From Artocarpus heterophyllus (lineage: Eukaryota > Streptophyta > Magnoliopsida > Rosales > Moraceae): a DNA stretch of 64,000 bases. Where the stretch lies: NCBI GenBank assembly GCA_025403435.1, contig CM046354.1, positions 40,621,779 through 40,685,778 of the forward strand, written 5' to 3'. A program made the translations under genes and the position numbers. Shown one piece after another: positions 1 through 64,000 of the stretch. The notes under the pieces are model-generated. The model made no database searches. It saw only the letters and a list, made by a program, of their open reading frames with translations, and was not told the origin of the DNA. Every line of letters starts with the position of its first letter. The stretch's first letter is position 1.

Positions 1-3000
1 CTGATGGCACCGCCACCCAGAGTAAACACAAACCCCGATGTCGATTTCCTAGAATCTAGGCAGGATTGAAAATCCGAATCAGTGTATCCTAGAGGAGTTA
101 AATCCTCACCCGAATACACAAGCATATACCCTCTAGTCCTTCTCAGGTACTTGAAAATATGCTTTACCGCAACCCAATGGTTTGGTCCTGGATCCGCCTG
201 AAATCGACTCACAATCCCGACCGCATAGCTAATATCCGGTCGAGTGCAAAGCATGGCATACATGAGACTACCCACTGCCGAAGCATAAGGTACCTTCTTC
301 ATGTATTCTCTTTCTTCATTAGACTTTGGAGAGTCTTTCTTAGAAAGAGTAATTCCAGACCTAGATGGTTGCCCACCTTTCTTGGAATCCTGCATTGCAA
401 ACCTCCTGAGAATTTTATCTATGTAGCTGGCCTGTGACAAAGCTATCATTTTGTTCTTCCTATCCCGAAAGATCTGGATACCGAGAACAAAATTAGCCTC
501 ACCCAAGTCCTTCATGTCAAACTGCTTGGTCAACCATAATTTGACCGATGACAACGCCCCAACGTCATTGCCAATTAGCAGAATGTCATCTACATAGAGT
601 AGTAGAAAAACCACCTTCCCATTCTTAATGTGTTTGTAAAGACATGGTTCATCCACATTTTGTGAGAACCCATAAGTCTTGATCACTTGATCAAATCTTA
701 TGTTCCAAGAACGAGAAGCCTGCTTAAGTCCATAAATAGACTTTAGCAACTTACAAACCTTACCCTCTTGACCCGTGACCTTGAACCCGTCTGGTTGTTC
801 CATATAAATGGACTCATCAAGATAGCCATTCAGAAAAGCCGTCTTGACATCCATCTGCCAAATCTCGTAGTCGAGAGCGGCAGCTATGGACAAGAGTATC
901 CGGATGGACTTAAGCATGGCTACAGGCGAAAAGGTTTCCTCATAATCGATTCCTTCCTTTTGCGTATAACCCTTAGCTACCAGTCTAGCCTTAAAGGTTT
1001 CGACCTTTCCATCCACTCCTCTTTTCCTCTTGTAGATCCACTTACTCCCTATGGGTTTTACCCCTTCGGGAAGATCCATAAGCTCCCAGACCCGATTAGT
1101 CTCCATAGACTTCATCTCAATGTTCATGGCCTCTGTCCAGAGTCTTGAATCAACATCCTCCATAGCTTCTGCGTAAGTATAAGGATCCCTGTCATGTTCA
1201 TCCGGTTCAGCCAAAAAGACCTCCCCATTGAACATATACCTCTCAGGTTGACGACCGATCCTCCCACTACGCCGAAGCCCCTGAGGTTGTTGTTCAGGTT
1301 TGTTTGGTTTTTCTACACCGATCGGAATGGTTTCGTTCGGAACCTCCAGAGTAAACGGATTACCCCTCAACTCCTCAAGCACCACTTTGCTTTGAGGTTT
1401 AAAGTCGTTCATGTAACTCTCCTCAAGGAAAGTTGCATTAGTTGAAACCACGACTTTATTTTCCTTTGGGTTATAAAAATAACCCCCTTTAGTCCCTTTT
1501 GGATATCCTACAAACACGCAAACTTCTGAACGTGCTTCCAACTTATTCGGATCCTTAAACAGGACATGAGCTAGACATCCCCATATGCGAATATGGTTTA
1601 AGGATGTCTTCCGTCTTGTCCACAACTCGTGAGGAGTTTTAGGGACCGATTTTGAAGGCACATTGTTCAAAAGATAACATGCGGTTTGTAGTGCATATCC
1701 CCAAAAGGATAAAGGCAATGATGAATAACTCATCATGGACCGAATCATGTCCAACAAAGTCCTATTCCTTCTCTCTGCTACGCCATTCTGCTGCGGAGTG
1801 CCCGGCGCAGTCAAATGGGATAAAATCCCATTCTCTAACAAGTGTCCCAAGAACTCATCAGAAAGGTATTCCCCACCTCGATCAGATCGAAGTGCCTTTA
1901 TGGGTCTACCCAATTGCTTTTCCACTTCAGCCCGAAACTCCCTGAACTTATCATAAGTTTCGCTTTTGTGGTGCATTAGGTACACATACCCATATCTAGA
2001 GTAATCGTCAATAAAAGTAACGAAGTACTCATACCCTTCTCGTGCCCGGATGTTCATCGGTCCGCAAACATCACTATGCACAAGTTCTAGAACCCCTTCG
2101 GCCCTATTGCCCTTAGACCCGTATGGTCTTTTGGTCATTTTACCCTCCAAACAAGACTCACATTGAGGTATAGATTCCACCTTTAAGTGACTTAAAGGTC
2201 CATCCCTTACCAACCTTTGAATCCTATTTAGGTTAATATGCCCAAGGCGCAAATGCCAAAGATAAGTCTTATTAGAGTGAGAAGTTTTAAGTCTTTTTGA
2301 GTTATTATCATTTATCTCAGCATTAAGCAATAGGTCCATCTTAGGTTTGATAAAATATAGATTATTTTGCATCCATCCAGAACAGATAAAAGATTTGTTT
2401 TTACGAATCACCACTTTTTCATTAAAAGATACCACGTAGGAGTCTTTAAATAAAGAAGATACAGAAATTAAATTCCTTTTAAATTTAGGAACATAAAAAC
2501 AATCTCGCAAAATTAAACTCCTATAATTATCAAAATAAAGATGGACATCTCCCACTGCTTCCGCTGAGACCAAGGATCCATCGCCCATCCGAAGCGTTAA
2601 GTCTTCACGAAGTAGACTTCTCGTTTCTTTGAATCCCTGCAGAGAAACACAAACATGATTAGTTGCACCAGAATCTATGACCCAAATGTCACTGGATTCC
2701 TCAACCAAACAAGTTTCTAAATATAGAAGATCACACCTACCTCCCTTGGAAAGGTAGTCCTTGCAATGCTTCTTTATATGCCCGACCTTTCCACAAAAGA
2801 AGCACTTAAGTTTCTTTGGGTTCTTCTTCTTCTTCTTCTTGCTCTTGGTAGCAATAGGAATAGAAGACTTCCCACTTTTGGCCCGTTGCTTCTTTCCATT
2901 CCCAGAGTTAGGATTGGAACCAGAAGCAGCTACCATATTGGCCTCTCCACCAGCAGGAGACTCCCTGATCAGCAGTTCAAACTCTTGTAACTGTTTCATC

Positions 3001-3560
3001 AGTTCTGTCAAGGTCATATCCCGTCTATTGCTTAGATTAAAAGTAGCTCTAAACGGAATAAATTCCTTAGACAGAGTCTCAAAGACCATAGTCATCTGAG
3101 TTTCAGCATCGATGTCGGCTCCATTGGTTTGAGCCTCAGCGAGGTAACCCATGACCAACATCATGTGCTCCTTTATAGATGTCCCCGGTCTCTGTCTATA
3201 GTTTAAGAGTTTCCGAAGCGCCCCTTGCCGCTTTGTTATGGCCTGGCCTCCAAACATGTCCTCAAGATTATCGAAGATCTGCTTCGCAGTCTCATAATCC
3301 TGATGTTGAGCCTGCAGCACGTTATTCATGCTAGCCATAACATAGCAGCGGGCCTGATCATTAGCATCTTTCCAGCGTTCGTACGCTTGGAATTGCTCAT
3401 TACTTGAGTCTCCTGTAGGCTCGGGAGGACAAGGAGTTGTCAGAACATATTTCAGTTTCTCAAAGGAAAGGACGATGTCCAGGTTTCGTTTCCAATCATT
3501 ATAGTTCTCACCGGCCAACTGGTTTTTGTCAAGTATCGATGATAAAGCGTTTTTAGACAT
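1..3560 (-). CDS. copia gag-pol polyprotein, uninterrupted, C-terminus beyond window edge
   Basis: I read this frame codon by codon from the ATG at 3558-3560 to base 3 and found no stop: 1,186 codons. It has no in-window stop, so a finder that needs both start and stop would miss it. Domains in order: gag, with a lysine tract then a CX2CX4HX4C knuckle (residues 253-266); aspartic protease DSGAT (296-300); integrase HHCC (H436, H441, C467, C470) and DD35E core (D497, D560, E596); reverse transcriptase with YVDD (989-992); and the start of RNase H ([10 protein letters not shown], then cut). By comparison with C4 about 130 residues are missing at the end. The product would make the particle, cut itself, reverse-transcribe and integrate. 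Every other copy in the window is broken, so A may be autonomous. RNase H and the 3' LTR are unseen. Confidence 0.95.
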
Positions 3561-5210
3561 TTTCAATCTACAATAAAGAATCATATACCAAACATAAGCA
3601 AACATATATAATAATTTAGTAAGTTAACACAATCATGTAAAATCATACAAATGTGTTTATGTGTCAAAACCTTGAAAATATCACAACCTTACAACGATAA
3701 TTCCCAACTCAGAATTCAACAAGCTCCTAGGGGAGTCATGCCAAATTCAATCAGGAACACGGATCCCCTCCTGATTAATATATGCCATCCAGGACCCGTA
3801 TGATCCAGCATATACTAATAATCGTTTCTTTGGCCATTAATTTTATTAACAGAGCTCCTAGGGGAGGTTAATAATAAAATTAACGTGAGTGTATAACCAC
3901 CGTTTTAATATTTTATCCATGATTTATAATCACCACCTAGGGGTGTGCAACCATAAATCATACTAAAATACCTTATCCTTTCAGAGATCCAATCTGGTAC
4001 ATGATAGAAATCCCTTCCTAGTGGTTGGGACCATCATGTTCTTCCTATGGACCAACGATGGAGGCCTTAGGTTCTCTCTTCGATAACCTTCTCCCACTCA
4101 ATCTTTTGAAGTCAAGGTTTTATTTTAAAATTATGCATGAACAATTTTAATATGAGCGGCACTCCCTACTCTATATGACATGTTATCAATATACATGGTA
4201 AATCATATTATAATGTAGACAAGCAAAGCAATCAAGCAAAGCTACAAGCATAATAATAATAACCGTAATATTATGGTTCCACCCTAGAGAATAGAAAAAA
4301 TAAGATTACAAGAGAATAATCGAGATATTTATCGATTCTTCATCCTTGAATCCTCAAGCTGTATCCTTCTTCATGTAATATCCATCTTCAAGTCCTCAAT
4401 CCCATATGAATCGAACACTTCATATTTTCGGTCATATCCAAATTTAATGTTTCTCAGAATCGTCCCAAAAATAAAATTAAAACTGTACTGAAAAAATCGC
4501 ACCTTTTCTGGACACCTGGCAGCTCTCGGTCGGCAGGCCGATCTGGGTGATCGGTCTGCCGATCATGGTGGTTCGGCCTGCCGAACATGAAGGTTCGGCC
4601 TGCCGGCAGAGCACCAAAATTTCTGCCCCACTGTCGGCCTGCCGGACCATACGTCCGGCCTGCCGATCTGTGACCTTCGGCCTGCCGAACTGTGAGGTCC
4701 GGCATGCCGACCGAGCAGAAAACCCTCAATCCAGAAAATACAATTTTAATGCAATTCATCAATTTTATTTTTAACAATTCAAAAACATAAAATTAGAGAC
4801 TCAGGAAATACCTGGAGACGCCATCATCAATCTTTAAGATCCGACTTCTCGTTCCGTCTTCTCCGAATAATTATTTAATTACAAAATTCTTACAAATTAA
4901 AAATTAAATGATAATTCCAAGACGGAGATGATAGTCCGCCATCTAATTACATGAAAAAACCTAGATACACATTCTAACTTCTAAGGAACCATAACCGGTA
5001 TTAATTAATTAATAAATAATTAAACAACAATTTAATCAACCATAATTAATTAATAAACATTCACCATATAATCCATGACAACATATATATTATATAGAAA
5101 CCTAGAGTGCCATCTCTCTATAAAATTTAATTCAAGCATTGGAGAGATTAAGATCACAAAATTTATGCATATAACATGATCACAAACTTGCAAATTTATG
5201 TAAAAACCTC
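3561..5210 (-). other. untranslated leader of copia A
   Basis: This lies between the primer binding site and the gag start. It has no convincing ORF; the frames present translate the GC-rich motif array. It holds that array (4525-4713) plus AT-rich stretches. The same leader occurs in X's host Y, Z, C3 and C4, so it is a family trait. In retroelements this region normally holds RNA dimerisation and packaging signals. Confidence 0.8.
4525..4713 (-). repeat. degenerate dyad-motif array in leader of A
   Basis: About eight degenerate copies of a GC-rich motif, spaced some 20-35 bp. On the plus strand it reads TTCGGCCTGCCGAAC-like; in element sense, GTTCGGCAGGCCGAA. Each unit is an inverted repeat (TCGGC/GCCGA) around a 2 bp centre. 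The array stands out sharply from the AT-rich flanks. Confidence 0.9.
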
Positions 5211-5223
5211 GGCTCTGATACCA
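5211..5223 (-). other. primer binding site (initiator-Met tRNA) of A
   Basis: Sense TGGTATCAGAGCC, the standard site complementary to the 3' end of plant initiator-Met tRNA. It lies 2 bp from the LTR end at 5226. Confidence 0.93.
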
Positions 5224-5618
5224 ATTGTTGGAAACAAAGTGCGCAGCGGAATTTTTAAAATTTTTCATCAGAGTATTTTCCAAAACACAAGTTTGACATG
5301 TTATATGTATAAATTAAACAGATCTTACTAACCTCAGTGTGCCGAAGAACCTCCGCGACCTGTGTAGAGAAGTAACGTTCCTAGAAGAGCCTCAACCAAC
5401 TGGTCTTCTTTGCTATTCTCTATCCACAACCGGAGTGAGTGTGGGCTCACACGTACAGCTCTTCCACCGGTGACTCTCCTTCCAATCAATAGAGAGAACC
5501 CAAAGCTAGTGTTCGTGATTTGTGAACAAAAGCTCTCAGGGAGTTTTCAGATGCTCACTAGAAGAGTATCACTCTTAATCTCTCAAATTGATCTGAGTAA
5601 ATCATTAGACTCACTCCC

Positions 5619-5626
5619 TTTTTATA
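5619..5626 (-). promoter_or_regulatory. TATA box of LTR A
   Basis: Sense TATAAAAA followed by GGGAGTGAG. The same place in the other LTRs holds TATATAAA or TATAAAAA, which supports it as the promoter. Transcription would run leftward into gag. Confidence 0.75.
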
Positions 5627-5743
5627 CCTATTGGTCCTTGGGGTCAGTCCATATCAGATTAGGTCTCAAAAATCGAAACAGAATCAAGTTCGGATCAATA
5701 TCTGATAAGATACGCGTGAAAAACGTGTAATCTTAGCTGTCGC

Positions 5744-5829
5744 GGTCGGCATGCCGAACTGTGAGATAGGCAGGCCGAACTGGCCAGTTCGGCAGGCCGA
5801 ACACGTCATCCGGCATGCCGAACTGCCGA
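5744..5829 (-). repeat. dyad-motif array in U3 of LTR A
   Basis: Four units with plus-strand core CGGCAGGCCGAAC or CGGCATGCCGAAC, just upstream (in sense) of the TATA box. In element sense the core is CGGCCTGCCG, the reverse complement of the leader array of the same element. Confidence 0.88.
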
Positions 5830-7262
5830 GAAAAAATCTCCGTGAATCTTTTATTTTCCACCCGAGATTCTAAAGGATAAAGTCTCAGTTTTGATTCAAA
5901 TAGCCCAATAGAAAAGATATCTGATCAAAACAAACTTTATCAAGATAATCTCTAAGAAAATAAATCAATTCACAATAATTCTAGCAAGTTTATCTTGTTC
6001 TAATTATCCAAAATTAAAACAACCGATAAACAGACAAGAATTATCCGAACGCCATAATTCAACAAGTTCATCTTGAACTAATTTCTTACATAATTAATTC
6101 AACCGATAAAAAGACATGAATTATTTGATTCTTATAAATTTTAAACCAATCTGATAAATCCGACATAAGTCACCAATTATTGGAAAAGCACGCCGTGTCG
6201 TTACAGGATTTTGTGAGCTAGCAAAGGGGACCAAAATGGACCTATAAAGTTCAAGCTCATGATAATTATGAAACCCAATATCCCAGATATACATTTCACA
6301 ATTATCAACTCCAACGCTACTCCACTAAAAGCTTGGAGCTGCACTCTCGAACTTTATAGAATTACGAAGCTCGTGTAGCTAAGTCTCCATGACATATCAT
6401 AGTGTATCGCATCCCCATATGATCATCCATAATCGGCTTAAGGACAAGTTCTGTCTTACCTTCCTGATTATTTTTATCTTACGTTCCATTGTCTCACCAT
6501 TAGAAAACTTACCATCCAAAGATAGTATACCATTCGGTTACACCTATGTATCCAAATGGTTGAGCGCTCCAGTTTTCCAATTACAGGACAACGCATATAA
6601 GAGGATATCATTACTCCTAAAGAGGAGCTATGGATTCCATATCTATGAATAACAAGTCTACGCTACCAAGAGTCATGCCTCCAACGTACCGGCATGCATG
6701 CCACTATAGAGATGTGGGAGTCACCCATTGGTACATCAAAAGACACAAATCGAGACAACGGGCCCATTATTCATCTCAGGATTAAGATACAATAAAAATG
6801 ATTGTCTAAAGTGAATCGATTTGCCAAGACAGAATTATTAATCCAAATCAATTCACTTTATGTCCCGATCCAACACATCGTCACCTATGACAACGCGCCA
6901 ATGTTTCTATTCACGGAGTCCAACTCCGATGGCCAAGACAAACCATCTCCCAAAAGGGATATAGACAACATAACAATCTTTACATGAATAAAGCGCCCAA
7001 CTTTATTCCCTCGATTGCGGATCATATATATTTTAGACCATCACCTTAAGAGTCGTGTCTACTGCATAATCATCCCATCATATGCCCAACTCTTAAGGTT
7101 TAGACTGATAGTCTCAGACTACTGTTTGCTTATCATACATTCAACAAATATGAACGTAAAGAGGACAATATTTGGTATATATAAATGAATAAATTCTTTA
7201 TTGATAAAAATGTCTCCAAAAACGTATTACATTTTTACTCCTTAGAGCATACATGTCTAACA

Positions 7263-7888
7263 CCTACCAAGTTAACCTCTCCACTAGCAGGAGTTTCCCT
7301 TATGAGATTTTCAAACTCCTGTAATTGCTTTATCAACTCCGTTAAGGTCACATCCTGTCTATTGCTCAAATAAGCTCTAAACAGGATGAACTCCTTTGAT
7401 AGAGTATGAAAAACCATAGTCATCTGTGACTCGGCATCAATATCGGCTCCATGGCTTTGAGCCTGAGCAAGGTAGCCTATGACCAACATCATATGCTCCT
7501 TTACAGATGTCCTTGGTCTTTGCTTACAGTTTAGAAGTTTCCGAAGTGCCCTTTACAATTTTGTTAAGGCCTGACCTCCAAACATGTCTTCAAGATTATC
7601 TAAGATCTGCTTAGGAGTCTCATAATCTTCATGTTGAGAATTTAGTTTATTATTCATGCTAGCCATAATATAATAGTGGACTTGATTATTAGCATCTATC
7701 CAACGATCATGCGCTTGGATTTGCTCATTAGTGGATTCCCTAGTAGGTTTGGGAGGACATAGCATGGTTAACACAAATGTTAGTTTCTCTAAGGATAAGA
7801 CGATATTTAGATTCCGTTTTCAATCATTAAAATTTTCATCGATTAATTGGTTTTTATCAGGTATCAAAGATAAAGAATTTTGAGACAT
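7263..7888 (-). pseudogene. gag fragment of older copia copy Y
   Basis: Reading from ATG 7886-7888 this is the N-terminal gag of the same family (DKNQL, FGGQA, EHMMLV and ASGE motifs are recognisable). It carries stop codons and divergence well above the other copies. It ends where A inserted, before the zinc knuckle. The rest of Y's gag-pol should lie beyond A's other end, left of the window. Confidence 0.88.
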
Positions 7889-8137
7889 TTTTAATCTACA
7901 ATAAAGAATCATATACCAAACATAAGCAAACAAATCATGATAATTTAGCAAGATAACACAATCATGTAAAACATACAAATGTGTTATGTGTCAAAACCTT
8001 GAAAACATCACAGTCTTATAATGATAATTCCCAACTCAGAATTCAACAAGCTGCCTTGGAGAGAATTGCCAAACTCAATTAGGAACACGGATCACCTCCG
8101 AGTTAATATATGCCATTCAAGACTCGTAGGATCCAGC
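7889..8137 (-). other. leader of copia Y, first part
   Basis: This is homologous to the leader of A next to its gag start (3561-3800). It breaks at GGATCCAGC, where X's LTR end begins. The leader resumes at 18342 with CCAACATATATTAATAATC, which shows that X split it. Confidence 0.85.
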
Positions 8138-8259
8138 TATTGGAAAAATAGTATACAGAGGAATTTTAAAAATTTTACATCAGAGTATTTTCCAAAATAC
8201 AAGTTTGACATGCTATATGCATAAATTAACCAAATCTTACTAACCTTTGATTGTCGAAG
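8138..8259 (-). repeat. terminal part of X 3' LTR, left of the solo LTR
   Basis: This is the TATTGG (from TGTTGG) terminus and about 120 bp of the LTR's U5 end. It stops at CGAAG (8255-8259), the target duplication of the solo LTR, and resumes at 10275. Confidence 0.88.
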
Positions 8260-10274
8260 TGTTGGAAACAAAGTGCGCAGCAGAATTTTAAAAATTTTTC
8301 ATCAGAGTATTTTCCAAAACACAAGTTTGACATGTTATATGTATAAATTAAATAGATATTACTAACCTCAGTGTGCCGAAGAACCTCTGCGACCTGTGTA
8401 GAGAAGTAACGTTCCAGAAGAGCCTCAACCAACTGGTCTTCTTTGCTATTCTCTATCCACAACCGGAGTGAGTGTGGGCTCACACGTACAACTCTTCCAC
8501 CGGTGAATCTCCTTCCAACCAACAGAGGGAACCCAAAGCTAGTGTTCGTGATTTGTGAACAAAAGCTCTTAGGGAGTTTTTTAGATGCTCACTCGAAGAG
8601 TATCACTCTTAATCTCTCAAATTGATCTGAGTAAATCATTAGACTCACTCCCTTTTTATACCTATTGGTCCTAGGGTCAGTCCATATCAGATTAGGTCTC
8701 AAAAAATCAAAACATAATCAAGTTTGGATCAATATCTGATAAGATCCGCGTGAAAACGTGTAATCTTAACTGTCGTCGGTCGGTAGGCCGAACTTTCTGA
8801 TAGGCAGGCCAAACACGTCATCCGACAGGCCGAACTACTGAGAAAAAATCTCCGCGAATCTTTTATTTTCCACCCGAGATTCTAAAGGATAAAGTCTTAG
8901 TTTTGATTCAAATAGCCCAATAGAAAAGATATCTGATCAAAACAAACTTTATCAAGATAATCTCTAAGAAAATAAATCAATTCACAATAATTCTACAAGT
9001 TTATCTTGTTCTAATTGTCCAAAATTAAAACAACCGATAAACAGACAAGAATTACCCGAACGCAATAATTCAACAAGTTCATCTTGAACTAATTTTCTTA
9101 CATAATTAATTCAACCGATAAACAGACATGAATTATTTGATTCTTATAAATTTTAAACCAATCTGATAAATCCGACATAAGTCACCAATTATTGGAAAAG
9201 CACGCCGTGTCGTTATAGGATTTTGTGAGCTAGCAAAGGGGACCAAAATGGACCTATAAAGTTCAAGTTCATGATAATTATGAAACCCAATATCCCAGAT
9301 ATACATTTCACAATTATCAACTCCAACGCTACTCCACTAAAAGCTTGGAGCTACACTCTCGAACTTTATAGAATTACGAAGCTCGTGTAGCTAAGTCTCC
9401 ATGACATATCATAGTGTATCGCATCCCCATATGATCATCCATAATCGGCTTAAGGACAAATTTTGTCTTACCTTCCCGATTATTTTTATCTTACGTTCCA
9501 TTGTCTCACCATTAGAAAACTTACCATCCAAAGATAGTATACCATTCGGTTACACCTATGTATCCAAATGGTTGAGCGCTCCAGTTTTTCCAATTACAGG
9601 ACAACGCATATAAGAGGATATCATTACTCCTAAAGAGGAGCTATGGATTCCATATCTATGAATAACAAGTCTACGCTATCAAGAGTCATGCCTCCAACAT
9701 ACCGGCATGCATGCCACTATAGAAATGTGGGAGTCACCCATTGGTACATCAAAAGACACAAGTCGAGACAACGGGCCCATTATTCATCTTAGGATTAAGA
9801 TACAATACAAATGATTGTCTAAAGTGAATCGATTTGCCAAGACAGAATTATTAATCCAAATCAATTCACTTTAGGTCCCGATCCAACACATCGTCAACTA
9901 TGACAACGCGCCAATGTTTATATTCACGGAGTCCAACTCCGATGGCCAAGAGAAACCATCTCCCAAAAAGGGATATAGACAACATAACAATCTTTACATG
10001 AATAAAGCGCCCAACTTTATTCCCTCGATTGCGGATCATATGTTTTAGATCGTCACCCTAAGAATTGTGTCTTCCGCATAATCATCCCATCATATGCCCA
10101 ATTCTTAGGGTTTAGACTGACAGTCTCAGACTACTGTTTGCTTATCATACATTCAACAAATATGAACGTAAAGAGGACAATATTTGGTATATATAAATGA
10201 ATAAATTCTTTATTGATAAAAATGTCTCAAAAAACGTATTACATTTTTACTCCTTAGAGCATACATGTCTAACA
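8260..10274 (-). repeat. solo LTR of the copia A family
   Basis: A complete 2,015 bp LTR (plus-strand ends TGTTGGAAAC ... GTCTAACA) with no internal region. It is flanked by perfect 5 bp duplications CGAAG at 8255-8259 and 10275-10279. It sits inside X's 3' LTR. It carries the U3 motif array (about 8774-8838) and a TATA box. It most likely arose by recombination between the two LTRs of a full element, which removed the interior. Confidence 0.93.
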
Positions 10275-11519
10275 CGAAGAACCTTAGCAAAGCGTGAAGA
10301 GAAGTAACATTGTAGAAGAGCCTCAACCAACTGGTCTTCTTTGCTATTCTCTATCCATGATCGGAGTGAGTGTGGGCTCACACGTACAGCTTTTCCACTA
10401 AGTGACTCTCCTTCCAACCAATCAAGAGAACCCAAAACTAGTGTTTGTGATTTGTGAACAAAAGTTCTCGGGGATTTTTTAGATTCTCACCAGTAGAGTA
10501 TCATTCTTAATCTCTCAATTGATCAAAATAACTCTTAAGACTCATTCCCTATTTATAGAGGTTGGGTCTAGGGTCAGTACTTATCAGATTAGGTCTCAAA
10601 AACTCGAAATAGAATCAAGTTCAGATTAATATCTGGTAAGATCCGTGTAAAAATGCGTGATCTTATCCTTCGCTCATGGGCAGGCCGAACAGGCCCTATC
10701 GGCAGGCCGAACATGATGATCGGTAGGCCAACTTTTGAATAAAAAATTTTAGTGAATCTTTTATTTTTCACCTGAGATTCTATAGGATAAAGTCTTAGTT
10801 TTAATTCAAATAACCTAATAGAGAAGTTATCTGATCAAAACAACTTTATCTAGATAATCTCTAGGACAATAAATGAATTCCTAATGATTCTATAAGTTTA
10901 TCTTGATCTAATCTATTCAAAATTAAATCAACCGATAAACAGACAAGAATTGTCTGATCTTAATAATTCAACACGTTCATCTTGAATCAATTTCATCACA
11001 AAATTAATTCAACCGATAAACAGACATGAATTATTTGATTCTTTCAAATTTTAACCAATCTGATAAATCTGACATAAGTCACCAATTATTAGAAAAGCAC
11101 GCCGTATCATTTTAGGATTTTGTGAGCTAGCAAAGGGGACCAAATGGAGCTCTATAGTTCAAGCTTCTGATAATTATGAAACCCAATATCTTAGATATAT
11201 ATTTCATAATTATCAACTCTAGCGCTACTCCACCAAAAACTACGAGCTGCACTCTAGAACTACATAGAATTACGAAGCCCGTATAGCTAAGTCTCCATGA
11301 CATATCATAGTGTATCGTATCCCCATAGAATTATCCATAATCGGCTTAAGGACAAGTTCTGTCTTACCTTCCTGATTATTTTTATCTTACGTTCCATTAT
11401 CTCACCATCGAAAAACTTACCATCCAAAGACAGTATATCATTTGGTTATAACTATGAATCCAAATGGTTGAGCGCTCTAGTTTTTCAATTACAAGATAAC
11501 GCATATAAGAGGATATCAA
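9625..11519. repeat. tandem duplication, copy 1 (1,895 bp unit)
   Basis: Bases from about 9625 to 11519 recur about 1,895 bp further on. The unit joins the end of the solo LTR to the adjacent part of X's LTR. Only a handful of substitutions separate the copies. Confidence 0.85.
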
Positions 11520-14064
11520 TACTCCTAAAGAGGAGCTATGGATTCCATATCTATGAATAACAAGTCTACGCTATCAAGAGTCATGCCTCCAATGTACCGG
11601 CATGCATGCCACTATAGAAATGTGGGAGTCACCCATTGGTACATCAAAAGACACAAGTCGAGACAACGGGCCCATTATTCATCTTAGGATTAAGATACAA
11701 TACAAATGATTGTCTAAAGTGAATCGATTTGCCAAGACAGAATTATTAATCCAAATCAATTCACTTTAGGTCCCGATCCAACACATCGTCAACTATGACA
11801 ACGCGCCAATGTTTATATTCACGGAGTCCAACTCCGATGGCCAAGAGAAACCATCTCCCAAAAAGGGATATAGACAACATAACAATCTTTACATGAATAA
11901 AGCGCCCAACTTTATTCCCTCGATTGCGGATCATATGTTTTAGATCGTCACCCTAAGAATTGTGTCTTCCGCATAATCATCCCATCATATGCCCAATTCT
12001 TAGGGTTTAGACTGACAGTCTCAGACTACTGTTTGCTTATCATACATTCAACAAATATGAACGTAAAGAGGACAATATTTGGTATATATAAATGAATAAA
12101 TTCTTTATTGATAAAAATGTCTCAAAAAACGTATTACATTTTTACTCCTTAGAGCATACATGTCTAACACGAAGAACCTTAGCAAAGCGTGAAGAGAAGT
12201 AACATTGTAGAAGAGCCTCAACCAACTGGTCTTCTTTGCTATTCTCTATCCATGCTCGGAGTGAGTGTGGGCTCACACGTACAGCTTTTCCACTAAGTGA
12301 CTCTCCTTCCAACCAATCAAGAGAACCTAAAACTAGTGTTTGTGATTTGTGAACAAAAGTTCTCGGGGATTTTTTAGATTCTCACCAGTAGAGTATCATT
12401 CTTAATCTCTCAATTGATCAAAATAACTCTTAAGACTCATTCCCTATTTATAGAGGTTGGGTCTAGGGTCAGTACTTATCAGATTAGGTCTCAAAAACTC
12501 GAAATAGAATCAAGTTCAGATTAATATCTGGTAAGATCCGTGTAAAAATGCGTGATCTTATCCTTCGCTCATCGGCAGGCCAAACAGGCCCTATCGGCAG
12601 GCCGAACATGATGATCGGTAGGCCAACTTTTGAATAAAAAATTTTAGTGAATCTTTTATTTTTCACCTGAGATTCTATAGGATAAAGTCTTAGTTTTAAT
12701 TCAAATAACCTAATAGAGAAGTTATCTGATCAAAACAACTTTATCTAGATAATCTCTAGGACAATAAATGAATTCCTAATGATTCTACAAGTTTATCTTG
12801 ATCTAATCTATTCAAAATTAAATCAGCCGATAAACAGACAAGAATTGTCTGATCTTAATAATTCAACACGTTCATCTTGAATCAATTTCATCACAAAATT
12901 AATTCAACCGATAAACAGACATGAATTATTTGATTCTTTCAAATTTTAACCAATCTGATAAATCTGACATAAGTCACCAATTATTAGAAAAGCATACCGT
13001 ATCATTTTAGGATTTTGTGAGCTAGCAAAGGGGACCAAATGGAGCTCTATAGTTCAAGCTTCTGATAATTATGAAACCCAATATCTTAGATATATATTTC
13101 ATAATTATCAACTCTAGCGCTACTCCACCAAAAACTACGAGCTGCACTCTAGAACTACATAGAATTACGAAGCCCGTATAGCTAAGTCTCCATGACATAT
13201 CATAGTGTATCGTATCCCCATAGAATTATCCATAATCGGCTTAAGGACAAGTTCTATCTTACCTTCCTGATTATTTTTATCTTACGTTCCATTATCTCAC
13301 CATCGAAAAACTTACCATCCAAAGACAGTATATCATTTGGTTATAACTATGAATCCAAATGGTTGAGCGCTCTAGTTTTTCAATTACAAGATAACGCATA
13401 TAAGAGGATATCAATACTCCTAAAGAGGAGCTATGGATTCCATATCTATGAATAACAAGTCTACGCTATCAAGAGTCATGACTCCAACATACCAGTATGT
13501 GTACCACTATTAAGTTGTAAGAGTCACACTTTGGTACATCAAAAGACACAAGTCCAGACAACGGGCCCATTATTCATCTCTTTATTAAGATACAATACAA
13601 ATGATTGTCTAAAGTGAATTGATTTGCTGAGACAGAATTATTAAACCAAATCAATTCACTTTATGTCTCGATCCAACACATCGTCTCCTATGACAACGCG
13701 CCAATGTTTCTATTCATGGAGTCCACCTCCGATGGTTAAGACAAACCATCTCCCATTAGGGATATAGACAACTTAACAATCTTTACATGAATAAAGCGCC
13801 CAACTTTATTCCCTCGATTGTGGATCTTATGATTTAGACCATCACCTTAAAAATCATGTCTTCCACATAATCTGTCCATCATATGCCCAATTCTTAAAGG
13901 TTTAGACCGACAGTCTCAGACTAATGTTTGTCTAACATACATTCAACAAATATGAATGTAAAGAGGACAAGATTTTGTATATTAACAATAAATAAATTCT
14001 TTATTGACAAAATGTCTCCCAAAACTTATTACATTTTTACTCCTTAGGGCATACATGCCAAACA
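10275..14064 (-). repeat. X 3' LTR, remainder including duplicated segment
   Basis: The LTR resumes after the solo LTR and runs to its sense start TGTTTGGCATG at 14064, next to the polypurine tract. It is 1,895 bp longer than expected because of the duplication. U3 motif arrays occur twice (about 10672-10733 and 12567-12628), as do antisense 87-codon ORFs (11297-11560 and 13192-13455). Confidence 0.87.
11520..13414. repeat. tandem duplication, copy 2
   Basis: This is the second copy. The switch from X-like to solo-LTR-like sequence lies between 11519 (X-type A) and 11586 (solo-type C), within 66 bp that are the same in both LTRs. That is the expected signature of unequal crossing-over between the two LTRs. 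Confidence 0.83.
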
Positions 14065-14075
14065 ATCTCCCACTT
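14065..14075 (-). other. polypurine tract of X
   Basis: Sense AAGTGGGAGAT directly before the 3' LTR, after the pol stop. This is the usual primer for plus-strand DNA synthesis. Confidence 0.8.
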
Positions 14076-14078
14076 GCA

Positions 14079-17000
14079 CTAAGTGAGTAAATACAACAAA
14101 TCTCGCATCCCCATAGCTTTCACATGCTTCTCGAAGACTCTCCCACTAAGTGTCTTCGTAAATGGATCAGCTAAATTGTCCTCTGACGCGATCTTGCACA
14201 CCGTGATATGCCTGCCCTCAACGAAGTCCTTTATCACATGATATTTCCAATCAATATGCTGACTCTTCTTGTGAAATCTTGGTTCCTTAGCATTAGCTAC
14301 CGCTGCACTGTTATCACAGTACAGTGATACCGCTTTATCCATACCAGGAACTACCTCAAGATCCCCAAGGAACTTGCGGAGCCACACTGCTTCTTTCAAA
14401 GCATCACTAGCCGCCACATACTCGGCCTCCATCGTTGAATCCAAAGTGCAATCTTGCTTCGTACTTCTCCAACTGATGGCACCGCCACCCAGAGTAAACA
14501 CAAAATATGAAGTCGATTTCCTAGAATCCAAGCAGGATTAAAAATCTGAGTCAGTATATCTTAGAAAAGTCAAGTCCTCACTAGAATACACATGCATAGA
14601 CCCTCAAGTCCTTCTTAGGTGCTTGAAAATATGCTTTACCGTAACCCAATGGTTCGGTCCCAGATCCGCTTGAAATCGACTTACAATCCCGACCGCATAA
14701 CTAATATCCGGTCGTGTGCAAAGCATGGCATACATGAGACTACCCACTACCGAAGCATAAAGCACCTTCTTCATGTATTCTCTTTCTTCATAAGACTTTG
14801 GGGAGTCTTTCTTAGAAAGAGTAATTCTAGACCTAGATGGTTGCCCACATTTCTTGGAATCTTGCATTGCAAACCTTCTGAGAATTTTATCTATGTAGCC
14901 GACCTATGATAAAGTTATCATTTTGTTCTTTCTATCCCAAAAGATCTAGATACTGAGAACAAAATTAGCCTCACCCAAGTCCTTCATGTCAAACTACTTG
15001 GTCAACCATAATTTGACCGATGAAAATACCCCAATGATATTGCTAATTAGTAGAATGTCATATACATAGAGTAGTAGAAAAACCACCTTCCCATCCTTAT
15101 TGTGCTTGTAAACACATGGGTCATCCACATTTTGTGAGAACCCATAAGTCTTGATCACCTGATCAAATCTTATGTTCTAAGAACGAGAAGCCTGCTTAAT
15201 TCCATAAATTGACTTTAGCAGCTTAAAAACCTTACCTTCTTGGCCTGTGATCTTGAACCCGTTTGGTTGTTTCATATAAATGGACTCATCAAGATAGCCA
15301 TTCAGAAAAGCCGTCTTGACATCCATCTGTCAAATCTCATAGTTGAGAGCAACAACTATGGACAAGAGAATCCGGATGGACTTAGGCATGGCTAAGGCGA
15401 AAAGGTTTCCTCATAATCGATTCCTTCCTTTTACGTATAACCCTTTGCTGCCAGTCTAGCCTTAAAGGTTTCGACCTTTCCATCCACTCCTCTTTTCCTC
15501 TTGTAGATCAACTTACATCCTATAGGTTTTACCCCTTTGGGAAGATCCACAGGGTCCTAGACCTAATTAGTCTCCATAGACTTCATCTCTATGTTCATGG
15601 CCTCTGTCTAGAGTTTTGAATCAACATCCTCCATAGCTTCTGCGTAAGTATAAAGATCCTTGTCATGTTCATCCGGTTCAGCCAAAAAGACCTCCCCATT
15701 AAACATAAACCTCTCAGGTTGACGCCCGATCCTCCCACTAATCCGAAGCCCCTTAGGTTGTTGTTCAGGTTTGTTTGGTTTTTCTACAATGATCGAAACA
15801 GTTTCATTTAGAACCTCTGGAGTGATCGGATCACTCCTTAACTCTTCAAGCACCACTTTGCTTCGAGGTTTAAAGTCATCCATGTAACTCTCCTCAAGGA
15901 AAGTTACATTAGTTGAAACCACAACTTTATTTTCCTTTGGGTTATAGAAGTAGCCCTCTTTAGTCCCTTTTGGATATCCTACAAACACGCAAACTTCCAA
16001 ACGTGATTCTAACTTATTCGAATCCTTAAAAAGGACGTGAGCCAGACATCCCCATATGCGAATATGATTTAAGGATGTCTTCCTACCCATCCACAACTCG
16101 TGAGGAGTTTTAGGGACCGATTTTGAAGGCACGTTGTTCAAAAGATAACATGCGGTTTGTAGTGCATATTCCCAGAAGGATAAAGGCAATGATGAATAAC
16201 TCATCATGGACCTGATCATGTCCAACAAAGTCCTATTTCTTCTCTCCACTATGCCATTCTGCTGCGGAGTGCCCAGCGTAGTCAAATGGGATAAAATCTT
16301 ATTCTCTAATAAGTGTCCCAAGAACTCATCAGAAACGTATTCACCACCTCGATCGGATCAAAGTGCCTTGATGGGTCTACCCAATTGCTTTTCCACTACA
16401 ACCCAAAACTCCTTGAACTTGTCAAAAGTTTTTCTTTTGTGGTGCATCAGGTACACATACCTATACCTTGAGTAATCGTTAATAAAAGCGACAAAGTACT
16501 CATACCCTCCTCGTGCACGGATGTTCAACGGTCTGCAAACATCACTATGCATAAGTTCTAGAACCCCTTCAGCCCTATTGCCCTTAGACCCGAACGATCT
16601 TTTGTCATTTTACCCTCTAAACAAGATTCACATTGAGGTATAGATTTCACCTTTAAGTGACTTAAAGGTCCATCCTTTACCAGCCTTTGAATCCTATTCA
16701 GGTTAATATGACCAAGGCACAAATGCCAACGATAAGTCTTATTAGAGTGAGAAGTTTTAAGTCTTTTAGAGTTATTATCATTCATCTTGGCATTAAGCAA
16801 TAAGTCCATCTTAGGTTTGATAAAATATAGATTATTTTGCATCCATCTAGAACAGATAAAAGATTTGTTTTTACGAATCATCACTTTATCATTAAAAGAA
16901 ACCAAATAAGAGTCTTTAAATAAACAAGCTACATAAATTAAATTCCTTTTAAATTTAGGAACATAAAACAGTCTTGCAAAAATAAATTCCTATAATTATC

Positions 17001-17413
17001 AAAATATAGATGGACATCTCCCACTACTTCCACTGAGACCAAGGATCCATCACCCATCCGAAGCATGAAGTCTTCATGTAGCAGACTTCTCGTTTCTTTG
17101 AACCCCTGCAGAGAAATACAAACATGATTAGTTGCACCGGAATCTATGACCCAAATGTCACTATATTCCTCAACTAAACAAGTTTCTAAATATAGAAGAT
17201 CACACCTACCTCCTTTGGAAAGGAAGTCCTTGCAATGCTTCTTAATATGCCCTACCTTCCCACAGAAGAAGCACTTAAGCTTCTTTGGGTTCTTCTTCTT
17301 CTTCTTCTTGCTCTTGGTGCTAGCAGGAATAGAAAACTTCCCATTCTTGGCCCATTGCTTCTATCCATTCCTAAAGTTAGGATTGGAACTAGAAGCAGCT
17401 ACCATGTTGGCTT
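14079..17413 (-). pseudogene. copia gag-pol of X, decayed and 5'-truncated
   Basis: Sense runs from mid-gag (17413) through knuckle, protease, integrase, reverse transcriptase and RNase H to a normal C-terminus at 14079. Open pieces are 16905-16558 (pre-integrase), 16321-15608 (integrase C-terminal part), 14867-14604 (RT end) and 14531-14079 (RNase H, starting DSRKSTSYFVF). Stops and frameshifts separate them. An in-frame TAG at 14994-14996 replaces the CAG of A and is shared with Z and C4. The gag start, leader and primer site are deleted. It cannot encode a working polyprotein. Confidence 0.9.
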
Positions 17414-18341
17414 AGAGCTACACTCTTGAACTACATAGAATTACGAAGCCCGTATAGCTAAGTCTCCAAGACATATCATAGTGTATCGTATCCCCATATG
17501 ATTATGCATTATCGGCTTAAGGACAAGTTCTGTCTTGCCTTCCTGATTATTTTAATCTTATTTTCTATTATCTCACCATCGGAAAACTTACCATCCAAAG
17601 ACAGTATACCATTCGGTTACACCTATGTATCCAAATGGTTGAGCGCTCTAGTTTTCCAATTACAGGATAACGCATATAAGAGGATATCACTACTCCTAAA
17701 GAGGAGCTATGGATTCCATATCTATGAATAACAAGTCTACGCTATCAAGAGTCATGGCTCCAACATACCGGTATGTATACCACTATTAAGATGTGGGAGT
17801 CACCCTTTGGTACATCAAAAGACACAAGTCAAGACAACGGGCCCATTATTCATCTCAGGATTAAGATACAATACAAATGATTGTCTAATGTGAATTGATT
17901 TACCAAGACAGAGTTATTAATTCAAATCAATTCACTTTATGTCTCGATCCAACACATCGTCACCTATGACAACATGACAATGTTTTTATTCACAGAGTCC
18001 ACCTCCGACAGTCAAGACAAACCATCTCCCATTAGGGATATAGACAACATAACAATCTTTACATGAATAAAGCGCCTAACTTTATTCCCTCGATTGCGGA
18101 TCTTATGATTTAGACCGTCACCTTAAAAATAATGTCTTCCGCATAATCTGTCCATCATATGCCTAATTCTTAAAGGTTAAGACTGACAGTCTCAGACTAA
18201 TGTTTGCCTAACATACATTCAACAAATATGAATGTAAAGAAGACAAGATTTGGTATATTAACAATAAATAAATTCTTTATTGATAAAAATATCTCCAAAA
18301 ACTTATTACATTTTTACTCCTTAGGGCATACATGTCTATCA
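17414..18341 (-). repeat. 5' LTR remnant of X
   Basis: This is the outer (U3) half of the LTR, ending at CATGTCTATCA, a variant of CATGTCTAACA. It joins gag directly at 17413/17414 through the internal deletion. It includes the start of the antisense ORF (17498-17731). Confidence 0.86.
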
Positions 18342-19621
18342 CCAACATATATTAATAATCTTTTCTTTGACCATTAATTTTATTAACAGAGCTCCTAGGG
18401 GAGGTTAATAATAAAATTAACATGAGTGTATAACCAGTCTTTCAACTACTTTATCCACGGTTTATTATCATCACCTTGGGGTGATCAATAATAAACCATA
18501 CTAAAAGTAAATTATCCTCTCGGAGACCCAACCCGGTGCATGATGAAATCCCTTCCTTGGGGTTGGAACCACCATGTGCTACCCATGGACCAACGATCGA
18601 AACCGTATTGAAATCAAGGTTTTATTTTATAAAGATGCATGAACAATTTTTAATGAGTGGCACTCCCTATTCTATATGACATGCTATCAATATACATGGT
18701 AAATCATATTATAATTTTGACAAGCAAAGCAGTCATGCAAAGCCACCAGCAAAATAATAAATAACCGTAATATTTGATTCCACCCTAGAGAATAGAAAAC
18801 AAAGATTATAAGAGAATAATCGAAACATAATATCAATTCTTCACTCTTGAATCTTTAAATTGTATCCTTCTTCATATAATGTCCATCTTTAAGTCCTCAA
18901 GCCCGTATAGATCAAAAGCTCCATATTTTCGGTCATTTTCAAATTTAATGTTTCTCATAATTGTCCCAAAAATAAAATCACAACTGCACCAAAAAATACA
19001 CATTTTTTAAAAAATTTACAGCTCTCTGCCGGCATGTCGATTTGTGTGATCGACCTGCCAGTCATGATCCATCGGCCTGTTGATCTTTCAAGTCAACCTA
19101 CCGTGGAAAGTTTGGCGTGCCACCGAACCATTAGGTTTCTGTCCTGCAAATGGCTTGCCAAACCTAAAGTCTGGATTACCGATTTGCGACCATTAGCTTG
19201 CCGGACCTAAGGGTTTGGCCTACCAAACGAGCAAAAATCACAACATCTAGAAAATGCATCTTTTAATGCAATTTATCAATTTTGTTTTCAACAATTTTAA
19301 AACATAATATTAAAGATTTAGGAAATACCTATGGAACGCTATGATCCATCTTCTACATCCATCTTGTCTGAATGATTATTTAATTACAAAATTCTTACAA
19401 ATTTAAAATTAAATAATAATTTCTAGATGGAGATGATAGCTGCCATTTAATTACATGAAAAACCTATATACACATTTTAACCTCTAAGGAACCACAATCG
19501 GCATAAATTAATTAATTAATAATTAATTAAATAATAATTTAATTAACCATACTTAATTAATAAACATTCACTATATAATCGATGACAACATATAAATATA
19601 TAGAAACCCTAGAGTGCTAAC
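18342..19621 (-). other. leader of copia Y, second part
   Basis: This is the continuation of Y's leader, homologous to 3800-5100 of A. It contains a decayed motif array (19027-19230). It ends at 19621, where the plus-strand LTR of Z begins. Y's primer site and 5' LTR are not seen and should lie beyond Z. Confidence 0.83.
19027..19230 (-). repeat. decayed dyad-motif array in leader of Y
   Basis: About nine eroded units (CGGCATGTCGA, CGGCCTGTTGA, TTGGCCTACCAAAC and similar). Most CG pairs have become TG or CA, while spacing and orientation match the intact leader array of A. Confidence 0.8.
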
Positions 19622-21623
19622 TGTTAGACATGTATGCCCTAATGAGTAAAAATGTAAAACGTTTTTGGAGACATTTTTATCAATAAAGAATTTATTCATT
19701 TATATATACCAAATCTTGTCCTCTTTACGTTCATATTTGTTGAATGTATGATAAACAAACAGTAGTCTGAGACTGTCAGTCTAAGCCTTAAGAATTGGGC
19801 ATATGATGGACTGATTATGCGGAAGACACGATTCTTAAGGTGACGGTCTAAAACATATGATCCGCAATCGAGGGAATAAAATTGGGCGCTTTATTTATGT
19901 AAAGATTGTTATGTTGTCTATATCCCTTATGGGAGATGGTTTGCCTTGACCATCGGAGTTGGACTCCGTAAATAGAAATATTAGCACATTGTCATAGGTG
20001 ACGATGTGTTGGATCGGGACATAAAGTGAATTGATTTGGATTAATAATTCTGTCTTGGCAAATTGATTCACTTTAAACAATCATTTGTATTATATCTTAA
20101 TCATGAGCTGAAAAGTGGGCCCGTTGTCTCGACTTGTGTCTTTTGATGTGCCAAAGGGTGACACCCACATCTCAATAGTGGTATGCATGCCGGTACGTTG
20201 GAGGCATGACTCTTGATAGCGTAGACATGTTATTCATAGATATGGAATCCATAGCTCCTCTTTAGGAGTAATGATATCCTCTTATATGCGTTGTCCTGTA
20301 ATTGGAAAACTGGAGCGCTCAACCATTTGGATACATAGGTGTAACCGAATGGTATACTATCTTTGGATGGTAAGTTTTCTAATGGTGAGACAATGGAACG
20401 TAAGATAAAAATAATTGGGAAGGTAAGATAGAACTTGTCCTTAAGCCTATTATGGATGATCATATGGGGATACGATACACTATGATATGTCGTGGAGACT
20501 TAGCTACACGAGCTTTGTAATTCTATGAAGTTCGAGAGTGCAGCTCCAAGCTTTTAGTGGAGTAGCGTTGGAGTTGATAATTGTGAAATGTATATCTGGG
20601 ATATTAGGTTTCATAATTATCATGAGCTTGAACTTTATAGGTCCATTTTGGTCCCCTTTGCTAGCTCACAAAATCCTGTAACAACACGACGTACTTTTTC
20701 AATAATTGGTGACTTATGTCAGATTTATCATATTGATTTAAAATTTGTAAGAATCAAATAATTCATGTCTGTTTATTAGTTGAATTAATTTTGTAAGAAA
20801 TTAGTTCAAGATAAACTTGTTGAATTATTGCGGTCAAATAATTCTTGTCTGTTTATCAGTTGTTTCAATTTTGGACAAATTAGAACAAGATAAACTTGTA
20901 GAATTAATGTGAATTGATTTATTTTCTTAGAGATTATCTTGATAAAGTTTGTTTTGATCAGATAACTTCTCCATTGGGTTATTTGAATCAAAACTGAGAG
21001 TTTATCCTTTAGAATCTCGGGTGAAAAATAAAAGATTCGCAGAGATTTTTTCTCGGGAGTTCGGCCTGCTGGATGACGTGTTCGGCCTGCCGATGGGGCC
21101 GTTCGGCCTACCGATCAGCGAGAGATAATATTACGCATTTTCACATGGATCTTATCAGATATTGATCTGAATTTGAATCTGTTTCGAGATTTTGAGACCT
21201 AATCTAATAAGGACTGACCCCAGGACGAATAGCTATAAAAAGGGAGTGAGTCTCATGATTTACTCAGATCAATTTGAGAGATTAAGAGTGATACTCTTCT
21301 AGTGAGCATCTGAAAACTTCCTAAGAGCTTTTGTTCACAAATCACGAACACTAGCTTTGGGTTCTCTCTATTGGTTGGAAGGAGAGTCACCGGTGGAAGA
21401 GCTGTACGTGTGAGCCCACACTCACTCCGGCTGTGGATAGAGAATAACAAAGAAGACCAATTGGTTGAGGCTCTTCTGGAACGTTACTTCTCTACATAGG
21501 TTGCGGAGGTTCTTCGGCACATAGAGGTTGGTAAGATCTGTCTAACTTGTCAAACTTGTGTTTTGGAAATTACTCTGATAAAATTTTTTTAAAAAAATTC
21601 TACTACGCACTTTATTTCCAACA
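19622..21623 (+). repeat. 5' LTR of copia Z (2,002 bp)
   Basis: Ends TGTTAGACATGTATGCCC ... TTTCCAACA. The U3 motif array is at 21059-21118 and the TATA box TATAAAAA at 21234-21241. The antisense ORF is at 20230-20463, shortened at its start. The LTR is followed by the primer site. Confidence 0.92.
21059..21118 (+). repeat. dyad-motif array in U3 of Z
   Basis: Three units (GTTCGGCCTGCTGG, GTTCGGCCTGCCGATG, GTTCGGCCTACCGATC), about 115 bp upstream of the TATA box, in sense orientation CCTGCC. Confidence 0.88.
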
Positions 21624-21625
21624 AT

Positions 21626-21638
21626 TGGTATCATAGCC
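21626..21638 (+). other. primer binding site of Z, one mismatch
   Basis: TGGTATCATAGCC, differing from the canonical site by one base, 2 bp after the LTR. Confidence 0.88.
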
Positions 21639-23272
21639 ATGTTTTTTACATAAATTTACAAGTTTGTGATTATGTTATATGCATAAATTTTTTTATCTTA
21701 ATCTCTCCTATGCTTGAATTAAATTTTATAGAGAGATGGCACTCTAGGTTTCTATATAATATATATGTTGTCATGGATTATGTGGTGAATGTTTATTAAT
21801 GAATTATGGTTGATTAAATCGTAGTTTAATTATTAATTAATTAATTCATACCAGTTATGGTTCCTTAGAGGTTAAATGTGTATCTAGGTTTTTCATGTAA
21901 TTAGATGGCAGACTATCATCTCCGTCTAGGAATTGTTATTTTATTTTAAATTTGTAAGAATTTTGTAATTAAATGATTAATCGGAGAAGACGAAACGAGA
22001 AGTTGGATCTTAAAGATTGATGATGGTGCCTCTAGGTATTTTCTGAGTCTCTAATTTTATGTTTTTGAATTGTTGAAAATAAAATTGATAAATTGCATTA
22101 AAGTTGTATTTTCTGGAATATGTTTTCTGCTCGGTCGGCATGCAAAACGTCACAGTTCGACAGGCCGATGGTCACAGATCGGCAGGCCAGACGTGTGGTC
22201 CAGTAGGCCGATAGTGGGGCAAAAATTAGGGTACTCTGCCGATAGGCCAAACTTTCATGGATCGACAGGCCTATGAAGCATGACCGGCAGGCCGATCACC
22301 CAGATCGACCTGTCGACCGAGAGCTGCCAAGTGTCTAGAAAAGGTGCAATTTTTTCGGTGTAGTTTTAATTTTATTTTTGGGACGATTCTGAGAAACATT
22401 AAATTTGGATATGACCGAAAATATGAAGTATTCAATTCATATGGGATTGAAGACTTGAAGATGGATATTACATGAAGAAGGATACAGCTTGAGGATTTAA
22501 GGATAAAGAATCGATAAATGTCTCGATTATTCTCTTGTAATCTTAGTTTTCTATTCTCTAGGGTGGAACCATAATATTACGGTTATTATTATTTTGCTTG
22601 TAGCTTTGCTTGTCTGCACTATTATATGATTTACCATGTATATTGATAACATGTCATATAGGATAGGGAGTGCCGCTCATATTAAAATTGTTCATGCATA
22701 ATTTTAAAATAAAACCTTGACTTCAAAAGATTGAGTGGGAGAAGGTTTGCGAAGAGAGGACCTAAGGCCTCCATCGTTGGTCCATAGGAAGAACATGGTG
22801 GTCCCAACCTCTAGGAAGGGATTTCTATCATGTACCAGATTGAATCTCTGAAAGGATAAGGTATTTTAGTATGATTTATGGTTGCACACCCCTAGGTGGT
22901 GGTTATAAATCATGGTAAAAATATTGAAATGATGGTTATACACTCACGTTAATTTTATTATTAACCTCCCCTAGGAGCTTTGTTAATAAAATTAATAGCC
23001 AAAGAAATGATTATTAGTATATGCTGGATCATACGGGTCCTAGATGGCATATATTAATTAGGAGGGGATCTGTGTTCCTGATTGAATTTGGCATGACTCC
23101 CCTAGGAGCTTGTTGAATTCTCTGTTGGGAATTATCATTGTAAGGTTGGGAAATTTTCAAGGTTTTGACACATAAACACATTTGTATGATTTTACATGAT
23201 TGTGTTATCTTACTAAACTATTATTATATGTTTGCTTATGTTTGGCATATGATTCTTTATTGTAGATTGAAA
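21639..23272 (+). other. leader of copia Z
   Basis: This is homologous to the leaders of A and C4 and has no supported gene. The motif array (22131-22320) lies near its middle; the rest is AT-rich. Confidence 0.8.
22131..22320 (+). repeat. dyad-motif array in leader of Z
   Basis: About eight degenerate units with sense core GGCAGGCCGA or GACAGGCCGA. The orientation is opposite to the U3 array of the same element. Confidence 0.88.
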
Positions 23273-26200
23273 ATGTCTAAAAACGCTTTATCATCGATAC
23301 TTGACAAAAACCAATTAACCGGTGAGAATTATAACGATTTAAAATAGAACCTGGACATCGTCCTATCCTTTGAGAAACTGAAATATGTGTTGACAACCCC
23401 TTGTCCTCCTGAGCCTACGGAAGACTCAAGTAATGAGCAATTCCAAGCATACGACCGCTGGAAAGATGCTAATGATCAGGCCCGCTGCTATGTTATGGCT
23501 AGCATGAACAACGTGTTGCAGGCTCAACATCAGGATTATGAGACTACGAAGTAGATCTTGGATAATCTTGAGGACATGTTTGGAGGCCAGGCCATAACAA
23601 AGCGGCAAGGGGCACTTTGAAAACTCTTAAACTATAGACAGAGATCGGGGACATTTGTAAAGGAGCACATGATGTTGGTCATGGGTTACCTCACTGAGGC
23701 TCAAACCAATGGAGCCGACATCGATGTCGAAACTCAGATGACTATGGTCTTTGAGACTCTGTCTAAGGAATTTATTCCATTTAGAGCTACTTTTAATTTA
23801 AGTAATAGATGGGATATGACCTTGACAGAACTGATGAAACAGTTATACGAGTTTGAACTGCTGATCTGGTGGTGAGGCCAACATGGTAGCTGCTTCTGGT
23901 TCCAATCCTAACTCAGGGAATATAAAGAAGCAACGGGCCAAGGACGGGAAGTCTTCTATTCCTGCTACTACCAAGAGCTAGAAGAAGAAGAAGAAGAACC
24001 CAAAGAAGCTTAAGTGCTTCTTCTGTGGTAAGGTCTGGCATATAAAGAAGCATTGCAAGGACTTCCTTTCCAAGGGAGGTAGGTGTGATCTTCTATATTT
24101 TGAATCCAGTGACATCTGGGTCATAGATTCTGGTGCAACTAATCATTTTTGTGTTTCTCTACCGAGATTCAAAGAAACGAGAAGTCTGCTATGTGAAGAC
24201 TTAACGCTTCGGATGGGCGATAAATCCTTGGTCTCAGCGGAAGCAGTGGGAGATGTCCATCTTTACTTTGATAATTATAGGAATTTAATTTTACGAGACT
24301 GTTTTGATGTTCCTAAATCTAAAAGGAATTTAATTTCTGTATCTTCTTTATTTAAAGACTCCTACGTGGTATCTTTTAATGAAAAAGTGGTGATTCGTAA
24401 AACAAATCTTTTATCTATTCTAGATGGATCCAAAATAATCTATATTTTATCAAACCTAAGATGGACTTTTTGCTTAATGTTGAGATAAATGATAATGATT
24501 CAAAAAGACTTAAAACTTCTCACTCCAATAAGACTTATCTTTGGCATTTGCGCCTTGGCCATATTAACCTGAATAGGATTCAAAGGTTGGTAAGGGATGG
24601 ACCTTTAAGTCACTTAAAGGTGGAATCTATACCTCAATGTGAATCTTATTTGGAGGGTAAAATGACCAAAAGACCATATGGGTCTAAGGGCGATAGGGCC
24701 AAAGGGGTTCTAGAACTTGTGCATAGTGTTGTTTGCGGACCGATGAACATCCGGGCACAAGGAGGGTATGAGTACTTCGTCACTTTTATTGACAATTACT
24801 CAAGATATGGGTATGTGTACTTGATGCACCACAAAAGCAAAACTTATGATAAGTTTAGGGAGTTTCGTGTTGAAGTGGAAAAGCAATTGGGTAGACCCAT
24901 AAAGGCACTTTGATCTGATCGAGGTGGAGAATACTTTTCTGATAAGTTCTTGGAACACTTGTTAGAGAATGGGATTTTATCCCATTTGACTGCGCTGGGC
25001 ACTCCGCAGCAGAATGGCATAGCGCAGAGAAGGAATAGGACTTTGTTGGACATGATTCGGTCTATGATGAGTTATTCATCATTGCCTTTATCCTTTTGGG
25101 GATATGCACTACAAACCACATGTTATCTTTTGAACAATGTGCCTTCACAATCGGTCCCTAAAACTCTTCACGAGTTGTGGACAAGACGGAAGACATCCTG
25201 AAACCATATTCGCATATGGGGATGTCTGACTCATGTCCTGTTTAAGGATCCAAATAAGTTGGAAGCACGTTTAGAAGTTTGCCTGTTTATAGGATATCCA
25301 AAAGGGACTAAAGGGGGTTATTTTTATAACCCAAAGGAAAATAAAGTCGTGGTTTCAACTAATGCAACTTTCCTTGAGAAGAGTTACATGGATGACTTTA
25401 AACCTCGAAGCAATGTGGTGCTTGAGGAGTTAATGGGTGATTCGTTCACTCCAGAGGTTCTGAACGAAACCATTCCGATCGGTGTAGAAAAACCAAACAA
25501 ACCTGAACAACAACCTCAGGGGCTTTGGCGTAGTGGGAGGATCGGGCGTCAACCTGAGAGGTATATGTTCAATGGGGAGGACTTCTTGGCTGAATCGGAT
25601 GAACATGACAGGGATCCTTATACTTACGCAGAAGCTATGGAGGATGTTGATTCAAGACTCTGGACAGAGGCCATGAACATAGAGATGAAGTCTATGGAGA
25701 CTAATCGGGTCTGGGAGCTTGTGGATCTTCCCGAAGGGGTAAAACCCATAGGGTCTAAGTGGATCTACAAGAGGAAAAGAGGAGTGGATGGAAAGGTCGA
25801 AACCTTTAAGGCTAGACTGGTAGCTAAGGGTTATACGCAAAAGGAAGGAATCGATTATGAGGAAACCTTTTTGCCTGTAGCCATGTCCATCCGGATTCTC
25901 TTGTCCATAGCTGCCACTCTTGACTACGAGATTTGGCAGATGGATGTCAAGATGACTTTTCTGAATGGCTATCATGATGAGTCCATTTATATTGAACAAC
26001 CAGACGGGTTCAAGGTCGCGGGTCAAGAGTGTAAGGTTTGTAAGCTGCTAAAGTCTATTTATGGACTTAAGCAGGCTTCTCATTCTTGGAACATAAGATT
26101 TGATCAAGTGATCAAGACTTATGGGTTCTCACAAAACGTGGATGAACCATGTGTTTACAAACACATTAAGGATGGGAAGGGGTTTTTCTACTGCTCTATG

Positions 26201-26762
26201 TAGATGATATTCTGCTAATTGGCAATGACGTTATGGCGTTGTCATCGGTCAAATTATGGTTGACCAAGTAGTTTGACATGAAGGACTTAGGTGAGGCTAA
26301 TTTTGTTCTCGGTATCCAGATCTTTTGGGATAAGAAGAACAAAATGATAGCTTTGTCTCAGGCCGGCTACATAGATAAAATTCTCAGGAGGTTTGCAATG
26401 CAGGATTCCAAGAAAGGTGGGCAACCATCTAGGTCTGGAATTACTCTTTCTAAGAAAGACTCTCCAAAGTCTTATGAAGAAAGAGAATACATGAAGAAGG
26501 TGCCTTATGCTTCGGTAGTGGGTAGTCTCATGTATGCCATGCTTTGCACACGATCGGATATTAGCTATCCGGTCGGGATTGTAAGTCGATTTCAGGCGGA
26601 TCTAGGACCGAACCATTGGGTTGCGGTAAAGTATATTTTTAAGCACCTGAGATGGACTCGAGGGTATATGCTTGTATATTCGGGTGAGGATTTAACTCCT
26701 CTAGGATACACTGATTTGGATTTTCAATCCTGTCTGGATTTTAGGAAATCGACTTCGGTGTT
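23273..26762 (+). pseudogene. copia gag-pol of Z, decayed
   Basis: It starts at ATG 23273 and is recognisable through gag, knuckle, protease, integrase, RT and the first part of RNase H. Breaks seen: TAG about 25 codons into gag, TGA for CGA at 24911-24913, TGA near 25199, a one-base deletion just before YVDD (about 26180) and TAG at 26269-26271. The longest open piece is 25259-26203, integrase C-terminal region into RT. It is cut at 26762 inside RNase H. It is non-functional. Confidence 0.9.
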
Positions 26763-28278
26763 TGTTGGACATTCAATGCGCCAACCTAAAAACAAAGAAA
26801 ATAAAAATTAAATTAAAGAAAACTAAAAACAAAAAGAAACCAAAAATAGATTAATTAAATAATCAATCCCTGATGATCGGCACCAAAATTTGATATGTTC
26901 TGGGGAAACTCAAAATCAATATCTTACTTATAATGTGTCATCGTTATATAAGTATAGTAGTGAGTACAAGTCATTTATGTTGATGATTGAATTTAATCAA
27001 TAAGTTATCAATTTATTATGTAAATTAAAAGAGGGATTTTTTAATGATTAACTTAAATTAATAAAAATAAGGAAAACAAAATATATAAATAAAAACAAAA
27101 CTAATGGCTCGAGTTTGTAAACAATAATATTGAAATAGGTTAAAGGTTTATTCCCTATCACTATGTAATAATTATAAAATTAAGTAAAACATTATTCTCA
27201 ATTTCATATCGGAACTACAAACCATAGATAACAATAAGCTCTATTGTCCTAATATTTTCTTAGTGTGTCTTTAAGCAAAACAAGCTTTCATCAAATAACT
27301 TAGAATAAGCTCTCTAAGTTCAATTCAATGAAAGAATTATGTTAAGAAAGATATGTTGATCTAGAACAAATACACAAGCTCGGATTGTTTAACCTAGGTT
27401 ATGTTTCTCACCACAATCACAGAAAAGCCTTTCACAATTATCAATTACAATTTGTTATTAATAAATAGAAAATCAAGACACTTATAGATCAAGAATTCCT
27501 AATTTAGCAATTGATAATTATTCTATCCCTCTTGATTGGCCACCCCAAACAAAACAAAATAAAAATCATAAGTATTAAAAATAGAAGAACATAAACAATT
27601 CTGATTGGAAAAATTAGAAATAATTCTAAAATATATCAATTAATATAATTATGCCTAGGGTTTTGAAATAATCCATAACCAAACAAAAGTTGAGTCTAGC
27701 ATTATTATAAAATTAAGTAACGAAAAATAAATAAAAAAACATATGGAGTTCAAGAGAAAGAAGAAGAAAATAAAAGCTTTTTTATGATCTTGATGAAATT
27801 TTCATGCAAGCGAATCTTCTTGAGCTTTAATCACTTTTTTCACTTGTTTCTCTCTCTCTCTTCCCTAAAGGTGGCTAAATGATGGAAAACTGACCAAAAA
27901 CGTGTTCCCAAGACATGTAATTATAGGTTTCCAAGAAGTTTGGACTTAATTTGAATGCTCCATAAACTTTTCAAGTTGATTTCTGCCCTAGTGCCTAGGC
28001 ACCCATATGCTAATATGGGTGGCACCTAGGCATCATTGTTCTATTGCCTAGGCACCTTGCCTCAGGTTTTTGGCTTGAAAATACTCTACACTAGCGGCTA
28101 GGTGCCCATTTTCATGGCATTGGCACCCGGTATTCATCCAAACGCATCCTTTTAAGCATTAAATCATTTCTAAACGTCCGGAATATTTGTAAAGCACAAA
28201 GACATAAAATACCCAAGAATAAAGCAAGAAAACATAGAAAAATTTGATCAAAAATTATATCCAGTTAAGCATTTATCA
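26763..28278. repeat. unclassified LTR-like sequence with TGCCTAGGCACC palindromes
   Basis: This begins with TGTTGGACATTC exactly where Z's pol breaks, and has an LTR-like end ATTTATCA at 28278, giving TG...CA termini and 1,516 bp. Inside (about 27990-28105) are several copies of a palindromic motif, GTGCCTAGGCAC. There are no ORFs. I could not place it in a family; an LTR of a Tat or Athila type gypsy is possible. No target duplication can be tested because the far end is uncertain. Confidence 0.45.
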
Positions 28279-28726
28279 GCCACGTTTTAGTTCTAGAGTT
28301 GTTCTCTATAATTCGAAGTAAATACCAAGATTCAAATTATCAGTATCTTTTTTTTTTTTTTTTGCCAACGTCATTTATGCCCATAAGAATCTGGGATTTT
28401 TTTCTCTATAAAAAAAAGGAAAAAGGAATCAATATCCTTTTTTATCAAGTAGAATGATATTTGACCCTAAGCACCATTTAAAAAATGTCGTGGAAATGTT
28501 TAAAAAAAATGTAATTTGTAAATCAAACATACAATGAAAGTAAAAGACTCACACTGGGTTTCTATTTGCCTTGTGCCGGATTTAGAGCCCAAACATAAAA
28601 CAAGATTAACGTGAGAGGTTACCACAAATTTATATGTAATATATATATATATATATAAACACAATGTATCGGTCTTGATCAAAATAGTAATAAAGAACAA
28701 GTAAAAAAAGATTAAAAGTAAAACAC
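28279..28726. other. unclassified AT-rich DNA
   Basis: I see no gene. It has a T run (about 28349-28364), an (AT)n microsatellite (28639-28657) and no recognisable element end. It continues after element G at 37840. Confidence 0.6.
28639..28657. repeat. (AT)n microsatellite
   Basis: An uninterrupted alternating AT run in unclassified DNA. Confidence 0.9.
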
Positions 28727-28731
28727 AAGAA

Positions 28732-30890
28732 TGTCACGCCCCGGAGTACGGGAGGTGACGTGGCGGAATACTTAGATTAATTAAAAGAGAATTTAATTAA
28801 AAATCGAGAGTTTGAGAACCAAATTAAATAAAAACTAAGAAGTTTTTTTCCACCACATTTTATAAAAGGATTTATAAAAATTAAGCAAATAATAATAATT
28901 GAATAAAAACCACGAATATGGGTTCCACAACCCACAACTTGTGCACACACATGGATCTGACAATATCATAAATACAATTACAGTCCAAGTACAAATAAAG
29001 TTAAAGTCTTACATGCCTTGATTAAATAAATACAGAATATAAATAAACTCTCCTATTGCTCCTGAGTTCGGTCCGAAGAATCTTCTCCAAACCTAAAGGG
29101 GAAACCACCTAGGGGAAATTTAAAACAATAAAATGTGAGCGAAAGGCTCAGTAGGACTAAGTTTTATAAAAATAGTTTAACGCAAAGGAACATAGCATTA
29201 TTAGAAGTTATCCCAAGGAAACTTAAATAAATAAATAAACAGTTTGAGTAGGACCGTCCTGACACAGAACAGTCTACTCGTCAAATCAAAACACCATTTT
29301 ACTTTTACCTAGGCAAACCATGATATCACCACCGTAGTGGCCCAGCTGGGTTTCGGGACCTGCCCCCAAGGTCGATCGCTACACGACCCGATCTCTGATA
29401 TGACATCATGCCCATGTGTTTATTATCATTATCATTATCATTCAAAACCCAATTACCGAGTGTTGTCAATTACATTTATTATGAAATTCATTTCATGTCA
29501 CGGTATATTAAAATATAACCGATAAAACCATTTTCAAACAACCGTTGAAAATATTTTGATAGAAATCATTTTCAAAGCCAAATCATTTCAAAACCAGGCT
29601 ACCAAAGAAATAGGATAGAAGTCCTACCTCAGTACTCGTGCCGGTACCCCACACCGCAATCCCGATCCGCTATACGTTAGCTCCACGGAACCACGAACAA
29701 TCCTAGATACCAACTAAGTCAATCAATATCTAGTTTGAGACATTCTATGTTACTAAATCATTTCATGATGTCCTAGTGTGCCATTTGTACCTTTAAAATC
29801 ATCCTATAAGGTTGGGATTTAAATCAGGGTTCAAAACAGTGAAAATCACAAACTTTTCCATGCCTCGGTCGGCCTGCCGGACGCTCTGCTTCGGCCTGCC
29901 GAACTGCACAGTTCGGCCTGCCGGAAGCAAGGTTCAGCCTGCCGAACATTTCCCCAGATTCGGCCTGCCGGTCGGAAGAACACCGGCCTGCCGATCATCA
30001 CTCCGGCCTGCCGAACATGAACTTCGGCCTGCCGAACTGGGAAAACCCAGAAATCCCAGCCACGGGTTTCTCGATCCCCAAAATCCAAATCTGGATTCCA
30101 ACCTGTTTTTCTCAAATCCCAGGCATGAAAAATAATCATAGTTGATAGAAAAACATTCTAGAACATGTTTGGAATCATTTAAACAACATTTAAACTCAAA
30201 ATCCTCAAAAATCCGAAAATGAGAAAAAGAGGAGAAAAATGAAAAATCTTGAATCCAATCCGTTTTTCTCCAATCTAGGCTTAGATTCTAGTTGTTCTAA
30301 GTTCATTTAACACAAATCTACGGTTTTCTAAGCTTAAACAAACTTAGATTTCAAAAACACACAAAATTGAAAATTTTGTAAAAAGTTTAGAAATTTCGAA
30401 TCTAACCTCGAATCGAAGCTTCAATCCGCGTTCTCGGTTGCCGAATCACGTCCCCGAGCTTCCTCCTTGCTGTTTCGAAGCTTGGATTCGAATGTGGTTT
30501 CAAAAATTTGAGAGAGCGATGTAGAGAGAGAGAGGCTGCCGAGAGATCAAGAAAGAGAAGAGAGAGAGTGCAACCGGGAGAGAATGCGAGGAGAGAGAGA
30601 GGAAGGAAATAAATAGAGAAAATCGATGGGCGGTTTTACTGTGCGAAAACCATGTGCCGCCCACGGTTTTGCAAAACGGAGTATTTTTAATATTTTACAA
30701 ATTGTGGTGTTTTAAAACTCAAAACATCATTTTAAAACAATAAGAAATCCTTCGAATTCATTAATTTAACAAAACAACCAAAAATTCAAAAATCCAACCA
30801 AATAGTCTAATAAATGTTAAAACTTTAATTATGGCACACTAATTCATCATTTACATTACATTAATATTAAATAAATTTCGGGACGTTACA
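28732..30890 (-). repeat. 3' LTR of gypsy G (2,159 bp)
   Basis: Sense TGTAACGTCCCGAAATTT (30890) to CGTGACA (28732). It carries a motif array (about 29868-30040), a purine-rich GA stretch (30490-30605), and a weak TATA-like CTATTTATTT (30607-30616). Small ORFs inside (29337-29525 and 29812-30135) look like chance. Confidence 0.95.
29868..30040 (-). repeat. dyad-motif array in 3' LTR of G
   Basis: Eight units of plus-strand CGGCCTGCCG(A/G), 19-28 bp apart. In element sense this is GGCAGGCCGA. It is the same motif as in the copia elements, though the two superfamilies share no other LTR sequence that I can see. It lies downstream of the likely transcription start, so it would be in the RNA 5' UTR. 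Confidence 0.92.
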
Positions 30891-30902
30891 GCTCTCCACC
30901 CC
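30891..30902 (-). other. polypurine tract of G
   Basis: Sense GGGGTGGAGAGC immediately before the 3' LTR. Confidence 0.85.
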
Positions 30903-30938
30903 TAAAAGAAATTTCGTCCTCGAAATTTACAACTCATC

Positions 30939-31745
30939 TCAAAAACAAAACAAATGCGGATACAATTCCTGCATACTCGACTCTGGTTCCCAAGTGGCTT
31001 CATCAACCCCGTGATGCTGCCACACGACCATTACCAACGGTATTTCACGACGACGCAAGCTAATCACTTTCCGGTCGATAATCTGAATCGACACTTCTTC
31101 GTACGTCGTATCCTCCTGAACCTGTACATCACGAAACGAAACTATCTTATCCTGCCCAGGTGGACATTTCCTAAGCATCGACACATGAAACACATCGTGC
31201 ACATGAGAAAGTTCATGCGGAAGATCAAGCCGATAAGCGACCACACCAACACGCTGAGTGATCTCGAACGGCCCAATATACCTCGGCGCGAGCTTCCCAC
31301 TCACCCCGAACCGCATAGTTCCCTTACGAGGCGACACCCTCAAGAGAACAAAATCTCCAACCGCAAACTCTAAGGGTCTACGTCTCCTATCTGCGTAGCT
31401 CTTCTGCCGACTCTGAGCTGCTCTCAATCGATCTCGAATCACCACGACTTTCTCGTTGCTGTCACGAATCTCATCTGGCCCAAGAATAACTCTATCCTCC
31501 GGCTCGGCCCAACACACAGGTGACCGACACGGTCGCCCATACAACGCCTCAAATGGTGCCATGCCGATACTCGCCTGATAACTGTTGTTGTACGCGAACT
31601 CCGCCAAATGCAAACATTGCTTCCAATTCCCGCCGAAGTCCAACGCACAAGCACGCAACATATCCTCGAGAACCTGAATAACCCGCTCAGACTGCCCATC
31701 AGTCTGAGGATGAAATGCCGTACTGAAGTTTAAATTCGTACCCAA
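30939..31745 (-). CDS. integrase C-terminal part and chromodomain of G
   Basis: Starts in the integrase core (STAFHPQTDGQSERV with the catalytic glutamate, then LAEFAYNNSYQASIGMAPFE), the GPFEI motif region, and a C-terminal chromodomain (about residues 215-265, WQHHGVDEATWEPE). The chromodomain is what assigns G to the chromoviruses. In this group it is thought to direct integration to heterochromatin, which fits the surroundings. Confidence 0.9.
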   Translation of the reverse strand: MGTNLNFSTAFHPQTDGQSERVIQVLEDMLRACALDFGGNWKQCLHLAEFAYNNSYQASIGMAPFEALYGRPCRSPVCWAEPEDRVILGPDEIRDSNEKVVVIRDRLRAAQSRQKSYADRRRRPLEFAVGDFVLLRVSPRKGTMRFGVSGKLAPRYIGPFEITQRVGVVAYRLDLPHELSHVHDVFHVSMLRKCPPGQDKIVSFRDVQVQEDTTYEEVSIQIIDRKVISLRRREIPLVMVVWQHHGVDEATWEPESSMQELYPHLFCF

Positions 31746-31751
31746 AGCCTC

Positions 31752-32111
31752 CTAAAAACTCCTCCAGTACTTAGCATTAAACCTGGTGTCTCGATCAGAG
31801 GTGATGGACAAAGGAACTCCATGCAACCTCACAATGTTCTGCATATACAACTCCCCGAGAATCTTCCTAGAACACGTCGACCTAAACGGAATGAAATGCG
31901 CCGATTTCGTCAACCTATCGACCACAACCCAAACTGCATCGTGCCGTTGCTCCGTCCTCGGCAAACCTGTGAGGAAATCCATCGTCACATGCTCCCATTT
32001 CCACCCTGGAATAGGAAGCGGCTGAAGCTGACCTGCAGGCTTCTGATGCTCAGCTTTCACCTGGAGACACGTCGAACACTTGGCCACGTACTCTCGAACA
32101 TCTTTCTTCAT
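31752..32111 (-). CDS. integrase N-terminal and core segment of G
   Basis: CX2C of the zinc finger (KCSTCLQVK), first core aspartate in MDFLTGLP and second in SDRDTRF. The preceding His-bearing part (YWWRGMKKDV) is split off by TAG 32127-32129. It ends at TAG 31752-31754, just before the catalytic glutamate piece. Confidence 0.88.
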   Translation of the reverse strand: MKKDVREYVAKCSTCLQVKAEHQKPAGQLQPLPIPGWKWEHVTMDFLTGLPRTEQRHDAVWVVVDRLTKSAHFIPFRSTCSRKILGELYMQNIVRLHGVPLSITSDRDTRFNAKYWRSF

Positions 32112-32324
32112 GCCTCTCCACCAATACTATCTCTTCAAATCACGATACATCTTGGTGCTCCCCGGATGAATAGCGAACTGAGAACTATGAGCTTCGTCTA
32201 GAACGGCTTTCGTCACCTCGGTGATAACTGGAACTGCAAGACGCTCCTGAAAGTACAACGATCCATCTGCATGCACGATCCATTCCTCGAACTGCTCCCC
32301 GTTCTGAATCCACGATCGAATCCG

Positions 32325-34055
32325 CTACAAATGTCGATCCTGCCACTGACCTTGCTTCACCATCCGAACAAGAGCTGGAGTCGCTTCCACATGATATAAC
32401 GAAACTCGATCACCATCTTCATGATACAGTAGCCGATACTCACTCACTGTCGCATCCCTGCTCCAGTCCTCAAAAATCAAGCAAGCGAGAATCCCTGAAG
32501 ACTTCCTGCCAAGCGCGTCCGCGACCACATTAGCTTTCCCGGGATGATACTGCAACGCGAAATCATAATCCTCCATGTACTCCACCCATCTGCGCTGCCT
32601 TAGATTAAGATCCCTCTGAGTGAACAAATATCTCAAACTCTTGTGATCGGAGAAGACCTGAAATGACGCTCCATACAAGTAACATCTCCAAATCTTCAGC
32701 GCGTAGATCACCGCTGCAAGCTCTAAATCGTGAGTAGGATAATTCCGCTCGTGAGGTCGTAGCTGTCTCGATCCGTACGCAACCACACGTCCATGCTGCA
32801 TCAACACGCATCCAAGTCCGCGCCCTGAAGCATCAGCATAAACCTCATACGGCTCATTACTGCTAGGAATAATCAACACTGGAGCTGAAGTCAACCGGTT
32901 GTTTAATTCCTGAAAAGCAGACTCACAGTCTTCATCCCACTCAAATCTGACTTTTTTCTTGATCAATCTCGTCAACGGAGCTGCAATCTTCGAAAAGTCC
33001 TTTACAAATTTCCTGTAATATCCAGCAAGACCTAAGAAGCTGCGAATCTCCGCTACATTCCTTGGTTGTTCCCACTCCAATATAGCTTCAATCTTGGACG
33101 GATCCACTGAAATACCATGCTCCGAGATGACATGACCCAGAAACTTGACCTCGGTCAACCAGAACTCACATTTTTCCCTCTTAGCATACAACTGGTGCTC
33201 CCGCAAAGTCTGAAGCACGATCCGAAGATGCTGCTCATGCTCCTCCCAAGTCTTAGAATACACAAGAATATCATCGATGAACACGATCACGAACTGATCC
33301 AGATACGGCCTAAATACCCTGTTCATCAGATCCATAAAAGCTGCCAGAGCATTCGTCAACCCAAAAGACATAACCAGAAACTCGAAGTGCCCATACCGAG
33401 TCCTAAAAGCTGTCTTGGGAATATCCTCTTCCTTGATCCTGAGCTGATGATAACCTGAACGCAAATCAATCTTCGAGAAGTATCGCGAACCTCCCAACTG
33501 ATCAAATAGCTCATCAATCCTAGGCAAGGGATACTTGTTCTTCACCGTAACACGATTCAGCTGCCGATAATCCACACATAACCTGAGAGTCCCATCGTGC
33601 TTCTTAGCGAACAAAACTGGTGCTCCCCATGCAGATGTGCTATTCTGAATAAACCCTTTATCAGCAAGCTCCTTAAGTTGCTTCCTCAATTCCTTCATTT
33701 CTGCCGGCGCCATCCGATAAGGTGCCATAGAAATTGGTGATGTCCCTGGAAACAACTCGATACCAAACTCAATCTCCCGATGCGGTGGTAACCCTGATAA
33801 CTCATCGGGGAAGACATCCTCGAACTCATCAACCACCGGAATCGCTACACTACTACTCGAAACATAGGGCTCGTAATCTAGATTTACAAGAAAAGCACAA
33901 CAACCTAGATTCCTTCGCCCTCCTAGACACGACTTTATAAGGCGCTCACTCATTAACCAATCACCACCACCCTGGTAAGTGATTACCGTCCCCGTATCAG
34001 ACACTAGGGTTACTTTCCTAAGTTGGCAGTCCACGACTGCACTATACCTGGACAA
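32325..34055 (-). CDS. reverse transcriptase-RNase H segment of G (576 codons)
   Basis: The longest intact piece of G. RT motifs are [37 protein letters not shown] and the catalytic [10 protein letters not shown]. RNase H follows with [27 protein letters not shown] and VADALGRKS. The residues needed for DNA synthesis and RNA removal are visible. The first codon is not a true start: the frame continues from the protease across TAG 34056. It ends at TAG 32325-32327, before the integrase zinc finger. Confidence 0.92.
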
Positions 34056-34466
34056 CTAGTCCATCCCTAGAATTACATCATAGGAACTCATGGGGAGTAC
34101 AATCAAATCACTTTTCAAAATCTCATCCCCAATCTTTATTTTACAAGATTTACACATACAATTTACACACACCCGCCCCAAGGGAGAAGTTATAACTAGG
34201 GGTTCATTAAACTCTTCTACCTCTAATCCCAAGGCATGTACAAAAGAACTCGAAATGAGAGAATGAGAGGCACCGGTATCAAATAAAACGCGAGCTAAGG
34301 ATGTAGAAACCAAAACCATACCATCGACAACCGCGTTACCAGTCTGAGAATCTGACCCTCCAGATGTCGTTGCATGAACCTGCACTGGCGCTTTTCCTTT
34401 TCCTCTACTGACATTACTGGGTCCTGGATTACTCGGCCGATGCTGCTGAGATGGAGACGACTGCAC
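34056..34466 (-). CDS. aspartic protease segment of G
   Basis: Open piece with the catalytic triad DTGA (FDTGASHSLIS, about residues 63-66) and the closing VILGMD motif. It ends at TAG 34056-34058, where the family normally has tryptophan in GMDWLSRY. It would cleave the polyprotein as a dimer. The upstream piece is separated by two stops (34548 and 34506). Confidence 0.88.
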   Translation of the reverse strand: MQSSPSQQHRPSNPGPSNVSRGKGKAPVQVHATTSGGSDSQTGNAVVDGMVLVSTSLARVLFDTGASHSLISSSFVHALGLEVEEFNEPLVITSPLGRVCVNCMCKSCKIKIGDEILKSDLIVLPMSSYDVILGMD

Positions 34467-34547
34467 ACTACCTGTACTCGGCGCTCTATACTGAGGAACA
34501 CTGCGCTAAAAATACTGCGGCTGCTGCCCCCGTGCCGGATATGAGAA

Positions 34548-35531
34548 TTACTGAGGAGAAAACTGTGGATACTGCAACTGCGGGTACTGCGGAGGTGGAG
34601 GTAGGGTCTGAGGCTGAGGCTGAGATGAACGACTGGCATCCTCCCCGGTCTGAGATCCAAGACGAGCACTCCTGATCGGGCAATTCCTCTTGATGTGTCC
34701 GGGCTGCTGACAGAAATGACAATGGAAGCTGTAGGGATTGCTGCGCCCGCTGCCAGATGAACTGCTGCTACCACTGGTCGCACCGCCTTGCTTGCCTTTC
34801 CCTAGAGCTGGACGACTACTAATGCTCTTCCTGCCACTCCTCGGCGGTCCTCCTGAAGCCTTGGCTCGGTCCTCACAATACTGCACGTAATCATTCTCCA
34901 CGGAGATCGCCGACGACACAAGCTCTCTGAAACTCCTAAGCCGTAGAGCAACCAACTGTCGCCGAATAGGAGCCTTGAGTCCTTCCTGAAACTTGATGCA
35001 TTTCTCACGCTCCGATGCCACAGCTGATGGAGCAAATCTAGCCAACTCATTAAACTTTGCCTCATACTCCCGAACTGATAGATCACCCTGCTGCAATCTA
35101 TAAAACTCAGCTGCCTTCTGATCTCTATATCCCTGCGGAAAATACCGATCATAGAACAGCTCCTCGAACTTGTCCCAACCGATATCGCCACCGCGCTCCA
35201 GACGCTTAGTTTGTTTCCACCAGGTGTTAGCGCCACCCTCGAGCTTATACGCCGTAAACTCCACACGATACTCCTCAGGCACACCAAGGGTATCCAGATG
35301 CTTCAAGATCGAATCCAACAAATATTCAGCTAACCGCGGATCCCCGTTGCCATCAAAAGTCAGAATAGACGCCCGCCAGAATTCTTTAAAGAAAGCATGC
35401 CGACTACCAGCACTGGAGTCTTCCGGTCTAGCCCTGGCTGCCATCTGCCGAAAATCCACAAACATAGACCTCATCATGCTCTTATCATTTCCAAACTCGG
35501 CGTCAGCAGTCGAACGACGTCTAGGTGCCAT
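34548..35531 (-). CDS. gag segment of G (327 codons, ends at nonsense)
   Basis: Retrotransposon gag core (FDGNGDPRLAEYLL, GGANTWWKQ, FNELARFAP) followed by a serine/glycine-rich linker and a CX2CX4HX4C knuckle, CHFCQQPGHIKRNC, at residues 271-284. It would form the capsid and bind RNA. The start MAPRRRS follows directly from the untranslated leader. The stop TAA at 34548 lies in a proline/glutamine-rich linker that would normally continue to the protease, so the capsid part is essentially complete. Confidence 0.9.
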   Translation of the reverse strand: MAPRRRSTADAEFGNDKSMMRSMFVDFRQMAARARPEDSSAGSRHAFFKEFWRASILTFDGNGDPRLAEYLLDSILKHLDTLGVPEEYRVEFTAYKLEGGANTWWKQTKRLERGGDIGWDKFEELFYDRYFPQGYRDQKAAEFYRLQQGDLSVREYEAKFNELARFAPSAVASEREKCIKFQEGLKAPIRRQLVALRLRSFRELVSSAISVENDYVQYCEDRAKASGGPPRSGRKSISSRPALGKGKQGGATSGSSSSSGSGRSNPYSFHCHFCQQPGHIKRNCPIRSARLGSQTGEDASRSSQPQPQTLPPPPQYPQLQYPQFSPQ

Positions 35532-35619
35532 TCTCTCACTTCTGAAAACAAAATTTGGACTGTCAGAGGTATTTCATTGTCAAACCTATGTGTGCACAAT
35601 TCCCAAGGTTCATAACCTT

Positions 35620-35633
35620 GAGCTCTGATACCA
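35620..35633 (-). other. primer binding site of G
   Basis: Sense TGGTATCAGAGCTC, complementary to initiator-Met tRNA, 3 bp from the 5' LTR. Confidence 0.92.
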
Positions 35634-35636
35634 TTC

Positions 35637-37834
35637 TGTCACGCCCCGGAGTACGGGAGGTGACGTGGCGGAATACTTAGATTAATTAAAAGAGAATTTA
35701 ATTAAAAATCGAGAGTTTGAGAACCAAATTAAATAAAAACTAAGAAGTTTTTTTCCACCACATTTTATAAAAGGATTTATAAAAATTAAGCAAATAATAA
35801 TAATTGAATAAAAACCGCGAATATGGGTTCCACAACCCACAACTTGTGCACACACATGGATCTGACAATATCATAAATACAATTACAGTCCAAGTACAAA
35901 TAAAGTTAAAGTCTTACATGCCTTGATTAAATAAATACAGAATATAAATAAACTCTCCTATTGCTCCTGAGTTCGGTCCGAAGAATCTTCTCCAAACCTA
36001 AAGGGGAAACCACCTAGGGGAAATTTAAAACAATAAAACGTGAGCGAAAGGCTCAGTAGGACTAAGTTTTATAAAAATAGTTTAACGCAAAGGAACATAG
36101 CATTATTAGAAGTTATCCCAAGGAAACTTAAATAAATAAATAAATAAATAAACAGTTTGAGTAGGACCGTCCTGACACAGAACAGTCTACTCGTCAAATC
36201 AAAACACCATTTTACTTTTACCTAGGCAAACCATGATATCACCACCGTAGTGGCCCAGCTGGGTTTCGGGACCTGCCCCCAAGGTCGATCGCTACACGAC
36301 CCGATCTCTGATATGACATCATGCCCATGTGTTTATTATCATTATCATTATCATTCAAAACCCAATTACCGAGTGTTGTCAATTACATTTATTATGAAAT
36401 TCATTTCATGTCACGGTATATTAAAATATAACCGATAAAACCATTTTCAAACAACCGTTGAAAATATTTTGATAGAAATCATTTTCAAAGCCAAATCATT
36501 TCAAAACCAGGCTACCAAAGAAATAGGATAGAAGTCCTACCTCAGTACTCGTGCCGGTACCCCACACCGCAATCCCGGTCCGCTATACGTTAGCTCCACG
36601 GAACCACGAACAATCCTAGATACCAACTAAGTCAATCAATATCTAGTTTGAGACATTCTATGTTACTAAATCATTTCATGATGTCCTAGTGTGCCATTTG
36701 TACCTTTAAAATCATCCTATTAGGTTGGGATTTAAATCAGGGTTCAAAACAGTGAAAACGGGTGAAAATCACAAACTTTTCCATGCCTCGGTCGGCCTGC
36801 CGGACGCTCTGCTTCGGCCTGCCGAACTGCACAGTTCGGCCTGCCGGAAGCAAGGTTCGGCCTGCCGGAAGCAAGGTTCGGCCTGCCGAACATTTCCCCA
36901 GATTCGGCCTACCGGTCGGAAGAACACCGGCCTGCCGATCATCACTCCGGCCTACCGAACATGAACTTCGGCCTACCGAACTGGGAAAACCCAGAAATCC
37001 CAGCCACGGGTTTCTCGATCCCCAAAATCCAAATCTGGATTCCAACCTATTTTTCTCAAATCCCAGGCATGAAAAATAGTCATAGTTGATAGAAAAATAT
37101 TCTAGAACATGTTTGGAATCATTTAAACAACATTTAAACTCAAAATCCTCAAAAATCTAAAAATGAGAAAAAGAGGAGAAAAATGAAAAATCTTGAATCC
37201 AATCCGTTTTTCTCCAATCTAGGCTTAGATTCTAGTTGTTCTAAGTTCATTTAACACAAATCCATGGTTTTCTAAGCTTAAACAAACTTAGATTTCAAAA
37301 ACACACAAAATTGAAAATTTTGTAAAAAGTTTAGAAATTTCGAATCTAACCTCGAATCGAAGCTTCAATCCGCGTTCTCGGTTGCTGAATCACGTCCCCA
37401 AGCTTCCTCCTTGCTGTTCCGAAGCTTGGATTTGAATGTGGTTTCAAAAATTTGAGAGAGAGATGTAGAGAGAGAGAGGCTGCCGAGAGATCAAGAAAGA
37501 GAAGAGAGAGAGTGAAACCGGGAGAGAATGAGAGGAGAGAGAGAGGAAGGAAATAAATAGAGAAAATCGATGGGCGGTTTTACTGTGCGAAAACCATGTG
37601 CCGCCCACGGTTTTGCAAAACGGAGTTTTTTTAACATTTTACAAATTGTGGTGTTTTAAAACTCAAAACATCATTTTAAAACAATAAGAAATCCTTCGAA
37701 TTCATTAATTTAACAAAACAACCAAAAATTCAAAAATCCAACCAAATAGTCTAATAAATGTTAAAACTTTAATTATGGCACACTAATTCATCATTTACAT
37801 TACATTAATATTAAATAAATTTCGGGACGTTACA
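35637..37834 (-). repeat. 5' LTR of gypsy G (2,198 bp)
   Basis: Matches 28732-30890 except for about 25 substitutions and three insertions: 8 bp in an AAAT run, 10 bp near 36760 and one 21 bp motif unit (36851-36871). A TATA-like CTATTTATTT is at 37551-37560, followed in sense by a pyrimidine-rich CT tract. Confidence 0.95.
36788..36985 (-). repeat. dyad-motif array in 5' LTR of G, one extra unit
   Basis: Same array as 29868-30040, but with nine units: the unit containing CGGCCTGCCGGAAGCAAGGTT is doubled. Several units read CGGCCTACCG where the other LTR has CGGCCTGCCG. Confidence 0.92.
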
Positions 37835-37839
37835 AAGAA

Positions 37840-38623
37840 TGAGATAATTCCTAATCTTTATAGCTGTTGCTGCTTTTTTTCCCCCTTTTTTTTAACCTTT
37901 TCTTTTGTCTTTTATTTTTAGAAAAAGAGATATGGTCCAACTCAGTTAGCTTAAACGAGAAACATCATGCCAAGGTTAAGAGAAACAAACACCCATATGC
38001 AATACTAACTCTGTCTTCCTTTCGTCATTTGATATAATAATATCCTAATAAAGAAGTTAGATAATTTTTTTTTTTGAATCTTAGAGAATGTAATTGCATT
38101 CCTCTGCCAAAGAAGTCAAAATCGAGGAAAAAAATAAATTTTTTTTGGATATATGCATGTATACAATTGTGAGAAAAAAAAAAGTTTCAGGAGATTGCAC
38201 GATTTACACAAATTCAATCCACAGGTAATTTTCTTTTTTTTTTTTTTGCAAATCTTTCTCTTATCAGAATCACCAAAAATCCAAAAAAAAAGAAGTCTAA
38301 AAAATCTAATATCAATTTCGAATAGGTATACCAAAAAACTCACATGGAAGAAGAAAGACCAAGGAGAGTGAATCCCTCCCTTCGGGTGTCAACGTCGTTC
38401 GTGCTTGGCTAAGCCATCGATGGTGTTCATTGTTAGAAGGTTGATATAGGTGGAAGAGTTGAAGGCATCAATAGTGTTCACCTACCGATGGAGGCGATGG
38501 TGACAATCAACATGGAATATAATTAGGGCTTAAAATGAGAAGGGGCAAGTTGTTTTGGAAGAGGGAAAAGGAGATATAAGAGAGGGAGGGGGAGAGAGAA
38601 ATAGAGAGGAGCAGACTAGGGGA
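37840..38623. other. unclassified AT-rich DNA right of G
   Basis: Continuation of the DNA into which G inserted. It has several A or T runs (about 38064-38074, 38140-38145, 38233-38246), a GA-rich stretch (38570-38610) and no credible gene. The two overlapping ORFs on opposite strands (38116-38343 and 38153-38371) are products of low complexity. Confidence 0.6.
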
Positions 38624-38840
38624 TGTTGAGAGTTGAAGTTAGTTAAAGATTAGTACACATGTTATTACCTGATTGGATGAGTGAATGTAATTAGTTGTAG
38701 GTTGTATTTAAGCTGACAGTTATTCTATCCAGAGTTAGTGAATCATTAACAGAATTCATTCGAGACAATTATTTCTGTTTTACTCTTTCTATCACTTTTT
38801 CTCATTTTCTCACTTACCAAACATAGTATAAAAGCATTCA
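38624..38840 (+). repeat. probable short LTR of an Ale/Retrofit-type copia
   Basis: TGTTGAGAGTTGAAG at 38624 to AAGCATTCA at 38840, 217 bp, with TG...CA ends and a TATA-like GTATTTAAGC. It lies about 180 bp before a copia gag of that type. The expected primer site is too degraded to confirm. The 3' LTR was not found. Confidence 0.5.
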
Positions 38841-39020
38841 ATTTTGGCAACGAAAGCAACTCCGGCTAGAATTCTGAGTTTAGATCTGTCATCTTTTGTT
38901 TCAATTTCTGAGTGATCAGGTTTGATTTCTTTTATACATCCAATTGCTTTGAAACTCAATCGCAACAATTTTCTAGTCTGGAGGAAACAAGTTATTACTG
39001 TACTTTAGGGTCACAATCTC

Positions 39021-40500
39021 ATGGGATTTCTTAATGGATCAAAGTCACCTTTTGCTCAATTTGTTACTCAAGCGGATGCTATGGTGCAGAACGTAAATCC
39101 AAAATTCATCAAGTGGGATCAACAGGATCAGCTTTTTGTTTCATTGCTTCTTTCTTCCATGACTAATGGTGTTCTTTCTTGCATGGTGAACTAAGATACT
39201 TCTTCTTAGAACTGGCCCATTCTTCAGGAATATTTTGCCTCCTAAGTTAGGGCTAAGAAAGATCAATTCAAGACTATTTTCATTACACTAAAAAAGGCTC
39301 TTCATCAATGAATGGACTGCTTTTAAAGATCAAGAATCTCGTTAACCTATTGGCCTTAGTTAGACATGGAATTTCATCAAAAGATCATGCTGCTGTAATC
39401 TTTGAGGGTCTTCCCAATGAATATGACACTTCTGTTCTTAGTAAAATGCAAGAAATGACAGCTATACTATTGAGTTAATCGAGCCGCTTTTACTTGCTCA
39501 AAAGGCAAGGATTGAGAAACATCATAAGTCTCTTGACTCATTTAGTGCTAAACTTGCCAACAATTCCATGAATCTTACAACTAGCAACGTCCAGCATCTT
39601 TCCTTGAATAAATGAAACCTTGTTAATCTGGTTAGTTTGGAGGATCTGTTCCATTTGGACAGCCTTCTTGCAATCCTCATGTCACCCGTCAAGGTTCACA
39701 TACTCCCTTTAGTCCAAATTCTTCTTTTGGTAGAGGTAGTTTTAATCAACAAATCGAGGAAAAGGCTCTTTTGGTGGCAATAGAGGACAAAACAGGTTAT
39801 GTGGTTTTACAATGCTATTATAGCTTTGACACTAGCTTCACATGACCTTCTCATTCTAGTTAGCAAAATTCTTTCTAGTATACACTACAAGTTCATGTTG
39901 CGCAAGTCTCCAACATGGTTGCCATATTAGAAACACTTTTGGATTCCTCTTGGTACCCTAGTTCAGGTGCTACCAATCATGTCACAGCTGATGTCAACAA
40001 CTGCCTGACCAAGACAGAATACTATGGAGAAGATAAGGTTCACTTGGGTAATGTTAAGGGATTAGCAATTCAACATGTTGGCAAATCTATGTTTGTTTTA
40101 CCCTTTGCACACTTTAGAAATCTAGTTTTGAATCAAGTCTTACATGTTCTTGAAATCACTAAAAACTTAGTCTTAAAATTTGCTCTTGATAATCATGTCG
40201 TCTTTGAGTTTCATGCTCATTCTTGTTTTGTCAAGGATCAACTTTCTAAAGTAGTTCTATTGGAAGGGTACCTTAAATATGGGCTTTATGTGCTTGATTG
40301 CTCTTAAATTGACCTCACTAAGTAGTGGCAGCCTCATTCTACTCCTTCATGTTTAGCTTCTAGTTCAAAATTTCCTACATCAGTTTTATCTTGTATAGTA
40401 TAGCCTTCTACTTCAACTAAATTCAATAAGAATAATGCTTTGTACACTCTATCGCAAAATAGGCTAGACAGTCCTTCAAAAAAAGAATAATGCTTTGCAT
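39021..40500 (+). pseudogene. Ale/Retrofit-type copia gag-protease relic
   Basis: From ATG 39021 a gag is readable (FAQFVTQADAMV, FIKWDQQDQLFVSLLLSSM), of the kind found in small copia elements. It soon hits stops and shifts frame. At 39915-40307 a 130-codon piece keeps the protease motif SSWYPSSGATNHVT and a pre-integrase region (YGEDKVHLGN). Integrase, RT and RNase H are missing. It is unlike the A family and much older. The right limit is approximate. Confidence 0.78.
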
Positions 40501-40606
40501 CAGTTCTATCCTCTTGAAATATTCATAATATCAATAAAAATTATACTTTTTGTTCGTTTTGTTGTTTGGGAAAAATTCACAAATTTCCACTCCCCTCTTT
40601 AAAAAC
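40308..40606 (+). other. tail of the copia relic, no gene
   Basis: Degenerate AT-rich sequence between the last open piece and the CACTA-like end. I see no gene or recognisable terminus. Confidence 0.5.
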
Positions 40607-40715
40607 CACTACAACAAATTTTTTATTATACGACTTTCATTTAACAACTGTTTCCCAAAAACTGTCGTGGTTAGTGAAAAAAAACGTTGCAAGTTACGCC
40701 AGCAAAGACAAAAAT
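40607..40715 (+). mobile_element. possible CACTA transposon terminus
   Basis: CACTACAACAAATTTTTT resembles terminal inverted repeats of plant CACTA elements, and an inverted pair (ACGAC...ACAACTGT / AAACTGTCGT) follows, as in subterminal regions. It is cut at 40716 by a gypsy LTR. The opposite end was not seen, so this rests on one terminus. Confidence 0.4.
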
Positions 40716-41942
40716 TGTAACGCCTGAAACTTAATTAAGTATGATTAGTGTGCAAAATGGTGAATTAGTGTGCCAAATTTGTGATTTGCTTTAATTTAAT
40801 TATTTTGTGATGATTTCCCAATCAATTTGAATTTCAAACTACTTTAATTATTTTTATTAATTGCATTCGCCATTCTGAATTTTTTAATGCAAAACAATTT
40901 GTCAAAGGCCAAATACGTCCTCTTTGTAAAATTGTGGATGCACATGGTTTTCTTCTCTGGTTTTACTCTCCCTCCCTCTATTTATTTCTCTCTCTCCATC
41001 CTCTCTCCTCACTTTCTCAATCTCTCCCTCTCCACTCTCAGCATACTCTCTCTCACTGCCTATCACCCTCTCTCTTTCCCTCTCAAATTTTGATTCAAAA
41101 TTGAGCTCAACCTTGGATCTTCAACTGGATTGGCAGCTAAGGAGCAAGATTGAGCCTCCACAAACTTGATTTTAAGCTTGGATTCGAGGTTAGCTTGTTA
41201 TTTTCCAAATTCTCAAAACTTTTTTCAAAATTTTCAATTTCTTTAAAATGTTGTAATTTGAGTTTCTATAGCTTAGGAAACCTTTAATCTAAGTTAATGG
41301 GACTCAAAACAACTTGAATCTAGGCTTGATTTCACAAAAAATGGATTGGATCACATTTTTCCTATTTTTCCCATATTCAGATTCATTTCAGATTTTCTAT
41401 GTAAATCTTGTTTAAATTTGTTTAATTGCATTCTATCATATTTTTTCTATCATCTATGAATGTTTTCTATGTCTAGGAATCGAGAAAAATAGGCTTAGAA
41501 TGAGATTTCAAGCTCGGGAGGCCGAGACTCAAAATCTAGAACTTTCTAGAATTTCCCAGTTTGACAGGCCGATCTTGAGTATCAACAGGACAGATTCATG
41601 AGTTCGGTAGGCCAAAATCATATAATCGGCAGGCCGAACCTGAGAAAGTTTGGTAGGCCGATTTTGTATGGTCGGTAGGCTGAACTACGTAGTTCGGCAG
41701 GCCGGTATGGACAGTTTGGTAGGCCGATCGAAGTTTATGAGGAATAACATTTTTCACTGTTTTAAACCAAGATGAAGTTTTTAACTTTTATAGAATGACT
41801 CTATGAACTTCAATGGCACACTAAGACACCATGAAACAACTGAGTAATGTAGAATATCCTAAGCAAGATATTGATGGACTTAGTTTACATTTAAGGTTGT
41901 GCGTAGTTTCGTAGAGCTAGTGTATAGCGGGCCGAGACTGCG
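40716..41942 (+). repeat. LTR fragment of a gypsy G relative
   Basis: Starts TGTAACGCCTGAAAC and follows the sense LTR of G: the GAATTAGTGTGCCA segment, the CT-rich tract after a TATTTATTTC box, the motif array and the GTATAGCGG segment. It is clearly diverged. It stops at 41942, where copia C3 begins. The rest of its LTR should be beyond C3. Confidence 0.88.
41571..41728 (+). repeat. dyad-motif array in the G-relative LTR
   Basis: Seven or so units (GACAGGCCGATC, CGGTAGGCCAAAA, CGGCAGGCCGAACC and others) in sense orientation AGGCC, as in G. Units differ in spacers from G, so the array has evolved since the split while keeping the core. Confidence 0.88.
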
Positions 41943-42170
41943 TATTAGACATGTATGCCCTAAGGAGTAAAAATGTAATAAGTTTTTTGGACATATTTTT
42001 ATCAATAAAGAATTTATTTATTGTTAATATACCAAATCTTGTCCTCTTTACGTTCATATTTGTTGAATGTATGTTAAGCAAGCATTAGTCTGAGATTGTC
42101 GATCTAAACCTTTAAGAATTAGGCATATGATGGATAGATTATGCGAAAGACACGATTCTTAAGGTGACGG
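41943..42170 (+). repeat. C3 5' LTR, first part
   Basis: The first 228 bp of the LTR, ending with GACGG (42166-42170), which is the target duplication of C4. It continues at 51862. Confidence 0.92.
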
Positions 42171-43608
42171 TGTTAGACTTGTATGCCCTAAGGAGTAAAA
42201 ATGTAATACGTTTTTGGAGACATTTTTATCAATAAAGAATTTATTCATTTATATATACCAAATCTTGTCCTCTTTACGTTCATATTTGTTGAATGTATGA
42301 TAAGCAAATAGTAGTCTGAGACTGTTAGTCTAAACCTTAAGAATTGGGCATATGATGGGATGATTATGCGGTAGACACGATTCCTAAGGTGATGGTCTAA
42401 AACATATGATCCGCAATCGAGGGAATAAAGTTGGGTGCTTTATTCATGTAAAGATTGTTATGTTGTCTATATCCCTTTTGGTAGATGGTTTATCTTGGCC
42501 ATCGGAGTTGGACTCCGTGAATAGAAACATTGGCACGTTGTCATATGTGACGATGTGTTGGATCGGGACATAAAGTGAATTGATTTGGATTAATAATTGT
42601 GTCTTGGCAAATCGATTCACTTTAGACAGTCATTTGTATTGTATCTTAATCCTGAGATGAATAGGGGGCCCGTTGTCTCGACTTGTGTCTTTTGATGTAC
42701 CAATGGGTGACTCCCACATCTCTATAGTGGTATGCATGCCGGTACGTTGGAGGCATGACTCTTGATAGCGTAGACTTATTATTCATAGATATGGAATCCA
42801 TAGCTCCTCTTTAGGAGTAATGATATCCTCTTATATGCGTTGTCCTGTAATTGGAAAACTGGAGCGCTCAACCATTTGGATACATAAGTGTAACCGAATG
42901 GTATACTATCTTTTGATGGTAAGTTTTCTGATAGTGAGACAATGGAACGTAAGATAAAAATAATTGAGAAGATAAGACAGAACTCGTCCTTAAGCCGATT
43001 ATGGATGATCATATTGGGATACGATACACTATGATATATCATGGAGACTTAGCTACACGAGCTTCGTAATTCTATAAAGTTCGAGAGTGCAACTCCCAGC
43101 GTTTAGTGGAGTAGCGTTGGAGTTGATAATTGTGAAATGTATATATGGGATATTGGGTTTCATAATTATCATGAGCTTGAACTTTATAGGTCCATTTTTG
43201 TCCCCTTTGCTAGCTCACAAAATCCTGTAACGACACGGTGTGCTTTTTCAATAATTGGTGACTTATGTCAGATTTATCAGATTGGTTTAAAATTTGTAAG
43301 AATCAAATAATTCATGTCTGTTTATCGGTTGAATTAATTTTGTAAGAAATTAGTTCAAGATAAACTTGTTGAATTATTGCGATCAGATAATTCTTGTATG
43401 TTTATCGGTTGTTTTAATTTTGGACAAAATTAGAACAAGATAAACTTGTAGAATTATTGTGAATTGATTTATTTTCTTAGAGATTATCTTGATAAAGTTT
43501 GTTTTGATCAGATAACTTCTCTATTGGGTTATTTGAATCAAAACTGAGACTTTATCCTTTTGAATCTCGAGTGGAAAATAAAAGATTCGCGGAGATTTTT
43601 TCTCAGGA

Positions 43609-43672
43609 GTTCGGCCTGCCGAACTGGCCTATTTGGCCTGCCGATCAAAATGTTCGGCCTGCCGATCAGCGG
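43609..43672 (+). repeat. dyad-motif array in U3 of C4 5' LTR
   Basis: Three units: GTTCGGCCTGCCGAAC, TTTGGCCTGCCGATC and GTTCGGCCTGCCGATC. It lies about 110 bp upstream of the TATA box. Confidence 0.9.
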
Positions 43673-43783
43673 ATATAAGATTACGCATTTTCACGTGGAT
43701 CTTATCAGATATTGTTCCGAACTTGATTCTGTTTCGAGTTTTTGAGACCTAATCTCATACGGACTGACCCCAGGACCAATTGT

Positions 43784-43791
43784 TATATAAA
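43784..43791 (+). promoter_or_regulatory. TATA box of C4 5' LTR
   Basis: TATATAAA followed by GGGAGTGAG, at the same place as in the LTRs of A, Z and C3. Confidence 0.75.
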
Positions 43792-44187
43792 GGGAGTGAG
43801 TCTCATGATTTACTCAGATCAATTTGAGAGATTAAGAGTGATACTCTTTTAGTGAGCATCTGAAAACTCCCTGAGAGCTTTTGTTCACAAATCACGAACA
43901 CTAGCTTTGGGTTCTCTCTGTTGGTTGGAAGGAGAGTCACCGGTGGAAGAGCTGTACGTGTGAGCCCACACTCACTCCGGTTGTGGATAGAGAATAGCAA
44001 AGAAGACTAGTTGGTTGAGGCTCTTCTGGAACGTTACTTCTCTACACAGGTCGCAGAGGTTCTTCGGCACACTAAGGTTAGTGAGATCTGTTTAATTTAT
44101 ACATATAACATGTCAAACTTGTGTTTTGGAAATTACTCTGATGATAAAATTTTTAAAAATTCTGCTGCGCACTTTGTTTCGAACAAT

Positions 44188-44200
44188 TGGTATCAGAGCC
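44188..44200 (+). other. primer binding site of C4
   Basis: TGGTATCAGAGCC, canonical initiator-Met site, 2 bp after the LTR. Confidence 0.94.
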
Positions 44201-45892
44201 AAGGTTTTTACATAAATTTGCAAGTTTGTATCATGTTATATGCATAAATTCTGTGATCTTAATCTCTCCTATGCTTGAATTGAATTTTATAGAGAGATGG
44301 CACTCTAGGTTTCTATATAATATATATGTTGTCATCGATTATGTGGTGAATGTTTATTAATTAATTATGGTTGATTAAATCATAATTAATTAATTATTAA
44401 TTAATTAATACCGGTTATGGTTCCTTAGAGGTTAGAATGTGTATCTAGGTTTTTCATGTAATTAGTTGGCGGACTATCATCTCCGTCTAGGGATTGTTAT
44501 TTATTTTTTTTAATTTGTAAGAATTTTGTAATTAAATAATTATTCGGGGAAGACGGAACGAGAAGTCGGATCTTGAAGATTGATGAAGGCGCCTCCAAGT
44601 ATTTCCTGAGTCTCTAATTTTATGTTTTTGAATTGTTGAAAATAAAATTGATGAATTGCATTAAAATTGTATTTTCTGGATTGAGGGTTTTCTGCTCGGT
44701 CAGCATGCCGGACCTCACAGTTCGGTCGGCCAAAGGTCACAGATCGACAGGTCGGACGTGTGGTCCGGCAGGCCGACAGTGGGGTAGAAATTTTGGTGCT
44801 CTGTCGGCAGGCCAAACTTTCATGTTCGGCAGGCCAAACTTTCATGTTCGGCAGGCCAAACCTGCATAGATCGGCAGGCCGATGTTTCATATCGGCATGC
44901 TGATAGAACAAGACCGGGGTGATCAGCCTACCGACCGAGAGCTGCCAGGTGTCCTGAAAAGGTGCAATTTTTTCGGTGCAGTTTTAATTTTATTTTTGGG
45001 ACGATTATGAGAAACATTAAATTTGGATATCACCGGAAATATGAAGTATTCGATTGATACGGGATTGAAGACTTGAAGATGGATATTACATAAAGAAGGA
45101 TACAGGTTGAGGATTCAAGGATGAATAATCGAGAAATGCCTCGATTATTCTCTTGTAATCTTAGTTTTCTATTCTCTAGGGTGGAACCATGATATTACGG
45201 TTATTATTATTTTGCTTGTAGCTTTGCTTGATTGCTTTGCTTGTCTGCATTATAATATAATTTACCATGTATATTGATAACATGTCATATAGGATAGGGA
45301 GTGCCACTCATATTAAAATTGTTCATGCATAATTTTAAAATAAAACCTTGACTTCAAAAGATTGAGTGGGAGAAGGTTTTCGAAGAGAGGACCTAAGGCC
45401 TCCATCGTTGGTCCATAGGAAGAACATGGTGGTCCCGACCCCTAGGAAGGGATTTCTATCATGTACCAGATTGGATCTCTGAAAAGATAAGGTATTTTAG
45501 TATGATTTATGGTTGCACACCCCTAGGTGGTGATTATAAATCATGGATAAAATATTGAAATGATGGTTATACACTCACGTTAATTTTATTATTAACCTCC
45601 CCTAGGAGCTCTGTTAATAAAATTAATGGCCAAAGAAACAATTATTAGTATATGCTGGATCATACGGGTCCTGGATGGCATATATTAATCAGGAGGGGAT
45701 CCGTGTTCCTGATTGAATTTAGCATGACTCCCCTAGGAGCTTATTGAATTCTGAGTTGGGAATTATCGTTATAAGGTTGTGATATTTTCAAGGTTTTGAC
45801 ACATAAACACATTTGTATGATTTTACATGATTGTGTTATCTTACTAAATTATTATATATGTTTGGTATATGATTCTTTATTGTAGATTGAAA
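44201..45892 (+). other. leader of C4 with motif array
   Basis: No supported gene. The array at about 44696-44940 has nine or ten units with sense core GGCAGGCC, two of them an exact local repeat (TTTCATGTTCGGCAGGCCAA). The rest matches the leaders of A and Z. Confidence 0.82.
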
Positions 45893-48800
45893 ATGTCTAA
45901 AAACGCTTTATCTTCGATACTTGACAAAAACCAATTAACCGGTGAGAACTATAACGATTGGAAGCGAAACTTGGACATCGTCCTTTCCTTTGAGAAACTG
46001 AAATATGTCTTGACAACTCCTTGTCCTCCCGAGCCTACGGGAGACTCAAGTAATGAGCAATTCCAAGCGTACGACCGCTGGAAAGATGCTAATGATCAGG
46101 CCCGCTGCTATGTTATGGCTAGCATGAACAACGTGCTGCAGGCTCAACATCAGGATTATGAGACTGCAAAGCAGATCTTGGATAATCTTGAGGATATGTT
46201 CGGAGGCCAGGCCAGGCCATAACAAAGCGGCAAGGGACGCTTCTAAAACTCTTAAACTGTAGACAGAGACTAGGGACATCTGTAAAGGAGCACATGATGT
46301 TGGTCATGGGTTACCTCACTAAGGCTCAAACCAATAGAGCCGACATCGATGCTGAAACTCAGATGACTATGGTCTTTGAGACTTTGTCTAAGGAATTTAT
46401 TCCGTTTAGAGCTACTTTTAATTTAAGCAATAGACGAGATATGACCTTGATAGAACTGATGAAACAGATACAGGAGTTTGAACTGCTGATCAGGGAGTCT
46501 CCTGCTAGTGGTGAGGCCAACGTGGTAGCTGCTTCTGGTTCCAATCCTAACTCTGGGAATGGAAAGAAGCAACAGGCCAAGAGTGGGAAGTCTTCTATTC
46601 CTCCTGCAACCAAGAGCAGGAAGAAGAAGAAGAAGAACCCAAAGAAGCTTAAGTGCTTCTTCTGTGGAAAGGTCGGGCATATTAAGAAGCATTGCAAGGA
46701 GTTCCTTTCCAAGGGAGGTAGGTGTGATCTTCTATATTTAGAAACTTGTTTGGTTGAGGAATCCAGTGACATCTGGGTCATAGATTCCGGTGCAACTAAT
46801 CATGTTTGTGTTTCTCTGCAGGGATTCAAAGAAACGAGAAGTCTATTTCGTGAAGACTTAATGCTTCGGATGGGCGATGGATCCTTGGTCTCAGCGGAAG
46901 TAGTGGGAGATGTCCATCTTTACTTTGATAATTATAGGAATTTAATTTTGCGAGACTGTTTTTATGTTCCAAAATTTAAAAGGAATTTAATTTCTGTATC
47001 TTCTTTATTTAAAGACTCCTACGTGGTATCTTTTAATGAAAAAGTAGTGATTCGTAAAAACAAATCTTTTATCTGTTCTAGATGGATGCAAAATAATCTA
47101 TACTTTATCAAACCTAAGATGGACTTATTGCTTAATGCTGAGATAAATGATAATGACTCAAAAAGACTTAAAACTTCTCACTCTAATAAGACTTATCTTT
47201 GGCATTTGCGCCTTGGCCATGTTAACTTGAATAGGATTCAAAGGTTGGTAAGGGATGGACCTTTAAGTCACTTAAAAGTGGAATCTATACCTCAATGTGA
47301 ATCTTGTTTGGAGGGTAAAATGACCAAAAGACCGTACGGGTCAAAGGGCAATAGGGCCGAAGGGGTTCTAGAACTTGTGCATAGTGATGTTTGCGGACCG
47401 ATGAACATCCGGGAACGAGGAGGGTATGAGTACTTCGTCACTTTTATTGACGAGTACTCAAGATATGGGTATGTGTACCTAATGTACCACAAAAGCGAAA
47501 CTTATGATAAGTTTAGGGAGTTTCGGGCTGAAGTGGAAAAGCAATTGGGTAGACCCATAAAGGCACTTCGATTTGATCGAGGTGGGGAATACCTTTCTAA
47601 TAACTTCGATTTGTTAGAGAATGGGATTTTATCCCATTTGACTGCGCCGGGCACTCCGCAGCAGAATGGCGTAGTGGAGAGAAGGAATAGGACTTTGTTG
47701 GACATGATTCTGTCCGTGATGAGTTATTCATCATTGCCTTTATCCTTTTGGGAATATGCACTACAAACCGCATGTTATCTTTTGAACAATGTGCCTTCAA
47801 AATCGGTCCCTAAAACTCCTCACGAGTTGTGGACAAGATGGAAGACATCCTTAAACCATATTCGCATATGGGGATGTCTAGCTCATGTCCTGTTTAAGGA
47901 TCCGAATAAGTTGGAAGCACGTTCGGAAGTTTGTGTTTTTGTAGGATATCCAAAAGGGACTAAAGGGGGTTATTTTTATAACCCTAAGGAAAATAAAGTC
48001 GTGGTTTCAACGAATGCAACTTTCCTTGGGGAGAGTTACATGGACGACTTTAAACCTCGAAGCAAAGTGGTGCTTGAGGAGTTAAGGGGTGATTCGTTTA
48101 CTCCGGAGGTTCCGAACGAAACCATTTCGATTGGTGTAGAAAAACCAAACAAACCTGAACAACAACCTCAGGGGCTTCGGCGTAGTGGGAGGATCAGGCG
48201 TCAACCTGAGAGGTATATGTTCAATGGGGTTGTCTTTTTGGCTGAACCGAATGAACATGACAGGGATCCTTATACTTACGCAGAAGCTATGGAGGATGTT
48301 GATTCAAGACTCTGGACAGAGGCCATGAACATTGAGATGAAGTCTATGGAGACTAATTAGGTCTGGGAGCTTGTGGATCTTCCCCAAGGGGTAAAACCTA
48401 TGGGGTGTAAGTGGATCTACAAGAGGAAAAGAGGAGTGGATGGAAAGGTCGAAACCTTAAAAGCTAGACTGGTAGCTAAGGGTTATACGCAAAAGGAAGG
48501 AATCGATTATGAGGAAACCTTTTCGCCTGTAGCCATGCCTGTAGCCTGTAGCCATAGCTGCCGCTCTCGACTATGAGATTTGGCAGATGGATGTCAAGAC
48601 GGCTTTTCTGAATGGCTATCTTGATGAGTCCATTTATATGGAACAACCAGACAGATTCAAGGTCGCGGGTCAAGAGGGTAAGGTTTGTAAGCAGCTAAAG
48701 TCTACTTATGGACTTAAGCAGGCTTCTCGTTCTTGGAACATAAGATTTGATCAAGTGATCAAGACTTATGGGTTCTCACAAAATGTGGATGAACCATGTG

Positions 48801-49834
48801 TTTACAAACACATTAAGGATGGGAAGGTGGTTTTTCTACTGCTCTATGTAGATGACATTTTGCTAATTGGCAATGACGTTGGAGCATTGTCATCGGTCAA
48901 ATTATGGTTGACCAAGTAGTTTGATATGAAGGACTTAGGTGAGGCTAATTTTGTTCTCGGTATCCAGATCTTTCGGGATAGGAAGTACAAAATGATAGCT
49001 TTGTCTCAGGCCGGCTACATAGATAAAATTCTCAGGAGGTTTGCAATGCAGGATTCCAAGAAAGGTGGGCAACCATCTAGGTCTGGAATTACTCTTTCTA
49101 AGAAAGACTCTCCAAAGTCTTATGAAGAAAGAGAATACATGACGAAGGTGCCTTATGCTTCGTTGGTGGGTAGTCTCATGTATGCCATGCTTTGCACACG
49201 ACCGGATATTGGCTTTGCGGTCGGGATTGTAAGTTGATTTCAGGCGGATCTAGGACCGAACCATTGGGTTGCGGTAAAGCATATTTTCAAGTACCTGAGA
49301 AGGACTCGAGGGTATATGCTTGTGTATTCGGGTGAGGATTTGACTCCTCTAGGATACACTGATTTGGATTTTCAATCCTGTCTGGATTCTAGGAAATCAA
49401 CTTCAGGGTTTGTGTTTACTCTGGGTTGCGGTGCCATCAGTTGGAGAAGTGGGAAGCAAGATTGCACTTCGGATTCAACGATGGAGGCCGAGTATGTGGC
49501 AGCTAGTGATTCTTCGAAAGAAGCAGTGTGGCTCCGCAAGTTCCTTGGGGATCTTGAGGTAGTTCCTGGTATGGATTAAGTGGTATCATTGTACTGTGAT
49601 AACAGTGCGGCGGTAGCTAATGCTAAGGAACCAAGATTTCACAAGTATAGTAAGCATATTGATCAGAAGTATCATGTGATAAAGGACTTCGTTGAGGGCG
49701 GGCATGTCACGGTGTGCAAGATCACGTCAGAGGACAATTTAGCTGATCCATTTACGAAGACACTAACTGGGAGAGTCTTCGAGAGGCATGTGGAAGCTAT
49801 GGGGATGCAAAATTTGCAGTATTTATTCACTTAG
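45893..49834 (+). pseudogene. copia gag-pol of C4, near complete, several breaks
   Basis: ATG at 45893. A 5 bp tandem duplication (about 46206-46217) shifts the frame in gag. The frame is then open to 48360 (knuckle [14 protein letters not shown] from 46654, protease DSGATNHV, integrase HHCC and DDE). TAG at 48358-48360 replaces a CGG of A. About 26 bp near 48540 are replaced by 15 bp, shifting the frame again. RT YVDD is at 48845-48856. TAG follows at 48917-48919, TGA (from CGA) near 49235 and TAA near 49577. RNase H runs to the stop at 49832-49834. All domains are present, but no single working frame. Confidence 0.93.
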
Positions 49835-49837
49835 TGC

Positions 49838-49848
49838 AAGTGCGAGAT
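49838..49848 (+). other. polypurine tract of C4, one mutation
   Basis: AAGTGCGAGAT directly before the 3' LTR; X has AAGTGGGAGAT at this place. Confidence 0.75.
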
Positions 49849-51861
49849 TGTTAGAAATGTATGAGCTAAGGAGTAAAAATGTAATACGTTTTTGGAGACA
49901 TTTTTATCAATAAAGAATTTATTCATTTATATAAACCAAATCTTATCCTCTTTACGTTTATATTTGTTGAATGTATGATAAGCAAACAGTAGTCTGAGAC
50001 TGTCAGTCTAAACCTTAAGAATTGGGCATATGATGGGATGATTATGCGGTAGACACGATTCTTAAGGTGATGGTTTAAAACATATGATCCGCAATCGAGG
50101 GAATAAAGTTGGGCTCTTTATTCATGTGAAGATTGTTATGTTGTCTATATCCCTTTTGGGAGATGGTTTGTCTTGGCCATTGGAGTTGGACTCCGTGAAT
50201 AGAAACATTGGCACGTTGTCATATGTGACGATGTGTTGGATCGGGACATAAAGTGAATTGATTTGGATTAATAATTTTGTCTTGGCAAATCGATTCACTT
50301 TAGACAGTCATTTGTATTGTATCTTAATCCTAAGATGAATAGTGGGCCTGTTGTCTCAACTTGTGTCTTTTGATGTACCAATGGGTGACTCCCACATATC
50401 TATAGTGGTATGTATGCTGGTACGTTGGAGGCATGACTCTTGATAGCGTAGACTTATTATTCATAGATATGGAATCCATATCTCCTCTTTAGGAGTAATG
50501 ATATCCTCTTATATGCGTTGTCCTGTAATTGGAAAACTGGAGCGCTCAACCATTTGGATACATAGGTGTAACTGAATGGTATACTATCTTTGGATGGTAA
50601 GTTTTCTGAAAGTGAGACAATGGAACGTAAGATAAAAATAACCGGGAAGGAAAGACAGAACTTGTCCTTAAGTCGATTATGGATGATCATATGGGGATAC
50701 GATACACTATGATATGTCATAGAGACTTAGCTACACGAGCTTCGTAATTCTATAAAGTTCGAGAGTGCAGCTCCAAGCTTTTAGTGGAGTAGCGTTGGAG
50801 TTGATAATTGTGAAATGTATATCTGGGATATTGGGTTTCATAATTATCATGAGCTTGAACTTTATAGGTCCATTTTGGTCCCCTTTGCTAGCTCACAAAA
50901 TCCTGTAACGACACGACGTGCTTTTCCAATAATTGGTGACTTATGTCAGATTTATCAGATTGGTTTAAAATTTGTTTGAATCAAATAATTCATGTCTGTT
51001 TATCGGTTGAATTAATTTTGTAAGAAATTAGTTCAAGATAAACTTGTTGAATTATTGCGATCAGATAATTCTTGTCTGTTTATCGGTTATTTTAATTTTG
51101 GACAAAATTAGAACAAGATAAACTTGTAGAATTATTATGAATTGATTTATTTTCTTTGAGATTATCTTGATAAAGTTTGTTTTGATCAGATAACTTCTCT
51201 ATTGGGTTATGTGAATCAAAACTGAGACTTTATCCTTTAGAATCTCGGGTGGAAAATAAAAGATTCGTGGAGATTTTTTCTCGGGAGTTCGGCCTACCGG
51301 ATGACGTGTTTGGCCGGCCGAACTGGCCTGTTCGGCCTGCAGATCAGCGGAGATAAGATTACTTGTTTTCACGTGGATCTTATCAGATATTGATCCAAAC
51401 TTGATTCTGCTTCAAGTTTTTGAGACCTAATCTGATGCGGACTGACCCCAGGACCAATAGTTATATAAAGGTAGTGAGTCTCTTGATTTACTCAGATCAA
51501 TTTGAGAGATTAAGAGTGATGCTCTTCTAGTGAGCATCTGAAAACTCCTTGAGAGCTTTGTTCACAAATCACGAACACTAGCTTTGGGTTCTCTCTGTTG
51601 GTTGGAAGGAGAGTCACCGGTGGAAGAGCTGTACGTGTGAGCCCACACTCACTCCGGTTGTGGATAGAGAATAGCAAAGAAGACCAGTTGGTTGAGGCTC
51701 TTCTGGAACGTTACTTCTCTACACAGGTCGCGGAGGTTCTTCGGCACACTGAGGTTAGTAAGATCTGTTTAATTTATACATATAACATGTCAAACTTGTG
51801 TTTTGGAAATTACTCTGATGATAAAATTTTAAAAATTTTGCTGCGTACTTTGTTTCCAATA
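49849..51861 (+). repeat. 3' LTR of C4
   Basis: TGTTAGAAATGTATG to TTTCCAATA (final CA mutated to TA). U3 array at 51286-51345, antisense 87-codon ORF at 50457-50720. It is followed by the GACGG duplication. Confidence 0.95.
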
Positions 51862-53653
51862 GACGGTCTAAATCATAAGATCCGCAATCGAGGGAATAAA
51901 GTTGGGCGTTATATTCATATAAAGATTGTTATGTTGTCTGTATCCCTAATGGGAGATGGTTTGTCTTGACCATAGGAGGTGGACTCCATGAATAGAAACA
52001 TTGTCACGTTGTCATAGGTAATGATGTGTTGGATCGGGACATAAAGACAATTGATTTAGATTAATAATTCTGTCTTGGCAAATGGATTTACTTTAGGCAA
52101 TCATTTGTGTTATATCTTAATCTTGAGATGGATAGTGGGCCTGTTGTCTAGACTTGTGTCTTTTGATGTACCAAATGGTGACACCCACATCTTAATAGTC
52201 GTATGCATGCTGGTACGTTGGAGGCATGACTCTTGATGGCGTAGACTTGTTATTCATAGATATGGAATCCATAGCTACTCTTTAGGAGCAATGATATCCT
52301 CTTATATGCGTTATCCTATAATTAGAAAATTGGAACGCTCAACCATTTGGAAACATATGTGTAACCGAATGGTATACTGTCTTTGGATGGTAAGTTTTCT
52401 GATGGTGAGATAATGGAACGTAAGATAAAAATAATTGGGAAGGTAAGATAGAACTTGTCCTTAAGCCGATTATGGATTATCATATGGTGATACGATACAC
52501 TATGATATGTCATGGAGACTTAGCTACACGGGCTTCGTGATTCTATGTTGTTAGAAAGTGCAGCTCCAAGCTTTAGTGGAGTTGCGTTGGAGTTGATAAT
52601 TATGAAATGTATATCTGGGATATTGGGTTTCATAGTTATCGAGAGCTTGAACTATATAGGTCCATTGGGTCCCCTTTGCTTGCTCACAACATCTTGTAAC
52701 AATACGGCGTGCTTTTTCAATAATTGGTGACTTATATCGAATTTATCAGATTGGTTTGAAATTTGGAAGAATCAAATAATTCATGTCTATTAATCGATTG
52801 AACTAATTTTGTGATAAAAATTAATTCAAGATATGCTTGTTGAATTATTGGGATTGGATAATTCTTGTCTGTTTATCGGTTGATTTAATTTTTGGATAAA
52901 TTAGATCAAGATAAACTTGTAGAATTATTGGGAATTGATTTATTTTCTTAGAGATTATTTAGATAAAGTTGTTTTGATCAGATAACTTCTCTATTGGGTT
53001 ATTTGAATTAAAACTGAGACTTTATCATATAGAATCTCAGGTGAAAAATAAAAGATTCACGAGATTTTTAATTGCTAGTTTGGCCTGCCGATCCACGTGT
53101 TCGGACTGTCGATGGGGCCTGTTCGGCCTGCTGATAAGCGAATGATAAGATTACACATTTCTACACGGATCTTATCAAATATTGATCTAAACTTGATTTT
53201 GTTTCGAGTTTTTAAGACCTAATCCAATAAGGACTGACCCTAGGCCAAACCTCTATATAAAGGTAGTAAGTCTTAAGAGTTACTCAGATCAGTTGAGAGA
53301 TTAAGAGTGATACTTTGCTAGTGAGAATCTGAAAACTCCCTGAGAGCTTTTGTTCACAAATCACGAACACTAGCTTTGCGTTCTCTCAATTGGTTGGAAG
53401 GGGAGTCACCTAGAGGAAGAGCTGTACATGTGAACCCACACTCACTCCGGTTGTGAATAGAGAATATCAAAGAAGACTAGTTGGTTGAGGCTCTTCTAGA
53501 ACGTTACTTATCTTCACGTTTTGCGAGGGTTCTTCAGCACACAAAGGTTAGTAAGATCTAGTTAATTTATGCATATAGCATGTCAAACTTATGTTTTGGA
53601 AAATACTCTAATATAAAATTTATAAAATTCTGCTACATACTATTTTTCCAACA
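51862..53653 (+). repeat. C3 5' LTR, second part
   Basis: Resumes with GACGGTCTAAATC and ends TTTTTCCAACA at 53653. U3 array at 53079-53138, TATA box TATATAAA at 53254-53261. The antisense ORF is shortened (52322-52513). Confidence 0.92.
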
Positions 53654-53656
53654 AAT

Positions 53657-53669
53657 TGGTTTTAGAGCC
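53657..53669 (+). other. degenerate primer binding site of C3
   Basis: TGGTTTTAGAGCC, two changes from the canonical site. Confidence 0.8.
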
Positions 53670-55171
53670 ATGATTTTTACATAAATTTATGAGTTTGTGA
53701 TCATATTTTATCCTATGCTTGAATTTAATTTTATAGAGAGTTGGCACTCTAGGTTTCTATATAATTTTATGTTGTCATAGATTATATGGTGAATGTTTAT
53801 TAATTAATTATGGTTGATTAAATTGTCATTTAATTATTTATTAATTAATTAATTATACCGGTTATGGTTCCTTAGAGGTTAGAATGTGTATCTAGGTTTT
53901 TTTATGTAATTAGATGGCAAATTATCATCTTCGTCTAGGAATTGTTATTTAATTTTAAATTTGTAAGAATTTTGTAATTAAATAATCATTTGGAGAGGAT
54001 GGATCTAGAAGGCGGATCTAGAAGAATGATGATGGCGCTTCCAAGTATTTCTTGAGTCTCCAATTTTATGTTTTTTGAATTGTTGAGAATAAAATTGATG
54101 AATTGCATTAAAAATTGTTTTTTCTAGAATGAGAAATTTTTGCTTGGTCGGCATGCCGAACCCTCCAGTTCGGCAGGCCAATGGTCACAGATCGACAGGC
54201 CAGACGTGAGGTTTGGCAGGCCGTCAGTGGGGTAGAAATCAGGCAGCTTTGTCGGTAGGCCAAACTTGCAGTTTGGTAGGATAAACTTTCATGAGTCGAT
54301 AGGCCGATCTCCTTGATCGGCAGGCCGATGGAGCATGACCGGTAGGCTGATCACTCAAAAAAGGTACAGTTTTCAATGCAGTTTTAATTTTATTTTTGGG
54401 ACAATTTTGAGAGACATTAAATTTGGATATGACCGAAAATATGAAGTATTCGATTCATACGGGATTGAAGACTTGAAGATGGAATTACATGAAGAAGGAT
54501 ACAACTTGAGGATTTAAGGATAAAGAATTGATAAATGTCTCGATTATTCTCTTGTAATCTTAGTTTTCTATTCTCTAGGGTGGAACTGTAATATTACGGT
54601 TATTATTATTTTGCTTGTAGCTTTGCTTGATTGCTTTGCTTGTCTACATTATAATATGATTTGCCATGTATATTGATAACATGTCATATAGAATAAGGGG
54701 TTCCACTCATATTTAAATTGTTCATGCATGATCTTAAAATAAAACCTTGATTTCAAAAGATTAAGTGGGAGAAGGTTTTCGAAGAGAGAACCTAAGGCCT
54801 CTATCGTTGGTCCATAGGCAGAACATGGTGGTCTCGACCCCTAGAAAGGGATTTCTATCATGTACCAGATTGGATCTCTGAGCAAATAAGGTATTTTAGC
54901 ATGATTTATGGTTGCACACTCCTAGGTGGTGATTGTAAATCATGGATAAAATATTGAAACGATGGTTATACACTCACATTAATTTTATTATTAACCTCCC
55001 CTAGGAGCTTATTGAATTATGAGTCGGGAATTATCGTTGTAAGGTTGTGATATTTTCAAGGTTTTGACACATAAACACATTTGTATGATTATACATGATT
55101 GTGTTATCTTACTAAACTATTATGATATGTCTACTTATGTTTAGTATATGATTCTTTATTGTAGATTAAAA
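53670..55171 (+). other. leader of C3 with motif array
   Basis: No supported gene. The array at 54145-54353 has about nine units with sense core GGCAGGCC or GGTAGGC. The distal leader is shortened by a deletion just before about 55010 compared with C4. Confidence 0.8.
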
Positions 55172-57791
55172 ATATCTAAAAATGCTTTATCATCGATGCT
55201 TGACAAAAACCTATTAACCGGTGAGAACTATAATGATTGGAAACGAAACCTGGATATCGTCCTTTCCTTTGAGAAACTAAAATATATACTGACAACCCCT
55301 TGTCCTCCCAAGCCTACGAGAGACTCATCTAATGAGCAATTCCAAGAGTATGATCGCTGGAAAGATGCTAATGATCAGGGCCGCTGCTATATTATAGCCA
55401 GCATGAATAATGTGCTATAGGCTCAACATCAGGATTATAAGACTGCGAAGCAGATCTTGGATAATCTTGAGGATATGTTTGGAGGCCAGGCCATAACAAA
55501 GCGACAAGGGGTGCTTTGGAAACTTCTTAACTATAGACAGAGGCCAGGGACATCTTTAAAGGAGCATATGATGTTGGTCATGGGTTACCTCACTGAGGCT
55601 CAAACCAATGGAGCTGACATCAATGCTGGAACTCAGATGACCATGTTCTTTGAAACCTTGTCTAAGGAACTTATTCCGTTTAGAGCTACATTTAATTTAA
55701 GCCATAGACTTGATATGGCCTTAACAGAACTGATGAAACAGTTATAGGAGTTCGAACTGTTGGTCAGGGACTCTCCTACGAGTGGTGAGGCTAATATGGT
55801 AGCTGCATGTAGTTTCAATTCCAACTCTAGGAATGGAAAGAAGCAACAAGCCAAGAACGGTAAGTCTTCTATTCCTACTAGTACCAAGAGCAAGAAGAAG
55901 AAGAAAACGAACCCAAAGAAGCTTAAGTGCTTCTTTTGTGGGAAGATCAGGCATATTAAGAAGCATTGCAAGGACTTTCTTTTCAAAGGAGGCAAGTGTG
56001 ATATTCTATATTTAGAAAATTGTTTGGTTGAGGAATCCAATAACATTTGGGTCATAGATTCTTGTACAACTAATCATGTTTGTGTTTCTCTGCAGGGGTT
56101 TAAAGAAACAAGAAGTCTGCTGCATGAAGACTTCACGTTTCGGATGGGCGATGGATCCTTGGTCTCAACAGAAGCAATGGGAGATGTCCATCTCTATTTT
56201 GATAACTATAGGAATTTAATTTTATGAGATTCTTTTTATGTTCCTAAATTTAAAAGGAATTTAATTTCTATAGGTTGTTTATTTAAAGATTCATATTTGG
56301 TTTCTTTTAATAATAAAGTGGTGATTCGTAAAAACAAATCTTTTATTAGTTCTGGATGGAAGCAAAATAATCTATATTTTATCAAACCTAAGATGGACTT
56401 ATTGCTTAATGCTGAGATGAATGATAATAACTCTAAAAGACTTAAAACTTCTCACTCTAATAAGACTTATCTTTGGCATTTGTGCCTCGATCATATTAAC
56501 CTGAATAGGATTCAAAGGTTAGTAAGGGATGGACCTTTAAGTCACTTAAAGGTGGAATCTATACCTCAATATGAATCTTATTTGAAGGGTAAAATGACCA
56601 AAAGACAATTCAGGTCTAAGGGTGAAAGGGCCAAAGAGAACTTGTGCATAGTGATGTTTGTGGACCGATGAACATCTGGGTACGAGGAGGGTATGAGTAC
56701 TTTGTCACTTTCATTGACGATTACTCAAGATATGGGTATGTGTACTTGATGCACCACAAAAGTGAAACTTTTGACATGTTCAGGGAGTTTTAGGCTGAAG
56801 TGGAAAAGTAATTGGGCAGACCCATAAAGGCGCTTCGATCTGATCAAGGTGGAGATTACGTTTCTGATGAGTTCATGGGACACTTATTAGAGAATGGGAT
56901 TTTATCCCATTTGACTGCGCCGAGCACTCCGTAGCAGAATGGAGTAGCGGAGAGAAGAAATAGGACTTTATTGGACATGATTAGGTCCATGATGAGTTAT
57001 TCATCATTGCCTTTATCCTTTTGGGGATATGCACTACAAACCGCATGTTATCTTTTAAACAATGTGCCTTCAAAATCGGTCCCTAAGACTCCTCACGAGT
57101 TGTCGATGGGTAGGAATACATCCTTAAACGATATTCGCATATGGGAATGTCTGGCTCATGTCCTGCGTAAGGAAACGAATAAGTTGGAAGCATAGTCAAA
57201 AGTTTGCGTGTTTGTAGGATATCCAAAAGGGACTAAAGGGGGTTATTTCTATAACCCAAACGAAAATAAAGTTATGGTTTCAACTAATGCAACTTTCCTT
57301 GAGGAGAGTTACATGGACTACTTTAAACCTCAAAGTAAAGTGGTGCTTGAGGAGTTAAGGAGTGATCCGATCACTTCGGAGGTTCCGAACGAAACTGTTC
57401 CAATCAGTGTAGAAAAACCAAACAAACCTGAAGAACAACCCAAGGGGCTTCAACGTAGTGGGAGGATCGGGCGTCAACTTGATAGGTATATGTTCAATGG
57501 GAAAGCCTTCTTGGCTGAACCGGATAAACATGATAGGGATCTTTATACTTATGCAGAAGCTATGGAGGATGTTGATTCAAAACTCAGGACAGAGGCCATG
57601 AATATAGAGATGAAGTCTATGGAGACCAATCAGTTCGGGAGCTTGTGGATCTTCCCGAAGGGGTAAAACCCATAGGGTGTAAATGGATCTACAAGAGAAA
57701 AAGAGGAGTGGATGGAAAGGTCGAAACCTTTAAGGCTAGACTGATAGCTAAGGGTTACATGCAAAAGGAAGGAATCGATTATGAGAAAACC
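55172..57791 (+). pseudogene. copia gag-pol of C3, decayed, cut in RT
   Basis: The start codon is ATA (55172-55174) where A, Z and C4 have ATG. Gag, knuckle, protease (SGAT mutated to CTT), integrase and the start of RT are recognisable. Stops include TAG at the CAG of the family's VLQAQH, TAG for CGG in EFRAEV and TAG in the TPQQNG motif of integrase. Open pieces are 55148-55420, 55457-55747, 55760-56227, 56297-56671 and 57208-57666. It ends at 57791 after the KEGIDYE motif, where the Athila LTR begins. Confidence 0.9.
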
Positions 57792-59916
57792 TGTTGGTAA
57801 CGCCCAAACTATGTTTCTTTATAAACGACGGACGTTTGTAGTATAGAAAAGTTGTCGTATCCATAGGGAGGTGAAAATTTGTACCTCGAAAAATCGATAA
57901 AAATAAACGGTCAAAAAGGCAAGCGGTTATTCAGAGCAAGGTGTAAAATGAGATAAATATTTTTTGTGGTTTTTATTTTATTCAATTCAAAATTTAAAGC
58001 ATAAAATTAAAATGATGAAGCTTTGAGAATCCCTTGTATGTTTTGCAGCTAATATGGAATTTTAACTCTAATTAACAATTATCTAAAGCATTTGATTTAT
58101 TATACCTTATCTCATTAATTGCAAGCACATTTTATTAATTATATAGGTCAACCTAAATCGACAATATAGCAAGCCATAATGCAGTAAGGGTCTTCCTACA
58201 AAAACTAGCAAAATAATTATTGGTGCACTAATTATGAAAATTATAAAAGCTGTCACTCAATTCTAATTAACATAACTATAGGATAGAAAAGATAACAATA
58301 AATCAAAATTAATATATTTTAGTGGAATAAATTTTTACATTAACTCCGGCAGCACTTCGTCTTATGAAATATCTAGAATCGACAATATAACAAGTCATAC
58401 TGCAGTAAAAGACATTCCATAAAATTAAGCATCATTTCATTATTATTAATATTAACTATACAACACAATTAAATTACATAAAAAAAGCATGATTGAATTT
58501 ATGTAAAAATTGGCAGCATAATAACATCAACAATAATTATTGAAAACAAAAAGATATAATTTATTCCACAAAAATATAAGCATTACCACACAGATATAGA
58601 GTCAAAATCCATACCAAAGTACTATGCATACAAGATCATCTCTCTGCCTCACCAAACTCTTTACACTAATTTAAGCATTATTTTATCTAAGAAGATACTG
58701 TTGAGTTTAACTCAACAGCAAAGAAAAAGAAAAGAAAAGAGGGCCAAAGGCCCGAAGGGATGATTTTTCAACTGAGGCAAATGTCTCGGTATTTATAGGG
58801 GATTGGATTTACTAACGGCCATTTGAAATTAATGCTTTTTCCTGTTGAAAGTTGAACGATTAGAATTATTTTCTTCCTTCTTTCATGCTGATCCACGTTC
58901 GTGAGAATGCGAATTTGTCTTTGAGATCCTACGTAATGCGGCAGTTGACAGTATTGGAATGGGCTGATCTTAACCGTCAAATGCGTGATCCAACGGCAAT
59001 CAGTGCGCTCGAGAATGGGCCCAGGTGGGGCCTAGATTTAAGGCCGATAGATGAGTCAATGTATTTAGATCTGACGGTTCAAAGAACGGATGCAAGTGGA
59101 CACGACCGCACACGATCCAAAGCAGCCTGAGACTCCCCTGCCTCGCTTGCAGCTTTGTTGGCGCGTGTAACGCACGCGCCAATCAGGTTTCGACACATGG
59201 ACTGTACTTTGAGATTCTGTTGACGCACTGGATGACGCGTTGACACGCGTCTCTTTCTCGGATGGCTGAGATCAATCTGTCAGTTGATTCGGCCGTCCTT
59301 GTTACGCCACGTGTCCCCCCAAATTTTTAAGGATTTTTTTATGTATTTGATGTCCAATTTTGTCTGTTTTGGTGTCGTTTTGCTCAGTTTTTCCTCCATA
59401 TTTCAAATATAAAAATCACAAACACACTAAAATTAATTATTTTACAAACATAATATTTACAAAAATATTTAAAATATTTATTTTACAATAAAACACATAA
59501 AAATAAATAAAAACTCCTAAAATTTTCAATCTCTTACGGTTTGACACAAATATAATTTTTATGACTTGGAAATATTTTTAGAAATTACAAAAAATATAGT
59601 AAAACATATTTACAAACTTAAAACACACTATCAAACATTCTAAAACTCAAAATAAAATAACCGTATTATTTTTTACGGTTTTGACTATTTACAGACTAGA
59701 CACTTATTTAACACACCAAAATGACTCTAAAAATTACTAACAATTCTATTAAATATAAAAACACACTAAAAACACATTTTTAAACATATTTACACACTAA
59801 GACACAAAAATACTTATTAACACAAAATGCTACAAATTAGAGGATTGAATGAGAAATAAAAGCATAAATAAATGATTTAAGCCTTAGAAAATGTACAGTT
59901 TTACAGTCTCATCACA
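57792..59916 (-). repeat. 3' LTR of the Athila-type element
   Basis: Plus-strand ends TGTTGGTAACGCCC and CTCATCACA (TGT...ACA). It is followed on the right by CCCCCTAACC, the complement of a polypurine tract. A TATA box in the right direction is inside. The ORF at 58885-59130 looks like chance. Confidence 0.82.
58790..58797 (-). promoter_or_regulatory. TATA box of Athila LTR
   Basis: Sense CCCTATAAATACCGAG, a strong plant TATA context, in the middle of the LTR and pointing leftward as the element does. Confidence 0.72.
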
Positions 59917-59928
59917 CCCCCTAACCAG
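59917..59928 (-). other. polypurine tract of Athila element
   Basis: Sense GCTGGTTAGGGGG next to the LTR start TGTGATGAG. Confidence 0.7.
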
Positions 59929-61490
59929 CTTATTGTTAATCTCTAGCAATTAAAGCAATAAAATTTTGAAATGACTTATTGGATATCTATATAATGAAAA
60001 CTTATTTACTATAATTTGACTTATCTAACTAAATAAACTAACAAAACAAAAATTTTATTTGAACAATTTATATGCTATTTAACAAAATGTATATATGCCA
60101 AACTTAGTGCAAAAATAGATAATGTATAATTATGAAGTTTCATCCAAGACTAAGAATAAAATTATTATCATATTTTGATTCAAATCACTCCTGCAGACAG
60201 CAACACTTTAAATTTATTTACGAGAACAATTAAAAAACATTAGCATAGAATACAAATATTTACAAACTTTACAACTGTGGATAGTGCAATGTTTGGCTCC
60301 CTTAAGCTTTCTCCATAACCCATTTAACGAGCTTTAGGTCAGTAACTCTCAGACCAGTTGGCCTAAGGTACTAGGTGTTGAACCACCCCTTAGAACTTAC
60401 TTACTCGAACTAAAGAGGCTACGAAACCAAACTTATCAAACTTTATTCATTTACACTTTTCTTTTTATTTATTTATTATTTTTTATTTAGTTATTTTTCT
60501 TTCTTTTTTTTAAAAATTTTGAAAATATTGCTGCCTTTATTTGTTCATCTTCACAAAATAACAAAACTCAAATATTCATAACTTGGACTTACCACCACAA
60601 TTAAGCATGATATTGAGTGTGTGAAAAGAATGGCTTACAAACACTTTGAAAAATAAATACATAATAATGTTAAATAAAACTAAAGTTTTGAAAGTGTATA
60701 AAATTAAATAATTCAAAGAATAGAAAAATAATATTACATTAATATGAAATTCAAAAATCAAAACAAAATAATAAGACGTTAATTACTAAGAAACTAATAT
60801 TTACAAGACACATTTTTTTTTAATTTTCTTTTAATTTTATGACCCAAAAAAAAATAACACACAAGAATGAAAAATGTACAAGAATCTGGAGCAAAATAAA
60901 AAATTTGGGCAAAATCGAAAAAATTTTGTCACAGCACAACATTGAAGCATAATTTTTAAGCACAACCCTCACCCCCCCATCTTAGAATGTACATTATCTA
61001 AAATGTATAAAAGAATAGTGAGAGCAGCAAAAATATTACCTGAATCAGCACAACTGCAGAGATGATATGTGGTAAACTTAACAAACTAAAAACTAACAAA
61101 ACACACAACAATATATTACAAATTGGGTCTTTTAAAGTCAGATTCCCTAGACTTCATTTTTTTTGTTTCGAAAGTCCAAAATCATATTTTTACACAAATT
61201 CTTCATAATTCGTCTCAAGAGGCCGCTAATATAAAGTATTTACTAATCACAATTGATTATAATCTCCTTAATCTTAGCTATTCTGCAAGAATTAATTTTG
61301 ATATTTATTTTCAACTTTAAAATTTTTTTTAATATGAGAAAAAAAAAATAAATAAACAAAATAAGAAAATAGACAACAAAAATAAATATTTAAAAGAGAA
61401 TAAATAGAAAACTACTCAGGGTTGATAAACTAGAGCCATAAGAGTGACTTCTTCGGGTTCAGTTATCCGTTCTATGTAGCTTTTCAATCT
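59929..61490 (-). other. non-coding region between pol and 3' LTR
   Basis: Athila-type elements carry a long stretch here, sometimes with an env-like ORF. In this copy I see only AT-rich sequence with homopolymer runs and no ORF that looks real, so any such gene is lost or was never present. Confidence 0.65.
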
Positions 61491-62561
61491 CTAGCCATTT
61501 ACTTTGAGTATCCTTCCATCGGATGGATCTTCAATTTCAACGAAACCATTTAGGAAAACCTGTTTCACAATATATGGACCTCTCCATTGTGATTTTAACT
61601 TACCAGGATGAAGGTGAAGACGAGATTCATAACGATGAACCTGTTGATTTGACTCAAAGTTCTTTCTCAGAATATGTTTGTCATGAAATGCTTTCATTTT
61701 TGCTTTGTAAATCCGTGAACTGTTGTAAGCATCATTCCTTAATTCCTCAAGTTCAGAGAGTTGAAGCTTCCGTTCAATACGTGCAGCACTAAGATCAAAG
61801 TTGAGAGCTTTAATAGCCCAATAAGCTTTATGTTCAAGTTCTACAGGTAAATGACAGGCTTTTCCAAAGATGAGCCCATAGGGAGACATTCCTAAAGGAG
61901 CTTTGTAAGCTGTGCGGTATGCCCAGAGTGCATCTTGAAGACGTGAGGACCAATCTTTTCGATCAGGATTCACTGTTTTTTCCAAAATTTGTTTGATCTC
62001 CCTATTTGCTAACTCAGCTTGTCCATTTGTCTGTGGATGATAGGCAGTTGAAACTTTATGAATCACACCATACTTTCGCATCAAAGTTTCAAAAGAACGG
62101 TTGCAAAAATGTGTGCATTGATCACTGATTATAGTACGTGGCGTACCATACCTAGATAACACGTTTTCTTTCAAGAACTTTATAACAGTTGTATTATCAT
62201 TAGTACGGCATGCTACGGCTTCAACCCATTTTGAAACATACTCCATAGCAAGAAGGATGTATAGGTACCTAGAAGAAGGTGGAAAAGGTCCCATAAAGTC
62301 TATTCCCCAACAATCAAATATTTCAATTGCTATAATCGGGTTTAGAGGCATCATGTGACAACGAAACAGGTTACCTAACTTTTGACAATTTTTGCAAGAA
62401 CGACAATAATGATAGGTGTCTTTGAACAAAGTGGGCCAATAAAGACCATATTGGAGGATCTTTGCAGTAGTTTTCTTGGTAGACAAATGACCACCACATG
62501 CATCAGTATGACAAAATTTTAAGAAACTATTCACTTCATCTTCAAGAATGCAACGTCTCAT
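61491..62561 (-). CDS. Athila-type integrase piece, intact 356 codons
   Basis: An uninterrupted integrase: HHCC finger region, DDE core and the C-terminal GPYIVKQVF region, ending KVNG then a stop. It inserts element DNA into the host genome. It is separated from RNase H by a frameshift, so it would not be made from the polyprotein. Its own ATG ([10 protein letters not shown]) is probably internal rather than a true start. Confidence 0.85.
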
Positions 62562-64000
62562 GATTTGATCACGACAGTATTTGAAAAGGTACAGATCATC
62601 CTAGTAAAAGTTACTCACTTCAATCAAAACTTTCTTTTGTCTTGCAAACTCCAAGCAGATGGAATTTCTCGAGTTGCCAAATAATTGACAATGTGTGCAT
62701 ACCAAGGTAACTTGGTAACAAAGAACAATGTTCATCAGGAAATTCATCATGAATTGGTGAACCATCGACATAATCATTGACTTCTAAATGAGATAAGTGG
62801 TCAGCTACCACATTCTCAACTCCTTTCTTGTCCTTGATAGTCAAATCAAACTCTTGCAGAAGTAGGATCCACCTGATAAGTTAGGCTTTAGCATCCTTTT
62901 TAGAAAAGAGATACTTAAGGGCAGAATGATCAGTGAAAACAATGATGGGTGAACTGATTAGGTATGAATGAAACTTATCAAGCGCAAATACTATAGCAAG
63001 TAATTCCTTTTCGGTGGTTGAGTAATTCATTTGAGCATTGTTCAAGGTTTTGCTTAGATAATACACTACAAAAGGTTTTCCTTCCCTTCGTTGACCTAAG
63101 ATGGCTCCTTCAGTGTAATTGCTTGCATCACACATGACTTCAAATGGTAAACTCCAATCAGGGGATTGCATGATAGGTGCGAAAGTTAACTTAGATATCA
63201 GTGCTTGGAAAGATTCTTCACATTCTTTTGTCCATTCAAACACAACATCTTTCAATAGGAGATTACACAATGGTCTTGATATGGCTGAAAAATTTTGAAT
63301 GAACCTCCTATAAAATCCAGCGTGTCTAAGAAAAGATCGAACATCTCTAATAGTTTTTAGAGTGGCCAAGTTTAAAATAAGCTCAATCTTAGCTGGATCA
63401 ACTTTAATTCCTCTTTCAGAGACAATTTGTCCAAGAACTATGCCAGATGGAACCATAAAATGGCATTTTTTCCAATTTAACACAAGGCCTTTTTCTTCAC
63501 ATCTTTTCAAAATAGCTTCCAAGTTAAGCAAACAAGTATCAAACGAATCACCAAAAACAGTCAAATCATCCATGAAAACTTCCATAATCTTCTCAACCAT
63601 GTCACTAAAAATGCTTAGCATGCACCTTTGAAATGTAGCTGGAGCATTACAAACTCCGAATGATATTTGTCAGAAAGTAAAAGTAACAAAAGGACATGTA
63701 AACATGGTCTTTTCCTGATCTTCTAATGCTATCTCTATCTGATAATATCCTGAATATCCATCTAGAAAGCAATAGAAAGGATGACCAGCTACACGTTCTA
63801 AGATTTGATCAATGAATGGGAGTGGAAAATGGTCTTTTCGAGTGGCAGCATTTAATTTTTGATAATCAATGCACATTTGCCATCCAGTGACAACTCTTGT
63901 AGGGACAAAATCTCCTTTTTCATTCGTTATCATAGTTACACCAGATTTCTTAGGAACAACTTGAGTTGGACTGACCCATTTACTGTCCGGAATGGGGTAA
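61491..64000 (-). pseudogene. Athila-type pol (RT, RNase H, integrase), broken
   Basis: RT opens at the window edge (YPIPDSKWVSPTQVV) and continues past FLDGYSGYYQI to TGA at 63670-63672, where CGA would give arginine. The next piece (63621-62881) holds FMDDLTVFGDS, the RNase H start CDASNYTEGA and ELLAIVFALDKF; a stop at 62881-62883 precedes the RNase H end (VENVVADHLSHLE). A frameshift between 62620 and 62561 leads into a 356-codon integrase (62561-61491) with zinc finger ([17 protein letters not shown]), D in [10 protein letters not shown] in ISDQCTHF and E in [10 protein letters not shown]. The pieces are long but pol is not continuous. Gag and the 5' LTR are outside the window. Confidence 0.9.

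Follow-up and report, generated by a model that had tools for sequence, protein, structure and literature searches.

Phased arrays of one GC-rich dyad in copia and gypsy LTR retrotransposons of Artocarpus heterophyllus: candidate sites for a dimeric DNA-binding protein

How has the same short GC-rich dyad come to be arrayed in retrotransposons of two superfamilies, and what might it do there? The question is raised by a 64-kb stretch of the Artocarpus heterophyllus genome (64,000 nucleotides of contig CM046354.1, hereafter the window). In this window, TCGGCNNGCCGA occurs 18 times exactly and 55 times with at most one mismatch, against 0.00 and 0.28 occurrences, respectively, in shuffled sequences. 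A refined 16-bp profile, GTTCGGC-MK-GCCGAAC, detects 86 units at a threshold of 11 bits or more, and 0–3 units in each of 10 simulated sequences. Together with the reversed-pattern control described below, these analyses rule out chance or base composition as the source of the units. All 86 units are located within copia or gypsy LTRs or leaders, and all 13 positions listed in an earlier, sequence-only reading of this DNA have a profile unit at most 12 bp away.

The centre of the dyad is strictly 2 bp long in the 18 exact dyads of the window (18/18), and the scan revealed no exact dyad whose centre measures 0, 1 or 3–8 bp. In the window profile, the outer bases of the unit are looser than its core. 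A dimer site would be expected to show both features, the fixed centre and the looser outer bases. In the sampled loci, the 186 exact units comprise 163 with an AG/CT centre, 11 with AT, 8 with AA/TT, 2 with CG and 2 with CA/TG. The CpG density is 98 per kb in the units and 23 outside them.

One copia family, copia-A, is represented by a copy at 42171..49440 (plus strand) comprising a 5' LTR, an iMet-type PBS at 44188, a leader, gag and pol, with the LTR at 49849-51859 as its possible 3' LTR. Its U3 harbours an array of three units (43609..43667, plus strand; GTTCGGCCTGCCGAAC type, sense centre CCTG) that ends 117 bp upstream of TATATAAAGGGAG, the TATA box predicted from sequence only for the LTR promoter (43784..43796, plus strand). 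The distance from array end to TATA box is 117–118 bp in all eight U3 copies of the window. The fullest U3 array has four units (5744..5823, minus strand); three units each are present at 8778..8835, 10675..10733 and 12570..12628 (minus strand), three positions additional to the 13 named before, and at 21059..21116, 51287..51345 and 53078..53136 (plus strand). Another array is found in the copia-A leader, downstream of the likely start site. It comprises eight units arranged as 4+4, with a mostly CAGG sense centre, at 4528..4712 (minus strand) and 10 units at 44698..44936 (plus strand). Above threshold, eight units are present at 54146..54352 (plus strand), seven in a decayed copy at 22133..22318 (plus strand) and four in a strongly decayed one at 19027..19228 (minus strand). 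The earlier statement that every copia copy has such arrays is correct for copies that include the U3 or leader regions and fails as a blanket claim.

The gypsy element G (28731..37834, minus strand; LTR ends TGTAACG..CGTGACA, iMet-type PBS at 35622) hosts two arrays, one of eight units as 4+4 with a CAGG sense centre in its 3' LTR (29867..30037, minus strand) and one of nine units, including an extra 21-bp unit, in its 5' LTR (36790..36981, minus strand). A relative of G, gRel, has seven units above threshold (41559..41729, plus strand). The gypsy arrays had been placed inside the LTRs, and they are there; their position is not clearly U3, as they lie ~550 bp downstream of the likely start, which for G was deduced from a TATA-like word. 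The G array, like the copia-A leader array, is thus downstream of the likely start, a position that counts against a promoter reading.

The sampled loci contain two more families, the SIRE-like copia F4 and the gypsy F3. The gag_pre-integrs, integrase core and RVT_2 domains of copia-A and F4 are of the copia type, and the Ty3-type gag, RVT_1 and gypsy-type RNase H of G and F3 are of the Ty3/gypsy type. Named protein matches are mostly from plants; the few under bacterial names look like contamination. Judged by their proteins, F4 and copia-A are distant from each other (40–45% amino acid identity in the top five tblastx segments), and of 36 BLAST matches between the F4 LTR and copia-A, G or gRel, only two reach beyond the array (one by 51 bp, one weak). 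The F4 U3 array has 14 units and lies 100 bp upstream of the LTR TATA box TATATATA; in both copies read, an internal array of four units lies 9 bp upstream of TATATAAA, before an extra ORF, ORF4. For the second array of F3 there is only a TATA-like TATAAR word, which 10 of 14 copies, as scored by eye, have 36–79 bp downstream.

The arrays are phased. Counting only units less than 150 bp apart, neighbouring copia units of the window are spaced by 21 or 22 bp in 41 of 49 cases, and gypsy units by 21–22 bp in 13 of 21 and by 20–23 bp in 17 of 21. Gaps of 43 and 44 bp are consistent with a single absent unit. In the copia leader, two blocks are joined by a distinct linker, the 39-bp gap. In the whole genome (985 Mb), there are 78,652 exact sites as compared with 221 for the reversed pattern, and 8,238 pairs of exact sites are phased at 21–22 bp, with 149 at 19–20 bp and 567 at 23–24 bp. 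We sampled 67 stretches picked around unit matches, and hence non-random; the flanks of all 83 distinct multi-unit arrays that they contain belong to four families, two of copia and two of gypsy type (G and gRel counted as one). The check proposed earlier, enrichment in several families with a kept core and variable spacers, thus gave a positive result, and the even distribution across the genome that was to refute the idea was not found, the motif being instead arrayed in LTR elements in all 83 sampled cases. A tandem-dyad scan of IMG/VR gave 0 matches, and no related loci were confirmed there. The same type of scan in prokaryotes gave 12 matches, of which 11 are short groups in genomes of 59–77% GC; the remaining one, from a bacterial contig, is a genuine 22-bp tandem array, which we take as a coincidence.

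Sensitive BLAST of the copia LTR and leader against the gypsy LTR yielded, among the matches listed, strong matches only inside the arrays, with AT-rich scraps and copia sequence adjoining gRel as exceptions. Copia and gypsy had been said to lack similarity outside the arrays, and their flanks indeed do not align among the matches listed, which rules out shared descent of whole LTRs, as also argued before. One simple recent conversion between the window copia leader and G is rejected as well, since their unit order is not common beyond chance (unit-permutation test, P 0.14). For the copia leaders, P is 0.05–0.48 against the array at 29867 and 0.32–0.94 against gRel, in a test for which units 22238, 54272 and 41581 (below threshold) were positioned manually, the array in U3 at 12570 was omitted, and two leader copies contributed a selection of 8 of 10 and 8 of 9 units. 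Either transfer or convergence could account for the sequences of copia-A and gypsy G.

For gypsy F3 and copia F4, a cassette exchange between superfamilies is suggested, not proven. Their arrays have a ~38-bp linker in common, in register. Taking all 11 F3 copies with a 47–53 bp gap, which are mutually related, similarity to the F4a linker has P ≤0.033 in 9 of the 11, and the reversed F4a control has P <0.05 in 4 of the 11. The unit-order test, whose null is unit permutation, gave P 0.003–0.027 in three comparisons and 0.43 in the fourth, values uncorrected for the many pairs. A spacing series common to F3 array 2 and the F4 U3 was considered and abandoned, as the series differ in the same orientation.

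Identity between G and gRel amounts to 60/80 in the core, 16/16 in the centre, 22/41 in the spacers, 16/31 at the edges and 109/170 in the flanks. Core and centre together are conserved above spacers and edges (P 0.0004), despite the high CpG density of the units; the core against the flanks alone gives a non-significant P of 0.11. The core is no better conserved than the flanks in the copia U3 (0.84 and 0.86) and less conserved than they are in the copia-A leader (0.735 and 0.83). Entire units were gained and lost in the copia U3 and between both LTRs of G.

We consider that the units are probably double-stranded DNA sites of a dimeric protein, and the arrays promoter or enhancer elements with fast turnover of whole units, a reading of the sequences to which we assign a probability of roughly two in three. 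The arrays, whose units recur every two helical turns or so and frequently form blocks of four, would serve LTR retrotransposons, having arisen or been taken up at a different place in each family; they would change through gain or loss of whole units, and F3 and F4 may have exchanged the array as a cassette. Because one putative protein would read all arrays, joint activation, or joint escape from silencing, is predicted for at least four families (copia-A, F4, gypsy G with gRel, and gypsy F3). A factor of the LBD family was entertained as one conceivable reader, from a reference entry in PMC7660924. Transfer, capture and convergence had been offered as equals; that list is incomplete, because two copia families have arrays next to TATA boxes, which favours a DNA site with a function. 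These TATA boxes are presumed to be working promoters, and since TATA words are common in AT-rich DNA, the three canonical cases among about seven array types are not a decisive count.

It is unlikely that the arrays are a functionless tandem repeat, expanded by slippage and spread among elements through template switching or conversion. Whole-unit gain and loss and the F3–F4 linker similarity would fit such passive spread, and repeats are common in the U3 of LTR elements. However, unselected copying alone leaves unexplained the kept cores beside diverged spacers, the fixed 2-bp centre and the presence of TATA-adjoining arrays at two different places of one element.

We regard as distinctly unlikely that the units act as RNA, folding into transcript hairpins for packaging, dimerisation, 5'–3' contact or translation. 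Retroviral and Ty1 RNA signals (dimer linkage, packaging, cyclisation) are similarly palindromic, GC-rich leader hairpins, and the folding of the arrays clearly surpasses that of shuffles (z −8.0 and −5.8), but such scores come from any palindrome array. The copia-A leader array at 44698..44936 is at the centre of an imperfect inverted repeat, and the arms of the leader repeat reach z 5.7–8.3 for the inner 150 bp and 2.0–3.6 for 300–450 bp (four copies). A weak outer alignment of the two arms has a full extent of 44256..45341 (plus strand); the notion that the whole 1.1-kb leader is an inverted repeat was discarded, strong support being confined to the inner 150 bp of either arm. Inverted-repeat arms around U3 and gypsy arrays reach z 3.1 at most (G array at 29867). 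In the single copy that was folded, the leader RNA is unusually stable (z −7.2; arms alone −6.5; 25 shuffles each). A five-leader alignment contains 10 pairs changed on both sides, compared with 5.3 in shuffles and reached by 1 of 500, but deamination can produce double changes at CpG sites. Five representative arrays showed no covariation (P 0.96 within units, 0.59 between units), and a hint of inter-unit pairing appears only in copia leader copies (P 0.002–0.20, four copies). The copia-A leader array lies in a transcribed leader, and the G array likely does, but the U3 arrays of copia-A and F4 are upstream of the likely start site; this location and the absent or weak covariation distinguish the arrays from the retroviral and Ty1 signals. 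No Rfam match at gathering scores and no tRNA were found.

It appears improbable that the arrays are a promoter cassette common to both superfamilies and read by a regulator, possibly the F4 ORF4 product, whose trans-acting activation or anti-silencing was pirated across superfamilies; unrelated copia and gypsy families would then have taken up the array and exploited it. ORF4 carries PF20167 and has its own array and TATA box in front. Matches to it were found neither in the window nor in fetched loci other than F4, and a sequence search found no solved structure among PF20167 relatives. Several independent captures of one array-bearing host sequence, e.g. a host promoter or satellite, would agree with positions and polarities that differ family by family and with flanks that are not alignable (for the window pair, among the matches listed), but are very improbable, as none of the 83 distinct multi-unit arrays in our match-chosen, non-random sample is outside LTR elements. 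One single unit (L032) had no match.

The unit is best read as a dimer site, and comparable site arrays exist. The leader of the Drosophila gypsy retroelement contains an array of sites bound by a host protein, Su(Hw); that array functions as an insulator, belongs to a single element family and comes from another kingdom. Searching the literature for the motif letters returned unrelated papers only, and no described shared array was found. The earlier remark that no element feature of this kind had been described is nevertheless too strong, Brassicaceae COPIA heat-element clusters and VANDAL VANC arrays being precedents. As described in PMC5059998, clusters of nGAAn heat-responsive elements in the LTRs of Brassicaceae ONSEN, COPIA37 and TERESTRA, read by the host transcription factor HSFA2, were gained independently; duplication of a proto-site made a strong site, and unit number and spacing matter. 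The likeness lies in clustered sites for one factor in LTRs of several families, and site copies upstream of a TATA box are indeed present in the LTRs of copia-A and F4, in U3, the picture being less clear for G and F3. The heat elements, however, are short nGAAn motifs described in copia families, with a known factor (PMC5059998), in contrast with a 12–16 bp dyad phased at 21–22 bp in copia and gypsy, with an inferred reader; judged by the arrayed unit alone (GTTCGGCMKGCCGAAC), there is no nGAAn heat-shock cluster here. VANC motif arrays of Arabidopsis VANDAL DNA transposons, according to PMC5735166 and PMC10398659, lie in non-coding parts, gain or lose units by tandem repeat formation and are read by a sequence-specific protein. 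The present arrays are similarly short-motif, non-coding and prone to unit gain and loss. The VANC21 motif is no palindrome, is reported to be rare in other transposable elements and has an element-encoded reader, whereas our site is not confined to a reader-encoding family but occurs in four families of two LTR superfamilies. In kind, the arrays resemble ONSEN heat elements and VANC arrays, but their site is common to two superfamilies.

If this reading is true, a single protein would govern much of this genome's retrotransposon load, with its ~79,000 exact sites, and families that are not related would have converged on, or traded, one control element. The arrays would provide a clean system for asking how regulatory DNA moves among mobile element families, whether these families are woken jointly by one factor and whether the same network also recruits host genes close to insertions.

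The 64-kb window contains 18 exact copies of the dyad TCGGCNNGCCGA, and 55 copies if up to one mismatch is allowed, against 0.00 and 0.28 occurrences, respectively, in dinucleotide shuffles of the window. Within the window, the centre is always 2 bp long, with 18 exact dyads as compared with none for centres of 0, 1 or 3–8 bp. Refinement with a symmetric 16-bp profile yielded the unit GTTCGGC-MK-GCCGAAC. The profile identified 86 units in the window, all of them inside LTRs or leaders of copia or gypsy elements, which bears out the proposal of the sequence-only reading that one arrayed unit is present in both. In the third gypsy region (57.8–64 kb), no unit exceeded the profile threshold.

The host elements were defined by self-comparison, Pfam searches and LTR/PBS anatomy. 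The copia family of the window, copia-A, has LTRs of ~2.0 kb (TGTTAGA..CAACA), an iMet-type PBS and an array in both U3 and the leader. Named protein hits point to a plant host. The gypsy element G has LTRs of ~2.16 kb (TGTAACG..CGTGACA) and also an iMet-type PBS; G and its relative gRel each harbour one array within the LTR. Outside the arrays, only AT-rich scraps align between copia and gypsy among the matches listed, in line with the lack of other similarity noted in the sequence-only reading. Self-comparison also revealed three copia LTR-like stretches of ~1.9 kb arranged head to tail (8377–10274, 10275–12169 and 12170–14064), probably a product of recombination between elements. The two LTRs of G (35637–37834 and 28732–30890) differ by ~3% plus one whole 21-bp array unit. 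The G and gRel LTRs share a possible splice donor, GAG|GTTAG (~30402–30409, minus strand, and 41186–41193, plus strand, respectively), which follows the likely, CT-rich start region and precedes the array; the array may lie within a leader intron.

The 985-Mb assembly containing the window has 78,652 exact sites, versus 221 for the reversed pattern. Exact pairs are mostly spaced by 21–22 bp (8,238 pairs, as compared with 149 at 19–20 bp and 567 at 23–24 bp). We surveyed 67 stretches (L021–L087), picked around hits rather than randomly. They contain 84 groups of at least two units, 83 of them distinct (one F4 array was read in both L068 and L079), which belong to copia-A (39), F3 (27), G/gRel (8) or F4 (8), or have neighbours from two families (2); of nine single units, one has no family match. 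Thus, the genome scan suggested by the sequence-only reading found enrichment, with arrays in several copia and gypsy families of this hit-chosen sample. Families F3 and F4 are defined by the surveyed stretches themselves, since nine of these also served as references (L021, L027, L029, L034, L038, L040, L067, L068 and L079); L027 and L029 had already yielded a G or gRel match on their own. F3 is a second gypsy, with 70 and 47% amino acid identity to G in the RT and RNase H segments, respectively. Its LTR, inferred to be 3.1 kb long, carries two arrays of opposite polarities, placed elsewhere than in G, and it matches G only in the arrays, besides one CT-rich scrap shared with gRel and hits with E >0.02. 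F4 is a copia, which we take to be SIRE-like; its top five tblastx segments against copia-A show 40–45% amino acid identity. L086 and L087 hold diverged copia-A relatives (74–82% in matched flanks) with units arranged otherwise.

Neighbouring units are 21 or 22 bp apart in 41 of 49 cases in copia arrays and 20–23 bp apart in 17 of 21 cases in gypsy arrays. Blocks of 4+4 units prevail in copia leader and gypsy arrays, and the fullest copia U3 array has four units. Copies differ by whole units, with three or four in copia U3 and eight and nine in the two G LTRs. Between G and gRel, identity is 60/80 in cores, 16/16 in centres, 22/41 in spacers, 16/31 in edges and 109/170 in flanks. Core plus centre is better conserved than spacer plus edge (P 0.0004), and the core does not differ significantly from the flank (P 0.11). 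In copia U3 alignments, cores (0.84) are similar to flanks (0.86), with spacers at only 0.54; in copia leaders, flanks (0.83) exceed cores (0.735), which in turn exceed spacers (0.66). Units would be expected to decay more quickly because of their CpG density (98 per kb vs 23 outside).

Read along the transcribed strand, the copia-A U3, F4 LTR and F4 internal arrays have CCTG centres, with AT instead in some copia-A units. A predicted TATA box starts 117–118 bp past the copia-A U3 array in eight of eight copies. Similarly, a 14-unit F4 LTR array (4+4+4+2) stops 100 bp upstream of TATATATA, a layout kept in two more copies with 11 and 13 units. F4 also carries an additional ORF encoding PF20167 (Transposase_32; L079:4851–6503, with its array and TATA box), preceded by a separate four-unit array that stops 9 bp upstream of TATATAAA in both copies read; this arrangement has the appearance of an internal promoter. 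For F3 array 2 (CCTG), only a TATA-like word was seen by eye; it lies 36–79 bp past the array in 10 of 14 copies. CAGG centres prevail in G, the copia-A leader and F3 array 1, where no comparable TATA was found.

Alternatively, the copia-A leader array might act as an RNA element, and we keep this rival explanation for the leader. The arrays, and one copia-A leader that was folded, are unusually stable, and the leader array is the midpoint of an imperfect inverted repeat (44256–45341, with copies at 4528, 22133 and 54146), strong over the inner 150 bp per side and weak farther out. However, covariation is absent from five representative arrays and at most suggestive in leaders, and transcription probably starts downstream of two of the array types.

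As to how unrelated elements came to share arrays, the unit order shared by copia-A and G is not above chance. F3 array 2 and F4 have a common linker of ~38 bp that separates four-unit blocks and, in several copies of both, ends with TGCAAAG-CTCTG directly ahead of the next unit. Among 11 mutually non-independent F3 copies, the first, second and third F4 linkers match nine (P ≤0.033), six (P ≤0.017) and three (P ≤0.035), respectively, versus four (P <0.05) for the reversed first linker as a control. Of four unit-order comparisons, three gave P 0.003–0.027 and the other 0.43; this test has low power, since P is just 0.087 for G and gRel, which are true homologues. Linker and unit order together make cassette exchange between superfamilies possible, short of proof. 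In a post hoc observation, one copia-A leader copy (4528), one copia-A U3 copy (5744) and one G copy have arrays that end in GCCGACCG(A/C)G in sense; this ending is absent from six of eight U3 copies and from gRel.

A 12-copy, 22-bp tandem array on an identical 12-bp dyad is present in a contig of a delta-proteobacterial MAG (L004:4990–5243), which we take as coincidence. The view that no feature of this kind had been described stands for the array itself, of which our search of open-access papers found no description, but not for site clusters as such. Heat-element clusters of Brassicaceae COPIA families (PMC5059998) and VANC motif arrays of VANDALs (PMC5735166, PMC10398659) are reported clusters of one protein's sites that were built by duplication. 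What is new here is the dyad, its phasing, its sharing between copia and gypsy elements and the internal array ahead of a TATA box.
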